Shown in pieces: positions 1-64,000 of a stretch of DNA of 64,000 nt; the stretch's first letter is position 1, and every line of letters begins with the position of its first letter. The DNA is from Opitutaceae bacterium (lineage in GTDB: Bacteria; Verrucomicrobiota; Verrucomicrobiia; Opitutales; Opitutaceae). The DNA lies in contig JAIXWY010000003.1 in NCBI GenBank assembly GCA_027490995.1, forward strand, positions 186,001-250,000, in the 5' to 3' direction. Below the pieces are notes generated by a model. That model saw nothing but the letters and a program-made list of their open reading frames with translations. It was not told the DNA's origin and did no database searches. The translations under genes and the position numbers were made by a program.

Positions 1-295
1 AGTTGGTGATGGGGATCTTCGTGTAGACGTTGGTGCCCCAGCCGGAAACCTTCAGCGCTTGCCGGCGCATTTCCGGGAAGTCATCCGCGAGGACTTCGAA
101 GGACACCGGTTTGTCCGTGACGACCTGAAGGATGTCGCGCGCGAACGCCTCGTAGTCGGACACCCCAGCCTTCCGCATCAGCGTGGGATTGGTCGTCAGG
201 CCGTGGATGAACGGTAGAGCGTGCAGGCGCAGGATGCCCGCACGGTCCGCTCCGTCGGCGTAAATCCTGATGCGGAGGCGGGAGAGCGAAGCCAT
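1..295 (-). CDS. transaldolase-family protein (5' part only)
   Basis: The N-terminal 98 codons of a gene whose 3' end lies beyond the window start. The translation begins MASLSRLRIRIYADGADRAG and contains GLTTNPTLMRKAG, the DdyEaFardIL helix region and, at the window edge, NVYTKIPITN. These are hallmarks of transaldolase and fructose-6-phosphate aldolase-type TIM barrels. The Lys of TKIPIT corresponds to the Schiff-base lysine of that family. Such enzymes transfer or cleave dihydroxyacetone units in the cytosolic pentose phosphate pathway. The ATG at 295 lies about 80 bp downstream of the sufT stop, so it could be read through from the suf operon or have its own promoter. The exact subfamily cannot be settled without the C-terminus. 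Confidence 0.8.
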   Translation of the reverse strand, partial: MASLSRLRIRIYADGADRAGILRLHALPFIHGLTTNPTLMRKAGVSDYEAFARDILQVVTDKPVSFEVLADDFPEMRRQALKVSGWGTNVYTKIPITN

Positions 296-374
296 AGGGT
301 GCGAGGGAAGGCCCGACCCTAAGCGGTCCGAACGGGGCGGGGCAAGCCGCGCGAGTCCGCGATCTCGCCCCGGC

Positions 375-923
375 TCAAATCAGCCCCAGCTTCATCTTCC
401 CTTCCTCGCTGATCATGGACTGGTTCCAGGGTGGTTCCCAGGTAATCCGGACATCGGCGGCGCTGACGCCCGGGACGAGAAGAATCTTGGACTTGGCGTC
501 CTCCGCGATCGCCGGCCCCATGCCGCAACCCGGCGCGGTCAGGGTCATCGCGACGTTGACCTTGAAGCCTTCCTCCGGGGCGCTGAGGCGCTCCACGTCC
601 ATGGAGTAGACAAGACCGAGGTCGACGATGTTCACCGGGATTTCCGGATCGTATACTTTCTTGAGCTGATCCCAAACGGTCGCCGGATCCGGGGCGCCAT
701 CGGCGAGCGTGGCGGCTTGGACGGTGGATTCGACGACCTGCTCGCCGAGCGCGTCACCGTCGCGGCCGTCGATGCGGAACAGGCCGAAGTCGGTCTGGAC
801 CGTGTAGCTGCCGCCGAGGGTCTGGTGGATGACGATGGCCGTGCCCACGGGCAGCACTTGCCGGTCTCCGCTGGGAATCTGGGTCGCGGTGACGTCGCGG
901 GAGAGGATGCGGTCTCGGTTCAT
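375..923 (-). CDS. sufT: SufT-type Fe-S cluster assembly/maturation protein (DUF59/MIP18 family)
   Basis: About 182 residues from the chosen ATG at 923 (MNRDRILSRDVTATQIPSG). An upstream in-frame Met at 1013 would overlap sufD, so I reject it. The N-terminal half matches the SufT-specific extension (LPVGTAIVIHQTLGGSYTVQ). The C-terminal half is a DUF59 domain with DPEIPVNIVDLGLVYSMDV and LTAPGCGMGP, which carries the conserved Cys implicated in cluster handling. SufT helps maturation of Fe-S proteins, mainly under high cluster demand. The start lies 10 bp downstream of the sufD stop, so co-transcription with sufCBD is very likely. No sufS or sufU is present here, so desulfurase and scaffold functions must be encoded elsewhere. 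Confidence 0.85.
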   Translation of the reverse strand: MNRDRILSRDVTATQIPSGDRQVLPVGTAIVIHQTLGGSYTVQTDFGLFRIDGRDGDALGEQVVESTVQAATLADGAPDPATVWDQLKKVYDPEIPVNIVDLGLVYSMDVERLSAPEEGFKVNVAMTLTAPGCGMGPAIAEDAKSKILLVPGVSAADVRITWEPPWNQSMISEEGKMKLGLI

Positions 924-933
924 GCGCGGGCGT

Positions 934-2277
934 TCAGTGGAAGCGGGTGGCGATGAGTTGGCGGAGCGATTCGTGCAGCCCTTCGTGCTGGAGACGATCC
1001 AGGACTTCCTCAAAGAAGCCGAAGACCAGCAGCTCTCGGGCTTTGGCGGGAGAGATGCCGCGGGCTTCGAGGTAGAACAACTGCTGCGGATCGATGCGGC
1101 TGCTCGTCGCCCCGTGGGTACAGCGGACGTCGTTCGCCTGAATCTCCAGACCCGGCAGGCTGTTTGCCTCGGCGTCGTCTGAGAGCATCAGGTTGCGGTT
1201 GCTCTGGTAAGCGTCGGTCTTCTGGGCGTCGGGATCGACGACGATCAATCCGGAGAACGTCGTGCGCGCGCGGTCGAGTAGCGCGTTCTTGTAGAGCAGA
1301 TCGCTCTTCGTGTGCGGGGCTTGGTGAATCTGGAGCGTGCGCTGGTCGAACTCCTGCGTGTCGCCCGCGACCGTGACGGCGAGCATCTCGGAGAAGGCTC
1401 CGGGGGCTTGCAGCTGGGAGAGCGACTCGTGCCGCGCCTGACGGCCGCCGAGGTGCAGGTTCAGCGACTGCACGCGGGCATCGCGGCGGACGACGGTCGA
1501 GTTGAGCTGGAAGGAGAGAGTGTCGAGTGACCAGCGCTGTGCGGCGACATAGGTCAGCTGGGCGCCGTGGCCGGCGTACAGGTCGTTGGCGCCGCAGGCG
1601 AAGGCCCCCGCCCGCGCTCCAACCGGGGTCGGGGCGTCGGGCGAAAGAAAGGCGTCTACCACGATCGCCCGGGCCTGTTCCTCGAGAATGACCAGCGTGT
1701 GCGGAAAGACTGCGGTGCCGGCGCCGCTGCTCGCGTGCGTCACCACGATCGGATCGCGCACCTCGACACCCTTGGGCACGAGGATGAACGCTCCGTCATT
1801 CACGAACGCCGCGTGGAGCGCGGCGAACTTCTCCGAACCCAGTTTCTGCGGCTGTGAAAGGAAGTGCTCGCGCAGCAGCTCGGGATGCGAGCGCAGGGCT
1901 TCTTGGAGGGTGCCCACCACGACACCGCGGGCGGCGAGATCTGCGGGCAGCGCCTGACGCGACACCAACCGGCCATCGCAGAAGGTCAGCGCTGCCGTCG
2001 CTTGTTCGACGCTGAGGAGCAGCGGGACGGCGGCACCCGTGGCCGCCGAGGCCGTCGAGGGGACAAAACCCGCGAGGGTCAGGGTCTCGCGGCTGCTGAA
2101 GCGCCAGCCCTCGTCGGTCGGCCCGGGCATGGGCAGTTCGGCGAACCGCGCGTGCGCGGTCCGCTTGCGTTCAAGCCACCACGCCGGGGCGTGGGCCGGT
2201 TGGGCGGCGAGGTGGGCGGCGAAGGCCTCCGGAGTGAAGGTGCCGACGGCGGGGGAGGAAAGGGAGGTAGAGGACAT
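934..2277 (-). CDS. sufD: Fe-S cluster assembly protein SufD
   Basis: 447 residues, the normal size for SufD. It belongs to the SufB/SufD beta-helix family, shown by FAALHAAFVNDGAFILVPKG in the core and the C-terminal stretch RCTHGATSSRIDPQQLFYLE, ARGISPAKARELLVFGFFEE. SufD pairs with SufB and two SufC subunits to form the SufBC2D scaffold that builds iron-sulfur clusters in the cytosol. It sits between sufB and sufT on the minus strand, 55 bp after sufB, in the common order C-B-D. The N-terminus includes WWLERKRTAHARFAELPMP, the usual SufD helical region. I see no internal breaks. The assignment to SufD rather than a second SufB rests on length, gene order and divergence from the neighbouring SufB. 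Confidence 0.92.
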   Translation of the reverse strand: MSSTSLSSPAVGTFTPEAFAAHLAAQPAHAPAWWLERKRTAHARFAELPMPGPTDEGWRFSSRETLTLAGFVPSTASAATGAAVPLLLSVEQATAALTFCDGRLVSRQALPADLAARGVVVGTLQEALRSHPELLREHFLSQPQKLGSEKFAALHAAFVNDGAFILVPKGVEVRDPIVVTHASSGAGTAVFPHTLVILEEQARAIVVDAFLSPDAPTPVGARAGAFACGANDLYAGHGAQLTYVAAQRWSLDTLSFQLNSTVVRRDARVQSLNLHLGGRQARHESLSQLQAPGAFSEMLAVTVAGDTQEFDQRTLQIHQAPHTKSDLLYKNALLDRARTTFSGLIVVDPDAQKTDAYQSNRNLMLSDDAEANSLPGLEIQANDVRCTHGATSSRIDPQQLFYLEARGISPAKARELLVFGFFEEVLDRLQHEGLHESLRQLIATRFH

Positions 2278-2332
2278 GGTCTCGAGTGGAAGCCAAGAAG
2301 GCGGACGGTGGAACGGCGCGGAGGGCGCTCGC

Positions 2333-3787
2333 TCAGCCGACGGAGCCCTCCATCTCCAGATCGATCAGACGCTTCAGCTCGACGCTGTATTCCATGGGGA
2401 ACTGGCGCACGAGGTCGTTCACGAACCCGTTCACCGCCAGGCTCATCGCCTGGCCTTCGGTCAGGCCGCGCTGCTGCATGTAGAAAATCTGCTCCTCGTT
2501 CACCTTCGAGACGCTCGCCTCGTGCTGCACCGCGTGCGTGTCGCCGCGCACCGTGATCGCCGGGTAGGTATCGGTGCGGCTGTTGGTGTTGATCAGCAGC
2601 GCATCACACTCCGTGTTGTTCTTGCAGCCCTTGAGGTGGCGCGGGATGTGGACCTGCCCGCGGTAGGTCGCGCGGCCTTGGCCAACCGAAATCGACTTGG
2701 AGATGATCGTCGAGGTGGTCTCGTCCGCGGCGTGAATCATCTTCGCGCCGGTATCCTGGTGCTGGCCGTCGTTGGCGAGGGCGATGGAGATCACCTCGCC
2801 GCGGGCGCGTCGGCCCTTCAGCACGACGCCCGGGTATTTCATCGTCAGGCGGCTGCCGATATTGCAGTCGATCCATTTGATCTCGGCATCCTCGTGCGCG
2901 ACGCCGCGCTTGGTGACGAGGTTGAACACGTTCGGCGCCCAGTTCTGGACGGTGATGTACTGAATCTTTGCGCCCTTCAGCGCGACCAGTTCCACGACCG
3001 CGCTGTGCAGGGTCGAGGTGGAGAATTTCGGGGCCGTGCAGCCCTCCATGTAAGTCACCTCGCTGCCTTCGTCGGCGATGATCAAGGTGCGCTCAAACTG
3101 GCCGAAGTTCTCCGCGTTGATGCGGAAGTAGGCTTGGAGCGGTTGGGCGACCTTCACGCCCTTGGGGACATAGATGAACGAGCCTCCGGAGAAGACGGCG
3201 CTGTTCAGCGCGGAGAACTTGTTGTCGCTGGTCGGGATGACCTTGCCGAAAAATTTGCGGAAGATCTCCGGGTGCTCGCGCAGGGCCTCGGTGGAATTCA
3301 GGAAGATGACGCCCTGCTTGGCGACGATGTCCTTGATATTCGAATACGCCGCCTCGCTGTCGAACTGCGCCTCGACGCCGGCGAGGAACTTGCGTTCCTG
3401 CTCCGGGATGCCGAGCCGCTCGAAGGTGCGTTTGATGTCGTCCGGCACCTCTTCCCACGTGCGCTTCGGCTTCTGGCCTTGGGCGAGGTAGTACCGGATC
3501 TTCTCGAAATGGATGTTCTCGAGGTCCCGCGTCGCCCAATGGGTCGGCATCGGTTTGTTGAGGAAGGTCTGGAGCGCCTTGAGGCGGAATTCCAGAATCC
3601 ATGGCGCCTCCTTCTTCACCGTGCTGATGTAGCGGACGGTGTTCTCGGTGAGGCCGGTACCGGCGTCGTAGTCGTACTTCACGTCATACGTGAAGTCGCC
3701 CACGGACTGGTCGATCCCGACGGCGGGATTCTCCACGGCGGCGGCGGGCTCGGGGAGCGTGGGATCAAGGGTAGAGGCGGTGTTCAT
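2333..3787 (-). CDS. sufB: Fe-S cluster assembly protein SufB
   Basis: 484 residues, typical for SufB. Characteristic stretches include [20 protein letters not shown] near the N-terminus, [20 protein letters not shown] and [20 protein letters not shown] in the middle, and [20 protein letters not shown] with [20 protein letters not shown] at the C-terminal end, which contains the conserved Cys and Glu of the cluster-building site. SufB is the main scaffold subunit of SufBC2D. The ATG at 3787 is 22 bp downstream of the sufC stop, so translation is probably coupled within one transcript with sufC and sufD. This is one of the most strongly conserved proteins in the window, and I see nothing abnormal in it. 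Confidence 0.96.
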
Positions 3788-3809
3788 GGCGGCGGACGTC
3801 GTCGGGGGC

Positions 3810-4592
3810 TCAGGCGTGGGTGGTGGCGGGTGCGGGAGCGGCGGCGGCGAGCTCCTGCTTGACCCAGTCGTAGCCGCGGCGCTCGAGTTCGAGCGCCAGC
3901 GTCTTGTCGCCGCTCTTCACGATACGACCGTCGTACATCACGTGGACGTAATCGGGCACGATGTGATTGAGCAGCCGCTGGTAATGCGTGATCATCAGGA
4001 TCCCGAGTCCGGGACCGCGGAGGGCGTTGACGCCGTCGGAGACGATGCGCAGGGCGTCGATATCGAGGCCGGAATCGGTCTCGTCCATCAGCGCGAACTT
4101 CGGCTCGAGCATCGCCATCTGCAGGATCTCGCAGCGTTTCTTTTCTCCGCCGGAGAAACCATCGTTCACGGACCGGGAAGTGAACTTCCGGTCGATCTTC
4201 AGCATGTCCATCTTCTGGTAGAGCCGCTTGTAGTAGGCGGTCGCGTCCAGTTCCTCGCCCTCGGCAAGCCGCGCCTGGAGCGCGGCCCGAAGAAAGTTGG
4301 CGATCGAGACACCGGGGATTTCCGACGGATACTGGAAAGCGAGGAAGAGCCCGGCGCGGGCGCGCTCGTCCGGCTCCTGCTCGAGGATGGATTTCCCGTC
4401 GAGGAGGACGTCACCCTGCGTGATGGTGTAGTCCGGGTGGCCAGCGATGGCCTTCGAAAGCGTGGACTTGCCGGTCCCGTTGGGGCCCATGATGGCATGG
4501 ACCTCGCCGGAACGGATCGTCAGGGACAGGCCCTTGACGATTTCTTTGCTGTCGATGGCGACGTGAAGATCGCGGATTTCGAGGGAGGACAT
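3810..4592 (-). CDS. sufC: Fe-S cluster assembly ATPase SufC
   Basis: 260 residues with a complete ABC ATPase core: Walker [10 protein letters not shown] (around residue 36), signature [20 protein letters not shown] and Walker [21 protein letters not shown], the last being diagnostic for SufC rather than transporter ATPases. SufC dimerises on SufB and SufD, and its ATP hydrolysis drives the conformational change needed for cluster assembly. The ATG at 4592 follows the Fur-family gene after 53 bp, and the stop lies 22 bp before sufB. The extra C-terminal Ala/Pro tail ([12 protein letters not shown]) is probably unstructured. Confidence 0.96.
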
Positions 4593-4645
4593 GGCGGAAA
4601 AGAAAGAGGGTCGGGAGAAAAGAGGGAAAAACCGGTGGAGGTCGT

Positions 4646-5071
4646 TCAGGGAGTGGCGCGGCCGCGGAAGGTGATCTCCACGTCCGAAGCGCGATAGCCG
4701 GACGGTAGTTGGGCTCGAAGCTGCTCAAGCAGGCCCGGGGGAAGGTCAATGTCGTGCGTCGATCCCGTCGCCTCATCGTGGAAATGAGCGTGCGGATGCA
4801 GATTCGGGCAGTAACGGGTCGGCCCACGCTCGAAATTCACCTGACGCACCAGGTTGCACTGCACGAGCGCTTCCAAACAGTTGTAGACCGTCGCGAGCGA
4901 GATCGTGGGCATTTCCGCTTTCACGCGCGCAAAGACTTCGTCTGCCGTCGGGTGATCTCGCTTCCCAACCAGCACGGAATAAACGACTTCGCGCTGGGGA
5001 GTGTTGCGTAAGCCACTGCCAGCAAGCTTCTGGGAGAGCGCTGCCGGAGAAATTTGAGCCGTCGGTTCCAT
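4646..5071 (-). CDS. Fur-superfamily regulator without the CxxC zinc site (Irr-like), leader gene of the suf operon
   Basis: 141 residues from the ATG at 5071; a TTG four codons upstream is possible. The N-terminal winged helix is clear: [26 protein letters not shown] and the recognition helix [15 protein letters not shown]. The C-terminal domain keeps a His-rich stretch, [20 protein letters not shown], at the place where Fur, PerR and Zur have HHHxxCxxC, but both zinc cysteines are missing. The alphaproteobacterial Fur relative Irr also lacks this CxxC and has an acidic/His-rich segment there. As the first gene before sufCBD, with two Irr-box-like dyads upstream, it probably controls iron-sulfur assembly and its own synthesis in response to iron or haem. 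Membership of Fur is certain; the Irr-like role is inference. Confidence 0.85.
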
Positions 5072-5087
5072 GGTAGAGCTCAACAGA

Positions 5088-5102
5088 TTGGAATGGTTCT
5101 AA
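5088..5102. promoter_or_regulatory. second, degenerate ICE-like dyad upstream of the suf regulator
   Basis: TTGGAA-TGG-TTCTAA reads TTAGAA-CCA-TTCCAA on the minus strand. It fits TTRGAA-N3-TTCYAA with a single transition from the perfect palindrome 29 bp away (centre to centre). Two such sites in about 45 bp suggest cooperative binding or roadblock repression close to the start codon. Confidence 0.5.
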
Positions 5103-5114
5103 GTTTCAAGTAAG

Positions 5115-5133
5115 AATTAGAATAATTCTAATT
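5115..5133. promoter_or_regulatory. perfect 9-1-9 palindrome, Irr/ICE-box-like operator
   Basis: The sequence AATTAGAATAATTCTAATT is a perfect inverted repeat. Its core, TTAGAA-TAA-TTCTAA (5117-5131), has the same half-sites and 3-bp spacing as the iron control element bound by Irr. It lies about 44-62 bp upstream of the Fur-family start codon at 5071, in the promoter region of the suf operon, and stands out as AT-rich in a very GC-rich genome. Confidence 0.65.
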
Positions 5134-5620
5134 ATTGAGGCCTTTGATTCCGCACGCCTAGCCTTTCTCTGGCCACGTCGTGACTGAGTTCAGATCCAAA
5201 ACTCGTTCTGGGCAAGGGCTTCCCATGTCTCGTGCGGATCGGTGTCGGGGTTCCATCGCGGCCGTTTCGCGACAACCGGGTGTGCATCCGTGGCAGGCAG
5301 ACCGGGAGGTGGCGGCGGCGCGGCAGATGCGAGCCATAAACACCGTCTCGAGTCTCGTCTGCGGCGGGGCCAGACTGGGAGTGGATCTGAGGGGAACGAA
5401 GGGGTGGGGTCCTGCCGGGTTTGCGTTGGACTCCGGTCTTTGCGCGCTGCTTATCGCCGCGATCAAAGTGCTGCAAAAAGAATGAGCCTAATTACCTAGT
5501 GAGAATCTGGTGTTTATCCGCCGACATAGGAATTGACCCCGGTTTTTGTTCTCTATGGTGGTCCCATTTTCAGTTGGCTCGTGCGGTCCAGCCGATGGTT
5601 TGGTGGCCTCTATTTTTCGC

Positions 5621-8600
5621 ATGCTTCATGCCCCAGATTTCGTCGAGCTCATTGAGCGTCGGGCCGCCCTTCATGGTGGTCTGCCGGCGGTGCATTTTTT
5701 GGCGGAGGGTGAGGGGCAGATGGATACATTGGACTATGCGGGTTTGGATACCCGGGCGCGGGCGATCGGCGCACGCCTGCGGGCGGAAGCTGGCGAGGGT
5801 GGGCGCGTGCTGCTGTTGCATCCCCCGGGTTTGGAGTTTGTGGCGTCGTTCTTCGGTTGCCTGTACGGCGGTGTGGTCGCCATCGCGGCCTACCCGCCGC
5901 GGAACGCTCGGCATATGCCGCGCATCGAGGCGATCCTCCAGGATGCTCAGGTGCGGGTGATCGTCAGCACGCGCGAGGGCCTGGCGAAGGTCGAACCGTG
6001 GTTGGGCGAACGGGCGTCGGCGTTCCGCCTGATTGCGAGTGACGATTTGATCCAGGCGGATCCGTCTTGGCGACGTCCGGCGCTCCGTCCCGAGTCGCTC
6101 GCCCTGCTGCAATACAGCTCCGGCTCCACGGGCCAACCGCGCGGGGTGATGATCACCCACGCCAACATCATGGCTAACGCCGAGATGATTCGGCGCCAGT
6201 TTGGGTACCATGACCAGTCGACGTTCGTAAGCTGGCTCCCGATCTACCACGACATGGGCCTGATCGGGAATCTGCTCCAGCCGCTCTATCTCGGGACCTC
6301 CACCGTACTGATGCCGCCGGCGGCGTTCCTGCAGAAGCCGGTGCGGTGGCTGGCCGCGATCAGTCGCCAACGAGCCCGGACAACCGGGGCTCCCAATTTC
6401 GCGTTCGATCTTTGCGCGCGGGTGATCACCGCGGAACAAAAGGCCGAGTTGGACCTCAGCTGTCTGGAGCTCATCTACAACGGCTCCGAGCCGATCGATG
6501 CCCGAGCCTTCGACCGATTCGCCGATGCGTTTGCCAGCTGCGGCCTGCGGCGTACCTCGCTGTATGCTTGCTACGGCATGGCGGAGACCACCCTGCTCGC
6601 GACCGGCGGCAAGCCGGGCGAGGGATACCGCGCGCTGCGTCTCGACCCGGCCGCTCTCGGCCGCAACGAGGCCGTGGAGGTCGCCGCCGAGCGTAGCGAC
6701 GGGCTCTCCTCCGTCAGCTGTGGCCGCTCCGTGGTCGATCAGGAACTCGCGATCGTAGACCCAGTTTCGCTCCAAGCTCGTCCACCGTCTACCGTCGGAG
6801 AAATCTGGCTGCGCGGCGCTCATGTGTCCCCTGGCTACTGGGGCCAGCCCGAGCGTACCGCCGAGAGCATGGCGGCTCGCCAGGCCGATGGTTCCGGTCC
6901 GTGGCTGCGCACGGGCGACCTCGGCTTCCTCAAGGATGGCGAGCTCTACGTCACGGGCCGCATCAAGGATGTCATCATCGTACGCGGGAAGAATCACTAC
7001 CCGCAGGACATCGAGCGCACCGCGGAGCTGAGTCACCCGGCGCTTCAGCCGGGGTCATGCGCCGCTTTTGCCCTCCGGATCGACGGGGTCGAGCACGTCG
7101 GCATCGCCGCCGAGGTCCAGCGCACCGCCTTGCGCACGCTCGACGGCCCAGCCGTCGTCTCCGCCATCCGGCGCGCCGTACTCGAGGCGCACGAGCTCTC
7201 CGTTTTCGCCGTCACCCTTCTCAAACCCGTGACTCTGCCCAAGACTTCCAGTGGCAAGCTGCAGCGCTTCGCCGCCCGCGCCGGCTGGGAATCCGGTACG
7301 CTCGAGAGCGTCTTCTCCGATCGTGAGCCAGCGAGCGCCGTCGCCGGGGCCGCTGCTTCGCCGGGTGACGTCACCCGCACCTCGAGCGGATCGACCGCAC
7401 TGTCCGCGTCGGCTCCCGTGGTCGCCGGGGGCAGTGTCGCCGCGCCTTCACTCCCGCGGCTCGGCGGCGATCCCCAGCGGAGCCGCCAACGCGCCGACGC
7501 GATGATCGCGTGGATCCGCGGCTACGCCGAGCAGCGCGTCAATTCCTACCTCATCGACGAGCGCCGCTGTATCCCGCCGTACGTCGTTCTCGACTTCGGG
7601 AACAACGGCCTCCTGGGGCTGGAGGTGCCGGAAGCTCTGGGTGGCTCGGGTCTCACCACCGTGGATACGCTGAGGGTCGGCGTGCAGCTCGGCGCCGTGG
7701 ACGTGAATTTGTCGTCTTTCGTGGGGGTCCACAATGCCCTCGGTCTGCGCACGCTGCTCCGGCATGGTAGCGAGCGGATGCGGCGCGAGGTGATCCCGGC
7801 CATCGCGGCCGGCCGCGAGCTCATCGCCTTCGCTTTCACCGAGCCCGCCGCCGGTTCGAACCCGCGCGCGATCACCGCGACGGCCACCCCGGATGGCACC
7901 GGGGGATGGCTCCTTCATGGCAGCAAGCGCTGGATCGGTACGGGCGCTTGGTCCGGATGGATCGTCGCGGCCGCCCACCTGCTCGACGCTTCCGGTCGCG
8001 ATCGCGGCATCACGACGTTCCTGCTCCGGCAGGGTTCACCGGGGCTGCGCATGGGGACCGAGGAGATGACCATGGGCATGCGGGGAATGATCCAGAATAC
8101 GGTCCACCTCGAGGGCATGCGGGTCGGTCTCGAGGACATGATCGGTGCCCCGGGCTCGGGCATGGATGTGGCGCAGGATACGATGAAGTTTGGGCGCCTG
8201 TTCATCGCCACCGTCAGCCTTGGCACCATGCAGCGCTGTGTGCAGCTGATGCTGCGCTACGCGGTGCGGCGTTCGATGTCTACCGGCCGCCTTGCCGAGA
8301 ATCTCATCACGCGGGAACGCATCACCGAGCACATCGTGCGCATCGCGGCGCTCCGCTCGTTCGTTGATCAGTTTGGCCGCTGGTACGATGAGGGTCTCGA
8401 TGTGCCCGAGGAGTTCTTCGCCCTGGTGAAATACGCCGGGCCGGAGTCGCTCGGCCTCGCGGTCGACCATCTGCTGCAGATGCTCGGGGGCCGCGGCTAC
8501 ATCGAGACCAACTTGGTCCCGCAGCTTTACCGCGATGCCCGGCTGGTGCGCATTTTCGAGGGTCCGACCGAGACGATGATCATGTTCCTCGGCTCGCGCA

Positions 8601-9694
8601 TCGCGAGCCAGAGTCGGCCGCTGCAGGAATTCCTGCGCGAGCGGCTGCGCGCCCCGGAGATTGCCGATCTCGTGTTTGCCGCCGCCGATCTCGCCAAGCA
8701 GCACCATCTCGTCAAGGGCACCGAGGCCGAGCAGGCTCTCGGGGTCCAGCGGGTATCGCGCGTGTTGGGTGAGTTCGGGCTGTGGGCGCTGTGGCTCGCG
8801 ATCGTGGAGAACGATACGGCCGGCGACGATCCCGAGCTGCCGCGCGCACGGGTCTGGTTGCGGCGGCTCATGAACGAGGGCCATCAGCGGCTCTCCCAAC
8901 CGATCCCCGCGCTCGAGCTGCCGCTCAGCACGGCTGAGATCCTGGCTGCCGCGGCACGCCACCGGGAGTCGATCGGCGACGTGGAGCAGCGCGCCGCCGG
9001 GGTCGAGTTCGACCTCGATCCTCTGCTGCGCCGCGCCGATCTCGTTACTCCACCCGCCGCCAGCGGTGGCGTCGGAGGAGTCGCGAGCGCATCGGTACCC
9101 TTCGGCGGCTCCGCGCCGCGTGTCGCGACGAGCGTTGCCGCTTCTGCCGCGGTGCCCGCTCGCCCCGCGGTCGCCGCATCCTCCACGTCCGGGGTCGCCC
9201 CGGTTGAGGTGCGCGCCCACGCCGCCGAGATCGAGGCGTGGATGTGCACGTGGATTGGTCGTCGCCTACAGCTCGCCGCCGATAAGATCGACCCGCTCAA
9301 GCCGTTTTCAGACTTCGGGATCGACTCGCTCACCGCGGTGGAATTGTCCGCGGGCTTGGGCGAGTGGTTGAAGCGCGACCTGCCGACGACGCTGACGTGG
9401 GATTATCCGAACATCCGCCTGCTGGCCACCAACGTCGCCACGCCGGGTGCCATCAAGGCGCCGACCGCGGTCGTGGGCGCCGCGGCCCCTGCCGCCGCTG
9501 CCGCATCCGGTGCCGTCGCTCCCGCTTCTCGCACCGCGTCCGCCTCGGCCGGAACGTTCGCCGCCAAGGGGCCCGCTCCCGCTTTCCCTGCCGCCTCGAG
9601 TCTCGGCACCCCACAACTGGAGGCGATGTCCGAGCAGGACCTCGCCGCGCTGCTCGCCGAGGAGCTCAAGTCCCTTCGCGGGCCGGGTAAGTGA
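5621..9694 (+). CDS. starter protein: fatty acyl-AMP ligase - acyl-CoA dehydrogenase-like - ACP (FAAL-ACAD-ACP)
   Basis: About 1357 residues from the ATG at 5621 (MLHAPDFVELIERRAALHGG). Domains: FAAL, roughly residues 1-570, with YSSGSTGQPRG (165) and the FAAL-typical SWLPIYHDMGLIGNLLQPLY; ACAD-like, about 620-1030, with the flavin signature FTEPAAGSN (near 737) and the YEGT-equivalent FEGPTE whose Glu980 is the probable catalytic base; a proline/alanine linker; ACP, about 1205-1290, with GIDSLTAVE (Ser1236 for phosphopantetheine). A second Ala/Pro tail follows. FAAL activates a free fatty acid as acyl-AMP and loads it on the ACP; the ACAD domain would introduce alpha,beta-unsaturation. It starts the lipopeptide line, and its stop overlaps or abuts the next start (GTGACGATG). 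An upstream start at 5546 is less likely because homology begins at LHAPDF. Confidence 0.9.
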   Translation: MLHAPDFVELIERRAALHGGLPAVHFLAEGEGQMDTLDYAGLDTRARAIGARLRAEAGEGGRVLLLHPPGLEFVASFFGCLYGGVVAIAAYPPRNARHMPRIEAILQDAQVRVIVSTREGLAKVEPWLGERASAFRLIASDDLIQADPSWRRPALRPESLALLQYSSGSTGQPRGVMITHANIMANAEMIRRQFGYHDQSTFVSWLPIYHDMGLIGNLLQPLYLGTSTVLMPPAAFLQKPVRWLAAISRQRARTTGAPNFAFDLCARVITAEQKAELDLSCLELIYNGSEPIDARAFDRFADAFASCGLRRTSLYACYGMAETTLLATGGKPGEGYRALRLDPAALGRNEAVEVAAERSDGLSSVSCGRSVVDQELAIVDPVSLQARPPSTVGEIWLRGAHVSPGYWGQPERTAESMAARQADGSGPWLRTGDLGFLKDGELYVTGRIKDVIIVRGKNHYPQDIERTAELSHPALQPGSCAAFALRIDGVEHVGIAAEVQRTALRTLDGPAVVSAIRRAVLEAHELSVFAVTLLKPVTLPKTSSGKLQRFAARAGWESGTLESVFSDREPASAVAGAAASPGDVTRTSSGSTALSASAPVVAGGSVAAPSLPRLGGDPQRSRQRADAMIAWIRGYAEQRVNSYLIDERRCIPPYVVLDFGNNGLLGLEVPEALGGSGLTTVDTLRVGVQLGAVDVNLSSFVGVHNALGLRTLLRHGSERMRREVIPAIAAGRELIAFAFTEPAAGSNPRAITATATPDGTGGWLLHGSKRWIGTGAWSGWIVAAAHLLDASGRDRGITTFLLRQGSPGLRMGTEEMTMGMRGMIQNTVHLEGMRVGLEDMIGAPGSGMDVAQDTMKFGRLFIATVSLGTMQRCVQLMLRYAVRRSMSTGRLAENLITRERITEHIVRIAALRSFVDQFGRWYDEGLDVPEEFFALVKYAGPESLGLAVDHLLQMLGGRGYIETNLVPQLYRDARLVRIFEGPTETMIMFLGSRIASQSRPLQEFLRERLRAPEIADLVFAAADLAKQHHLVKGTEAEQALGVQRVSRVLGEFGLWALWLAIVENDTAGDDPELPRARVWLRRLMNEGHQRLSQPIPALELPLSTAEILAAAARHRESIGDVEQRAAGVEFDLDPLLRRADLVTPPAASGGVGGVASASVPFGGSAPRVATSVAASAAVPARPAVAASSTSGVAPVEVRAHAAEIEAWMCTWIGRRLQLAADKIDPLKPFSDFGIDSLTAVELSAGLGEWLKRDLPTTLTWDYPNIRLLATNVATPGAIKAPTAVVGAAAPAAAAASGAVAPASRTASASAGTFAAKGPAPAFPAASSLGTPQLEAMSEQDLAALLAEELKSLRGPGK

Positions 9695-9696
9695 CG

Positions 9697-12600
9697 ATGA
9701 GCGGGACGTCGGAAATGGCTTCGCTTCTGCGCGAGGCGTACGGACAGATCCGTACGCTGCGCGCCCAGCTGGCCGACCACAGCGCACCGATCGCGATCAT
9801 CGGTGTCGGCTGCCGCTTTCCCGCCGGGGCGTCCGATCTCGCGTCGTTCGCCCGGGTGCTCCGTGCGGGTACCGACGCGGTCGGTCGCGTCCCTTCCGAT
9901 CGCTGGGACGCCGATGCGTTCTACGACGCGGACTCGGATGCGCCGGGAAAGATCCACACGCGCGAGGCCGCGTGCCTGGAGGGGATCGATCAGTTTGACG
10001 CCGATTTCTTCGGCATCTCGCCGCGCGAGGCGGAACACCTCGATCCACAGCAGCGCTTGCTGCTCGAGGTGGCGTGGTCAGCCTTTGAGGACGCTGCCAT
10101 TCCGCTCGACCGTCTGCGTGGCAGCCGCACGGGCGTGTTCACCGGATTGATGTATGGCGACTACGTCGTGCGCGCGCTGCGAGAGCGCGGACTCGATGGC
10201 ATCGGCGCCTATCTCGGCACCGGCGGCACGTTCAGCGCCACGGCGGGTCGGCTCGCCTATGCGCTCGGTCTTCAAGGCCCCACCATGGCGGTCGACACGG
10301 CTTGCTCGTCGTCGCTGGTGTCCGTGCACCTCGCCTGCCAAGCCCTGCGCAACGGCGAGTGCGATCTCGCCCTCGCGGGCGGCGTCAACGCGCTGCTCAC
10401 GCCTGAGCCGAGCATCAATCTCACCAAGGCACGGATGATCTCGCCGCGCGGGCGCTGCCGTACGTTCGACGCTTCGGCCGACGGCTACGTGCGGGGCGAG
10501 GGCTGCGGCCTCATTGTACTCAAACCGCTCGCGCGCGCCCGCGCCGACGGCGATCGCGTGCTCGGCGTGATTCGCGGCTCGGCCGTGAATCAGGACGGGC
10601 GCAGCAGCGGGTTGACGGCGCCCAATCGTCTCGCACAGCAGGCTCTGCTCGAGGCGGCACTCGCGACGGCTGGCGTCGCGGCGTCCGACATTGGCTACGT
10701 CGAGTGTCACGGCACGGCGACGCCGCTCGGCGACCCGATCGAGGTCGCGGCGTTGCGCGAGGTGTTGCTGCGCGATCGAGCGGCAGATCGTCCGCTCGCG
10801 ATTGGTTCGGTGAAGACCAACTTCGGCCATCTCGAGGGTGCCGCCGGCATTTGCGGACTTTTAAAGGCGCTCTTGGTGGTCCGAGGCGCGGAGGTCTTTC
10901 CTCACCTACACCTGCAGACGCTCAACCCGCGGATTCGGCTCGATGATGTGCCGCTGCGAATCCCCACGACCGCGGCTCCGTGGTTCACGGCGGGCGGTCC
11001 GCGCTTGGCGGGCGTGAGTTCGTTTGGCTTCGTCGGCACCAACGCGCACGTGATCCTCGAGGCGCCGCCCGAGGACGAAGCGGTCGCGGCCTCCGCGCCA
11101 CGCACGCCGCAGGTGCTGACGCTGTCCGCGGCGTCCCCTGAAGCGCTTCGCGAGCTCGTGACGCGCCAAGCAGAATGGCTGGAGGCGAATCCGCAGGCGG
11201 AGGTGGCGTCGGTCGCACGCACGCTGAACACCGGGCGGCTTCATCAGGCCCACCGACTCGCGATCGTGGCCGCTGATGCGGCCGAGGCGCTGCGCGGGTT
11301 GCGCGCGGGCTCCGGTGCGGCGGTTGTGCGTGGAGAGGTACGTCTGAATCGCGTCCCACGTCTTGCGTTCCTGTTCACCGGACAGGGAGCACAGAAGCCG
11401 GGGATGGGCCTCGCCCTCGCGGCTGACGAACCGACTTTCCGCGCTGCGTTGGAGCGTTGCGATGCGCTCCTGCGTCCACACCTCCCGCGCCCGTTGCTTG
11501 GGTTGCTCGCGTCTGCTTCACCAGCGGAGCTGAGCGCGACCGGAGTCGCCCAGCCGGCCTTGTTCTCGCTGGAGTATGCTCTGCTGGAAATGTGGCGGGC
11601 TTGGGGCGTGCGCCCCGATTTCCTGCTTGGTCACAGTCTCGGTGAATACCTCGCCGCCGTCGCGGCGGGAGTTTTCAGTCTGGAGGACGCACTCGATCTG
11701 GTTCGTGTCCGGGGGCAGTTGATGCAGGCCCTGCCGGCCGGCGGCGGGATGGCGGCGGTCTTCGCCGACGAGGAGACGGTGCGGCGCCTTCTGGCGGAGT
11801 CGCCGGCGGGTTTGTCCGTGGCTGGATGCAACGGACCTGCCGAGACGGTGATCTCTGGACCGCTCGCGGCACTGGAGGTGGCGATCGGCCACTGCAGTCG
11901 CCAAGGTCTCACCGCGCAGCGGCTGGAGGTATCTCACGCGTTCCATTCCGAGCTGATGCAGCCGATGCTGGATGCCTTCGGCACCGCACTCTCTCGCGTC
12001 ACCTTCCACCCCGCGCGCATTCCGATCATCAGCAACGTGACCGGCGAGATCGATGCCGCCGGCGCGATGTCGCAGCCCGACTACTGGCTGCGTCAGATCG
12101 TTTCCCCGGTGCGCTTTGCGCCCGGGGTGCGTGCGCTGGCCGCGACGGGTGCGGAGCTGGCGCTCGAGCTGGGACCGCGCGCAGTGCTCACGCGACTGGC
12201 CGCGAAGGCGCTCGCCGATGGCGGAGTGACGTGGCTGTCCAGCCTCGACGGCGGTGCCGACGAAGCATCCGCCGTGGCGCGCGCCGTCGCCGCGTTGCAC
12301 GCGCGCGGGGTCGCGCTCGATTGGCATGCGGTGCACGCGACCCAGGGCGGCCGCCGCATCGGACTTCCGGGTTATCCCTTCCAGCGGCGCCGCTATTGGT
12401 TGCCCGCGGCGGTGACGGCTGCCGGTGGCACGCCAACGACTACCCGGATGGAACCCGCCGCGGCGAGCTCCGGTTTGACCGCACCGGGCGGGGTCGTCGC
12501 GCCGTCCGTGGCTTCGGCTCCGACGATGCCGCAGGTGCGGCCGACGCGGCCGGCATTCTCGGTCATGTTCTTTGCGGCCACCCCTGAGGCCGGCGATCCC

Positions 12601-15504
12601 GACAAGTACCGCCTTGTCATCGAGGCGGCGCGGTTCGCGGATCGCGCGGGCTTCGATTCGGTCTGGGTGCCCGAGCGGCACTTCACCGAGATGGGCGGCC
12701 TTTATCCGAACCCTGCCGTGCTGCAGGCCGCGCTCGCGCGCGAGACGCAGCGGATCCAACTGCGGGCGGGGAGCGTGGTCGCCTCGTTGCACCACCCGAT
12801 GCGGATCGCCGAGGAGTGGTCGATGGTCGACAATCTCTCGGGTGGGCGCGTGGGTATCTCGCTCGCGTCGGGGTGGAACCCGGATGACTTCGCCTTTTTC
12901 CCGGAGCGTTATCCGGAGCGACACGCGCGACTCTATCAGACGCTGGAGTCTGTCCGGCGGCTGTGGCGAGGCGATGAGATCGAACTGACTAATGGCGTGG
13001 GGAAGCCCACACGGGTACGTCTGCGGCCGGTACCGCTTCAGCGCGAACTGCCCGTTTGGATCACCGCGGCAGGGAATCCTGAAACGTTCCGCCGTGCCGG
13101 CGAGACCGGCGCGAATCTCCTCACGCATCTGCTGGATCAGGATCCAGAGGAGCTCGCGGCCAAGATTCGGATTTATCGCGAGGCGCGGGCCGCCGCAGGT
13201 CACGATCCAGCGGCCGGACGCGTCACCGTGATGGTGCACACCTTCATCGGTGAAGACCTCACGGAGACGCGCGCGCGGGTCCGCGCTCCCTTCTGCGCCT
13301 ACCTCAAGGCCAGCCGCAACCTTCTCGCTGGCCTCGCGCACAGCCGCGGCCGTGTCATCGATGTCAACGCGCTCTCGGAGCGCGACCTCGATGATCTCGT
13401 GGGCTTCTTGTTCGAGCGATTCGCCAGTACCCGCGCGCTGATTGGGACTCCGGATAGCTGCGTGCCGCTGGTCGAGACACTCGCTCGCGCAGGCGTGGAT
13501 GAGATCGCGAGCCTGCTCGACTTCGGTCAGTCGACCCGCGACGTGCTGGAAGGGCTGCCGGCACTGGCTCGCCTGCGGGATCGTTTTGCGGTGGATGACG
13601 CACCGCCCGCGGCTGGTCTGGCGCTTTCGCGAAGCGAAGGCACGTCGTCCAAGCGAAGCGCTGACGCGACGTCGGAAGACCATGCAGGCTCGGCCCTCAG
13701 TACGCGCCGCAGCGCGAACGCGGCCTCCGCCGCGGCAGTGCCGCAAGATGATCTCTACGAGGTGGCATGGCGCGCTCAGGCGGCGCCGACCGAGACCGCA
13801 GAGCCTCCTGCTCGCTGGATTGTCCTCACGTCGTCGGCGCTGGTGCCCGATGCTTTGGTCGCGCAGCTGGGTCGCCTGCGCGCGACGGTGCTGTTGGTTC
13901 CAGCGAGTGGAGTCGATTGGACGTCGTTGCTCGCCCCCGCGCTGGGCGCGACGTCGGGCGCGGTGCGTGTGGTGTGGGTGGAGCCCGCTGGGGCTGCCGG
14001 CGAGGATGCGGCGGCATGGCTCGAGCGGGCTCGCGCGCTCGTCCAGGCGCTGGTCCGGCTCGCGCCGCAGGCGCGCCTCAGCACCGTGACGCGCGGTGCG
14101 GTGGCCGTGGGCGGCAACACCCCGGTTTTGGCGCAGGGACCGCTCTGGGCGTTCCTGCGCGTGCTCGCGCAGGAACAGCCGGCGTTGTGGGGCGGTTTGT
14201 ACGATTTAGATCCAGCCGTGCCGCTTGAGCGGAGCTGGGAGGCACTGGCCGGGGAGCTGATGGCACGCTCGATCGAGGACAAGGTCGCGTGGCGCGCGGG
14301 CGCGCGTTTCGTTGAGCGGTTGGCACGGATCGCCGGTCCCGTTGCTGCGGGTCGCTGGTCGGTGCGAGCGGATGCGGGCTACCTCATCTCCGGTGGCCTC
14401 GGCGGTCTGGGCTTGGCGCTCGCGGACTGGCTCGCCGAGCGCGGGGCCCGGCATTTGCTCCTGCTTGGCCGTTCCGCTCCGAGTTCAGCGGCGCGGGAAC
14501 AGTTGGCGACGCTGGCGCGGCGCGGGGTCACGGTACGAATCGCGGCGGTGGATGTCGCCGATGAGACCGGCCTTCGTCGCGCGCTGGAGGTGTGGCGCCG
14601 CGAGGGCGGTCCAGACGTGCGTGGCGTGGTCCATGCCGCCGGTGTCTGGCGCGATTTACCGATGGCCCAGATGTCGGCGGAGGATCTGTCCACGGTGCTG
14701 GCGCCCAAAGTCGCAGGTACCCTCGCGCTCGAACGCTGCGTGGGCGCCGATCTCGATTTCTTCCTGTCGTGCTCCAGCCTTTCTGCGGTGCTTCCCGCCC
14801 ACGGCCAGGCCAACTACGCGGCGGGGAATGCCTTTCTCGACACGCACGCGCAGTGGCGGCGCGCCCAGGGGCGTCCGGCCCTCAGCATCAACTGGGGCCC
14901 GTGGTCCGGAATCGGCTTTGGCGCGAGCGAACACGGCCGTCGCGCGCATGAGCGGCTGGAGTCCTTCGGTCTGCGCCGGATCGCCGTGGCGCCTGCACTG
15001 GCCGCACTCGGGGCCTTGTTCGCTCGTGGGGGAGCCCAAGCAACGGTCGTGACGGTCGACTGGGCGCTCCTCGCCCGCGTGGATGCGCCGCTCGCGCGGA
15101 CCGCGTTGCTGACGGAGGTCGCCGGTGGCCTCGTCGCGCCCGTCGCGAGCGCGGAACCGCTCGCGGGCCTTGGGCAGCGCGTCGCCGCCGCCGCGCCCGC
15201 CGAGCAGGAGGGCCTCGTCCGCGAAGGTGTGGCCGAGATCATCGCGCGGGTGTTCCGCCGCCCGGTTGCAGAGTTACGGCGCGACGAGCCCCTTCCCAAC
15301 CTCGGTCTCGATTCGCTCATGGCGGTGGAGATCAAGAACCGCATCCGCGCCGAGTTCGGCCTCGACGTGCCGCTGGCGCGCTTTCTTGAGGGATCCACGG
15401 CGGATGGCCTCGCTGATTTTACCGCGGCCGCCTGGACCGAGGGTGCCGCCGCGCGCGCCGCGGGTGGAGAAGCGGCTGCGGCCACGGAGGAGTTCACGGT
15501 ATGA
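9697..15504 (+). CDS. type I polyketide synthase module KS-AT-LLM-KR-ACP
   Basis: 1935 residues from ATG 9697; GTG 9691, overlapping the previous stop, is an alternative. KS (28-455) has DTACSSS with Cys203, CHGTATPLGDPIE and SVKTNFGHLEGAAG, so it is condensing-competent. AT (555-880) has GQGAQ, GHSLGEY (Ser647) and HAFH (747-750), the malonyl-CoA signature. A luciferase-like flavin monooxygenase follows at 950-1300 (PERHF, RIAEEWSMVDNLSGGRVGIS, SGWNPDDF). KR (about 1350-1810) has SGGLGGLG and SCSSLSAVLPAHGQANYAAG. The ACP carries LGLDSLMAVE (Ser1873). The module should extend the acyl starter by malonate, reduce the beta-ketone to hydroxyl and, by analogy with other LLM-containing PKS modules, hydroxylate the alpha carbon, giving a 2,3-dihydroxy acyl chain. 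There is no DH or ER. The stop overlaps the next start (ATGA). Confidence 0.92.
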   Translation: MSGTSEMASLLREAYGQIRTLRAQLADHSAPIAIIGVGCRFPAGASDLASFARVLRAGTDAVGRVPSDRWDADAFYDADSDAPGKIHTREAACLEGIDQFDADFFGISPREAEHLDPQQRLLLEVAWSAFEDAAIPLDRLRGSRTGVFTGLMYGDYVVRALRERGLDGIGAYLGTGGTFSATAGRLAYALGLQGPTMAVDTACSSSLVSVHLACQALRNGECDLALAGGVNALLTPEPSINLTKARMISPRGRCRTFDASADGYVRGEGCGLIVLKPLARARADGDRVLGVIRGSAVNQDGRSSGLTAPNRLAQQALLEAALATAGVAASDIGYVECHGTATPLGDPIEVAALREVLLRDRAADRPLAIGSVKTNFGHLEGAAGICGLLKALLVVRGAEVFPHLHLQTLNPRIRLDDVPLRIPTTAAPWFTAGGPRLAGVSSFGFVGTNAHVILEAPPEDEAVAASAPRTPQVLTLSAASPEALRELVTRQAEWLEANPQAEVASVARTLNTGRLHQAHRLAIVAADAAEALRGLRAGSGAAVVRGEVRLNRVPRLAFLFTGQGAQKPGMGLALAADEPTFRAALERCDALLRPHLPRPLLGLLASASPAELSATGVAQPALFSLEYALLEMWRAWGVRPDFLLGHSLGEYLAAVAAGVFSLEDALDLVRVRGQLMQALPAGGGMAAVFADEETVRRLLAESPAGLSVAGCNGPAETVISGPLAALEVAIGHCSRQGLTAQRLEVSHAFHSELMQPMLDAFGTALSRVTFHPARIPIISNVTGEIDAAGAMSQPDYWLRQIVSPVRFAPGVRALAATGAELALELGPRAVLTRLAAKALADGGVTWLSSLDGGADEASAVARAVAALHARGVALDWHAVHATQGGRRIGLPGYPFQRRRYWLPAAVTAAGGTPTTTRMEPAAASSGLTAPGGVVAPSVASAPTMPQVRPTRPAFSVMFFAATPEAGDPDKYRLVIEAARFADRAGFDSVWVPERHFTEMGGLYPNPAVLQAALARETQRIQLRAGSVVASLHHPMRIAEEWSMVDNLSGGRVGISLASGWNPDDFAFFPERYPERHARLYQTLESVRRLWRGDEIELTNGVGKPTRVRLRPVPLQRELPVWITAAGNPETFRRAGETGANLLTHLLDQDPEELAAKIRIYREARAAAGHDPAAGRVTVMVHTFIGEDLTETRARVRAPFCAYLKASRNLLAGLAHSRGRVIDVNALSERDLDDLVGFLFERFASTRALIGTPDSCVPLVETLARAGVDEIASLLDFGQSTRDVLEGLPALARLRDRFAVDDAPPAAGLALSRSEGTSSKRSADATSEDHAGSALSTRRSANAASAAAVPQDDLYEVAWRAQAAPTETAEPPARWIVLTSSALVPDALVAQLGRLRATVLLVPASGVDWTSLLAPALGATSGAVRVVWVEPAGAAGEDAAAWLERARALVQALVRLAPQARLSTVTRGAVAVGGNTPVLAQGPLWAFLRVLAQEQPALWGGLYDLDPAVPLERSWEALAGELMARSIEDKVAWRAGARFVERLARIAGPVAAGRWSVRADAGYLISGGLGGLGLALADWLAERGARHLLLLGRSAPSSAAREQLATLARRGVTVRIAAVDVADETGLRRALEVWRREGGPDVRGVVHAAGVWRDLPMAQMSAEDLSTVLAPKVAGTLALERCVGADLDFFLSCSSLSAVLPAHGQANYAAGNAFLDTHAQWRRAQGRPALSINWGPWSGIGFGASEHGRRAHERLESFGLRRIAVAPALAALGALFARGGAQATVVTVDWALLARVDAPLARTALLTEVAGGLVAPVASAEPLAGLGQRVAAAAPAEQEGLVREGVAEIIARVFRRPVAELRRDEPLPNLGLDSLMAVEIKNRIRAEFGLDVPLARFLEGSTADGLADFTAAAWTEGAAARAAGGEAAAATEEFTV

Positions 15505-18500
15505 CGCTGACCGAGCTCCGACTCGCGTGTGCCCGCGCGGGAATCCGCGTGTCGGCTGAGCAGGGACAGCTCCGCGTGAAGGCACCGGCCGGCGCGGTCA
15601 CGCCCGAGATCCGCGCCGCTCTCTCGGCGCGCAAGGAAGAGTTCCTCGCGTTCCTCGCCACGCCGCAGGCTGAACTTTCGCCGCTGTCGTCGTCGCAACG
15701 CAGCCTCTGGCTCCTGCATCAGGCCGACCCCGAGACGCTGCCGGCGTACACCTTGCGGGCCGCGCGGCGCCTGCGGGGGCCGCTGCCGCGGGCCCGTTTC
15801 GAGGCCGCGCTCCGTATTCTCGTCGCCCGGCACGACCCGCTGCGCACGGAGTTCGACCAGCATGAGGGCGAGCCCTGGCAACGCGTCCGGCCGTCCGTAT
15901 CCGTTGCGATCACCGAGCACGACGTCTCCTCGCGAGCCCCAGCGGAGCGCGAGGCGGCATGGCGCGCCCTGCTCGCGGAGGAGGGGCGGCGCCGATTCGA
16001 CGTTTCAAAGGCGCCGCTGTTCACGGTCCATCTTGTCATCATGGGACCGGAGGAGCACGTGCTCCTCCTCAATGCCCACCACCTGATCGCTGACGCATGG
16101 TCGGCGGGACTGCTCTTGCGCGAGTGGGCTGAGATCTACGCCGAGCTCGTGGCCGGAGCAGCGCCATCCGAAGAAAAGCCGTCGTATCGGTTTAGCGATT
16201 ACGTACTGGCGCGACAGCAGGCAGAGGTGGGCCGGAGAGCGGAGCAGTCACTCGCGCACTGGCGGGGTCATTTGACCGGGCTACCGCCGCTGGCATGGCC
16301 GCGCGCGGAGTCTCCGCTGGAGGGCGCCGCGCCGTACGATGGGCGCTCGGTCGAGTTCGCAATCGCTGCCCCGACAGAGCAAGGGCTGAGGGCATTGGCC
16401 CGCGAGGAGGGAGCGACGCTCTTCCATGTGCTGGTGGCGGCCTACGCGGTCTGGCTGCAGCGGCTTTCCGGTCAGGATGACTTCGGCCTGGGCACCACGC
16501 TGGCGGGTCGGGACAGCAAGGCAACCGAGTCGCTGGTGGGTTACTTCGTCAACTTGGTCGTACTGCGTCCTCCGCTGGCGGATCAGCCGAGCTTCCGTGA
16601 GTTGGTGCGGCGGATGCGGCGTGAGACCCTGACGGCGTTTGAGCATCAGGAGACGCCGTTCGACCGCATCGTGCAGGCGTTGCGTCTTCCGCGCGAACCG
16701 GGCGCGTCGCCGCTCTTTCAGGCACTCTTTCTCTACCTGCAGGCAGCGCGCGATGAGGCCAGCTTTCCGGGACTGCGCGCTGAGCCGATCACGGTGCCGA
16801 GCGAGACCGCGAAATACGCCCTCAGTCTCCATGTTGAGGACCACGGCGATCGCCTGACCGGGCTCGTTGAGTACCGCACGGGCATTTTCGCGCCGGAGAC
16901 AATGTCCCGACTTCTCGAGGTCTGGGCCACCTTGCTGTCGGAGCTCGTGGGAAGTCCGGACCGTGCCATTACGCAAGCGGCGGCGTTGGCTGGTGATGCG
17001 CGGCGGACGGTGCTCGCGCAAAGTACCGGTCCGAGCGCTCCGTGTGGGGATAGTGCTGGGATTGCGGCCGCCTTTCAGGCTCAGGTGGCTCGCACGCCTG
17101 CTGCAGTGGCGTTGGCGTATGAAGACCGCGAGCTCACGTACGCTCAGCTCGAGTGCGCGTCGGAGCACGTCGCGCAGCGCCTCCGCGCTGCGGGTGTCGG
17201 TCCCGAGCGCCGAGTCGGCGTCTTCCTGGAGCGCGGCGTGGAGTTACTCGCCACGCTTCTGGGAGTTTTGAAGGCTGGCGGAGCCTACGTGCCGATGGAT
17301 CCCGCCTATCCGGAGGACCGCCTGCGGCACATGGTCGACGACGCCAAGCCGGTCCTCGTCGTCACCCGGAGCAGCCTCTCCTCGCTGTTGCCCGCGGGAG
17401 GCCCGGCGCAGCTTCTCGTTGATGAGATCACGCTGGAGCAGCCGCTGACGATCGCGGCGGCGACGGCGCGCGCGGACCAGCCCGCGTATGTGATTTACAC
17501 GTCGGGTTCGACCGGGAAACCCAAGGGCGTGGTCGTAACCCACGGTAACGCGACCAACTTCTTTGCCGGCATGGATGCGCAACTCGGGCGCAAGCCGGGC
17601 GTCTGGCTCGCCCTGACCAGTATTTCGTTCGATATCTCGGTCCTCGAACTGTTCTGGACCCTCGCTCGCGGATTCACGGTAGTGTTGCAAGGCGACGAGG
17701 CCGACCTCGGCGGCGCGGCGTCGGAGCCAGCCGCTGTGGCGGGTGACCGACCGCTCGACTTTAGCCTCTTCTTCTTTGCGGGCGATGCGGCGCGGCAGGA
17801 AGCGGCAGACCGTTATCGCCTCGTGCTCGAGGGTGCCCGCTTCGCGGATGAGCGCGGGTTTGCGGCGGTGTGGACGCCGGAGCGGCACTTCCACGCCTTC
17901 GGAGGCCTTTTTCCGAATCCCTCGGTGCTCGGAGGCGCTCTCGCGATGATCACCCGCCGCGTCGCGCTGCGCGCCGGCAGCGTGGTGCTGCCGCTTCACG
18001 ACCCCATTCGGGTCGCCGAGGAGTGGAGCGTCGTGGACAACCTCTCCGGCGGTCGCGTCGGCCTGTCGTTCGCCTCGGGTTGGCACCAGCACGACTTCGT
18101 GCTTTCACCGGAGGACTTCGCCGAGCGGCGGCGTGTGCTCTTTGCAAGACTGCAGGAAGTACGCGAGCTTTGGCGCGGTGGTGAGCTCAGTCGCTCCGAC
18201 GGGAAGGGTGAGCCGCACCTTGTGCGCACGCTGCCGCGCCCTGTGCGGCCGGAGCTTCCGGCGTGGATCACCTCCGGTGGTGACCCTGAGACACTGCGTC
18301 TTGCCGGCGAGTCGGGTGCCGGGCTCCTGACCCATCTGCTGGGCCAGACCGTCGAAGAGTTGGCGGGCAAGATCGCGATCTATCGCGCGGCCCGCCGCGC
18401 CTCTGGGCACGCCGGTGAGGGCCACGTGGTCGTGATGCTGCACACCTTCATCGGTGAATCAGTCGACGAGGTACGCGCCCGCGTGCGGGGTCCGTTCCGC

Positions 18501-21500
18501 GAGTACCTCCGCAGTGCGGTGGACCTGATCGCGGCGGTGGCGAAGACGCGTGGACTGGATCTGAAGGCGCCCGGTTTCTCGCCCGAGGATTTTGAGGTCG
18601 TGCTGGATCACGCGTTCGAGCGCTATTTCGGATCGGCCGCGCTGATGGGGACGCCGACCACCTGCCAGCCTCTCCTCCAGCAGCTGCGAGCGATCGGCGT
18701 GGATGAAGTCGCCTGCCTCATTGATTTCGGCGTCGACGATGAGCACGCGCTTGCGGCGCTCCGGCCTCTTGAGGTTCTGCGCGAGCGGCACCGCGCGCAG
18801 GTCCGTCCTCGACGGTCGCTGGCGGAGCAGTTCGCGCGGCACCGCCCGACTCATTTCCAAGCGACTCCCTCGCGCCTGAAGATGCTGCTGCTCGATCCGG
18901 CGGTGCGGGCAGGACTGGCCCGGCTGGAGGTACTCATCGCGGGAGGCGAGGCGTTGCCCCCGCCGCTCGCGCGCGACCTGCAGGCGGAGTGCGGCGGTCG
19001 AATTCACAATCTTTACGGTCCGACCGAGACCACGGTCTGGTCGACCGGCCATGCGCTTTCTCCTCAGGAGGCCGTCATCCTGATTGGCCGACCGCTCGTA
19101 AACCAGACGGCCTATGTGCTCGATACCGCCCTGCAGCCCGTGCCGGACGGCGTGGCGGGGGAGCTCTTCTTGGGCGGTGACGGCGTGACGCGTGGCTACC
19201 TCGGGCGGCCGGAGCTCACGGCGGAGCGTTTTCTACCTGACCCCTTTGCCGCTCGGTCGGGTGCACGAATGTACCGCACCGGTGATCTCGCCCGCTGGAG
19301 GGCAGGCGGGCAACTGGAGTGCCTGGGTCGGGTCGATCACCAAGTGAAGATCCTCGGCCATCGCATTGAGCCGGGGGAAATCGAGGCAGCGATCGCTTCG
19401 CATCCTGAGGTGCGTGCGGCGGCCGTGACGGCGCCGCGCGGTCCGGATGGCGAGCCTCGGCTGGTCGCGTATTTCGTACCGCGACGCGGCGAGGCGTCTT
19501 CGCCGCTCCGTCCAGAGTCGCTGCGGGCTTGGTTGCGGGAACGGATGCCCTCCTACCTCGTGCCTGCGATCTGTGTCGCTCTGGCGGAGATGCCGCAGAC
19601 TCCGAATGGCAAGATCGACCGCAAGGCCCTTCCGGCGCCCGACGCCGAGGCGTTGCCTGCGGGACCGTATGTCGCTCCACGCACGCCGGCGGAGGCCCGC
19701 GTCGCCGCTATCTGGTGCGAGCTACTGCAGCGGCCGCAGGTGGGCGTCGAGGAGAACTTCTTTGAGGTTGGGGGACACTCGCTGCTCGCGATGCAGCTTA
19801 TCGCCCGTCTGCGCACTGAACTGGGGGTCGAGCTCTCGCTGCGCGCCGTCTTCGAAGGCCCGACCATCGCGGCGATCGCGGCGCGCATGGCGCCGGCGTC
19901 GAAGGGTGGGGCGGTGGCGGCACTTGCGCTGGCGGATGCCTCCGCCGCGCCTTTGCCGGCGCGCGAGACGGGTCCGCTGCCGCTCTCTCTAGGTCAGCGC
20001 CGCCTTTGGTTCATTGAGCAGCTCGAGCCCGGTCGTTCGACCTATCACGTCCCCGCTGCGATCCGGCTGCGCGGGATCTGTGTGCCCACGGCACTTGAGC
20101 AGAGCCTCGCCGACCTCGTGCGTCGGCATGAGGCGTTGCGCACGCGCTTCCCGGTGCGCGACGGCGAGCCTTTCCAGGACATTCTCCCGGCGGATGATGT
20201 TCGGTTCGCGCTGCAGTGCGACGATCTGCGGTCTCATCCCGTCGTTGAGCGCGAGGACCGCGCGCGGGCCCTCGCTCAAGAGACGGCGATCGCGCCGTTC
20301 GACCTTGCTCATGGATCGGTGCTGCGCGCTCGGCTGATCCAGCTCGCGGACAATGATCACCTCCTCGTTGTGGTGGTGCATCATATCGTCGCCGATGGGT
20401 GGACGATCAATCTGATCACCCGCGAACTCACTGCGTGCTACGCCGCACGCGTCGCGGGAGCGGAACCCCAGCTGCCGACCCTCACGGCGCACTATGCCGA
20501 TTTCGCCCAGTGGCAGCGCCGGCGGCTTTCGGATGCGCGACTCCAGGCCTCGCTCGACTTCTGGCGTTCTCATCTCGCTGGCGGTGTGGCCGCCGAGATC
20601 CCAGCAGACCGACCGCGGCCGCGCGTGCTTGATGGTGTCGGCCGAGAGTATCGCTGCCGCTGGCCGAAGTCCCTCACCGCGGGTCTGACTCAGCTCGCCC
20701 AACGCGAAGGCGCGACGCTCTTCATGGCCCTGCTCGCGGGCTACGCGGCGGTCTTGGCGCGCCACTCTCGACAAGATGATCTCGTGCTGGGCACCTCCGT
20801 CGCGAACCGTCCGCGTCCGGAATTCGAGACGATGGCCGGATTCTTCGTCAACCTGCTGCCTACGCGCGTGAATTTGCAGGGCGATCCGACGTTCGGTGCC
20901 CTGATGGAACGCGTGAAGCAGTCGTGTCTGACCGGCTATGCGCATCAGGATACGCCCTTCGAATCGCTGATCGACGCGGTCGCGCCGGTGCGCGATCTGA
21001 GCCGCACCCCGATCTTCCAGACCCTCTTCGTCCTCCTGAATACGCCCCCTGCCTCGGCGCGGTTGGCGGGACTCGAAATCGTGCCGGTGCCCCTGGCGAA
21101 CCGCACGGCGAAGTTCGACGTGACCCTGCTCGCGGAGGAAGTGGACGGCGAGTTGCTTTGGATCGCGGAGTACCGCACCGAGCTTTACGAGGAAGACACC
21201 TTGCGTCGGCTGCTCGGCCATCTCCGGACCCTCCTTGAGGCGGCCGTCGCGCGGCCCCAGGCACGCCTGTCCGAACTGCCGCTGCTGGCCGCGGAGGAGC
21301 TCGTCGCCCAATCGCGGTGGAGCCATCGTGAAGTCGCGTTCCCGGCTGCGCCGTGGATCCACGAGCAGCCGCGCTCGATTAGCCCCGACTCATCCGCTGT
21401 GGTGTCGAGCACCGGTCGGTTGACCTACGGCGAGTTCAATCGCCGCGCTGATGCCCTCGCGGCCCGGCTGCAGGCCCACGGGGTCGGTCCGGAGTCGCGG

Positions 21501-23210
21501 GTGGCAGTTTGCCTGGAACGCTCCTCGGAGCTGGTACTCACTTTGCACGCCGTGCTCCGCGCGGGCGGTGCGTATGTGCCGCTGGATCCCGATTATCCCG
21601 CGGAGCGTTTGACCTACATGCTGGCCGACGCCGCGCCGGTCTTGGTCGTGACGACCGAGGCGCTCGCGGCGCGTCTGAGCGTACCGCCGGAGCGGACGCT
21701 TCGCATGGAGGAATCGCTCTTCGCGCCCGCCACTCCAGCCCTGCGCGTGCCGCCGATCGCGAGCCTCGGGGCCGCGTACATGATCTATACCTCGGGCTCG
21801 ACGGGACGCCCCAAGGGAGCGGTCAATTCGCACGTCGCGATCCTGAACCGCCTGCAGTGGATGCAGGCGGCGCTGCCGCTCACCTCGGAAGACCGCGTTC
21901 TCCAGAAGACGCCGTACAGTTTCGATGTGTCGGTCTGGGAATTCTTCTGGCCGCTGATGACCGGCGCAACGCTCGTGGTGGCGGATCCCGGCGTGCACAA
22001 GGATCCGGCGCAACTCATCGAACTGATCGTCACGCAGCGGGTCACCACGCTGCACTTCGTGCCGTCGATGCTGCGTGCCTTCCTCGAGAGCGCTGGAGTG
22101 GAGCGTTGCGTGTCCGTGCGGCAAATCGTGTGTTCCGGCGAGGAACTGCCTCGCGATCTCGTGGTCATGGCGCACGGTAAGCTGCCCGCTGCTGCCGTGC
22201 ATAATCTCTACGGTCCGACCGAGGCGGCCGTGGATGTCAGCTGGCATGCGTGCCGGACCGGCGACACGGGCCCCGTCCCGATCGGCGGACCGATCGCCAA
22301 TCTTGAGCTACACGTGCTGGATGCGCACCTCCGCCCCGTGCCGGTGGGCGTCCCCGGTGAGGTCTACCTCGGTGGGGTGGGACTTGGCCGCGGCTATCAC
22401 GGTCAGCCGGCGCTGACCGCGGAGCGCTGGGTACCGGATCCCGCCCCGCGCGTTCCGGGGGCTCGCCTGTATCGCACCGGTGACCTCGGACGGTGGCGTC
22501 CTGACGGAGAAATCGAGTATCTCGGCCGGATTGATTTCCAGATCAAGTTGCGTGGTCTGCGCATTGAGTTGGGCGAGATCGACGCTGCGCTCCGCGATCA
22601 TGCAGACGTGGCCGACGCGGTCTGTACGCTGCGGCAGGACCCGCCGGCGGGCGCCCGCATCGTTGCCTATGTCGTCGCTCGTCACGCCAAGCCGAGCGCG
22701 GCGGCGTTGCGTGCGTGGCTGGGACAGCGTTTGCCCGATTACATGGTGCCGACGGCGTGGGTCTTTCTTGAGGAACTACCGCTTTCGCCGGCGGGTAAGG
22801 TCGATCGTCGCGCGCTGCCCGCGCCGCAATTAGAGCGGGCAGTGGAGCGCGTGGCGCCGCGTGACACCGACGAGGAGACCATCCTTGCCCTCTGGCGTGA
22901 GGTGCTTGGTCGCGACGACTTAGGCATGACGGACGATTTCTTCGAGGTCGGAGGACATTCGCTCGTGGCCACGCGGGTGATCACGCGATTGCGGGAGCGT
23001 GCCGGAGTGACCCTGCCGCTGCGGGTGCTCTTCGAGCACTCGACGGCCGAGGCTCTCGCGGCGGCTCTTCGAGCTGAGCGCGCACGCGCGGCCGCTCCGG
23101 CTGCGACCGGGAGCCTGCGACGGACGAACCGCGAGCGCCGGACGGTGGCCATCGGCGCGGATGGCGAAATTGCGTCAGCGACGCCCATGACCGGAGGACG
23201 CCGCGGATGA
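15501..23210 (+). CDS. NRPS 1: docking-C-A(LLM)-PCP-C-A-PCP, modules 1 (Gly) and 2 (Ser)
   Basis: 2569 residues. Residues 1-52 look like a TubC-type N-terminal docking domain for the upstream PKS ACP. C1 has HHLIADAW (193-200; Ala replaces the usual Gly). A1 is split: core motifs to SFDISVLELF (about 710), then a complete luciferase-like monooxygenase (about 752-1100), then the rest of A (GGEALP, NLYGPTETT). Its hand-read code, D-I-L-Q-I-G-L-V-W-K, is close to the Gly code DILQLGLIWK. PCP1 is GGHSL (Ser1427). C2 has HHIVADGW. A2 (about 1955-2440) reads D-V-W-H-V-S-L-V-D-K, a Ser code (DVWHLSLIDK type). PCP2 follows. An LLM between A4 and A5 of a Gly A domain is known from MtaG/MelG of myxothiazol and melithiazol. 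The stop overlaps the next ATG (ATGA). Confidence 0.93.
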   Translation: MTLTELRLACARAGIRVSAEQGQLRVKAPAGAVTPEIRAALSARKEEFLAFLATPQAELSPLSSSQRSLWLLHQADPETLPAYTLRAARRLRGPLPRARFEAALRILVARHDPLRTEFDQHEGEPWQRVRPSVSVAITEHDVSSRAPAEREAAWRALLAEEGRRRFDVSKAPLFTVHLVIMGPEEHVLLLNAHHLIADAWSAGLLLREWAEIYAELVAGAAPSEEKPSYRFSDYVLARQQAEVGRRAEQSLAHWRGHLTGLPPLAWPRAESPLEGAAPYDGRSVEFAIAAPTEQGLRALAREEGATLFHVLVAAYAVWLQRLSGQDDFGLGTTLAGRDSKATESLVGYFVNLVVLRPPLADQPSFRELVRRMRRETLTAFEHQETPFDRIVQALRLPREPGASPLFQALFLYLQAARDEASFPGLRAEPITVPSETAKYALSLHVEDHGDRLTGLVEYRTGIFAPETMSRLLEVWATLLSELVGSPDRAITQAAALAGDARRTVLAQSTGPSAPCGDSAGIAAAFQAQVARTPAAVALAYEDRELTYAQLECASEHVAQRLRAAGVGPERRVGVFLERGVELLATLLGVLKAGGAYVPMDPAYPEDRLRHMVDDAKPVLVVTRSSLSSLLPAGGPAQLLVDEITLEQPLTIAAATARADQPAYVIYTSGSTGKPKGVVVTHGNATNFFAGMDAQLGRKPGVWLALTSISFDISVLELFWTLARGFTVVLQGDEADLGGAASEPAAVAGDRPLDFSLFFFAGDAARQEAADRYRLVLEGARFADERGFAAVWTPERHFHAFGGLFPNPSVLGGALAMITRRVALRAGSVVLPLHDPIRVAEEWSVVDNLSGGRVGLSFASGWHQHDFVLSPEDFAERRRVLFARLQEVRELWRGGELSRSDGKGEPHLVRTLPRPVRPELPAWITSGGDPETLRLAGESGAGLLTHLLGQTVEELAGKIAIYRAARRASGHAGEGHVVVMLHTFIGESVDEVRARVRGPFREYLRSAVDLIAAVAKTRGLDLKAPGFSPEDFEVVLDHAFERYFGSAALMGTPTTCQPLLQQLRAIGVDEVACLIDFGVDDEHALAALRPLEVLRERHRAQVRPRRSLAEQFARHRPTHFQATPSRLKMLLLDPAVRAGLARLEVLIAGGEALPPPLARDLQAECGGRIHNLYGPTETTVWSTGHALSPQEAVILIGRPLVNQTAYVLDTALQPVPDGVAGELFLGGDGVTRGYLGRPELTAERFLPDPFAARSGARMYRTGDLARWRAGGQLECLGRVDHQVKILGHRIEPGEIEAAIASHPEVRAAAVTAPRGPDGEPRLVAYFVPRRGEASSPLRPESLRAWLRERMPSYLVPAICVALAEMPQTPNGKIDRKALPAPDAEALPAGPYVAPRTPAEARVAAIWCELLQRPQVGVEENFFEVGGHSLLAMQLIARLRTELGVELSLRAVFEGPTIAAIAARMAPASKGGAVAALALADASAAPLPARETGPLPLSLGQRRLWFIEQLEPGRSTYHVPAAIRLRGICVPTALEQSLADLVRRHEALRTRFPVRDGEPFQDILPADDVRFALQCDDLRSHPVVEREDRARALAQETAIAPFDLAHGSVLRARLIQLADNDHLLVVVVHHIVADGWTINLITRELTACYAARVAGAEPQLPTLTAHYADFAQWQRRRLSDARLQASLDFWRSHLAGGVAAEIPADRPRPRVLDGVGREYRCRWPKSLTAGLTQLAQREGATLFMALLAGYAAVLARHSRQDDLVLGTSVANRPRPEFETMAGFFVNLLPTRVNLQGDPTFGALMERVKQSCLTGYAHQDTPFESLIDAVAPVRDLSRTPIFQTLFVLLNTPPASARLAGLEIVPVPLANRTAKFDVTLLAEEVDGELLWIAEYRTELYEEDTLRRLLGHLRTLLEAAVARPQARLSELPLLAAEELVAQSRWSHREVAFPAAPWIHEQPRSISPDSSAVVSSTGRLTYGEFNRRADALAARLQAHGVGPESRVAVCLERSSELVLTLHAVLRAGGAYVPLDPDYPAERLTYMLADAAPVLVVTTEALAARLSVPPERTLRMEESLFAPATPALRVPPIASLGAAYMIYTSGSTGRPKGAVNSHVAILNRLQWMQAALPLTSEDRVLQKTPYSFDVSVWEFFWPLMTGATLVVADPGVHKDPAQLIELIVTQRVTTLHFVPSMLRAFLESAGVERCVSVRQIVCSGEELPRDLVVMAHGKLPAAAVHNLYGPTEAAVDVSWHACRTGDTGPVPIGGPIANLELHVLDAHLRPVPVGVPGEVYLGGVGLGRGYHGQPALTAERWVPDPAPRVPGARLYRTGDLGRWRPDGEIEYLGRIDFQIKLRGLRIELGEIDAALRDHADVADAVCTLRQDPPAGARIVAYVVARHAKPSAAALRAWLGQRLPDYMVPTAWVFLEELPLSPAGKVDRRALPAPQLERAVERVAPRDTDEETILALWREVLGRDDLGMTDDFFEVGGHSLVATRVITRLRERAGVTLPLRVLFEHSTAEALAAALRAERARAAAPAATGSLRRTNRERRTVAIGADGEIASATPMTGGRRG

Positions 23211-26200
23211 ACGCCTACGTTGCTCCGATCTCCCATGCGCAGCGTCGGCTGTGGTTCCTCGACCGCTTCGAACCCGGTAACGCGGTGTACCACATTCCGG
23301 TGGCGGTGCGGCTGCGCGGGCGTCTCGACACCGGCGCGCTCGCCGATGTCCTCCGCATGATCGAAGTACGGCATGACGCGTTGCGCACGACCTTCGCGGT
23401 CGAAGCGGGCGAACCCGTGCAGGTGGTGCACGACGAACCGCGGGTGGTGCTTGAGTCGCTGGCCGGTGTGGCCGAGTCCGATGTGTCCGCTCGTCTCGGC
23501 GAGGCTGCACGTGCGCCGTTCGACCTCGCGCGTGGGCCGCTGTGGCGCGCACAACTCATCCGCTGTGGCACTGGCGCCGACGTTCACGTGCTGCTGGTGA
23601 CCCTGCACCACATTATCGCCGACGGTTGGTCCCTCGGGGTGCTCGTGGACGAGCTCACGTCGCTCTACCGAGCGCGAGTCGCAGGCCAAGCGCTGGAAAA
23701 CGTGCTGCCAGAGTTGCCGATCCAGCTGCCCGATTACACCGATTGGCAGCGCGAAGAACTCGCCTCTCCGGCGGCGACCGCGGCGCTGGCGGCCTGGGGT
23801 GAACATCTTCGCAGCGCGCCGACCGCACTGGAGCTCCCGACTGATCGGGTGCGGCCTCCGGAGCAGAGCTACCGTGGCGCTCTGCTGCTCCGCACTCTGG
23901 CCAAGAGCGTGACCGCCCCGCTGGCCTCGGTCTGCCGTCGGACCGGTGCGACACCGTTCATGGTGCTCCTCAGCGCCTACGCGGTGCTGCTCTCGCGGTG
24001 GTCGCGTCAGTCCGAGTTGCTCATCGGCACTCCGGTTGCGGGTCGCCTGCGATCTGAGGCGGAATCACTGATCGGTTTTCTGGTCAACACGCTCGTACTC
24101 CGCGCGCGTCTTGAGGGTTCGCTGACCTTCGCCGATTGGGTGGCTCGCATGAAGGCGGAGTGCGTGGAGGCCTTCGGTCGCGAGCAGACTCCGTTTGATC
24201 AGGTGGTGGATGCGGTGCAGCCCACCCGCGACCGCAGTCGCACGCCGCTCTTTCAGGTTTACTTCACGGTGCAGAATGCGCCGCGCCAAGCGCTTGATCT
24301 TCCGGGTCTGCAGGCCGAGGTCATCGAGGTCGATACCGGCACGGCGAAGGTGGATCTGACGCTCGCGTTGGAGGAATCAGCCGACGGCTGGATGGCCCGG
24401 TGGGAGTATTGCACGGATCTGTTTGCCCCGGAAACGATCGCCCGGCTCGCCGATGCTTACGAGGTGCTGCTTGGCGCGGCGCTTGCGCAACCGGAGCAGC
24501 CAGTCGCGGCGTTGCCATTGCTCGACTCAGCGGGGCGGGCCGCCGTCCTGGCGGTCGGGGGCGGAGCCGTGCGCGATTTCACGTCGCCCGATACTCTCTG
24601 GAGCTGGTTCTCGCGGCAGGCGGCGCTTACACCCGATCGCATCGCGCTGACCGATGGAGCGGTCTCGGTCACTTACGCCGAAGCCCTTGCGCAGGCGGAC
24701 CGAGTCGGCCAACGGTTGCGCGCGGCGGGAGTCACGCGCGGTGCGTTAGTTGGACTTTGCAGCGTCCGTTCGGCGGAGTTGGTGATCGGTATTCTCGGCA
24801 TTCTGCGGGCCGGAGCGGCTTATTTGCCCCTGGACCCCGCGTACCCGATCGATCGCCTGCAGTATATGCTCGGCGACGCGCAGGTCGCGGCGGTCATCGT
24901 GCATGGCACCGACCTCGCGCTGCCGCATCCGTGTCGCCTTGAGCTGGCCAGCCTGGTGGCGTCCGAGGATTCCGTGCCATGCGAAACGACGCCCGAAGCG
25001 GCGGGGCCGGAGGATGCGGCGTACGTCATCTACACCTCGGGCTCGACGGGGCGCCCCAAGGGTTGTGTGGTCACCCACGCCAACGTGGTCCGGCTGATGC
25101 TCGCGACCGAGCCGTGGTACGGCTTTGATGAGGATGACGTGTGGACACTGTTCCACTCCTACGCCTTCGATTTTTCGGTCTGGGAAATCTGGGGAGCGTT
25201 GCTCTACGGCGGTCGACTCGTCGTGGTGCGTCACGAGGTAAGCCGTTCGCCCGAGGCGTTTCACGACCTCTTGCAGGCGGAGCGGGTGACGGTGCTGAAC
25301 CAGACCCCTTCGGCATTCCGCCAGCTTCAGGCGGTGGACGAGCTGCGACCGACGAGCGCCCTGGCGTTGCGGACGGTCATCTTCGGTGGCGAGGCGTTGG
25401 AGCCGCGCTCACTACTCCCTTGGTTCGATCGGCACGGCGACGCGTGTCCGCGCATGATCAACATGTACGGGATCACCGAGACGACCGTGCACGTGACGTA
25501 CCGCTGGATTCGTCGGGCGGACGCGCTTAGTGGCCGGGGAAGTGTAATCGGAGAACGGATACCGGATCTAACGCTTTATGTCGTTGATGAGCGTCTGGAG
25601 CCGGTCCCGGTTGGCGTGCCCGGCGAGTTGCTCGTCGGTGGCGCCGGCTTGGCGCGCGGGTATCTTAACCGGGCGGAGTTGACGGCGGAGCGCTTCGTGC
25701 GGAATCCATTTGGTCCCGGACGGCTCTATCGCTCTGGCGATTTGGCGCGTTGGCTTGCGGATGGCGACCTTGAGTACCTCGGGCGCATGGACCAGCAGGT
25801 CAAGATCCGCGGCTTCCGGATCGAACTCGGCGAGATCGAGCGCGTGCTCGCCGCCGTGGCGGGCGTCCGCGACGCTGTGGTCCTGGCGCGCGAGGATCGT
25901 CCGGGTGAACGCCGCCTGGTCGCGTACCTCGTCCCGGAACCGGGCGCGGTCGTCAGTGCAGCCGAGGCGCGGGAAGCGTGCCGCACGCGGCTGGCCGACT
26001 ACATGGTGCCGGCGGCCTTCGTGATGCTCGAGCGGCTGCCGTTGACGGACAACGGCAAGCTGGACCGCCGCGCCCTGCCGATTCCGGATGCGAGCGCGGC
26101 CGCGACGGCAGAGTATCAGGCTCCGGAGAGTCCGGCGGAGCGAGCGCTGGCGGAAGTATGGTCCCGCGTGCTCGGAGTGCCGACGGTCGGCACGGGAGAT

Positions 26201-29200
26201 AACTTCTTCGCGCTTGGCGGCGATTCGATCCTCACGATTCAAGTCGTCTCCCTCGCGGCCAAGGCGGGCTGGAAAATTGCGGCGAAGGATCTCTTCGCTG
26301 CGGAAACGCTCGCAGAGCTCGCCGCTCAGGCGCGGCCCCTCGCGGATGCGGCGACCTCCGGCGCGGCGGCGGATGGATCGGGGTCACAAACATCCGATGG
26401 TTCCTCGACCGGCGATGTCTATTCCCTCAGCCCGATGCAGTCCGGCATGCTCTTCCAGAGCGTGTACGCGCCGGACTCGGGCGTGTACGTCGAGCAAGTG
26501 TGGGGAGAGATGGAGGGAGCGCTGCGGCCCGCGGAATTCCGGGCGGCCTGGAACGGGTTGCTCGAACGCCATCCCGGGTTGCGTTCACGCTTCCACTGGC
26601 GCGACGTCCCCGAGCCGCGTCAGGAGACCGTGGCGACGGTGTCGATGCCGTGGCGCGAGCTCGACTGGACCGGAAGCGGCGCGCCACCGGATCCGTCGAT
26701 GTCGTGGGCCACTCTGCTGGCGGAGGATCGCATCACGGGCTTTGATTTCGGACAGGCGCCATTGATGCGCTTCCTCTTGGTTCGCACCGCTCCGGACCGC
26801 TGGCGCTGGCTGTGGAGCCATCATCACATTCTGCTCGATGGCTGGTGCCTGCCGCTCGTCTTCCGTGACGTCTTGGCGGACTACGAATCGCGCTGCGGCG
26901 CGGCGATGCGGCCGCCGTCGGTGCGCCCGTACCGCGACTACATCGATTGGCTCGCTCGTCAGGATCTTGGCGCCGCGGAGGCGTTCTGGCGGGGGCAACT
27001 CATCGGTTTCGCCGGCGCGCCGGATCTTCGCCTGCCGCGTCCCCGCGTCGCTCCGCTGGCGGGCGCCCCCGGTGAGGCGGAGCGCGCTCTCAGTCTGCCC
27101 GAGAGCGATAGCTTGCGCGCGTGGGCGCGGAGTCAGGGCCTGACCCTCAACACCCTTTTCCAAGGCGCGTGGGCGTTGCTCCTGCAGCGCCTTGGGCTTG
27201 GACGGGATATCGTGTTCGGGGTGACCGTCGCCGGCCGGCCTGCGGAACTGGCCGGGGTTGAGGAGATGATCGGGCTCTTCATCAATACGCTGCCCCTGCG
27301 GGTGGCGGTGCGGCCGGAAACCGCGGTGCTGCCTTGGCTGAAGGCGCTGCAGCAGGCGCAGGCAGAAGCCCGCCAATTTGAGCACACGCCCCTCGCTTCG
27401 ATTCAGGCCTGGAGTGAGGTGGGTCGCGGACAGTCACTGTTCGAGTCGATCCTCGTCTTCGAAAACTATCCAGGTGACGAAGCCTTGCGGCAGGTGCCGT
27501 CGAGCCTGCGCTTTTCCGGACTGCAGACCCGCGAACAGACGAACTTCCCCCTCACCGCGGCAGTGGTCCCTGGACAGCGGCTGAATCTCCGCCTCGCCTA
27601 CGATGCGGCCCGCTTCGCGCCGGATGCGATGGATCGCCTGTTGGAGCAGTGGCAGCGCCTCGTAATCGGACTGACCGCGCCGACGGCGAGTCGGCTGGCG
27701 GATCTCGATCCGCTGGCGGCGGCGGAGAGGATGGCGCTGCTTGAGTTCGGTCAGGCCACGCAGCCGGGGTACCAGGCGCAAACGATCCTTCAGCTCGTCG
27801 AGCGTGAGGTCCGACGAGCCCCGGTGGCGCCGGCGTTGCTCGGGCCCGGCCGGGAAGTGAGCTACGCGGACCTTTGGGAGCGTGCCGGTCGGGTCGCGAT
27901 GGAGTTGCAGCGGCGTGGCGTGAAACGCGGCGCGGCCGTGGCGCTGTGTCTCGACAAGAGCCCGGAGCTCGTGGTCGCGATGGTCGGAGTCCTGCGCGCG
28001 GGAGCGTTCTTCCTGCCGGTGGATCCCCAGTACGCGCGGGAGCGCATCGCGGGACTGCTGGATGACGCTCGGCCTGTGCTCTTGCTCGTCGATGCCGTGG
28101 GCGCGGCCCGGGTCCCGGCCGGCGTGGTCACGGCCCAGTGGCGAATCGATGCTGAACTCGGTCGTGAAGGGGCCGGGCCGAAGCCAAAGGAGCTGCCGAT
28201 TGTTTCTCCGCAGGACGTCGCGTACCTCATCTACACCTCTGGCTCGACCGGTCGGCCGAAGGGCGTGCTGGTGGAGCATGCGGGCCTCGCGAATCTCGCG
28301 GAGACGCAGGCGGCGATCACGCGGGTCCGTCCCGGGCAGCGTGTGCTGCAGTTTGCGTCGATCAGCTTCGACGCGTCGGTATCGGAGATCTTCCTGACGC
28401 TTGCGGGTGGAGCGGCGCTTTGGCTGGAGCCGCGCGAGACCGTGCCGGCGCCGGAGGAATTCGCGCGACAGTTGCGGGACGCGCGCATCGATCACGCTAC
28501 ACTCCCGCCGGCGCTGCTAGCGGCGCTCCGTCCGACAGATTTCCCGGGACTGCACACGCTCCTCATGGCCGGTGAGGCTGCGAGTCCGGAACTCTATCGC
28601 GCGTGGTCCGAAGGCCGCGTTCTCTTCAACGCGTATGGTCCCACGGAGACCTCCGTGTGTGCGACAATGGAGGAGATCGCGACCGGTGCGGAGGACATCA
28701 CCCTCGGCCGTCCGATTGCCAACCTCACGGTGTACGTGGTGGATGACGAAGGCGAGCTGCAGCCGCTCGGCGTGCCCGGTGAGATCTGGGTCGGCGGCGT
28801 GGGCGTGGCGCGGGGCTACCTCGGCCGTCCCGATCTCACGGCCGAGCGATTCGTGCCGGATCCGCGGGCGACGATCCCGGGAGCGCGAGCCTATCGAACG
28901 GGCGACCTTGGTCGCGTGCGTCCGGATGGACGCATTGAATTCCTCGGCCGCGTGGATGATCAAGTGAAGATCCGCGGCTTCCGTGTGGAGCCGGGCGAGA
29001 TCGAAGCCGTGCTCGCGCAGCATCCGGCCGTGGCCGGCGCGCTGGTCATCGCGGCGGCGGATGACCGAGGCGGAAAGTACCTCGTCGGCTATGCTCTCGC
29101 TCGGGAAGGCGAAAGCCCGGAGCCGACGGGGTTGCGGGCGTATCTCGCGGAACGGCTCCCCGATTACTTTGTCCCGCGACACGTCATCGTTCTGACGGCG

Positions 29201-30955
29201 TGGCCCCTGAATGCGTCGGGCAAGGTCGACCGCCGCGCGCTACCGCCGCCGACGATGGTCGAGGCGGCAACGGAGACGGACACTGCGGACCACGCGCCTC
29301 TGCTCGCGAGCGATCTCGAGCGGCTGTTGGCCTCGATCTGGAGGGAGGTCCTGCACGTTCCCGAGGTCCGGCCGGAGGACAACTTTTTCGAACTCGGGGG
29401 CGACTCGATTCTCAGTCTTCAGATCGTCGCACGGGCACATCAGGCGGGCTATGCGCTGACCCCGCGACAGATCTTCGCGTCTCCCACGATCCGCGGTCAG
29501 GCGGCGGTAGCGACGCGGCTGGAGCAGGGAGGCAGCGATGACACGGAAAGCGGGGACGTACCGCTGACGCCGATCCAGCATTGGTTTTTCGCGCAGGAGC
29601 AGCCGGATGCGCATCATTGGAACCAATCGATCGTTCTCGACCTGCGCACGGCTCCACCGCCCGAGCGAATCGCCCGCGCCCTTGCGGCGGTGGTGGAGCG
29701 GCACGGCGCGTTCCGACTGCGGTTCCAGCGCGGAGCGGACGGTGCGTGGGTGCAGCGCTACGCGGAGGCGGCGCCGGCTCCGGAGTTGGCGGTCCATCCG
29801 TTCGCGACGCTCGAAGCAGTCGCGACGCAGCTGCAGGCGAGCCTCGATCTTGCGAAGGGTCCCCTCTGGCGCGCCGCGTACTTCGTCGGGCAGGGTGGGG
29901 AGTCACCCAAGCTTTTCCTCACGATTCACCATCTGGTCGTGGACGGAGTGTCGTGGCGTATCCTCGCCTCGGACCTCGCCTCGGCCTGTGCGCAGGCCGA
30001 GGCCGGAGGAGAGATCGGACTCTCGGCCCCGAATGCCTCTTTTGCCTCCTGGTCGCGAGCCCTCGGACAGCGCGCGCAGACCGCGGACTGCGGCGCGGAG
30101 CTCGCGTACTGGCGCGCCGTCGGGCGGGCTCGCGGAGAGCTGCCACGCGACCGGCCGGTCTCGGCGGACGCGCGCGCGGTCGCCGCGATGGAGCGCGTCT
30201 CCGTCGAGCTGGATGCCGAGGCCACTCGATCGCTTCTGCGCGAGGCCTCGGCGGTCTACCGGATGCGTGCGGACGAGGTTCTTCTGACTGCGCTGGCTTC
30301 GACGCTCGCGGAGTGGACCGGCCGGTCGGCGAGCGTGATCTCGCTGGAGAATCACGGGCGCGAGGCCTTGGGCGATACGATCGACGTATCCCGCACCGTG
30401 GGCTGGTTCACCAGTCTCTATCCCTTCCGCCTGGAGCTGCCGACTGCAGCGGGCCCGCGCGAGCAGCTCATTGCAGTGAAGGAGAGCCTGCGGGCGGTGC
30501 CGCATCATGGGACGGGATTCGGTCTGCTCTCCCGACTCCATGCTGACCCGGCGGTGCGGACCGAGCTCGCGGCGCTGCCGTCGGCGGAGCTCTGCTTTAA
30601 CTACCTCGGCCAGACGGACCACACGCTCGGGCCGGATGCACCCTTCGGTCTGATGGATCTCCCCGTGGGACCGGACCTGAGTCCGCGTGGCTACCGCGTC
30701 CACCTCGTCGACATCAACGCTCTCGTGACCGAGGGCCGCCTGCGCATTCACTGGCTCTTTAGCAACCGGGTTCACTCCCGGCTGACCATCGAGCGACTCG
30801 CGGAGCGCTTTGTCGCTCAGGTACGGTCGCTCTTGGCCCACTGCCTGTCGACGGATTCGGGCGCACCGACCCCGTCCGATTTCACCCACGTCCAGCTGGA
30901 GGCGAGCGAACTTGATGCGCTGCTTGCTGACCTCGCGGATCCTGATCCGCGCTGA
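23207..30955 (+). CDS. NRPS 2: C-A-PCP-C-A-PCP-E, modules 3 (Thr) and 4 (D-Tyr/Phe)
   Basis: 2582 residues. C3 begins almost at the start (SHAQRRLWFLDRF; HHIIADGW). A3 (about 460-960) reads D-F-W-N-I-G-M-V-H-K, an exact Thr code. PCP3 is GGDSI (about 1006). C4 starts SPMQSGMLFQSVY and carries HHHILLDGW (about 1205), like the two C domains that follow E domains in the next protein. A4 (about 1520-2015) reads D-A-S-T-L-A-A-V-C-K, an aromatic code closest to Tyr, then Phe. PCP4 is GGDSI (about 2066). The C-terminal E domain has HHLVVDGVSW (2243), VGWFTSLYPF and FNYLG, so residue 4 should be D. No E domain follows module 3 although PCP3 and C4 look adapted to one. The stop is 15 bp before the next start. 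Confidence 0.93.
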   Translation: MNAYVAPISHAQRRLWFLDRFEPGNAVYHIPVAVRLRGRLDTGALADVLRMIEVRHDALRTTFAVEAGEPVQVVHDEPRVVLESLAGVAESDVSARLGEAARAPFDLARGPLWRAQLIRCGTGADVHVLLVTLHHIIADGWSLGVLVDELTSLYRARVAGQALENVLPELPIQLPDYTDWQREELASPAATAALAAWGEHLRSAPTALELPTDRVRPPEQSYRGALLLRTLAKSVTAPLASVCRRTGATPFMVLLSAYAVLLSRWSRQSELLIGTPVAGRLRSEAESLIGFLVNTLVLRARLEGSLTFADWVARMKAECVEAFGREQTPFDQVVDAVQPTRDRSRTPLFQVYFTVQNAPRQALDLPGLQAEVIEVDTGTAKVDLTLALEESADGWMARWEYCTDLFAPETIARLADAYEVLLGAALAQPEQPVAALPLLDSAGRAAVLAVGGGAVRDFTSPDTLWSWFSRQAALTPDRIALTDGAVSVTYAEALAQADRVGQRLRAAGVTRGALVGLCSVRSAELVIGILGILRAGAAYLPLDPAYPIDRLQYMLGDAQVAAVIVHGTDLALPHPCRLELASLVASEDSVPCETTPEAAGPEDAAYVIYTSGSTGRPKGCVVTHANVVRLMLATEPWYGFDEDDVWTLFHSYAFDFSVWEIWGALLYGGRLVVVRHEVSRSPEAFHDLLQAERVTVLNQTPSAFRQLQAVDELRPTSALALRTVIFGGEALEPRSLLPWFDRHGDACPRMINMYGITETTVHVTYRWIRRADALSGRGSVIGERIPDLTLYVVDERLEPVPVGVPGELLVGGAGLARGYLNRAELTAERFVRNPFGPGRLYRSGDLARWLADGDLEYLGRMDQQVKIRGFRIELGEIERVLAAVAGVRDAVVLAREDRPGERRLVAYLVPEPGAVVSAAEAREACRTRLADYMVPAAFVMLERLPLTDNGKLDRRALPIPDASAAATAEYQAPESPAERALAEVWSRVLGVPTVGTGDNFFALGGDSILTIQVVSLAAKAGWKIAAKDLFAAETLAELAAQARPLADAATSGAAADGSGSQTSDGSSTGDVYSLSPMQSGMLFQSVYAPDSGVYVEQVWGEMEGALRPAEFRAAWNGLLERHPGLRSRFHWRDVPEPRQETVATVSMPWRELDWTGSGAPPDPSMSWATLLAEDRITGFDFGQAPLMRFLLVRTAPDRWRWLWSHHHILLDGWCLPLVFRDVLADYESRCGAAMRPPSVRPYRDYIDWLARQDLGAAEAFWRGQLIGFAGAPDLRLPRPRVAPLAGAPGEAERALSLPESDSLRAWARSQGLTLNTLFQGAWALLLQRLGLGRDIVFGVTVAGRPAELAGVEEMIGLFINTLPLRVAVRPETAVLPWLKALQQAQAEARQFEHTPLASIQAWSEVGRGQSLFESILVFENYPGDEALRQVPSSLRFSGLQTREQTNFPLTAAVVPGQRLNLRLAYDAARFAPDAMDRLLEQWQRLVIGLTAPTASRLADLDPLAAAERMALLEFGQATQPGYQAQTILQLVEREVRRAPVAPALLGPGREVSYADLWERAGRVAMELQRRGVKRGAAVALCLDKSPELVVAMVGVLRAGAFFLPVDPQYARERIAGLLDDARPVLLLVDAVGAARVPAGVVTAQWRIDAELGREGAGPKPKELPIVSPQDVAYLIYTSGSTGRPKGVLVEHAGLANLAETQAAITRVRPGQRVLQFASISFDASVSEIFLTLAGGAALWLEPRETVPAPEEFARQLRDARIDHATLPPALLAALRPTDFPGLHTLLMAGEAASPELYRAWSEGRVLFNAYGPTETSVCATMEEIATGAEDITLGRPIANLTVYVVDDEGELQPLGVPGEIWVGGVGVARGYLGRPDLTAERFVPDPRATIPGARAYRTGDLGRVRPDGRIEFLGRVDDQVKIRGFRVEPGEIEAVLAQHPAVAGALVIAAADDRGGKYLVGYALAREGESPEPTGLRAYLAERLPDYFVPRHVIVLTAWPLNASGKVDRRALPPPTMVEAATETDTADHAPLLASDLERLLASIWREVLHVPEVRPEDNFFELGGDSILSLQIVARAHQAGYALTPRQIFASPTIRGQAAVATRLEQGGSDDTESGDVPLTPIQHWFFAQEQPDAHHWNQSIVLDLRTAPPPERIARALAAVVERHGAFRLRFQRGADGAWVQRYAEAAPAPELAVHPFATLEAVATQLQASLDLAKGPLWRAAYFVGQGGESPKLFLTIHHLVVDGVSWRILASDLASACAQAEAGGEIGLSAPNASFASWSRALGQRAQTADCGAELAYWRAVGRARGELPRDRPVSADARAVAAMERVSVELDAEATRSLLREASAVYRMRADEVLLTALASTLAEWTGRSASVISLENHGREALGDTIDVSRTVGWFTSLYPFRLELPTAAGPREQLIAVKESLRAVPHHGTGFGLLSRLHADPAVRTELAALPSAELCFNYLGQTDHTLGPDAPFGLMDLPVGPDLSPRGYRVHLVDINALVTEGRLRIHWLFSNRVHSRLTIERLAERFVAQVRSLLAHCLSTDSGAPTPSDFTHVQLEASELDALLADLADPDPR

Positions 30956-30970
30956 CCCATTTTTCATTCC

Positions 30971-42025
<11,055 letters not shown>

Positions 42026-42054
42026 ACCCTTGCGATCCGCCACGATTCCACGTG

Positions 42055-45000
42055 ATGAAGCCTGACCCTGCTGATCAAGAACTCGCTCTGCTCGCCCAGT
42101 TATTGGCCGACGAGGGGATCGAGCGCGTGGAGACCACGATTCCGCGGCTCGCCGAAGGCGCGCCGGTTCCCGCGTCGTTCCAGCAGGAGCGACTCTGGCT
42201 GCTGCAGCAGATGGAGCCGGAGTCCTCGGCGATGAACATGTCGGCGGCGCTCGCGCTCGACGGCCGTCTCGATGTCCCCGCGCTATCGCGGGCGATTGGG
42301 GCGGTCGTGGATCGCCACGCGGTGTTGCGGACCACGTTCGCGGTGGAGGGCGAAGCCCTCCAGCAGCGTATCGGTCCGGTTGCGGCGTTCGCCCTGACGG
42401 CCGAAGACGTGATCGACGACGACGCGGTGAAGCGTCGTGTGGCCGAAGAGACGCAACGCGTGTTCGATCTCCGGCGCGGACCGCTCTTCCGGGCGGTGCT
42501 GCTGCGCCGTTCGTCGGAGCGCCATATCCTGATCATCGCGTTGCATCACATCATCGGCGACGGCTGGTCGATCGGCGTGTTTGCGCGCGAACTGGGGGAG
42601 TGTTACGCGGCGCTGTGCATGGGCCGCGCGCCGGTCGTGGCCCCGCTGCCGGTTAGCTACGGCGACTACGCCGCGTGGCAGCGGGCGCGGCTCGGCAAGG
42701 AGCAAGTGAAGGCGGGTCTTGACTGGTGGTGCCGGGAATTGGCGGGCCTGCCGGAGACAGAACTTCCCACCGACTTTCGCCGACCGGCGGTGGCGGGGCC
42801 GATTGACGGCGGACGCGTGGCGTTCGCCTGGTCGCCCGCGTTGACGAAGTCCCTCCGGGCCCTCGCGGAGACCGAAGGTGCCACGCCGGCCATGGTGGCG
42901 ACGGCGAGTTTGCACGCTCTGCTCGCGCGGTACACGGGTGAGACCGACATCGCGGTGGGTATGCCCTCCGCGAACCGTACGCCTTCGGAGGTCGAGAACC
43001 TCATCGGATTCTTCGTCAATCTGCTCGTCGTCCGGACATCGGTGGACGGCACGGCGGGTTTCCGGACTCTGGTGCGCGCGGTGCGGCAGCGGATGCTGGC
43101 GGCGCATGAATTCGGGGAGATTCCCTTCCAGCAGATCGTCGACGAACTCAAGCCGACGCGCCGGCCGAATCGGCATCCCCTGTTCCAAGTGGCGTTGGCG
43201 TTTCAGAACGCCCCGGGCGGCGCGCTGTCGCTGCCCGGTCTGACCGTTGCACGGCTGGACGACGACCAGACGGCGCGCTTCGACCTTGAAGTCTTCCTGA
43301 GTGACCGTGAGGGCCAACTCGTGGGTACGCTCGCCTATGATCGTCGCCTTTTCCGCCCTGAGACGATGGCGCGGCTCGCGGAGCACTGGCAGACCCTTCT
43401 CACCTCGGCGTTGGCGGCACCGGATGCGCCGCTGGCTCTGCTCCCGATGCTGTCGCGCGCGGAGCGTGCCCGGTTGCTGGATGCAGACGATGTGACCCAG
43501 CGCAGTTGGCCGGCTGGAACGGTCGTCGATCTCTGGCGTGCCCGCGTGGCGGCGACACCTACGGCGATCGCGCTGCGAGACGGAGAGACTCAGTGGACCG
43601 TGGCGGAGCTTGATGCGCGGGCCCGGAGCATCGCCGCTGAACTCCAGCGACGCGGCGTGGGACCGGAGAGCCTCGTCGCGGTGTGGCTCGACCGCAGTCC
43701 GGAGTTGGTGGCGGCGATCCTCGGCGTCTTGGAGACCGGTGCGGCCTACCTGCCGCTCGATCCAGCCAACCCGGTCGAACGCCTCCGCTACATGCTCGAC
43801 GATAGCCGCGCCGTCTGGGTGCTCGGCCGTAGTCGACCCTCTGGAGCGCCCGAGGCGCTCTGGATCGACCTTGGCTCGATTAGGCCCGTCGCTTTAGGTG
43901 CGGGCACGGAGCCGGCTCGGCCGATTCTCCCCGCGAGCCTCGCCTACGTCATTTACACCTCGGGGTCGACGGGACGCCCGAAGGGGAGCGAGATCACGCA
44001 TGCCGGCCTGATCAACTACCTTCGCTGGGCCGTGGAAGCGTATGACGTCGCGTCGGGTGCAGGCGCGCCGTTGCACTCTTCGATCGCCTTTGACCTGACG
44101 GTCACGAGCCTCTTCCCGCCGCTGCTCGTGGGACGGCCGATCGACATCGTCCGCGAGGTTGCAGGGCCCGAAGGCTTGGCGCGTCAGCTTCGGTCTGGGG
44201 CGAACGCATCGCCGGTCAAGGTGACGCCCGCCCATCTTCATCTCCTCAACGATCTCCTTCCTCCGTCGGAAGCACGGGGTCGGGCGCGTTGCTTTGTGAT
44301 CGGCGGTGAGCAACTCCTGCCCGCGCACGTCGCTTTCTGGCGCAAGTACGCACCGGAGACCCGCTTGATCAATGAGTATGGCCCGACCGAGACGGTGGTC
44401 GGCTGCTGCGTGCATGAGGTCACCGACGCGGACCTTGACGGTGAAGTCATCCCGATTGGTCGTCCGATCGCGAACACCCGACTCTATGTCCTGGATGCCG
44501 CGCTGGAGCCTGTCTCCACGGGCGTGCCGGGCGAATTGTGGATCGGTGGCGCAGGTGTCGCCCGCGGGTATCGTTTTCGCCCGGATCTCTCGGCGGACCG
44601 CTTCCGTCCGGATCCCTACTCACCGGAGGCGGGAGCGCGGATGTACCGCACCGGCGACCGTGTTGTCCGGCGCGCGGACGGTGTCCTCGAGTTCCTCGGC
44701 CGCTGTGATGATCAGTTCAAACTCCGTGGCTATCGCGTTGAGCCCGGAGAGATCGAAGCGGCCTTGGCCTTGCATCCGGCGGTCCGTGAGACCTCGGTGA
44801 TCCTCCGCGAGGACCGGCCGGGCGACGCGCGTCTGGTCGCGTACGTTGCGGCGGCGATGGACGTGGCCCAGCCTGGCGTGGACCAGGAACGCTGGCAGGA
44901 CGAACACGTGGACCAGTGGCGGCTGATGTTCGAGGAGAACTACCGTCAGCCCGGGGTGGGGGAAGATCCCACCTTCAACATCATTGGATGGAACAGTAGC

Positions 45001-48000
45001 TACGACGGCGAACCCATGTCGGCCGCGGAGATCCGCGAGTGGTTGGACGATACCGTGGCGCAGTTGCGTCGTGGCGCGCCGCGACGGGTGCTCGAGATCG
45101 GATCGGGCTCCGGCATGATCCTCTTTGCGCTCGCGCCGGACTGCACTGAGTACCTCGGGCTCGACCTCTCGGCGGCGGCGGCGGAGACGGTCCGACGGAT
45201 CGCTGCTGAGCGCGGACTGGCGTCGGTGCGCGCGCGGCAAGCGGAGGCCGGAGATTTTAGTGGCATCGTTCCGGCGTCCTACGACCTCACCGTGATCAAT
45301 TCGGTGATTCAGTACTTCTCGGGGCCCGAGCATTTGGAACGCGTCCTCCGTGGTGCCATCGCCGCGACTGCGCCCGGTGGCCGCGTGTTCGTGGGTGACG
45401 TCCGCAGTCTCGCGCTTCTGCCGGTGTACCATGCTTCGGTGCAATTTCATCGCGCGGCGGGTGAGGTCACTCGCGCGGAGTTGGCGACTCGCGTACAGCG
45501 TGGCTTGGCGCGCGAGGAGGAACTGGTGGTCGATCCCGGATTCTTCCGTGCCCTCGTTGAGAAGGAACCGGCGCTGACCGGAGTCGAGTTCCGCGTCCGG
45601 ATCGGTTCCTGCGTAAACGAGCTGACGAAGTTCCGCTACGATGTGATTTTGCAGGTCGGGAATCCGCGTCCGGCGACGGACGTGGCGGCGCCCGTTCGGT
45701 ACGTTCTTTCGACGCCCGTGGCGGAGTCGCTTGCGCGCGACCTTCAGGTGCTCGCGTGGCTTGAAAGTGGTGGCGGCGTCGGGACGGTCGCCGAGTTCCG
45801 GGATGTCCTCCAGCGCCGCGTAGCGGGGTTGGCGCCGGCGCGCACCGCGACGGATTCGGTGCTTCCGGACTCGCGGGTAGCGGGTACGCTGACCAATCAG
45901 CCGCTGCAGGCCAAGCTGGCGCGGCGACTCGTGCCCCGCCTCCGCGAACACCTCAAGGGACGCGTGCCGGACTACATGATCCCGGCCGCGTTCGTGCTGC
46001 TGGAGCGACTCCCCCTGACCGTCAACGGCAAGGTGGATCGCCGGGCGCTGCCGCTGCCGGTCGAGGAACCTGAGACGGTCGGAGCGGCGTACGTCGCCCC
46101 GCGCAGTCCAGAGGAAGAGATGCTGGCCGCGATCTGGACGGACCTGCTTGGTCTCCCCCGCGTCGGCATGGACGATGACTTTTTCGCGCTCGGCGGGCAC
46201 TCGCTTCTTGCGGCCCAGTTGGTGGCGCGCGTTCGGGCCGTGGCGGGAGCAGACCTCGCGCTCGCGACCGTGTTCGAACGACCCACGATCGCCGGCTTGG
46301 CTCCCCTTCTTGCAGCGGGACGGGCGGAGACCGCGGTGCAGCCGGTGATCGAGCGTGGCGACGACGCGGAGTGGGCGCCGCTGAGCTTTTCGCAGGAGCG
46401 TCTCTGGTTCTTGGAGCAGCTCGTGCCCGGGCAGGTTACCTACCATGTGTCGGTGCTCCTCCGCCTTGGCGGCCAACTTGATGTCGCGGCGCTTGGGCGC
46501 GCATTGGACGGACTGGTGGTGCGGCACGCCGCGCTGCGAACGGTGTTTGCTGACGTCGGTGGACGAGGACAGCAGCGTGCGCTCCCGGCTGATTCGGTGG
46601 GACTGGTGGAGGAAGACATGCGCGTGCTTCCGGCGGCGGAGCGCGCCGCGGCGGTGAAGACCCGTGCCGCCCGGCGGGCGGCAGAGCCCTTCGATTTTGC
46701 CCGTGGACCCTTCTTGCGGGCCTCGCTCTATCGTACGGATGACGCTGAGTGGCGCCTGCTGATCGCCACCCACCACATCGTTTCCGACGGGTGGTCGATC
46801 AGCGTGGCGGTGCGTGAGCTGGCGGAGCTTTACGCGGCCGCGCGAGCCGGACGCTCCTCGTCGTTGGTGGCACCCCAGCTGCAGTATGCGGACTATGCCC
46901 GCTGGCAGCGGGGGTGGATGCGAGATGCGGTGCTCACGGAGAAGCTGGCCTTCTGGAGAGCGAACCTGGCGGATGCGCCGCAGTTGGAACTCCCGACGGA
47001 CCACGCCCGACCGGCGGTGCTCAGCGGGCGCGGATCCCGCGTGCCGTTTGCGCTTTCGCGCGAGACCACCGAGACGCTGAACGAGATTGCCCGTGAACAC
47101 GGGGCCACCCTCTTCATGGTGCTGCTCGCGGCGTTCACCGCGTGGCTACGGCGCGAGTCGGGTCAGGACGACCTCGTGATCGGCACCAGTGTTGCCAACC
47201 GACAGCGCCGCGAACTCGAACCACTCGTTGGCTTCTTCGTGAACACCCTCGCTCTGCGACAGGACACGACGGCGACGCAGACCTTTGCGGACCTCGTGCT
47301 CCAATCGCGGCGGACCTGTCTGGATGCCTATGCGCATCAGGAGGTGCCCTTTGAAGCGGTGGTCGAGGCGGTGGCTCCGCGGCGGGACCTCAGCCGCACC
47401 CCCTTGTTTCAGGTCGTGCTCGTGCTCTTGAACCTGCCCCCGGCGGAGTTCCGACTGGAGGAGCTAGTGATCGCAGAGGAGCCGCTGCCGGTCGAGATCT
47501 CGAAGTTTGAACTCATGCTCCTTCTGCAGGAGACGCCGCAGGGCTTGGCGGGTGCGTGGGAGTTCAGTACGGACCTCTTCTCGGCGGAGACCGTGACTCG
47601 TTTCGGCCGGCATCTGGCGACCCTGGCCGACGTCGCGGCTCGAGCGCCTGCCACTTCGCTGGAGGCGCTGCCGCTGCAGGCTCCGGCCGAGGTGAGACGG
47701 AGGCTGGACCAATGGAACGAGGCGGCTCGCCTCGTGCCGCCGGCGATCACGGTCGCGGCACGTTTTGAGCAGATCGCGGCGCGACGGGCCGGCGAGCCTG
47801 CGCTGGTGCAGGGCGACGTGACGTGGACGTACGACGAGCTTAACGCCCGCGCGAATCGGCTCGCGTGGCACCTCCGCGGTATGGGCATCCAAGGCGAGGC
47901 GCCGGTGGCGTTGCTGATGGAGCGCTCACCAGAGGCGGTGATGGCGATGTTGGCGGTGGCGAAGGCCGGAGGATTCTTCATTCCCCTGAATCCGGACGAT

Positions 48001-50343
48001 CCGATGGATCGTCTCACGCAACTGATCGATGAGGCACAACCCTCGGTGGTGCTCTTGCAGGATCACCTCTCGGATCGCCTGCCCTCGGGCATGTTCTATG
48101 CACTCGCGATTGATGCCGGCGAAGCCTCTTTTGCCGGCGAATCGGCGGAGAATCCTCCCCCGGCCGGCGGTCCTGAAAGCCTGTTGTATGTCATGCACAC
48201 CTCGGGCTCCACGGGAACCCCGAAGGGCGTGGCGGTGCCGCACCGCGCCGTGCAGCGGCTCGTGATTGAGCCTAACTTCGTCTCAATCGCGGCGTCAGAC
48301 CGGGTGTTTCAGTATGCCCCGCTGTCGTTTGATGCGTCGGTGTTGGAAATCTGGCTGCCGCTGCTGAACGGCGCACAGCTTTGGATCGCGCCCCCGGGCG
48401 CCCTGACGCTCGCGGAGCTGGGTGCCGCGCTCCGTGCTTCGGGTGCGACGACAGCATGGTTCACGGCGGGTCTGTTCCATCAATTGATCGACCACCAGCT
48501 CGCTGACTTGTCCGGGCTGCGTCAGATCCTCGCGGGCGGTGACGCCCTGTCGGTTGCTCACGTCCGTGCCCTTGCGAAGGCGCAGCCGACTCTCCGCATC
48601 ATCAACGGTTACGGGCCCACGGAAAACACCGTGTTTACCACGTGCCACACGGTCTTCGCCGCGGCGAACCTCGGAACCAGCGTGCCGATTGGACGTCCGG
48701 TGAACGGCACGAGTGTCCTCATCGTGGACCGCCGCGGTGAACCGGTGCCCGTCGGAGTGCCCGGCGAACTTGTGACCGGCGGAACCGGACTGGCGCGCGG
48801 GTATTTCCGGCAACCCGAGGCGACAGCGGAGCGCTTTGTGAGCCACCCCGGCTTAAACGGCGAGGGTACGCGAGTGTATCGCACGGGTGACCGGGCGCGG
48901 TGGCTGCCGGACGGGACGATCGAGTTCCTGGGTCGCCTGGATCAGCAGGTCAAACTCCGTGGCTTCCGGATTGAACTTGGCGAGATCGAGGCTGCGCTGC
49001 GCGAGCAGCACGCGGTGCGCGATGCCGTGGCCCACGTCCGCGGGACGGGTGCGGACAAACAACTGGTCGCGTACTTTACGACCGCCGCGGACGAATCGCC
49101 TGCGCCGGCCGAGCTGCGAGAGTTCCTCGGCGGCCGCTTACCGGCTTACATGGTTCCGGCGGTCTTCGTGCGTTTGGCGGAGCTTCCGCTCGGACGGAAC
49201 GGGAAGGTTAACCGCCGTGCCCTGCCGGATCCCGATACGGTCGCGGGCGCGCAAGCCAGCGGTCTCGGCCCCCGCACACCGCTGGAAGCCCGTCTGGTGG
49301 CCATTTGGCAGGACGTGCTCGGCGTTGCCCACGTCGGGGTTCGCGATCTCTTCTTTGAGCTGGGTGGTCACTCGCTCTTGGCGACGCGCCTGCTGGCGGA
49401 AGTGGAGAAGCGCATCGGTGCCCGAGTGACGCTGAACACCCTCTTCGAAGAGGGGACGATCGAGGCGATGGCGGCGGCGATTGAGTCGGGTGCGCCGGCT
49501 TCGGCGGCCTCGCCCTTGGTGGCCTTGAAGCCAGAAGGTTCACGACGTCCCTTCTTCTGCGTCCATCCCGGAGGCGGATCGGTGCTCTCGTACTTCGACT
49601 TGGCCGCCCGATTCCCCGCGGAGCGTTCCTTCTACGCGCTGCAGGCATCGGGCTTGGACGGCAGCGTGCCTCCGTTGCGCTCGGTCGAGGAGATGGCTGC
49701 GGCGTATCTCGCCGCGATCCGCGCGGCCTTTCCGGGTGGAGGTCCTTACCACCTCGGCGGCCACTCGTTTGGCGCAAGTGTGGCGTTTGAAATGGCGCGG
49801 CAACTTGAGACGATCCACGGCGAGAAGGTGGGTGCCCTCGTCCTGCTCGATCACCTCGCTCCGGACCGCGCGCGAACGATGATCGACCACGAACCGACAG
49901 ACGTCGAAGCGTTGGAATTCATGGCGCACCAGATCGGCGCCCACTTCGGGGTCCGTTTTCACCTCCCAGCGTCGGAGATGGAGTCACGTTCGACGGCGGA
50001 GCGCCTCGAGTTTTTCCTCGAGCGCGCGCGCGAGGTGGGCATCGCTCCTCCCGGAGCGGATGTGGCCATGATCGCCGGACTCGTGGCCGTTTATCAGGCG
50101 AACCTGCACGCGTTGCTCCATTACCATCCCGGTACCTTTGGCGGCGGATTGACCTTAGTCCGCACGGCGGGCTTTGCGGCGGAGACTTCCGAGGCTCCGG
50201 CCGCCGGCTGGGACACGCTGGCGCGCGGGCCCGTCGTGATCGTGGACGCAGACGGCGACCATACGAGCATGCTGCGTGCGCCCCACGTGATCGGTCTTGC
50301 CGCGCGCCTCGGCGAGCTCCTTGACGCCGCCGACACCCCCTGA
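42055..50343 (+). CDS. NRPS 4: C-A(NMT)-PCP-C-A-PCP-TE, modules 8 (N-methyl-Asn) and 9 (Val-like), release
   Basis: 2762 residues from ATG 42055; GTG 42052 is an alternative. C8 has HHIIGDGW. A8 reads D-L-T-K-V-G-E-V-G-K, one change from the Asn code DLTKLGEVGK. A SAM methyltransferase (about 945-1205; LEIGSGSGMILFAL; INSVIQYF) is inserted between core motifs A8 and A10, the standard place for N-methylating domains. PCP8 is GGHSL. C9 has HHIVSDGW. A9 (about 1895-2390) reads D-A-L-W-L-G-G-V-F-K, nearest to Val codes of the DALWxGGTFK type. PCP9 is followed by a thioesterase (2490-2760) with GHSFGAS (about 2569), LLDHLAP and GDHTSM for the Ser-Asp-His triad. TE should release the nonapeptide, most likely by lactonisation onto Ser2. 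The gene starts about 30 bp after NRPS 3. Confidence 0.93.
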   Translation: MKPDPADQELALLAQLLADEGIERVETTIPRLAEGAPVPASFQQERLWLLQQMEPESSAMNMSAALALDGRLDVPALSRAIGAVVDRHAVLRTTFAVEGEALQQRIGPVAAFALTAEDVIDDDAVKRRVAEETQRVFDLRRGPLFRAVLLRRSSERHILIIALHHIIGDGWSIGVFARELGECYAALCMGRAPVVAPLPVSYGDYAAWQRARLGKEQVKAGLDWWCRELAGLPETELPTDFRRPAVAGPIDGGRVAFAWSPALTKSLRALAETEGATPAMVATASLHALLARYTGETDIAVGMPSANRTPSEVENLIGFFVNLLVVRTSVDGTAGFRTLVRAVRQRMLAAHEFGEIPFQQIVDELKPTRRPNRHPLFQVALAFQNAPGGALSLPGLTVARLDDDQTARFDLEVFLSDREGQLVGTLAYDRRLFRPETMARLAEHWQTLLTSALAAPDAPLALLPMLSRAERARLLDADDVTQRSWPAGTVVDLWRARVAATPTAIALRDGETQWTVAELDARARSIAAELQRRGVGPESLVAVWLDRSPELVAAILGVLETGAAYLPLDPANPVERLRYMLDDSRAVWVLGRSRPSGAPEALWIDLGSIRPVALGAGTEPARPILPASLAYVIYTSGSTGRPKGSEITHAGLINYLRWAVEAYDVASGAGAPLHSSIAFDLTVTSLFPPLLVGRPIDIVREVAGPEGLARQLRSGANASPVKVTPAHLHLLNDLLPPSEARGRARCFVIGGEQLLPAHVAFWRKYAPETRLINEYGPTETVVGCCVHEVTDADLDGEVIPIGRPIANTRLYVLDAALEPVSTGVPGELWIGGAGVARGYRFRPDLSADRFRPDPYSPEAGARMYRTGDRVVRRADGVLEFLGRCDDQFKLRGYRVEPGEIEAALALHPAVRETSVILREDRPGDARLVAYVAAAMDVAQPGVDQERWQDEHVDQWRLMFEENYRQPGVGEDPTFNIIGWNSSYDGEPMSAAEIREWLDDTVAQLRRGAPRRVLEIGSGSGMILFALAPDCTEYLGLDLSAAAAETVRRIAAERGLASVRARQAEAGDFSGIVPASYDLTVINSVIQYFSGPEHLERVLRGAIAATAPGGRVFVGDVRSLALLPVYHASVQFHRAAGEVTRAELATRVQRGLAREEELVVDPGFFRALVEKEPALTGVEFRVRIGSCVNELTKFRYDVILQVGNPRPATDVAAPVRYVLSTPVAESLARDLQVLAWLESGGGVGTVAEFRDVLQRRVAGLAPARTATDSVLPDSRVAGTLTNQPLQAKLARRLVPRLREHLKGRVPDYMIPAAFVLLERLPLTVNGKVDRRALPLPVEEPETVGAAYVAPRSPEEEMLAAIWTDLLGLPRVGMDDDFFALGGHSLLAAQLVARVRAVAGADLALATVFERPTIAGLAPLLAAGRAETAVQPVIERGDDAEWAPLSFSQERLWFLEQLVPGQVTYHVSVLLRLGGQLDVAALGRALDGLVVRHAALRTVFADVGGRGQQRALPADSVGLVEEDMRVLPAAERAAAVKTRAARRAAEPFDFARGPFLRASLYRTDDAEWRLLIATHHIVSDGWSISVAVRELAELYAAARAGRSSSLVAPQLQYADYARWQRGWMRDAVLTEKLAFWRANLADAPQLELPTDHARPAVLSGRGSRVPFALSRETTETLNEIAREHGATLFMVLLAAFTAWLRRESGQDDLVIGTSVANRQRRELEPLVGFFVNTLALRQDTTATQTFADLVLQSRRTCLDAYAHQEVPFEAVVEAVAPRRDLSRTPLFQVVLVLLNLPPAEFRLEELVIAEEPLPVEISKFELMLLLQETPQGLAGAWEFSTDLFSAETVTRFGRHLATLADVAARAPATSLEALPLQAPAEVRRRLDQWNEAARLVPPAITVAARFEQIAARRAGEPALVQGDVTWTYDELNARANRLAWHLRGMGIQGEAPVALLMERSPEAVMAMLAVAKAGGFFIPLNPDDPMDRLTQLIDEAQPSVVLLQDHLSDRLPSGMFYALAIDAGEASFAGESAENPPPAGGPESLLYVMHTSGSTGTPKGVAVPHRAVQRLVIEPNFVSIAASDRVFQYAPLSFDASVLEIWLPLLNGAQLWIAPPGALTLAELGAALRASGATTAWFTAGLFHQLIDHQLADLSGLRQILAGGDALSVAHVRALAKAQPTLRIINGYGPTENTVFTTCHTVFAAANLGTSVPIGRPVNGTSVLIVDRRGEPVPVGVPGELVTGGTGLARGYFRQPEATAERFVSHPGLNGEGTRVYRTGDRARWLPDGTIEFLGRLDQQVKLRGFRIELGEIEAALREQHAVRDAVAHVRGTGADKQLVAYFTTAADESPAPAELREFLGGRLPAYMVPAVFVRLAELPLGRNGKVNRRALPDPDTVAGAQASGLGPRTPLEARLVAIWQDVLGVAHVGVRDLFFELGGHSLLATRLLAEVEKRIGARVTLNTLFEEGTIEAMAAAIESGAPASAASPLVALKPEGSRRPFFCVHPGGGSVLSYFDLAARFPAERSFYALQASGLDGSVPPLRSVEEMAAAYLAAIRAAFPGGGPYHLGGHSFGASVAFEMARQLETIHGEKVGALVLLDHLAPDRARTMIDHEPTDVEALEFMAHQIGAHFGVRFHLPASEMESRSTAERLEFFLERAREVGIAPPGADVAMIAGLVAVYQANLHALLHYHPGTFGGGLTLVRTAGFAAETSEAPAAGWDTLARGPVVIVDADGDHTSMLRAPHVIGLAARLGELLDAADTP

Positions 50344-50372
50344 TCGATTTTTAACCAAACTGCCTCCCGCTT

Positions 50373-51962
50373 ATGTCCAACGCCCTCTATCTTCGGCAAA
50401 ACGTCCAGGTCGAGCCCCTCGTCGAATCGTGGTATGCGTGGTCGCATCTCATTTCGCCGGCGACGGCCGCGATGAACATTGTCGATCGCCACCTCAAGAT
50501 CATGCAGTCGTACGTGCAGGCACCGCAGGTGCACGCCGCGGCGGTGAAGAATCCCGCGATGTTGGGCGGGCCGTTCATCGATTACGATGGCAAGCGCGTG
50601 GACGAAATCCAGGCCCTGATCGACAAGACGAAGCGGGATCAGGGTCAGATGATCGCCTTCACCGAGGCGATCAAGCAGCTCGACCAGATGCTGCGCGTCG
50701 AGGCGAAGGGATTCTCGCTCGAGCCGCTGTACGCGAAGGTGCCGGAAATTCTGAAGGGGTACGTCGAGCTGGTGTACGACATGAACAACCAGCCGTCCTT
50801 CCGGCTGATCGAGCCCCTGCTGTATCAAAGTAAATACTACGATGCGGGCCGACAGAGCCTGATGCTCTCCCTGATCAGCAGCGATGACCGCCCCTTTATT
50901 CTGAGCACCCCCCGCCTCCGGACCCCCGGCGACGTCCATGTCCAGATCCCATTCGAAAGTCCGGTGATCGACGAACTTTTTGCGATGAAATGGAAGGCCG
51001 GCTCTGTGGATGCGATTGCGGACAAGCTTGGTGTGGCGGCGGAGGATCGGGAGTCGTTTGCCAAGATGTTCACGTCGGAGGCGCCGCGTCGCTACGAACC
51101 TTACACGGGCGAGGGCGTTCGCTGGCGGTACTTCGGCCATGCCTGCATTCTCGTGGAGGCGGGTGGCACCTCGGTGCTTCTCGATCCGGTACTCAGCTAC
51201 ACGTACGATCACGAGATTGCGCGTTTCACGTACGAGGATCTGCCGGAGACGATCGATTACGTCCTGATCACGCACAATCACCAGGATCACATCCTGTTCG
51301 AGACGATGCTCCAGCTGCGCGGACGCGTGAAGCACGTGGTGGTGCCCCGCAACGGCAACGGTGCGATTCAGGACCCGTCGCTGAAAATGATGCTCGAGGC
51401 GGTGGGCTTTAAGAGCGTCCTTTCGATCGAGGAGTTTGAGACGATTCAGACCCCGGTGGGTCGGATCACCGGCTTACCGTTCTTCGGTGAACACGCGGAT
51501 CTCGCGATTCGCACGAAGAGCGCGTTCCTCGTCGACCTCCACGGCCACCGCCTGATGTTCGCGGCCGACTCCTGCAACGTGGAGCCGAAGCTGTACGAGT
51601 ACACGCAGAAGCTCACGGGCAACGTCGACGTGCTCTTCCTCGGCATGGAGTGCGACGGAGCGCCCCTTTCGTGGATGTATGGGCCGCTGTTGACGAAGCC
51701 CTTGGACCGAAAGATGGACCACTCCCGGCGTCTGGCGGGCTCGAACTACGAGCGCGGCATCGACATTGTGCGCCGCTTCGGCTGCAAGGAGGCGTACGTT
51801 TACGCGATGGGTCAGGAGCCGTGGCTGAACTACGTGATGAGCATCAAGTACACGGAGGAGTCGAACCCGATTAAGGCGTCGAACCAGCTGGTCGCCGAGT
51901 GCCGCGCCCATGGCCTGAAGGCCGAGCGCCTATTCGGTGAACGCGAGATCCTGATCGCCTGA
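50373..51962 (+). CDS. CmlA-like diiron beta-hydroxylase with metallo-beta-lactamase fold
   Basis: 529 residues, the size of CmlA from chloramphenicol biosynthesis (about 532). A helical/beta N-terminal domain of some 240 residues precedes a metallo-beta-lactamase-type domain with VLITHNHQDHILFETMLQLR, the HxHxDH metal motif, then FFGEHADL and MFAADSCN, which supply further ligands. Unlike hydrolases of this fold, CmlA and relatives (for example FrsH in FR900359 biosynthesis) bind a dinuclear iron site and hydroxylate the beta-carbon of a PCP-bound amino acid. It lies 29 bp after the terminal NRPS and overlaps the glycosyltransferase by one base (TGATG). The substrate is unknown: Tyr/Phe4, Asn8, Gln6 and the Val-like residue 9 are candidates. 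A simple hydrolase role is unlikely given length and context. Confidence 0.85.
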   Translation: MSNALYLRQNVQVEPLVESWYAWSHLISPATAAMNIVDRHLKIMQSYVQAPQVHAAAVKNPAMLGGPFIDYDGKRVDEIQALIDKTKRDQGQMIAFTEAIKQLDQMLRVEAKGFSLEPLYAKVPEILKGYVELVYDMNNQPSFRLIEPLLYQSKYYDAGRQSLMLSLISSDDRPFILSTPRLRTPGDVHVQIPFESPVIDELFAMKWKAGSVDAIADKLGVAAEDRESFAKMFTSEAPRRYEPYTGEGVRWRYFGHACILVEAGGTSVLLDPVLSYTYDHEIARFTYEDLPETIDYVLITHNHQDHILFETMLQLRGRVKHVVVPRNGNGAIQDPSLKMMLEAVGFKSVLSIEEFETIQTPVGRITGLPFFGEHADLAIRTKSAFLVDLHGHRLMFAADSCNVEPKLYEYTQKLTGNVDVLFLGMECDGAPLSWMYGPLLTKPLDRKMDHSRRLAGSNYERGIDIVRRFGCKEAYVYAMGQEPWLNYVMSIKYTEESNPIKASNQLVAECRAHGLKAERLFGEREILIA

Positions 51963-53164
51963 TGAAAGCGGTCTTCCTCAACGTTTCTGCGCCGGGGCAC
52001 GTCATCCCGACCCTCGGGCTGGTCAGCGAGCTCGTGAGCCGCGGTGATCGCGTCGCGTACTTTGAGGTGCCGCCCTTCCAAGCGGAGATCGAGTCGCGGG
52101 GTGCGGTGTTCCACGCCTATCCCCCGATCGCGCCGTACCCTGGACCGGGCGGAGCGAACCAATACTACCTGGGTCCCGTGCTCACGTGGTGTGCGCGCGA
52201 GTGGGTGCCCGCGCTCTTGGAGCGCGTGCGGGCGGAGCGGCCTGATTACATTGTGCACGACTCGCTCTGCCTTTGGGGCCGGATTTTGGCACACGCGCTC
52301 GGCGTGCCAGCGGTGGCGTCAGTGGCGACCGCCGGATTCACCCCGCAGACCTTCCATGCTTGCCCGCGACTGCGCCCACAGCGCCGCGCGTGGATCGCGG
52401 AAGCGAGCGCAGGCCTGAAGCTCTTCCGGGATTGGCGACGTGACCTCGCGACGCGGTATGGTCTGCCCCGTCCGATCAATTTCGTCGACACCTTCACCAA
52501 CCAGCAGCCGCTGAACCTCGTGCACCTCCCGCGGGCGCTCCAGCCGTATGCCGAGGCATTTGGTCCGGAGTATGCCTTCGTCGGCGTGTGTACCTCGGCG
52601 CGTGAGCGGCCGACGGATTTCTCCTTTGCGCGGTTGGATGGACGGCCGCTGGTGTACGTGTCGTTCGGCACGATTCACAATCCCGGACTGGCCTTCTTCC
52701 GGAGCCTGCTGGCCGCCGTGGCGACGCGTGACTGGCAGACCGTGCTTGTGCTCAGTCCGGGGATCGAACCGGCGCAGCTCGGGGAGATTCCCGGGAACGT
52801 GATCGTCTTTGCGCCGGGTACGGCGCCGCAGTTGCAGCTCCTCGAGCGAGCGGCGGCGTTTGTGACCCATGGGGCGGGCGGTGGACTTCGCGAAGGCGCT
52901 TGGTTCGGCGTGCCGATGGTGGCGGTCCCGCAGACCTACGAGCAGGAAATCCTCTCCGCGCACCTGGAGGCGCAGGGTGCCGGCGTGATGCTGGAGCCGG
53001 CGCGGGTCACGACCGCAACGCTGGGCGCTGCGATTGAGCGGACGGTGACCGAGTCCGCGATGCGTGTGCGCGCGGGCGCGTTACGTGACGCGTCCCGGGC
53101 GGCTGGAGGTGCAGCCGCGGCGGCGGACGCGATCGCCGCCTACGTGGCGCGGGCGAGGCGCTGA
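51962..53164 (+). CDS. GT1-family (UGT/MGT-like) glycosyltransferase
   Basis: 400 residues with a GT-B fold. The N-terminal acceptor domain starts MKAVFLNVSAPGHVIPTLGL, where the His is the conserved catalytic base of this group. The C-terminal donor domain has PLVYVSFGTI and then FVTHGAGGGLREGAWFGVPM, the HGGxxx nucleotide-sugar motif of macrolide-type GT1 enzymes. It should transfer a sugar from an NDP-donor to the lipopeptide. Hassallidins and herbicolin A both carry a sugar on the hydroxylated fatty acid, so the 3-hydroxyl of the acyl chain is the likeliest acceptor; Thr side chains are alternatives. It is translationally coupled to the CmlA-like gene. No sugar-biosynthesis genes are nearby, so a common donor such as UDP-glucose or GDP-mannose is likely (inference). 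Confidence 0.88.
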   Translation: MKAVFLNVSAPGHVIPTLGLVSELVSRGDRVAYFEVPPFQAEIESRGAVFHAYPPIAPYPGPGGANQYYLGPVLTWCAREWVPALLERVRAERPDYIVHDSLCLWGRILAHALGVPAVASVATAGFTPQTFHACPRLRPQRRAWIAEASAGLKLFRDWRRDLATRYGLPRPINFVDTFTNQQPLNLVHLPRALQPYAEAFGPEYAFVGVCTSARERPTDFSFARLDGRPLVYVSFGTIHNPGLAFFRSLLAAVATRDWQTVLVLSPGIEPAQLGEIPGNVIVFAPGTAPQLQLLERAAAFVTHGAGGGLREGAWFGVPMVAVPQTYEQEILSAHLEAQGAGVMLEPARVTTATLGAAIERTVTESAMRVRAGALRDASRAAGGAAAAADAIAAYVARARR

Positions 53165-53209
53165 GTCCAAACCCACACATTTTTCTGAGTCTAACCCCGG
53201 ATCTTTCCA

Positions 53210-53428
53210 ATGAGCAACGACACTGAAGATACGACGACCTACCACGTGGTCGTGAATGGTGAGGAGCAGTACTCGATCTGGCCGGCCTACAAGCCGTTGC
53301 CGGCGGGTTGGCGCGAGGCCGGTAAGTCCGGACTGAAGGCCGAATGCCTCGAGCACATCAAGACCGTGTGGACCGATATGCGACCCCTGAGCCTGCGGCG
53401 GCAGATGGACGCGGCTGGCTCGGCGTGA
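53210..53428 (+). CDS. MbtH-like protein
   Basis: 72 residues with the full MbtH signature: [40 protein letters not shown] and [11 protein letters not shown], including the invariant tryptophans. MbtH proteins bind the large subdomain of A domains and are needed for solubility or activity of many of them. It is the only copy in the window, so it probably serves one or more of the nine A domains of this line. It begins 45 bp after the glycosyltransferase stop. Its stop (53426-53428) overlaps the probable GTG start of the phosphopantetheinyl transferase. Confidence 0.96.
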
Positions 53429-54162
53429 GTGGTCCCGGGCTCTGCTCGCGGGACGATGTGCTCAACGTGAAGGTGCACGTCTGGCGTCTGCCCCTTGAGC
53501 GCGCCCCGGCGACGGTGGCCGCTTGGTTAGCGGAGCTTTCGGTCGAGGAGCAGGCCCGCGCCGCGCGCTTTCGGCAGCCGGCCGACGTGGCTCGCTTTGT
53601 TCTCGGGCGGCGGGCGCTGCGGCGCATCCTCGCCGCACGGCTCGGCTGCGCTCCGGCCGCGGTGCCCTTGATCACCGGGCCGAACGGCAAGCCCTTGCTC
53701 GCGGCCGGACAGGCCCCCTGGCACTTCAATCTCAGTCACAGTGGCGACTGGGTGCTCCTTGTGCTCGCTTGGGAGCGCCGGGTGGGCATCGACGTGGAGG
53801 CGTGGCGCGAGCTTGAGTTCGCGGCGCTCGCGGAGCGCGCGTTCGCTCCGGAGGAGCGTGCGGCGCTGCTGGACGCGTCGGAGGCGGAGCAGGCCGCCAC
53901 CTTTTTCGCGATTTGGACCCGCAAAGAAGCACTCCTGAAGGCCCGCGGGCTGGGGTTGGGAGCGTTTCCACTGGAGGACTTCGCGGTGGAGGCGGATCCC
54001 GCGGTGCCCCGGCCGCGCGTCCTGCGGTGGCGGGGGGAAGAAGAGCCGGGTCGGACCTGGAGCCTCTTCACGCTGCCGGTGGCCGGCCGGTGCAGCGCCT
54101 GTGTGGCGGTGGAAGGTCGCGATCAGAATGCCGTCATTTCCGTCGCGCTCGACGAGCCGTGA
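53425..54162 (+). CDS. Sfp-type 4'-phosphopantetheinyl transferase
   Basis: 245 residues from GTG 53425, chosen because GTGA overlaps the mbtH stop; GTG codons at 53458 and 53467 are also possible. Motifs include [35 protein letters not shown] (Mg/CoA-binding Asp and Glu) and [19 protein letters not shown], the WxxKEA motif of Sfp-type enzymes. It transfers phosphopantetheine from CoA to the conserved Ser of the ACP and PCP domains encoded upstream, turning apo synthases into active ones. It is the last gene of the plus-strand operon and faces the type II thioesterase gene. Confidence 0.93.
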
Positions 54163-54169
54163 CGCGAGG

Positions 54170-54200
54170 GCCCGGGCCGCGGCGGGAACGCCTCCCGGGC
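54170..54200. terminator. GC-rich hairpin between convergent genes (weak candidate)
   Basis: GCCCGGG (54170-54176) can pair with CCCGGGC (54194-54200) across a 17-base loop. It sits in the 50-bp gap between the phosphopantetheinyl transferase stop and the convergent thioesterase stop. There is no T-run on either side, so intrinsic termination is uncertain. Confidence 0.3.
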
Positions 54201-54212
54201 GGGCCGGATCAG

Positions 54213-55031
54213 TTAGCTGACGGACAGCAGGAACTCCTGGGTGGCGCGGGCAGCGCCGGCGGGATCGGCCTGGAGGAAGAAGTGATCGCCGGGGAAGGTC
54301 CGTGTCGTAAGAGGACCGGCGACCAGCGAGCGCCACGCTGCGAGGTCGGCTGCGCTGACGAGGGGATCGCGCTCGCCGCCGAAGGCGGCGACCGGGCAGC
54401 GGACTTCTGGGCCGATGGAGTGCTGGTAACTCTCGTAGAGCGCAATGTCGGCGCGGAGTGTCGGCAGCACGAGGGCGAGCAGCTCTGGATTGGCGAGGAC
54501 GGCGGGCGGGATCCCATTGTAGCGGTCGCGCAGGGCGGTAACGAACTCGCCATCGGGCAGCGGAGCGAGGCGTGGCTCGGGGACCGGGTGGATGGGTGGG
54601 CGGGCGCCGGCGAGGATGAGCGCGCGCGGGCCGGGTCGGCCGGCGGCCTGCAGCTCGCGGGTTAAGGCGTAGGCGAAGAGAGCGCCGAGACTATGGCCCA
54701 TCACCGCATACGGTGGAGCGAAGTGGGGTGTGAGTTGGTTTCGCAGCTGCGCGAGGGCCTCGGCGAACGACGTGAGGGGTCGTTCCCGCAACCGCGTCTC
54801 GCGCCCGGGAAACCGGACGGCCCACAGTTCGATGCGCGGATCCAGGTGGGCGGCCCAAGGAAAATACGCGGAGGCGCCGCCACCGGCGAACGGAAACGCG
54901 TAGAGACGAAGGGTGGCGGCGGGTGATGCTTTGACCCGATGGAGCCACGCTGACGGAGACGGAGACACGACGAGAGGTGGAGGGAAGCGAGACGAACGAC
55001 CGGGCTCGGCCGACGAGTCCTTAGCCGTCAC
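54213..55031 (-). CDS. type II (editing) thioesterase
   Basis: 272 residues of the alpha/beta-hydrolase fold. The core begins LRLYAFPFAGGGASAYFPWA, with the nucleophile in VMGHSLGALFAYAL, the Asp in GGERDPLVSA and the His in FPGDHFFLQA. These enzymes act in trans on NRPS/PKS lines, removing stalled or mis-primed acyl groups from carrier domains. The frame start at 55031 gives about 45 residues before the core, longer than usual; a GTG at 54968 would be nearer to family length. It lies convergent to the biosynthetic operon with only 50 bp between stops, so it needs its own promoter, possibly in the 84-bp gap at 55032-55115. Confidence 0.9.
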   Translation of the reverse strand: MTAKDSSAEPGRSSRFPPPLVVSPSPSAWLHRVKASPAATLRLYAFPFAGGGASAYFPWAAHLDPRIELWAVRFPGRETRLRERPLTSFAEALAQLRNQLTPHFAPPYAVMGHSLGALFAYALTRELQAAGRPGPRALILAGARPPIHPVPEPRLAPLPDGEFVTALRDRYNGIPPAVLANPELLALVLPTLRADIALYESYQHSIGPEVRCPVAAFGGERDPLVSAADLAAWRSLVAGPLTTRTFPGDHFFLQADPAGAARATQEFLLSVS

Positions 55032-55115
55032 GGTAGAGACGACGGCATCGCCCGCTGGCGAACGGGCGCGCGGCGTGGACCCGGATTCGGGAACGACACC
55101 GTGTGCCTTGCCGGG

Positions 55116-56141
55116 TCAGAAGTTGATCTGGATGCCTGTGTTCGTCTGGTACTGCAGTTCCTCGATTCCCGGGCCCGATTGGCCGTCGAACACGGCATGG
55201 AACGTCGTCATCAGAGCCATCCGCTTGGTGAGCTGCGTCTTGAGGCCGATCGAACCATTGTAGAGGAGGTATTGAGAGTCCTCAAACGACTGGAAGAAGA
55301 AGAACGTTTGTTGGAGCGACAGCGTCGGTGTGAACGCGTGGTTGAAGATCTGGTATGCACCGAAGCCGATGTGCTTGTCGTCGAGATCGGTGGCATAGTC
55401 CTTTTCACCGAACGAATACCCCAAACCCGGAGCGACCATGAGCAGCGTCTTCTGATTGCGCACGAGCGTGGTAGCGATACCGGCAAGTTCCTCCGTGCGG
55501 TGGAGGATCTGCTTGGGACGGTCGCGCATGGCCGTGGTGCGGGAGACGAAGCGGTACTTCTCGTTGAAGACGTAGTCGTACTGGAACGACGCTGAGATAT
55601 TGTCGGCGTAGGCTGGAGCAGGCTTGGCCCGGCCGTGATTGTAGCTGCCGGTGAAAGATGCGATGTGCTTGGGTGTGGCGCGCTCGAGCGCGAAGTTGAC
55701 GCCGATATTGCGGGACGCGTCGATGCCTCGGGACGGGGCGGCACCGGACATGTAGCCGATGTTGATCTGGATGCTTCGCGTCCAATGAATGTCATTGGCG
55801 CCGCTCGGCGGGGCCTTGGCTTGGGCGCCGTGCGAGCCGCCGATGGATGTGGCGGGGACGGTGGCGACGGCAGTCTCTGCTTCGGGCTCGGTTGCAGCTG
55901 CCGAAGCTTCGGTGGGGGTGGTGGCACTACCGCTCCGCGACTTGATCGCGCTCAGGGGGACGTTGAGCGTCCCGAGGACGGGATCCTTAAGTGTCAGATG
56001 ATCGGCGGATTCGGCGATTACTTCGCCCACGAGGGTGGTCCCATTGGCGAGGACGACGGTCTGGACCGCGGCAGCGCGGCCGAGGCCGGTGGCGAGGAAC
56101 AGAAGACTGAGGGCGAGGAGGGAGCGAAGAAGACGCGTCAT
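55116..56141 (-). CDS. DUF481-family outer membrane protein
   Basis: 341 residues from ATG 56141, chosen because MTRLLRSLLALSLLFLATGL is a clear Sec signal peptide ending GRAAA; the longer frame to 56330 has no such feature. After the signal comes a short domain (VVLANGTTLVGEVIAESADH), an Ala/Thr/Glu/Pro linker, then a C-terminal beta-barrel-like half with alternating strands (IQINIGYMSG, ISASFQYDYVFNEKYRF, FGAYQIFNHAF) ending in NTGIQINF, an outer-membrane-type terminal Phe. DUF481 proteins are small barrels of unknown role in Gram-negative bacteria. It is minus strand, with a structured intergenic stretch upstream. A direct link to lipopeptide secretion is possible but not shown. Confidence 0.8.
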   Translation of the reverse strand: MTRLLRSLLALSLLFLATGLGRAAAVQTVVLANGTTLVGEVIAESADHLTLKDPVLGTLNVPLSAIKSRSGSATTPTEASAAATEPEAETAVATVPATSIGGSHGAQAKAPPSGANDIHWTRSIQINIGYMSGAAPSRGIDASRNIGVNFALERATPKHIASFTGSYNHGRAKPAPAYADNISASFQYDYVFNEKYRFVSRTTAMRDRPKQILHRTEELAGIATTLVRNQKTLLMVAPGLGYSFGEKDYATDLDDKHIGFGAYQIFNHAFTPTLSLQQTFFFFQSFEDSQYLLYNGSIGLKTQLTKRMALMTTFHAVFDGQSGPGIEELQYQTNTGIQINF

Positions 56142-56281
56142 GACGGGAAAGAGAAAAAAGACTGGAATGAAAAGAGGCAATCCCGTGCCGGTGCAGGAGA
56201 CCTTGGCAACGAAGTACAGGGGCGTTTGAGCCCGGAGAGGCGGGCCCGGCGAATCGAAAGGGGAAGGCCGAGGAGCGAAAA

Positions 56282-56414
56282 TTTGGTGGTCCCAAAAGTC
56301 ATTGAATGCACCCGGAGCGCTCGTCTTCACTCGCTCCGTGGTACCATTCCTTTGGCCACTTCAGTAAGATTCTTACGCTCCTTGGTGGTGAATCGCCAAG
56401 GAGCGTTTCTTTTT
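56282..56414 (+). ncRNA. candidate small RNA: chain of hairpins ending in an intrinsic terminator
   Basis: On the plus strand this stretch contains a TTTGG/CCAAA hairpin (56284-56298 area), CGGAGCG (56313-56319) pairing with CGCTCCG (56332-56338), GTAAGA-T-TCTTAC (56364-56376) and a strong terminator at 56376-56414. No plus-strand gene ends nearby; the closest, the phosphopantetheinyl transferase, stops 2.1 kb upstream. A short independent transcript would explain the orphan terminator. Alternatively the structures belong to the leader of the DUF481 mRNA on the other strand. Confidence 0.3.
56376..56414 (+). terminator. intrinsic terminator (plus strand), no gene upstream on that strand
   Basis: CGCTCCTTGG (56376-56385) and CCAAGGAGCG (56396-56405) form a perfect 10-bp stem with a 10-base loop, followed directly by TTTCTTTTT. 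This is a textbook Rho-independent terminator for plus-strand transcription. Confidence 0.8.
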
Positions 56415-56441
56415 CGGCGGTAAGGCTCGATCCGAGAGGGC

Positions 56442-56470
56442 AAAAAAAAGTCGCCCCGTAGGGCGACTTT
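56442..56470 (-). terminator. intrinsic terminator of the small membrane protein/DUF697 genes
   Basis: AAAGTCGCCC (56447-56456) and GGGCGACTTT (56461-56470) form a perfect 10-bp stem with a 4-base loop. On the minus strand the stem is followed by a run of eight T residues in total. It lies 18 bp downstream of the stop codon of the 57-residue membrane protein, so it should end that minus-strand transcript. Confidence 0.85.
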
Positions 56471-56488
56471 GGCGACGTGAGGGGACGA

Positions 56489-56662
56489 TTATTCCTTGGC
56501 CTTCGGACTCTGGGCGAAAAACACCAGGAGACCGATGATCGGCGTGAGGAGGAGGGACACGAAGAAGTTGCCCCAGAAACCGAATTTGCGGGACTTCCCG
56601 AGGTATCCGATCAGAGCGGAAATGAGGATGAGCGGGAGGATCGCGAGGAGAGCAGCGAGCAT
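56489..56662 (-). CDS. 57-residue membrane protein
   Basis: A short gene translated by hand: ATG at 56662, TAA at 56489-56491. It has two hydrophobic segments, LAALLAILPLILISALIGYL and FGFWGNFFVSLLLTPIIGLL, separated by a short basic turn (GKSRK), and ends AQSPKAKE. The pattern suits a small two-helix inner-membrane hairpin with the loop on the cytoplasmic side. A strong terminator 18 bp downstream on the same strand supports a real gene. It follows the DUF697 gene after 33 bp, so the two are probably co-transcribed. I do not recognise a function. Similar GxWGxFxxSLxxxPxIGL hairpins occur in many small uncharacterised bacterial membrane proteins. Confidence 0.7.
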   Translation of the reverse strand: MLAALLAILPLILISALIGYLGKSRKFGFWGNFFVSLLLTPIIGLLVFFAQSPKAKE

Positions 56663-56695
56663 GGAAGTAAGGAGGTAGAGGTTGGGTGAGGAGGA

Positions 56696-57208
56696 TTACT
56701 TTTTGGCAGCGGCGACCTCGGACTTGAGGGATTCTGCGACGCCTTCGCCGACTTTGATCTGGCGCTTGAACTCATCCTTCATCTTGGCTGCATCGAAGGT
56801 GAGCAGGGTGCCGCCGGACTCAAAGTGAGCGGCGAAGACGCGACCCAGCGCGTAGGTGGTGGCTCCGGCCATGACCGGCACGGCGGCCATACCGCCGATC
56901 GTGCCGACGACCGGGATCGCCTTCACGAGACTGGCGACGACGCCGCGGCCGAGGCTGATGCCGCTGACCGTGGCGAGGAGGGAGGCGATGACGCTGCGGG
57001 TGCGCTCGGCGTCGAAGTCCTGACCGTAGGCTTCGCAGACTTCTCCGAGCATCTTGACCTGAACGCCGGTGACGGCGGCGATATCAACGAGCGGAAGCGG
57101 TACCAGACCGGCGGCCATGGAATAGACCGTATGCCGGCGGATGAGTGCGTCAGCTTGTGAGGATGCGGACGGCGTTTCGGCCGTCGCGGGGGTGGTTTCA
57201 GTGGACAT
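56696..57208 (-). CDS. DUF697/YcjF-like membrane protein (paralogue 1)
   Basis: 170 residues. After a low-complexity N-terminus (TETTPATAETPSASSQ) come ADALIRRHTVYSMAAGLVPL, PLVDIAAVTGVQVKMLGEVC and AIPVVGTIGGMAAVPVMAGA, the glycine-rich amphipathic segments of the DUF697 family. These proteins associate with the inner membrane and in other bacteria accompany small GTPases or stress (YcjX/YcjF-type) systems. No GTPase gene is adjacent here. The C-terminal 45 residues are charged (KMKDEFKRQIKVGEGVAESL). It resembles the gene at 61624-62394, which has the same RxHxxxxAAGLxPxPxxDxAAxTGxQxKML pattern but a longer C-terminus. Function unknown. Confidence 0.8.
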   Translation of the reverse strand: MSTETTPATAETPSASSQADALIRRHTVYSMAAGLVPLPLVDIAAVTGVQVKMLGEVCEAYGQDFDAERTRSVIASLLATVSGISLGRGVVASLVKAIPVVGTIGGMAAVPVMAGATTYALGRVFAAHFESGGTLLTFDAAKMKDEFKRQIKVGEGVAESLKSEVAAAKK

Positions 57209-57316
57209 GGATTTCCTTTGGCGTGAATGGCGGCAGGTGAATCTACCGCTTCCACAGGAGGCCGTCGGGTGACTGAAGTGTCAACCGGCAAACCTTGCCG
57301 TTGCCATTTCGTCGCA

Positions 57317-58999
57317 TCAACTGCGGCGCTTCTTGGGCGACCCCTCAAAGGCCTTCACATGGTGCTCGCCCTCGAGAAAGCGGCCGTAGTCCATCTTCAG
57401 GACCCGGTCGGCGTGGGCGAAGTAGGCGTCGTCATGGGTCACGGCCACGACCGTCTGCCCGCGGGCCTTCATGGCCGGGAGCAGCTCGGTATAGAAAAAG
57501 CGGCGGAAGACCGGATCCTGATCGGCGGCCCACTCGTCGAAGATGAAAACCGGGCGGTGCTCGGTTTCGGCGAGGGCGAGGGCGAGGCGCTTCCGTTGGC
57601 CGGTGGACAGAGCGGTCGTGGTGAGCTCCCCGTTGGCGATATCGACCTTCCCGGCGAGTTCCATGGTGCCGAGTTGCTCGCGCAGATGGGTTTCGTCGGC
57701 CTGGCTGAGGCCGATGAGGCGGCGGAACAGGAAGAAGTCGGTGAAGATCGGCGTGAACAGGTTCCGGTAGGACGCGAGGCGGTCGGCCGAGACGGGCTTG
57801 CCGTTCCACAGCACCTGTCCAATCGCGGGCTCGTAAAGCCCGGTGAGCACCTTGAGGAACGTGGATTTACCGCTGCCGTTGCCGCCGACGATGAAGACGA
57901 TCTCGCCGGCCTTGAGATGGAAGTCGAAGGGTTGGAGCTGGAAGCCGTGCGGCCCGTTCCCTGGAGTGGGCGAGTAGGCGAAGCCGGTGCCGACGCAGGC
58001 GATGGACTCGAACGGCTCGGTCTGGATGGGCTGCCGCTCGATCATGGCCTCAAGCTCGCTGCGCTGGTGACGGAGGTCGTTCTCGAGAGATTCGATGTTG
58101 CTGATGGACGCCTCCGCGCGGGCGAGCGCGGGGATGGCCATGACCACGTCGCTGATCGGTCCGGAGGCGAAAAGAAGGATGGCCAGGACCGGAGCGACGA
58201 CTGGGACATCGCCTGGGCGGAGGTTCGGGAGCAGGAACAGCACGCCGGCGATGGTGAAAAGCATGAACGTCTGGCTTAGCAAGGCCGACTGGTTCATGGT
58301 CTTGCCGGTCTTGATGCGCAGCGCGGCGGTTTCGTTGATGACGTTCCAGATTTCGGTGCTGAAGAAGTCGTCGCTCTTCTTGCGGTTCAGCTTGAGCTGC
58401 TTGTAGCCAGACATCACGCCGTCGACATTGTGGAAGAACGCGTTCTCCAACCGCGTCGCCTCGCCCAGTTCGCGGGAGAGCGTGTGGCTCTTCTGCATGT
58501 AGAGGTACACGGCGGTGCTGACCATGATCAGCGTGATCGCCAGCGCCCACATCGACAGGATGCCGATGGAGACCAGGACGAAGACGAGCATGAACGCCGA
58601 CGAGGACGCATTGATGATGGAGCCCGCCGCGTAGGAGAGCGCGATGGAGTCGGTGGAGAGCGTGTTCATCACGCGCCCCCGATCGATGCGTTCAAATACG
58701 GCGAGATTCGTGGTTTTGATCCCGTCGATGATGCGAACGCGCAAATTCCGGATGATGCCCTCGAGGATGCGGTTCGTGCGGTTGAGTACGTATTCCTTCG
58801 TGACCCAGAAGGCGATCAGGCAGATCGCGAACAGAAAGAACTCGCGCATGTGCAGCTCGCCCGGACGTAGCTTCTTGGCGGTCTGGATGGCCACGCTGAC
58901 GCTCAGGCCGTTGACGAGGCCAGAGAACAGCGCGAGGGCCACGAGCGTGCCGCTGAATTCCGGCGACTCACGGCGAATGAAAGCGATGAACTTTTTCAA
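57317..58999 (-). CDS. cyclic-peptide export ABC transporter (SyrD/PvdE type), fused TMD-NBD
   Basis: 560 residues, the length of SyrD/PvdE exporters. The first 330 residues hold about six membrane helices (for example LVALALFSGLVNGLSVSVAI; AFMLVFVLVSIGILSMWALA). The nucleotide-binding half has Walker A GGNGSGKST, signature LSTGQRKRLALA, Walker B VFIFDEWAADQDP and the switch His in VAVTHDD. This family moves lipopeptides and siderophores from cytoplasm to periplasm as a homodimer. It is the only drug/peptide exporter in the window, so it is the best candidate to export the product of the 5.6-54.2 kb operon although separated from it by about 3 kb and on the other strand. It follows a PotD-like gene by 27 bp, forming an apparent operon with it. 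Confidence 0.9.
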   Translation of the reverse strand: MKKFIAFIRRESPEFSGTLVALALFSGLVNGLSVSVAIQTAKKLRPGELHMREFFLFAICLIAFWVTKEYVLNRTNRILEGIIRNLRVRIIDGIKTTNLAVFERIDRGRVMNTLSTDSIALSYAAGSIINASSSAFMLVFVLVSIGILSMWALAITLIMVSTAVYLYMQKSHTLSRELGEATRLENAFFHNVDGVMSGYKQLKLNRKKSDDFFSTEIWNVINETAALRIKTGKTMNQSALLSQTFMLFTIAGVLFLLPNLRPGDVPVVAPVLAILLFASGPISDVVMAIPALARAEASISNIESLENDLRHQRSELEAMIERQPIQTEPFESIACVGTGFAYSPTPGNGPHGFQLQPFDFHLKAGEIVFIVGGNGSGKSTFLKVLTGLYEPAIGQVLWNGKPVSADRLASYRNLFTPIFTDFFLFRRLIGLSQADETHLREQLGTMELAGKVDIANGELTTTALSTGQRKRLALALAETEHRPVFIFDEWAADQDPVFRRFFYTELLPAMKARGQTVVAVTHDDAYFAHADRVLKMDYGRFLEGEHHVKAFEGSPKKRRS

Positions 59000-59026
59000 A
59001 GGGACGGGGGGAGTCGGGAGCCGCGC

Positions 59027-60268
59027 TCAGCGCGCGGTCGCCGCGTCGAAGGCCTGAGCGTCGTTGTGCTGCGACAGCGGAATCTTCGCCGTCACCTTGG
59101 GAGCGAGCAGTCGCAGTCGCTTCCACTGCGCTTCGAACTCATCTTCCAGCGGACCGAGGTCGGCGAGAAAGGCGCGTTCGCGCAAGGCGGGCTTCATGTA
59201 GGCGGGCCCCAGCAGGATTTCGCGATTCACGAACGCGCGCGCTGGCTCGACCGTGTTGGCGTAGAGGCTGTAGTTCGTGTGCGCGCCGCTTACCGCGGGA
59301 TCGAGCATGAAGTTGATGAAGAATTCCGCCGTCGACTTGGCTTTTGACGCGCGTGGAATCACGAAGCTATCGATCTGCACCAGCTTCGCTCGGTTTGGAA
59401 AGACGAAGCGGATCTCGGGATTGCGCTTCAACGCGTCCGCGGCGTCGCCGCTCCACGTGACCGCGAGCTTGATCTCGTCGAGGGCGAGTGCGGTGGGGAG
59501 TTGGCTGGCAAGGTAGCGGATGCCCAGCTCACCGGTCTCGGCGATGAGCCGATCCGTGACCTTCTGCAGCGCCGGCATGGTCGCATCGTTCGCGCCGAAT
59601 CCTTCGTCCATCAGCGCGGCCGTGAGCGCCACGCGCGGCTCGTCGAAGAGGGCGCGGTAACCGTACATCAGCAAGTCTTCCTCCCGGGTCGGCATACGCA
59701 GACTGAACGTCTTCGGGATGTAGCGGACGGACTCGCGGTTGAAGGCGGTCCCGAGATAGCTGTGGAAAAGCGGGACCGAGTACTGCAACTCTGGATCGTA
59801 GGGAGAGCGGAAGAAGATCGGGCTGACTCCGCCGAGGTGCGGCAGATTCGCCTTGTTGATCGGCGCGATCAGGTTTTGACGGATAAAACGCTGCACGACG
59901 TAGTCGCTCGGCATCAGCACGTCGAAGTCTTCGGGCCGCGCCTCGACGATGTCTTTGAGCTCGGAGTTGTTCTCGAAGGACGTGACATCCAGCTCCACGT
60001 GGTAGTCCTCCGCGAACTTCTCCAGCATCTTGGGATCGAGTTGCTCACGCCAGATCAGCAGGCGGAGGCGCGAGGCGAGCTGGTAGGGCGGTGGGGTTGG
60101 ACGGTGTGTCCGCACCCAGCGCTCAAAACGGCTCAGGCCTTCATTCGCGGGACGCCGGTTACAGCCGGCGCCTGCGGCGATCAACCCGAGTCCGCCGAGC
60201 GCGAGGGCCTTGAGGTGACCGCGTCGGGTTTGGTACCCGTCGCCCGTTCGCTGGTCGGGCAGGCTCAT
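59027..60268 (-). CDS. PotD-like extracellular solute-binding protein
   Basis: 413 residues. The N-terminus has a twin-arginine-like TRRGHLKALALGGLGLIAAG and then AGC, an approximate lipobox, so a membrane-anchored periplasmic lipoprotein is likely. The mature part has the polyamine-binding-protein layout: LLIWREQLDPKMLEKFAEDY, DVLMPSDYVVQRFIRQNLIA, VPLFHSYLGTAFNRESV and KLAVTWSGDAADALKRNPEI, with the Trp and Asp positions used by PotD/PotF to hold amines. No PotA, PotB or PotC gene is present, so it may act as a sensor, scavenger or partner of a distant permease. Its start overlaps the stop of the prohibitin-like gene (ATGA). Ligand unknown. Confidence 0.82.
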   Translation of the reverse strand: MSLPDQRTGDGYQTRRGHLKALALGGLGLIAAGAGCNRRPANEGLSRFERWVRTHRPTPPPYQLASRLRLLIWREQLDPKMLEKFAEDYHVELDVTSFENNSELKDIVEARPEDFDVLMPSDYVVQRFIRQNLIAPINKANLPHLGGVSPIFFRSPYDPELQYSVPLFHSYLGTAFNRESVRYIPKTFSLRMPTREEDLLMYGYRALFDEPRVALTAALMDEGFGANDATMPALQKVTDRLIAETGELGIRYLASQLPTALALDEIKLAVTWSGDAADALKRNPEIRFVFPNRAKLVQIDSFVIPRASKAKSTAEFFINFMLDPAVSGAHTNYSLYANTVEPARAFVNREILLGPAYMKPALRERAFLADLGPLEDEFEAQWKRLRLLAPKVTAKIPLSQHNDAQAFDAATAR

Positions 60269-61308
60269 TGGGCGTTGCCGCCGCCGCCGGCGACCGGGGC
60301 AGTGGAAGAGCGCTTGGGAGCGGAGGAGGTGCCCTTGGCGGGCGCGGAGGGCGCAGTGGCCGGGCGCGCGGGATCAGCCGGCCGAGTCGTCACGGAGGGC
60401 TTGCTTTCATTGTCCGGGGGCAGATTGAGCATCAGCGGTAGGCCGTTCTCGTTGTTTCCGAAGACCACCACCTTCGAGTTGTTCGACTTCGCTAACTCCA
60501 GCGTCGCCTGGATGCCGGCGTAGGTCAGGAAGTCTCGGAAAGAGCCCGAGGCCGCGACCGACTCTTGAAACGCGCGAATACCGTCAGCCTCGATCCGCTT
60601 GCGCTCCGCCTCGCTCTTCGCCTGTTGAATGCGGAACTCGTACTCGAAGGCGCGTTGCTCCTCCACGAGCTTAGCTTGCACAGCGTCGAGCACTTGCTTG
60701 GGAAAGATGATCTGCTTGATCAGAAGGTCGTCCAAAGAGACGTAGCGCTGAGCGATTTCTCCCATCGCGCCTTGGACCACCAACGACGAGACGTAGCCCT
60801 CGGAACCGAAGAGTTCCGCCGGATCAAATTGTGAGACCGTGGCGCGGACGTGCGCCTCGATTTCCGGTTTCACCACGACTTCGACATAGTTCGGACCAAC
60901 GACGGTGTGAAGAAGCGGCAGAGAGGGGTACGTCGGGCGGTGACGAATCGAGACGTCGATCTCGACCGGCAGGCCGTTCTTGCACAGCGCGAGGACGGTG
61001 TGCGGCGTTTGCTTCAGTCGTAGATCGTAAACGTACAATCGATTCCACGGCATTACGATGTGGAAGCCCTCGCTGTAGATGAATTCGAGGTTGGTGCCCC
61101 CGGCGAAGCGTTGCCAGAGGATGCCTGCTTGGCCGGAGTCGAGGCTGACAAAGACGCGCGTGCGCAGGAAGGGCCAGAAGTAGACGACGAGAAACGAGAA
61201 CCCCAGAAACAGGAGCAACAGGTAGACCACAATTTGCTGCTTTCGAGCGGCCCACCACGAAGTCAGCCGCCGCCAGCGAGTGCGAAAGAAGCCAGGTTCG
61301 TCGTTCAC
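60265..61308 (-). CDS. prohibitin/SPFH (band 7) domain membrane protein
   Basis: 347 residues. A single N-terminal membrane helix (QQIVVYLLLLFLGFSFLVVY) is followed by an SPFH domain (EGFHIVMPWNRLYVYDLRLK; TVLALCKNGLPVEIDVSIRH; LDDLLIKQIIFPKQVLDAVQ) and a charged helical stretch (RIQQAKSEAERKRIEADGIR) typical of prohibitin and HflC. The C-terminus is a Pro/Ala/Ser/Lys-rich tail. Such proteins form large membrane rings or microdomains and often modulate proteases or transporters. It is the first gene of an apparent operon with the PotD-like protein and the peptide exporter. A role in organising the exporter in the membrane is a plausible inference, not evidence. Confidence 0.85.
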   Translation of the reverse strand: MNDEPGFFRTRWRRLTSWWAARKQQIVVYLLLLFLGFSFLVVYFWPFLRTRVFVSLDSGQAGILWQRFAGGTNLEFIYSEGFHIVMPWNRLYVYDLRLKQTPHTVLALCKNGLPVEIDVSIRHRPTYPSLPLLHTVVGPNYVEVVVKPEIEAHVRATVSQFDPAELFGSEGYVSSLVVQGAMGEIAQRYVSLDDLLIKQIIFPKQVLDAVQAKLVEEQRAFEYEFRIQQAKSEAERKRIEADGIRAFQESVAASGSFRDFLTYAGIQATLELAKSNNSKVVVFGNNENGLPLMLNLPPDNESKPSVTTRPADPARPATAPSAPAKGTSSAPKRSSTAPVAGGGGNAQ

Positions 61309-61623
61309 GCGTGTTCAGAGAGGCGGTGAAGCGGCATCGAGTCAACCAGCCATGTCCCCCGAAAAAGCGGCCCGGTCCACGCGGGTTCACCGGAAGCAGG
61401 AATCGGCTCACGGGTGATCGACTCAGCCACCGCGCCATTTTCCAATCATCGCAAGTGTCTGGCGAAAATTAGCCTAGTCTGCGTCGGGCCGATGTTACGA
61501 GGCCGACCGCGCGAGCGAAGCGAGGCGGAGCGGCGGGGAGGGGGCCGGGATCGGGCCCGGGGGGTGTCCGCGATCACCGCCGGATCGCTTAACTGGGGGG
61601 CTACATCTCCCCCCTGAATTCTC
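61309..61623. other. intergenic region upstream of the prohibitin-like gene
   Basis: About 315 bp without a supported gene. It should contain the promoter of the SPFH-PotD-exporter operon at its left end. The centre is extremely G-rich (around 61500-61565). A hairpin at the right end is listed separately. I see no repeat family, tRNA or riboswitch here. Confidence 0.5.
61595..61614 (-). terminator. G6/C6 hairpin after the second DUF697 gene
   Basis: GGGGGG (61595-61600) and CCCCCC (61609-61614) flank an 8-base loop, about 10 bp downstream of the DUF697 stop on the minus strand. Position suggests a terminator or RNA 3'-end stabiliser, but there is no T-run. Confidence 0.4.
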
Positions 61624-62394
61624 TTAGGCCTCGGCAGTCGCCTTGGCGGCAGGAGGAGAGGTGCGTTCCTTCTCTTTCTCCCGAAGGTACTGCAGGAAGG
61701 GTTTGCGGTACTCCGCGATGATTTGGTCCTTCACGGTTTCGAGGTCGTCGACGCCGTAGCGCAGCTTGAGCTCATCGATGGCACCGACGTATTTCTCGGG
61801 CCGCCAGCCTTCGATGTAGGACTTCAGGTAGACCTTACCCGTCTTGCCGACGTTCGGCTTGATGATGCAGTAGATCTTGGTCTTGGACTCGGGTTCCTTC
61901 TCCGGCTCGGCCTGAGCTTCCGCCTGAGCGGACTTGCGCTCGATCAATTGCTTCGCGAGCACGCGGCCGGTTTCCAGTCGCTGACGGAAGCCGGTGCGCA
62001 CGCGGGTGAGGTTGACGTTCTCGAGATTGCCCCCCGCGGCGAAGTGCTCCTTGAAGGACGAACCGACGGCGTAGGTCAGCGCCGCCGCTGCCATCGGCAT
62101 GGAGGCGGCACCGAGCACGGAACCGAAGATTGGGATGGTCTTCAGCAAGCCGCTGAGGCCGATCGTCGCGATTTCCCGGGAGGCCAAGCCGCCGATCAGG
62201 GAGGACAGAATGGACTCCACGCGATGGCGCGAGAAGGGGACTTGGTAGGAGGCCGAAAGTTCGGACAGCATCTTCAGCTGGATGCCGGTAATCGCCGCCA
62301 TGTCCGCAATCGGTACCGGGATCAGGCCCGCGCCCGCGGCCAGCAAGACATGCTGTCGGATGATCGAATCGGCGCTGGATGCGGTCGGGGCCAT
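61624..62394 (-). CDS. DUF697/YcjF-like membrane protein (paralogue 2, extended C-terminus)
   Basis: 256 residues. The N-terminal 120 match the other DUF697 protein: SIIRQHVLLAAGAGLIPVPI, ADMAAITGIQLKMLSELSAS, LLKTIPIFGSVLGAASMPMA. A charged helical linker (ERKSAQAEAQAEPEKEPESK) leads to an additional C-terminal domain of about 80 residues (KIYCIIKPNVGKTGKVYLKS, YVGAIDELKLRYGVDDLETV) absent from paralogue 1, ending in a Lys/Glu/Ala tail. I do not recognise that domain. The gene is isolated, with a divergent carbonic anhydrase upstream. Function unknown; membrane association is likely from the Gly/Ala-rich segments. Confidence 0.78.
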   Translation of the reverse strand: MAPTASSADSIIRQHVLLAAGAGLIPVPIADMAAITGIQLKMLSELSASYQVPFSRHRVESILSSLIGGLASREIATIGLSGLLKTIPIFGSVLGAASMPMAAAALTYAVGSSFKEHFAAGGNLENVNLTRVRTGFRQRLETGRVLAKQLIERKSAQAEAQAEPEKEPESKTKIYCIIKPNVGKTGKVYLKSYIEGWRPEKYVGAIDELKLRYGVDDLETVKDQIIAEYRKPFLQYLREKEKERTSPPAAKATAEA

Positions 62395-62583
62395 GGGGGT
62401 GTCCGTCAGAGTGAAGCGGAAAAGTCTTCCTTAATGAACGAGTTAGATTCCTGATCGCGGCAAGCCTAAGCGTCTTATGAGCACCACGTTCGTGAACCAA
62501 GGAGGGGGACGATGCAATCCCCGCGTAATCCTTCCTTTGGGGCCGGGCTCGGGGTGTGAAGCAGGCGTCGTCCCTTACCTTTC

Positions 62584-63261
62584 ATGAAGTCCTCCGTGTC
62601 ACTGCTCCTTCGGAGCGTTGTCCTGATTTCCGTCTTCGCGTCCGTCGTGGCGTTCGCGAACCCTGCCGCTGGATCTGCACCGGGGCCGACGCCCGATGCG
62701 GCGTTGCGACGTCTGCTAGAGGGTAATCAGCGTTTCATTCAGGGTACCGTCCGTCATCCGCATCAGACGGCCGAGCGGCGGAAGGAAACGTCCTCGGGTC
62801 AGGCGCCGTTCGCGGTGGTGCTGACCTGCGCCGATTCCCGACTCTCGCCGGAGATCGTGTTCGATCAGGGGCTGGGTGACCTCTTCGTGGTCCGCAATGC
62901 GGGTAATCTGCTCAGCGATCACGTGATCGGCAGCATCGAGTACGCCGTCGAGCATCTCCACGCGCCGATCATCGTGGTGATGGGCCACACGCGCTGCGGT
63001 GCCGTCGCCGCGGCCGTGGCCGGCGGGGAAGCGGGTGGGCACGTCCAGAGTATTGTCGATAGCCTGGCGTTCGTGGTGGCGGCGGCGCGCGCGCGCGGTG
63101 GCGACACCGCCGACCAAGCGGAGCAGATCAATGCCCGGATGAGTGCCGACGCGCTGGCCGCGAGTGATCCGGTGCTCGCGAAGGCCGTCGCCGCCGGGAA
63201 GCTGAAGGTGGTGGCCGCGCGCTACAACTTGGCCACCGGTGCGGTCGAGTGGCTGCCTTGA
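62584..63261 (+). CDS. periplasmic beta-class carbonic anhydrase
   Basis: 225 residues with a Sec signal peptide (SSVSLLLRSVVLISVFASVV, then AFANPAAG), so export to the periplasm is expected. The mature part is a beta-carbonic anhydrase: LLEGNQRFIQG near the N-terminus, the zinc ligands and Asp-Arg dyad in VVLTCADSRLSPEIVFDQGL, FVVRNAGNLL, SIEYAVEHLHAPIIVVMGH and HTRCGAVAAAV with the remaining His and Cys ligands. It interconverts CO2 and bicarbonate. All metal ligands are present. It is divergent from the DUF697 gene, with about 190 bp between starts, and convergent with the thioredoxin reductase gene. Confidence 0.92.
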   Translation: MKSSVSLLLRSVVLISVFASVVAFANPAAGSAPGPTPDAALRRLLEGNQRFIQGTVRHPHQTAERRKETSSGQAPFAVVLTCADSRLSPEIVFDQGLGDLFVVRNAGNLLSDHVIGSIEYAVEHLHAPIIVVMGHTRCGAVAAAVAGGEAGGHVQSIVDSLAFVVAAARARGGDTADQAEQINARMSADALAASDPVLAKAVAAGKLKVVAARYNLATGAVEWLP

Positions 63262-63402
63262 CCGCATCTCGACACGGAGGACACGGATCGCTCCGGAGCG
63301 GCAGACTGCCGCATCCGGGAGACTGCTGAAGGCGGGTCCGCAGCGCGGTTCCCCGCAGCGGCCCGAGCGCCGCAGAGGGGAGCGGTCCAGCGCGACGAGG
63401 CC

Positions 63403-64000
63403 TCAACCGCCGTGCTCGGCGAGCCAGCGCTCGGCCTCGATGGCCGCTTGGCAGCCCATCCCGGCCGCCGTGATGGCTTGCCGGTAAACGTGGTCCGCAC
63501 AGTCGCCCGCGACATACACGCCGGGAATGTCGGTCTTCACCTGCGAACCCGCCGCAGGCTTGAAATAGCCACCGTCATCCACCGGCAGCGGCGGTGCGAA
63601 CGGCCCCGTATTCGGCACGTGCCCGATCGCGACGAAGATGCCCTTCACCGGCAGCACCCGATCCGCCCCGGTGTGGACGTGCTTCACGCGCAGGCCGGAG
63701 ACGGCGCCTTCCGCGACGCCCAGGACTTCCTGCGGCACGCTGTCCCAGACGAGTTCAATCTTCGGGTGCGAGGTCGCTCGATCCGCCATGATCTTGGATG
63801 CACGCAGCGAATCGCGACGATGCACGAGGTACACCTTGCTGGCGAAACGGGTGAGAAAGAGCGCCTCTTCCGCCGCGCTGTCGCCACCGCCGATCACCGC
63901 GACGTCCATTTTGCGGTAGAACGCACCGTCGCAGGTCGCGCAGGTGGTCACGCCCTTGCCGCCGTAAAGCTCTTTCTCGCCGGGAATACCGGTCATGCGC
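63403..64000 (-). CDS. trxB: thioredoxin reductase (C-terminal part; start beyond window)
   Basis: The last 199 or so residues of a thioredoxin reductase; the frame is still open at the window end, so the Met at 63996 is internal. Visible are [20 protein letters not shown] with the redox CxxC, the NADPH-binding [19 protein letters not shown], the [10 protein letters not shown] segment that binds the NADPH phosphate, [12 protein letters not shown] and the FAD-binding [20 protein letters not shown] near the C-terminus. It reduces thioredoxin with NADPH in the cytosol. The C-terminus (WLAEHGG) is of normal length. No thioredoxin gene is visible. Confidence 0.93.

What the first reader, a model, noticed from the sequence alone, without database searches (positions are those of the whole stretch)
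5621..54162. Hassallidin/herbicolin-like glycolipopeptide pathway, probably in a verrucomicrobium
Seen: a collinear operon FAAL-ACAD-ACP, PKS, then nine NRPS modules reading Gly-Ser-Thr-(D-Tyr/Phe)-Thr-(D-Gln)-Gly-(NMe-Asn)-(Val-like), plus TE and a glycosyltransferase. Known: hassallidins are 2,3-dihydroxy-acyl, sugar-bearing nonapeptides with D-Tyr4, Dhb5, D-Gln6, Gly7, NMe-Thr8, variable residue 9; herbicolin A has the same plan with Gln6, Gly7 and NMe-aThr8. Inference: this is a third, divergent branch of that antifungal scaffold, with new residues at positions 1, 2, 8 and 9, and possibly an antifungal.
Basis: partly seen in the sequence, partly recalled or inferred. Interest (0 to 1): 0.92.

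Follow-up and report, generated by a model that had tools for sequence, protein, structure and literature searches.

The report
Freshwater bacterial hassallidin-type lipopeptide gene cluster
An uncultured bacterium carries an intact set of genes that should build a fat-tailed, probably sugar-bearing ring peptide laid out like known antifungal peptides, but with several changed building blocks and extra oxygen-adding enzymes.

Summary
The cluster is real, intact and larger than reported (5621 to about 62394): FAAL-ACAD-ACP, a PKS (KS-AT-LLM-KR-ACP) and nine NRPS modules in four genes reading Gly-Ser-Thr-Tyr/Phe-Thr-Gln-Gly-(N-Me)Asn-Val-like, E in modules 4 and 6, TE. The host is a verrucomicrobium near Opitutaceae MAGs. 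Module partition (2|2|3|2), codes 3-7 and N-MT8 match the hassallidin synthase; A4, A7, C3, C6 and C8 group with hassallidin/herbicolin-type domains in both trees. E3, Thr1/2/8 and the dehydrating C2 are not matched, so it is a divergent variant, not a hassallidin.

Four related MAGs hold the cluster; one lacks the Gly1 monooxygenase, absent in frame. The 12 parts compared are under purifying selection. Best reading: a lipodepsipeptide oxidised at the lipid-peptide junction (2,3-dihydroxyacyl, alpha-hydroxy-Gly1), CmlA restoring at residue 8 the hydroxyl that Thr8 supplies in relatives. No product is known; antifungal action is untested.

The parts
5621..9694 (+). FAAL - acyl-CoA dehydrogenase - ACP starter protein
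   Evidence: Pfam; relatives at 88, 82, 61, 61 and 65%; motifs
9691..15504 (+). type I PKS module KS-AT-LLM-KR-ACP; malonyl-type AT (HAFH), KR with HAAGVWRD
   Evidence: motif meaning recalled
12553..13590 (+). luciferase-like monooxygenase domain (TIGR04020) inside the PKS, predicted alpha-hydroxylation of the beta-ketoacyl chain
15501..23210 (+). NRPS modules 1-2: TubC_N docking, C1-A1(Gly, with LLM insert)-T, C2-A2(Ser)-T
17760..18782 (+). luciferase-like monooxygenase domain inserted between A4 and A5 motifs of the Gly1 adenylation domain; absent in relative G002
   Evidence: 487 bits, cut-off 244; PuwE 6ket E 1.1e-107
23207..30955 (+). NRPS modules 3-4: C3-A3(Thr)-T, C4-A4(Tyr/Phe)-T-E4
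30971..42025 (+). NRPS modules 5-7: C5-A5(Thr-like)-T, C6-A6(Gln)-T-E6, C7-A7(Gly)-T; C6 in the clade of mostly Ser/Thr-following C domains
42052..50343 (+). NRPS modules 8-9: C8-A8(Asn) with N-methyltransferase insert-T, C9-A9(Val-like)-T-TE
44917..45906 (+). N-methyltransferase insert of module 8 (approximate limits)
50373..51962 (+). CmlA-type non-heme diiron beta-hydroxylase
   Evidence: PF18456 E 7e-99; PDB 8a90 E 1.4e-157, CmlA 4jo0 E 2.3e-122
51962..53164 (+). MGT-family (GT1-type) glycosyltransferase
   Evidence: TIGR01426 273 bits, cut-off 260; 48.9% homologue in Nostoc cluster
53210..53428 (+). MbtH-like protein
53344..54162 (+). 4'-phosphopantetheinyl transferase
   Evidence: PF01648
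54213..55031 (-). type II thioesterase
   Evidence: PF00975; relatives
55116..56330 (-). DUF481 protein, next to TEII also in G002 and G003
56696..57208 (-). DUF697 protein
57317..58999 (-). cyclic peptide export ABC transporter
   Evidence: TIGR01194 317 bits, cut-off 286; homologues in Skermanella, Fukatsuia and herbicolin clusters
59027..60268 (-). spermidine/putrescine-type solute-binding protein
   Evidence: 24.6% homologue in G002
60265..61308 (-). SPFH/Band 7 (prohibitin-like) membrane protein
   Evidence: G002 and Skermanella
61624..62394 (-). second DUF697 protein

Best explanation
The cluster makes a cyclic lipodepsi-nonapeptide on the hassallidin/jagaricin/herbicolin assembly-line plan. 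Inferred steps: FAAL loads a fatty acid on the ACP and the fused acyl-CoA dehydrogenase may desaturate it; the PKS adds two carbons, its LLM hydroxylates C2 and its KR reduces C3, giving a 2,3-dihydroxyacyl (perhaps 4-ene) starter. Module 1 adds Gly, oxidised to alpha-hydroxyglycine by the LLM inside its A domain. Ser2, Thr3, D-Tyr/Phe4, Thr5 (probably dehydrated to Dhb by C6), D-Gln6, Gly7, N-Me-Asn8 and a Val-like residue 9 follow. The TE closes a lactone, most likely on Ser2, the place of Thr2 in hassallidin. The CmlA-type enzyme hydroxylates a carrier-bound residue, most likely Asn8, restoring the beta-hydroxyl that NMe-Thr8 supplies in hassallidin and jagaricin, where the sugar sits (assumed by its authors for jagaricin C); the adjacent GT then glycosylates the product. 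Export is by the cyclic-peptide ABC transporter. Shown here: gene content, domain order, codes, homology, selection. Inferred: all chemistry, ring, sugar site and activity.
For: Codes 3-7 and NMT8 as in hassallidin; partition 2|2|3|2 and E4, E6 shared; A4, A7, C3, C6, C8 group with the family in both trees; by summed bits the leading rows among those listed are Aulosira 2122 and Nostoc 2044 for M6-7, Nostoc 1602 and Aulosira 1551 for M8-9. The GT has a 48.9% homologue next to modules 8-9 of the Nostoc hassallidin-like cluster. C6 clade: the preceding A domain is Ser/Thr in 10 of 13 members, Gly in 2, not read in 1 (codes). LLM precedents: PuwE (PMC4219810 passages), SolF/MtaG/MelG on Gly (PMC10204066 passages). 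The A domain hosting an LLM has a Gly-type code in 10 of 10 in-A cases. CmlA family acts on carrier-bound residues (PMC7794379 passages). dN/dS 0.02-0.25 over 12 parts.
Against: E3 missing; positions 1, 2, 8, 9 differ. Raw BLAST places only 5 of 9 C and 3 of 9 A domains at the same hassallidin position, and for 4 of 9 C domains the top hit is unrelated background. A6 and C7 groupings change between trees. her_C6 and nhs_C6 lie in the 'dehydrating' clade although residue 5 there is coded Gly, so the clade alone does not prove Dhb5. E domains group with herbicolin/Skermanella, not with hassallidin. No LLM, CmlA or ACAD match in any of the eight reference stretches. Nothing ties CmlA to Asn8 rather than Tyr4 or residue 9. 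GT could act on the fatty acid, as in herbicolin. No product or expression data.
Confidence: 0.68

Rival explanations
1. Independent assembly: an ordinary lipopeptide synthase whose residue order resembles hassallidin through convergent or piecewise recruitment of A domains, with a different product shape and target.
For: Protein identities to the family are only 34-44%; A1, A2, A8, A9, C1, C2, C9 do not group by position; background domains outscore the family for 4 of 9 C domains; A6 and C7 support is unstable.
Against: Same four-gene partition (one of 56 ways to cut nine modules into four genes), same E4/E6/NMT8, exclusive clades for C6, A4, A7, C3, C8, homologous GT beside M8-9 in Nostoc.
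Confidence: 0.17
2. The module-1 monooxygenase triggers cleavage, as in myxothiazol and melithiazol: the alpha-hydroxyglycyl carbinolamide breaks, releasing a fatty amide and leaving a glyoxylyl-capped octapeptide.
For: The LLM sits between A4 and A5, the MtaG/MelG position; SolF, in the line for solanimycin B, which keeps hydroxyglycine, has it between a8 and a9 (PMC10204066 passage).
Against: [quoted passage not shown] here eight modules follow and would be spent on a lipid-free peptide; relative G002 without the LLM keeps the rest of the cluster under selection.
Confidence: 0.1
3. The glycosyltransferase is a self-protection enzyme that masks the peptide inside the cell, not a maker of the final structure.
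For: It scores over the cut-off of the MGT family and also matches, below cut-off, macrolide-inactivating and OleI self-immunity models; it is of another family than the Aulosira, herbicolin and Skermanella GTs.
Against: A 48.9% homologue sits beside modules 8-9 of the Nostoc hassallidin-like cluster; hassallidin, herbicolin A and jagaricin C are glycosylated products (PMC4282715, PMC12077216 passages). No reactivating glycosidase was looked for.
Confidence: 0.15

Closest known systems
Hassallidin synthase (Aulosira laxa NIES-50 plasmid, AP018308; named hassallidin in PMC8600333 passage)
   Same: Nine modules split 2|2|3|2; Thr3, Tyr4, Thr5, Gln6, Gly7 codes; E4, E6; NMT8; MbtH
   Different: Hassallidin has E3, Thr1, Thr2, NMe-Thr8, Gln9, a GT2-family GT, an Asp_Arg_Hydrox protein; no LLM, CmlA or ACAD match in the fetched stretches; a PKS beside it matches KS-AT at 47%
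Hassallidin-like cluster of Nostoc sp. UHCC 0926 plasmid pn1 (unannotated, my reading)
   Same: M5-7 and M8-9 layout, NMT8 insert, Gln6, Gly7; homologous GT beside M8-9 (48.9%)
   Different: Gly code at 5, Thr8, other residue 9; M1-4 not in the fetched stretch
Herbicolin A synthase (Pantoea agglomerans ZJU23 plasmid, NZ_CP068441)
   Same: Gln6, Gly7, NMT-type insert in module 8, E4, E6; exporter, MbtH, PPTase annotated
   Different: Thr1-3, Leu-like 4, Gly5, Thr8, other residue 9; E3; no LLM, CmlA, ACAD or PKS match in the fetched stretches; sugar on the 3-hydroxy fatty acid (PMC4282715 passage)
Jagaricin / hml cluster (Chromobacterium haemolyticum)
   Same: Nine modules in four genes, Thr-Tyr-Thr-Gln-Gly core, NMe residue 8 (PMC12077216 passages only; DNA not fetched)
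   Different: Thr1, Thr2, E3, NMe-Thr8; Leu predicted and His found at 9
Skermanella mucosa pSM-2 cluster (uncharacterised, NZ_CP086108)
   Same: Modules 1-7 of the same layout; cyclic-peptide exporter, Band 7, DUF697 and TEII homologues
   Different: Thr1-3, E3, other code at 6; modules 8-9 not in the fetched stretch
SolF, MtaG, MelG Gly modules with an embedded flavin monooxygenase (PMC10204066 passages)
   Same: Monooxygenase in a Gly adenylation domain, a4-a5 for MtaG/MelG
   Different: Different products and places in the line; sequences not compared here
PuwE monooxygenase (PDB 6ket)
   Same: Matches the in-A LLM over its full length; predicted tailoring of the acyl chain (PMC4219810 passages)
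   Different: Follows an aminotransferase, giving 3-amino-2-hydroxy; here a KR should give 3-hydroxy

Membership tests
hassallidin/jagaricin/herbicolin synthases | nine NRPS modules in four genes split 2|2|3|2 with TE | tested here: met
   against hassallidin:
hassallidin/jagaricin/herbicolin synthases | A-domain codes Thr3-Tyr4-Thr5-Gln6-Gly7 (hassallidin/jagaricin form) | tested here: met
   (331 of M5 is Phe instead of His in three of four clusters)
hassallidin/jagaricin/herbicolin synthases | E domains in modules 3, 4 and 6 | tested here: not met
   E4 and E6 present, E3 absent
hassallidin/jagaricin/herbicolin synthases | N-methyltransferase in module 8 | tested here: met
hassallidin/jagaricin/herbicolin synthases | Thr at 1, 2 and 8 | tested here: not met
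   Gly, Ser, Asn codes
hassallidin/jagaricin/herbicolin synthases | C, A and E domains group by position with the family | tested here: inconclusive
   stable yes for A4, A7, C3, C6, C8; unstable for A6, C7, C5; no for A1, A2, A8, A9, C1, C2, C9; C4 and E partial
hassallidin/jagaricin/herbicolin synthases | dehydrating-clade C domains in modules 2 and 6 | tested here: inconclusive
   C6 in the clade (support 1.0), C2 not, fitting Gly1
hassallidin/jagaricin/herbicolin synthases | homologous glycosyltransferase | tested here: inconclusive
   48.9% homologue in the Nostoc hassallidin-like cluster, but GT2 in Aulosira and Gly_transf_sug in herbicolin and Skermanella
hassallidin/jagaricin/herbicolin synthases | lactone-closed octapeptide ring, lipid and sugar on product, antifungal action | not testable with these tools
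   needs product
Gly A domain with embedded LLM (MtaG/MelG type) | LLM between A4 and A5 of a Gly-coding A domain | tested here: met
Gly A domain with embedded LLM (MtaG/MelG type) | alpha-hydroxylation of the glycyl residue | not testable with these tools
   needs enzyme assay or product
CmlA-type diiron beta-hydroxylases | CmlA_N domain plus metallo-beta-lactamase-like domain over the full length | tested here: met
CmlA-type diiron beta-hydroxylases | beta-hydroxylation of a carrier-bound amino acid | not testable with these tools
   substrate residue unknown

The most novel reading that the evidence does not exclude
These Opitutaceae make a third chemical branch of the sterol/raft-acting lipopeptides whose lipid-peptide junction is oxidised at neighbouring carbons (2,3-dihydroxy, possibly 4-ene acyl, then alpha-hydroxy-Gly1), a sphingoid-like head; the Gly1 oxidation is an evolvable cassette that one lineage lost in frame; CmlA on Asn8 replaces the lost Thr8 hydroxyl as sugar anchor; and the SPFH/DUF697/exporter set, shared with the Skermanella cluster, shields the producer's own membrane.
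Probability: 0.2. Interest if true: 0.78.

Novelty: new variant of a known kind. Interest (0 to 1): 0.56.

Why it matters
It extends an antifungal lipopeptide assembly line, known from cyanobacteria and proteobacteria, to uncultured Verrucomicrobiota. Among the titles and abstract starts listed by my searches (open-access library only; one search listed 20 of 66 papers, 12 of 14) none describes such a cluster there. It gives a testable product and, in relative G002, an apparent natural removal of a monooxygenase domain from inside an adenylation domain that left frame and code intact, a useful guide for NRPS engineering. It also offers a case where a lost side-chain hydroxyl may have been replaced by a separate hydroxylase.

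Tried and rejected
Considered and rejected: that the two LLMs are a recent duplication inside the cluster (the PKS LLM groups with other non-A-domain LLMs, the NRPS LLM in the half that holds all in-A LLMs; 53.5% identical to each other). That G031 and G585 hold further members: they were the only other genomes with C6 matches at E 1e-40 among 387 phylum genomes, but their codes read Ser or Thr, then two DLFNNALTY domains and others, another peptide. That the CmlA gene is widespread in the family: 5 of 252 genomes have a full-length match; the other 96 matching genomes match short stretches starting at residue 208 or later. The dN/dS row 'LLM in A1 vs G002' is a paralogue comparison (PKS LLM of G002) and is dropped; dS to G003 is near saturation. 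L017 (Baikal MAG) has the FAAL gene at a contig end but no C domain match in its genome, so it is not counted as a cluster. L015 and L016 are 14113/14118 identical over the fetched 14.1 kb although the genomes with these contigs are placed in different genera: misbinning or very recent transfer, so they may be one line. Dropped before the trees: background C domains under 400 HMM positions; A domains under 440 positions, under 300 bits or over 620 residues. 28 locus ids were left out of the LLM scan as pieces or duplicates. No structure prediction or fold search was run.
Full report
Observation. The window lies at G000:C12:186001-250000 of a 3.47 Mb, 15-contig, 94.7% complete genome. Large collinear + strand frames run from 5546 to 54162. 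Translations show a FAAL-ACAD-ACP protein, a PKS and four NRPSs of 2569, 2582, 3684 and 2763 aa. Pfam supports the first two and the accessory genes. HMMs made from these and reference domains locate C-A repeats giving nine modules, with E after modules 4 and 6, an insert in A1 and one in A8; PF00668 counts 11 places in the whole genome, all in this cluster. Conserved motifs are intact: HHxxxD in the 11 C-type domains, Ser in nine NRPS T domains, TE GHSFG, KS DTACSSS, AT GHSLGE/HAFH, ACP GLDSL.

Specificity. Aligning A domains on motif columns gives M1 DILQIGLVW (Gly), M2 DVWHVSLVD (Ser), M3 DFWNIGMVH (Thr), M4 DASTLAAVC (Tyr/Phe), M5 DFWNIGMVF (Thr-like), M6 DAWQFGLID (Gln), M7 DILQWGLIW (Gly), M8 DLTKVGEVG (Asn), M9 DALWLGGVF (Val-like). 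In the same call hassallidin M3-M7 read DFWNIGMVH, DASTIAAVC, DFWNIGMVH, DAWQFGLID, DILQLGVIW. Residue names come from recalled code tables.

The PKS holds a luciferase-like monooxygenase domain between AT and KR (residues 965-1271), and module 1 holds another (TIGR04020, 487 bits against a cut-off of 244) placed between motifs A4 and A5 of the Gly adenylation domain. The latter aligns full length with PuwE, PDB 6ket (E 1.1e-107). The aminotransferase and monooxygenase of PuwE are proposed to make a 3-amino-2-hydroxy acyl chain (PMC4219810, passages). In Gly modules of myxothiazol, melithiazol and solanimycin an embedded flavin monooxygenase is held to hydroxylate the glycyl alpha carbon, placed between a4 and a5 in the first two and between a8 and a9 in SolF (PMC10204066, passages). 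Of 22 LLM domains found in the loci scanned, 10 lie inside A domains and all 10 hosts have Gly-type codes (9 DILQ..W, one DMVQ..W). In the tree the PKS LLMs and in-A LLMs fall in different halves, so the two were recruited apart.

The gene after the last NRPS, 50373-51962, is a CmlA-type diiron enzyme (PF18456 E 7e-99; PDB 8a90 E 1.4e-157 and CmlA 4jo0 E 2.3e-122). CmlA and FrsH hydroxylate the beta carbon of carrier-bound residues (PMC7794379, passages). Then come the glycosyltransferase (TIGR01426 273 bits, cut-off 260), an MbtH and a PPTase. On the minus strand, TEII, DUF481, DUF697, a cyclic-peptide export ABC transporter (TIGR01194 317 bits, cut-off 286), a solute-binding protein, a Band 7 protein and a second DUF697 follow to 62394. 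Homologues lie beside the cluster in G002 (TEII, DUF481, ABC downstream; SBP, Band 7, DUF697 upstream of the FAAL), partly in G003 (TEII, DUF481, DUF697), and TEII, ABC, Band 7 and DUF697 in the Skermanella mucosa cluster. Upstream in the window, suf genes and a Fur-type gene are housekeeping.

Relatives. A scan of one genome for each of 84,980 species with the FAAL protein returned 79 loci: MAGs titled Opitutaceae 88% (L013), Verrucomicrobiota 82% (L014), Opitutae 61% (L015, L016), Opitutia 65% (L017), and 74 others at 36-48%. Genomes of L013 to L016 each hold 11 C-type places; that of L017 none. Codes of the modules read agree with the window except single positions: G002 M7 (Ile at 239), G003 M2 (Ile at 299), M5 (His at 331) and M9 (Trp at 239); G001 M4 and M7 were cut by contig ends and not read. 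In 252 genomes of the family searched, 5 have a full-length CmlA match, from 4 of 49 genera; within the window's genus 2 of 10 listed. By contig number and coordinates these five are the window's genome and those of L013 to L016. L015 and L016 are 14113/14118 identical in the fetched part although placed in different genera. The distribution is patchy. NG86 dN/dS is 0.02-0.25 for the 12 parts compared once one paralogue row is dropped; CmlA is the most constrained (97.5% identical to G001, dN/dS 0.02), and the in-A LLM has 0.042 (G001) and 0.082 (G003); dS to G003 is near saturation.

A natural domain absence. G002's module 1 has no LLM. In 60-column windows A1 around it stays 67-100% identical to the window and the code is the same; the window has 1097 nt where G002 has 17, in frame. 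As G003, the more distant relative, has the LLM, loss in the G002 line is the simpler reading. It rests on one MAG contig.

Test against the known family. References: hassallidin cluster on the Aulosira laxa plasmid (named so in PMC8600333), a herbicolin-like cluster in Candidatus Fukatsuia (PMC10364316, passages and section 8), the herbicolin A producer's plasmid, Pantoea agglomerans ZJU23, Nostoc sp. UHCC 0926 (unannotated; read as hassallidin-like from its codes and match) and Skermanella mucosa. Two rounds of FastTree trees with unrelated NRPSs as background give, as support for grouping with same-position family domains (first round; second, with herbicolin and Nostoc added): C3 0.948/0.933, C6 1.0/1.0 (with C2 and C6 of relatives), C8 0.992/0.908, A4 0.881/1.0, A7 0.952/0.978 (second with the Gly5 domains of herbicolin and Nostoc); less stable C5 0.785/0.505, A6 0.28/0.864, C7 0.09/0.96, and in a third tree C7 breaks up; C4 with Skermanella only (0.967/0.916); E domains with herbicolin, Fukatsuia and Skermanella, not hassallidin (0.96). 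C1, C2, C9, A1, A2, A8, A9 do not group by position. The N-MT of the window, G001 and G003 forms no exclusive clade with the family's. Raw BLAST is less clear: the best hassallidin hit is at the same position for 5 of 9 C (C3, C4, C5, C6, C9) and 3 of 9 A (A4, A7, A9; A3, A5 and A6 pick other domains of the same code), and 4 of 9 C domains have a background top hit. By summed bits the two hassallidin-type plasmids lead among the rows listed for M6-7 and M8-9. The gene partition 2|2|3|2 equals hassallidin's.

The glycosyltransferase. Aulosira's GT is GT2-like, those of herbicolin and Skermanella Gly_transf_sug, but the Nostoc cluster has a 48.9% homologue over 397 residues between its M5-7 and M8-9 genes. 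So the window's GT does have a counterpart in the family. The same call finds no match for either LLM, CmlA, ACAD, PPTase, DUF481 or SBP in the eight reference stretches.

Mechanism. Jagaricin work assigns Dhb formation to specialised C domains, reports two Dhb, D-Tyr, D-Gln, NMe-allo-Thr, and assumes the sugar on NMe-Thr as in hassallidin (PMC12077216, passages). The C6 clade here follows a Ser/Thr A domain in 10 of 13 members, a Gly A domain in 2 (herbicolin, Nostoc) and an unread one in 1. Window C6 follows Thr5 and is inside; window C2 follows Gly1 and is outside. So Dhb5 is likely, and Dhb1 not expected. Ser2 can supply the ring hydroxyl that Thr gives in relatives. Asn8 has no hydroxyl, and the CmlA-type gene next to the GT is the obvious candidate to restore it; this is inference, and Tyr4 or residue 9 remain possible. 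Herbicolin's glucose is on the fatty acid (PMC4282715, passage), so the acyl hydroxyls are another sugar site. That this class acts on sterols or rafts rests on an abstract start for herbicolin (PMC10012537, listing) and a reference title for hassallidin.

Verdict. A real, intact, selected pathway for a divergent variant of a known antifungal scaffold. It works on the same plan, but E3 and Thr1/2/8 fail the membership list, so I do not file it as a hassallidin. On checking, the instability of A6 and C7 lowers and the Nostoc GT homologue raises the case, so the main confidence stays at 0.68; the GT self-protection rival drops from 0.2 to 0.15. No title or abstract start listed describes such a cluster in Verrucomicrobiota; one paper reports NRPS clusters in verrucomicrobial sludge bins without naming hassallidin (PMC10681181, passages).

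Noticed in passing
L092, L093, L097, L098, L100 (genomes G127, G011, G032, G076, G028): Five other genomes of the same family carry NRPS modules with an LLM embedded in a Gly-type A domain; L092 reads C-A(LLM)-T. They look like a separate glycine-oxidising NRPS family.
   Followed up: partly
L148-L151 (G031:C67, G585:C52): A same-family and a same-order genome hold NRPSs with Ser or Thr followed by two DLFNNALTY-coded modules and a C domain of the Ser/Thr-following clade: another unexplored line.
   Followed up: partly
L124:40385-45588 and window 56696-62394: Cyclic-peptide exporter, SPFH/Band 7 and DUF697 genes sit beside NRPS clusters in Skermanella and the window's relatives; Band 7 and an ABC transporter are also named in the palmerolide cluster legend. 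Possible self-protection set.
   Followed up: partly
L015 and L016: Nearly identical cluster contigs in MAGs placed in different genera: misbinning or very recent transfer.
   Followed up: no
L133/L134, NZ_CP068441 record ends: The start and end of the circular record repeat a C-A stretch (98.8-100% identical), an apparent unclosed overlap in the herbicolin cluster record.
   Followed up: no
L135:6855-29181: Nostoc sp. UHCC 0926 plasmid pn1 holds an unannotated hassallidin-like M5-M9 with a Gly code at position 5 and a GT homologous to the window's.
   Followed up: partly
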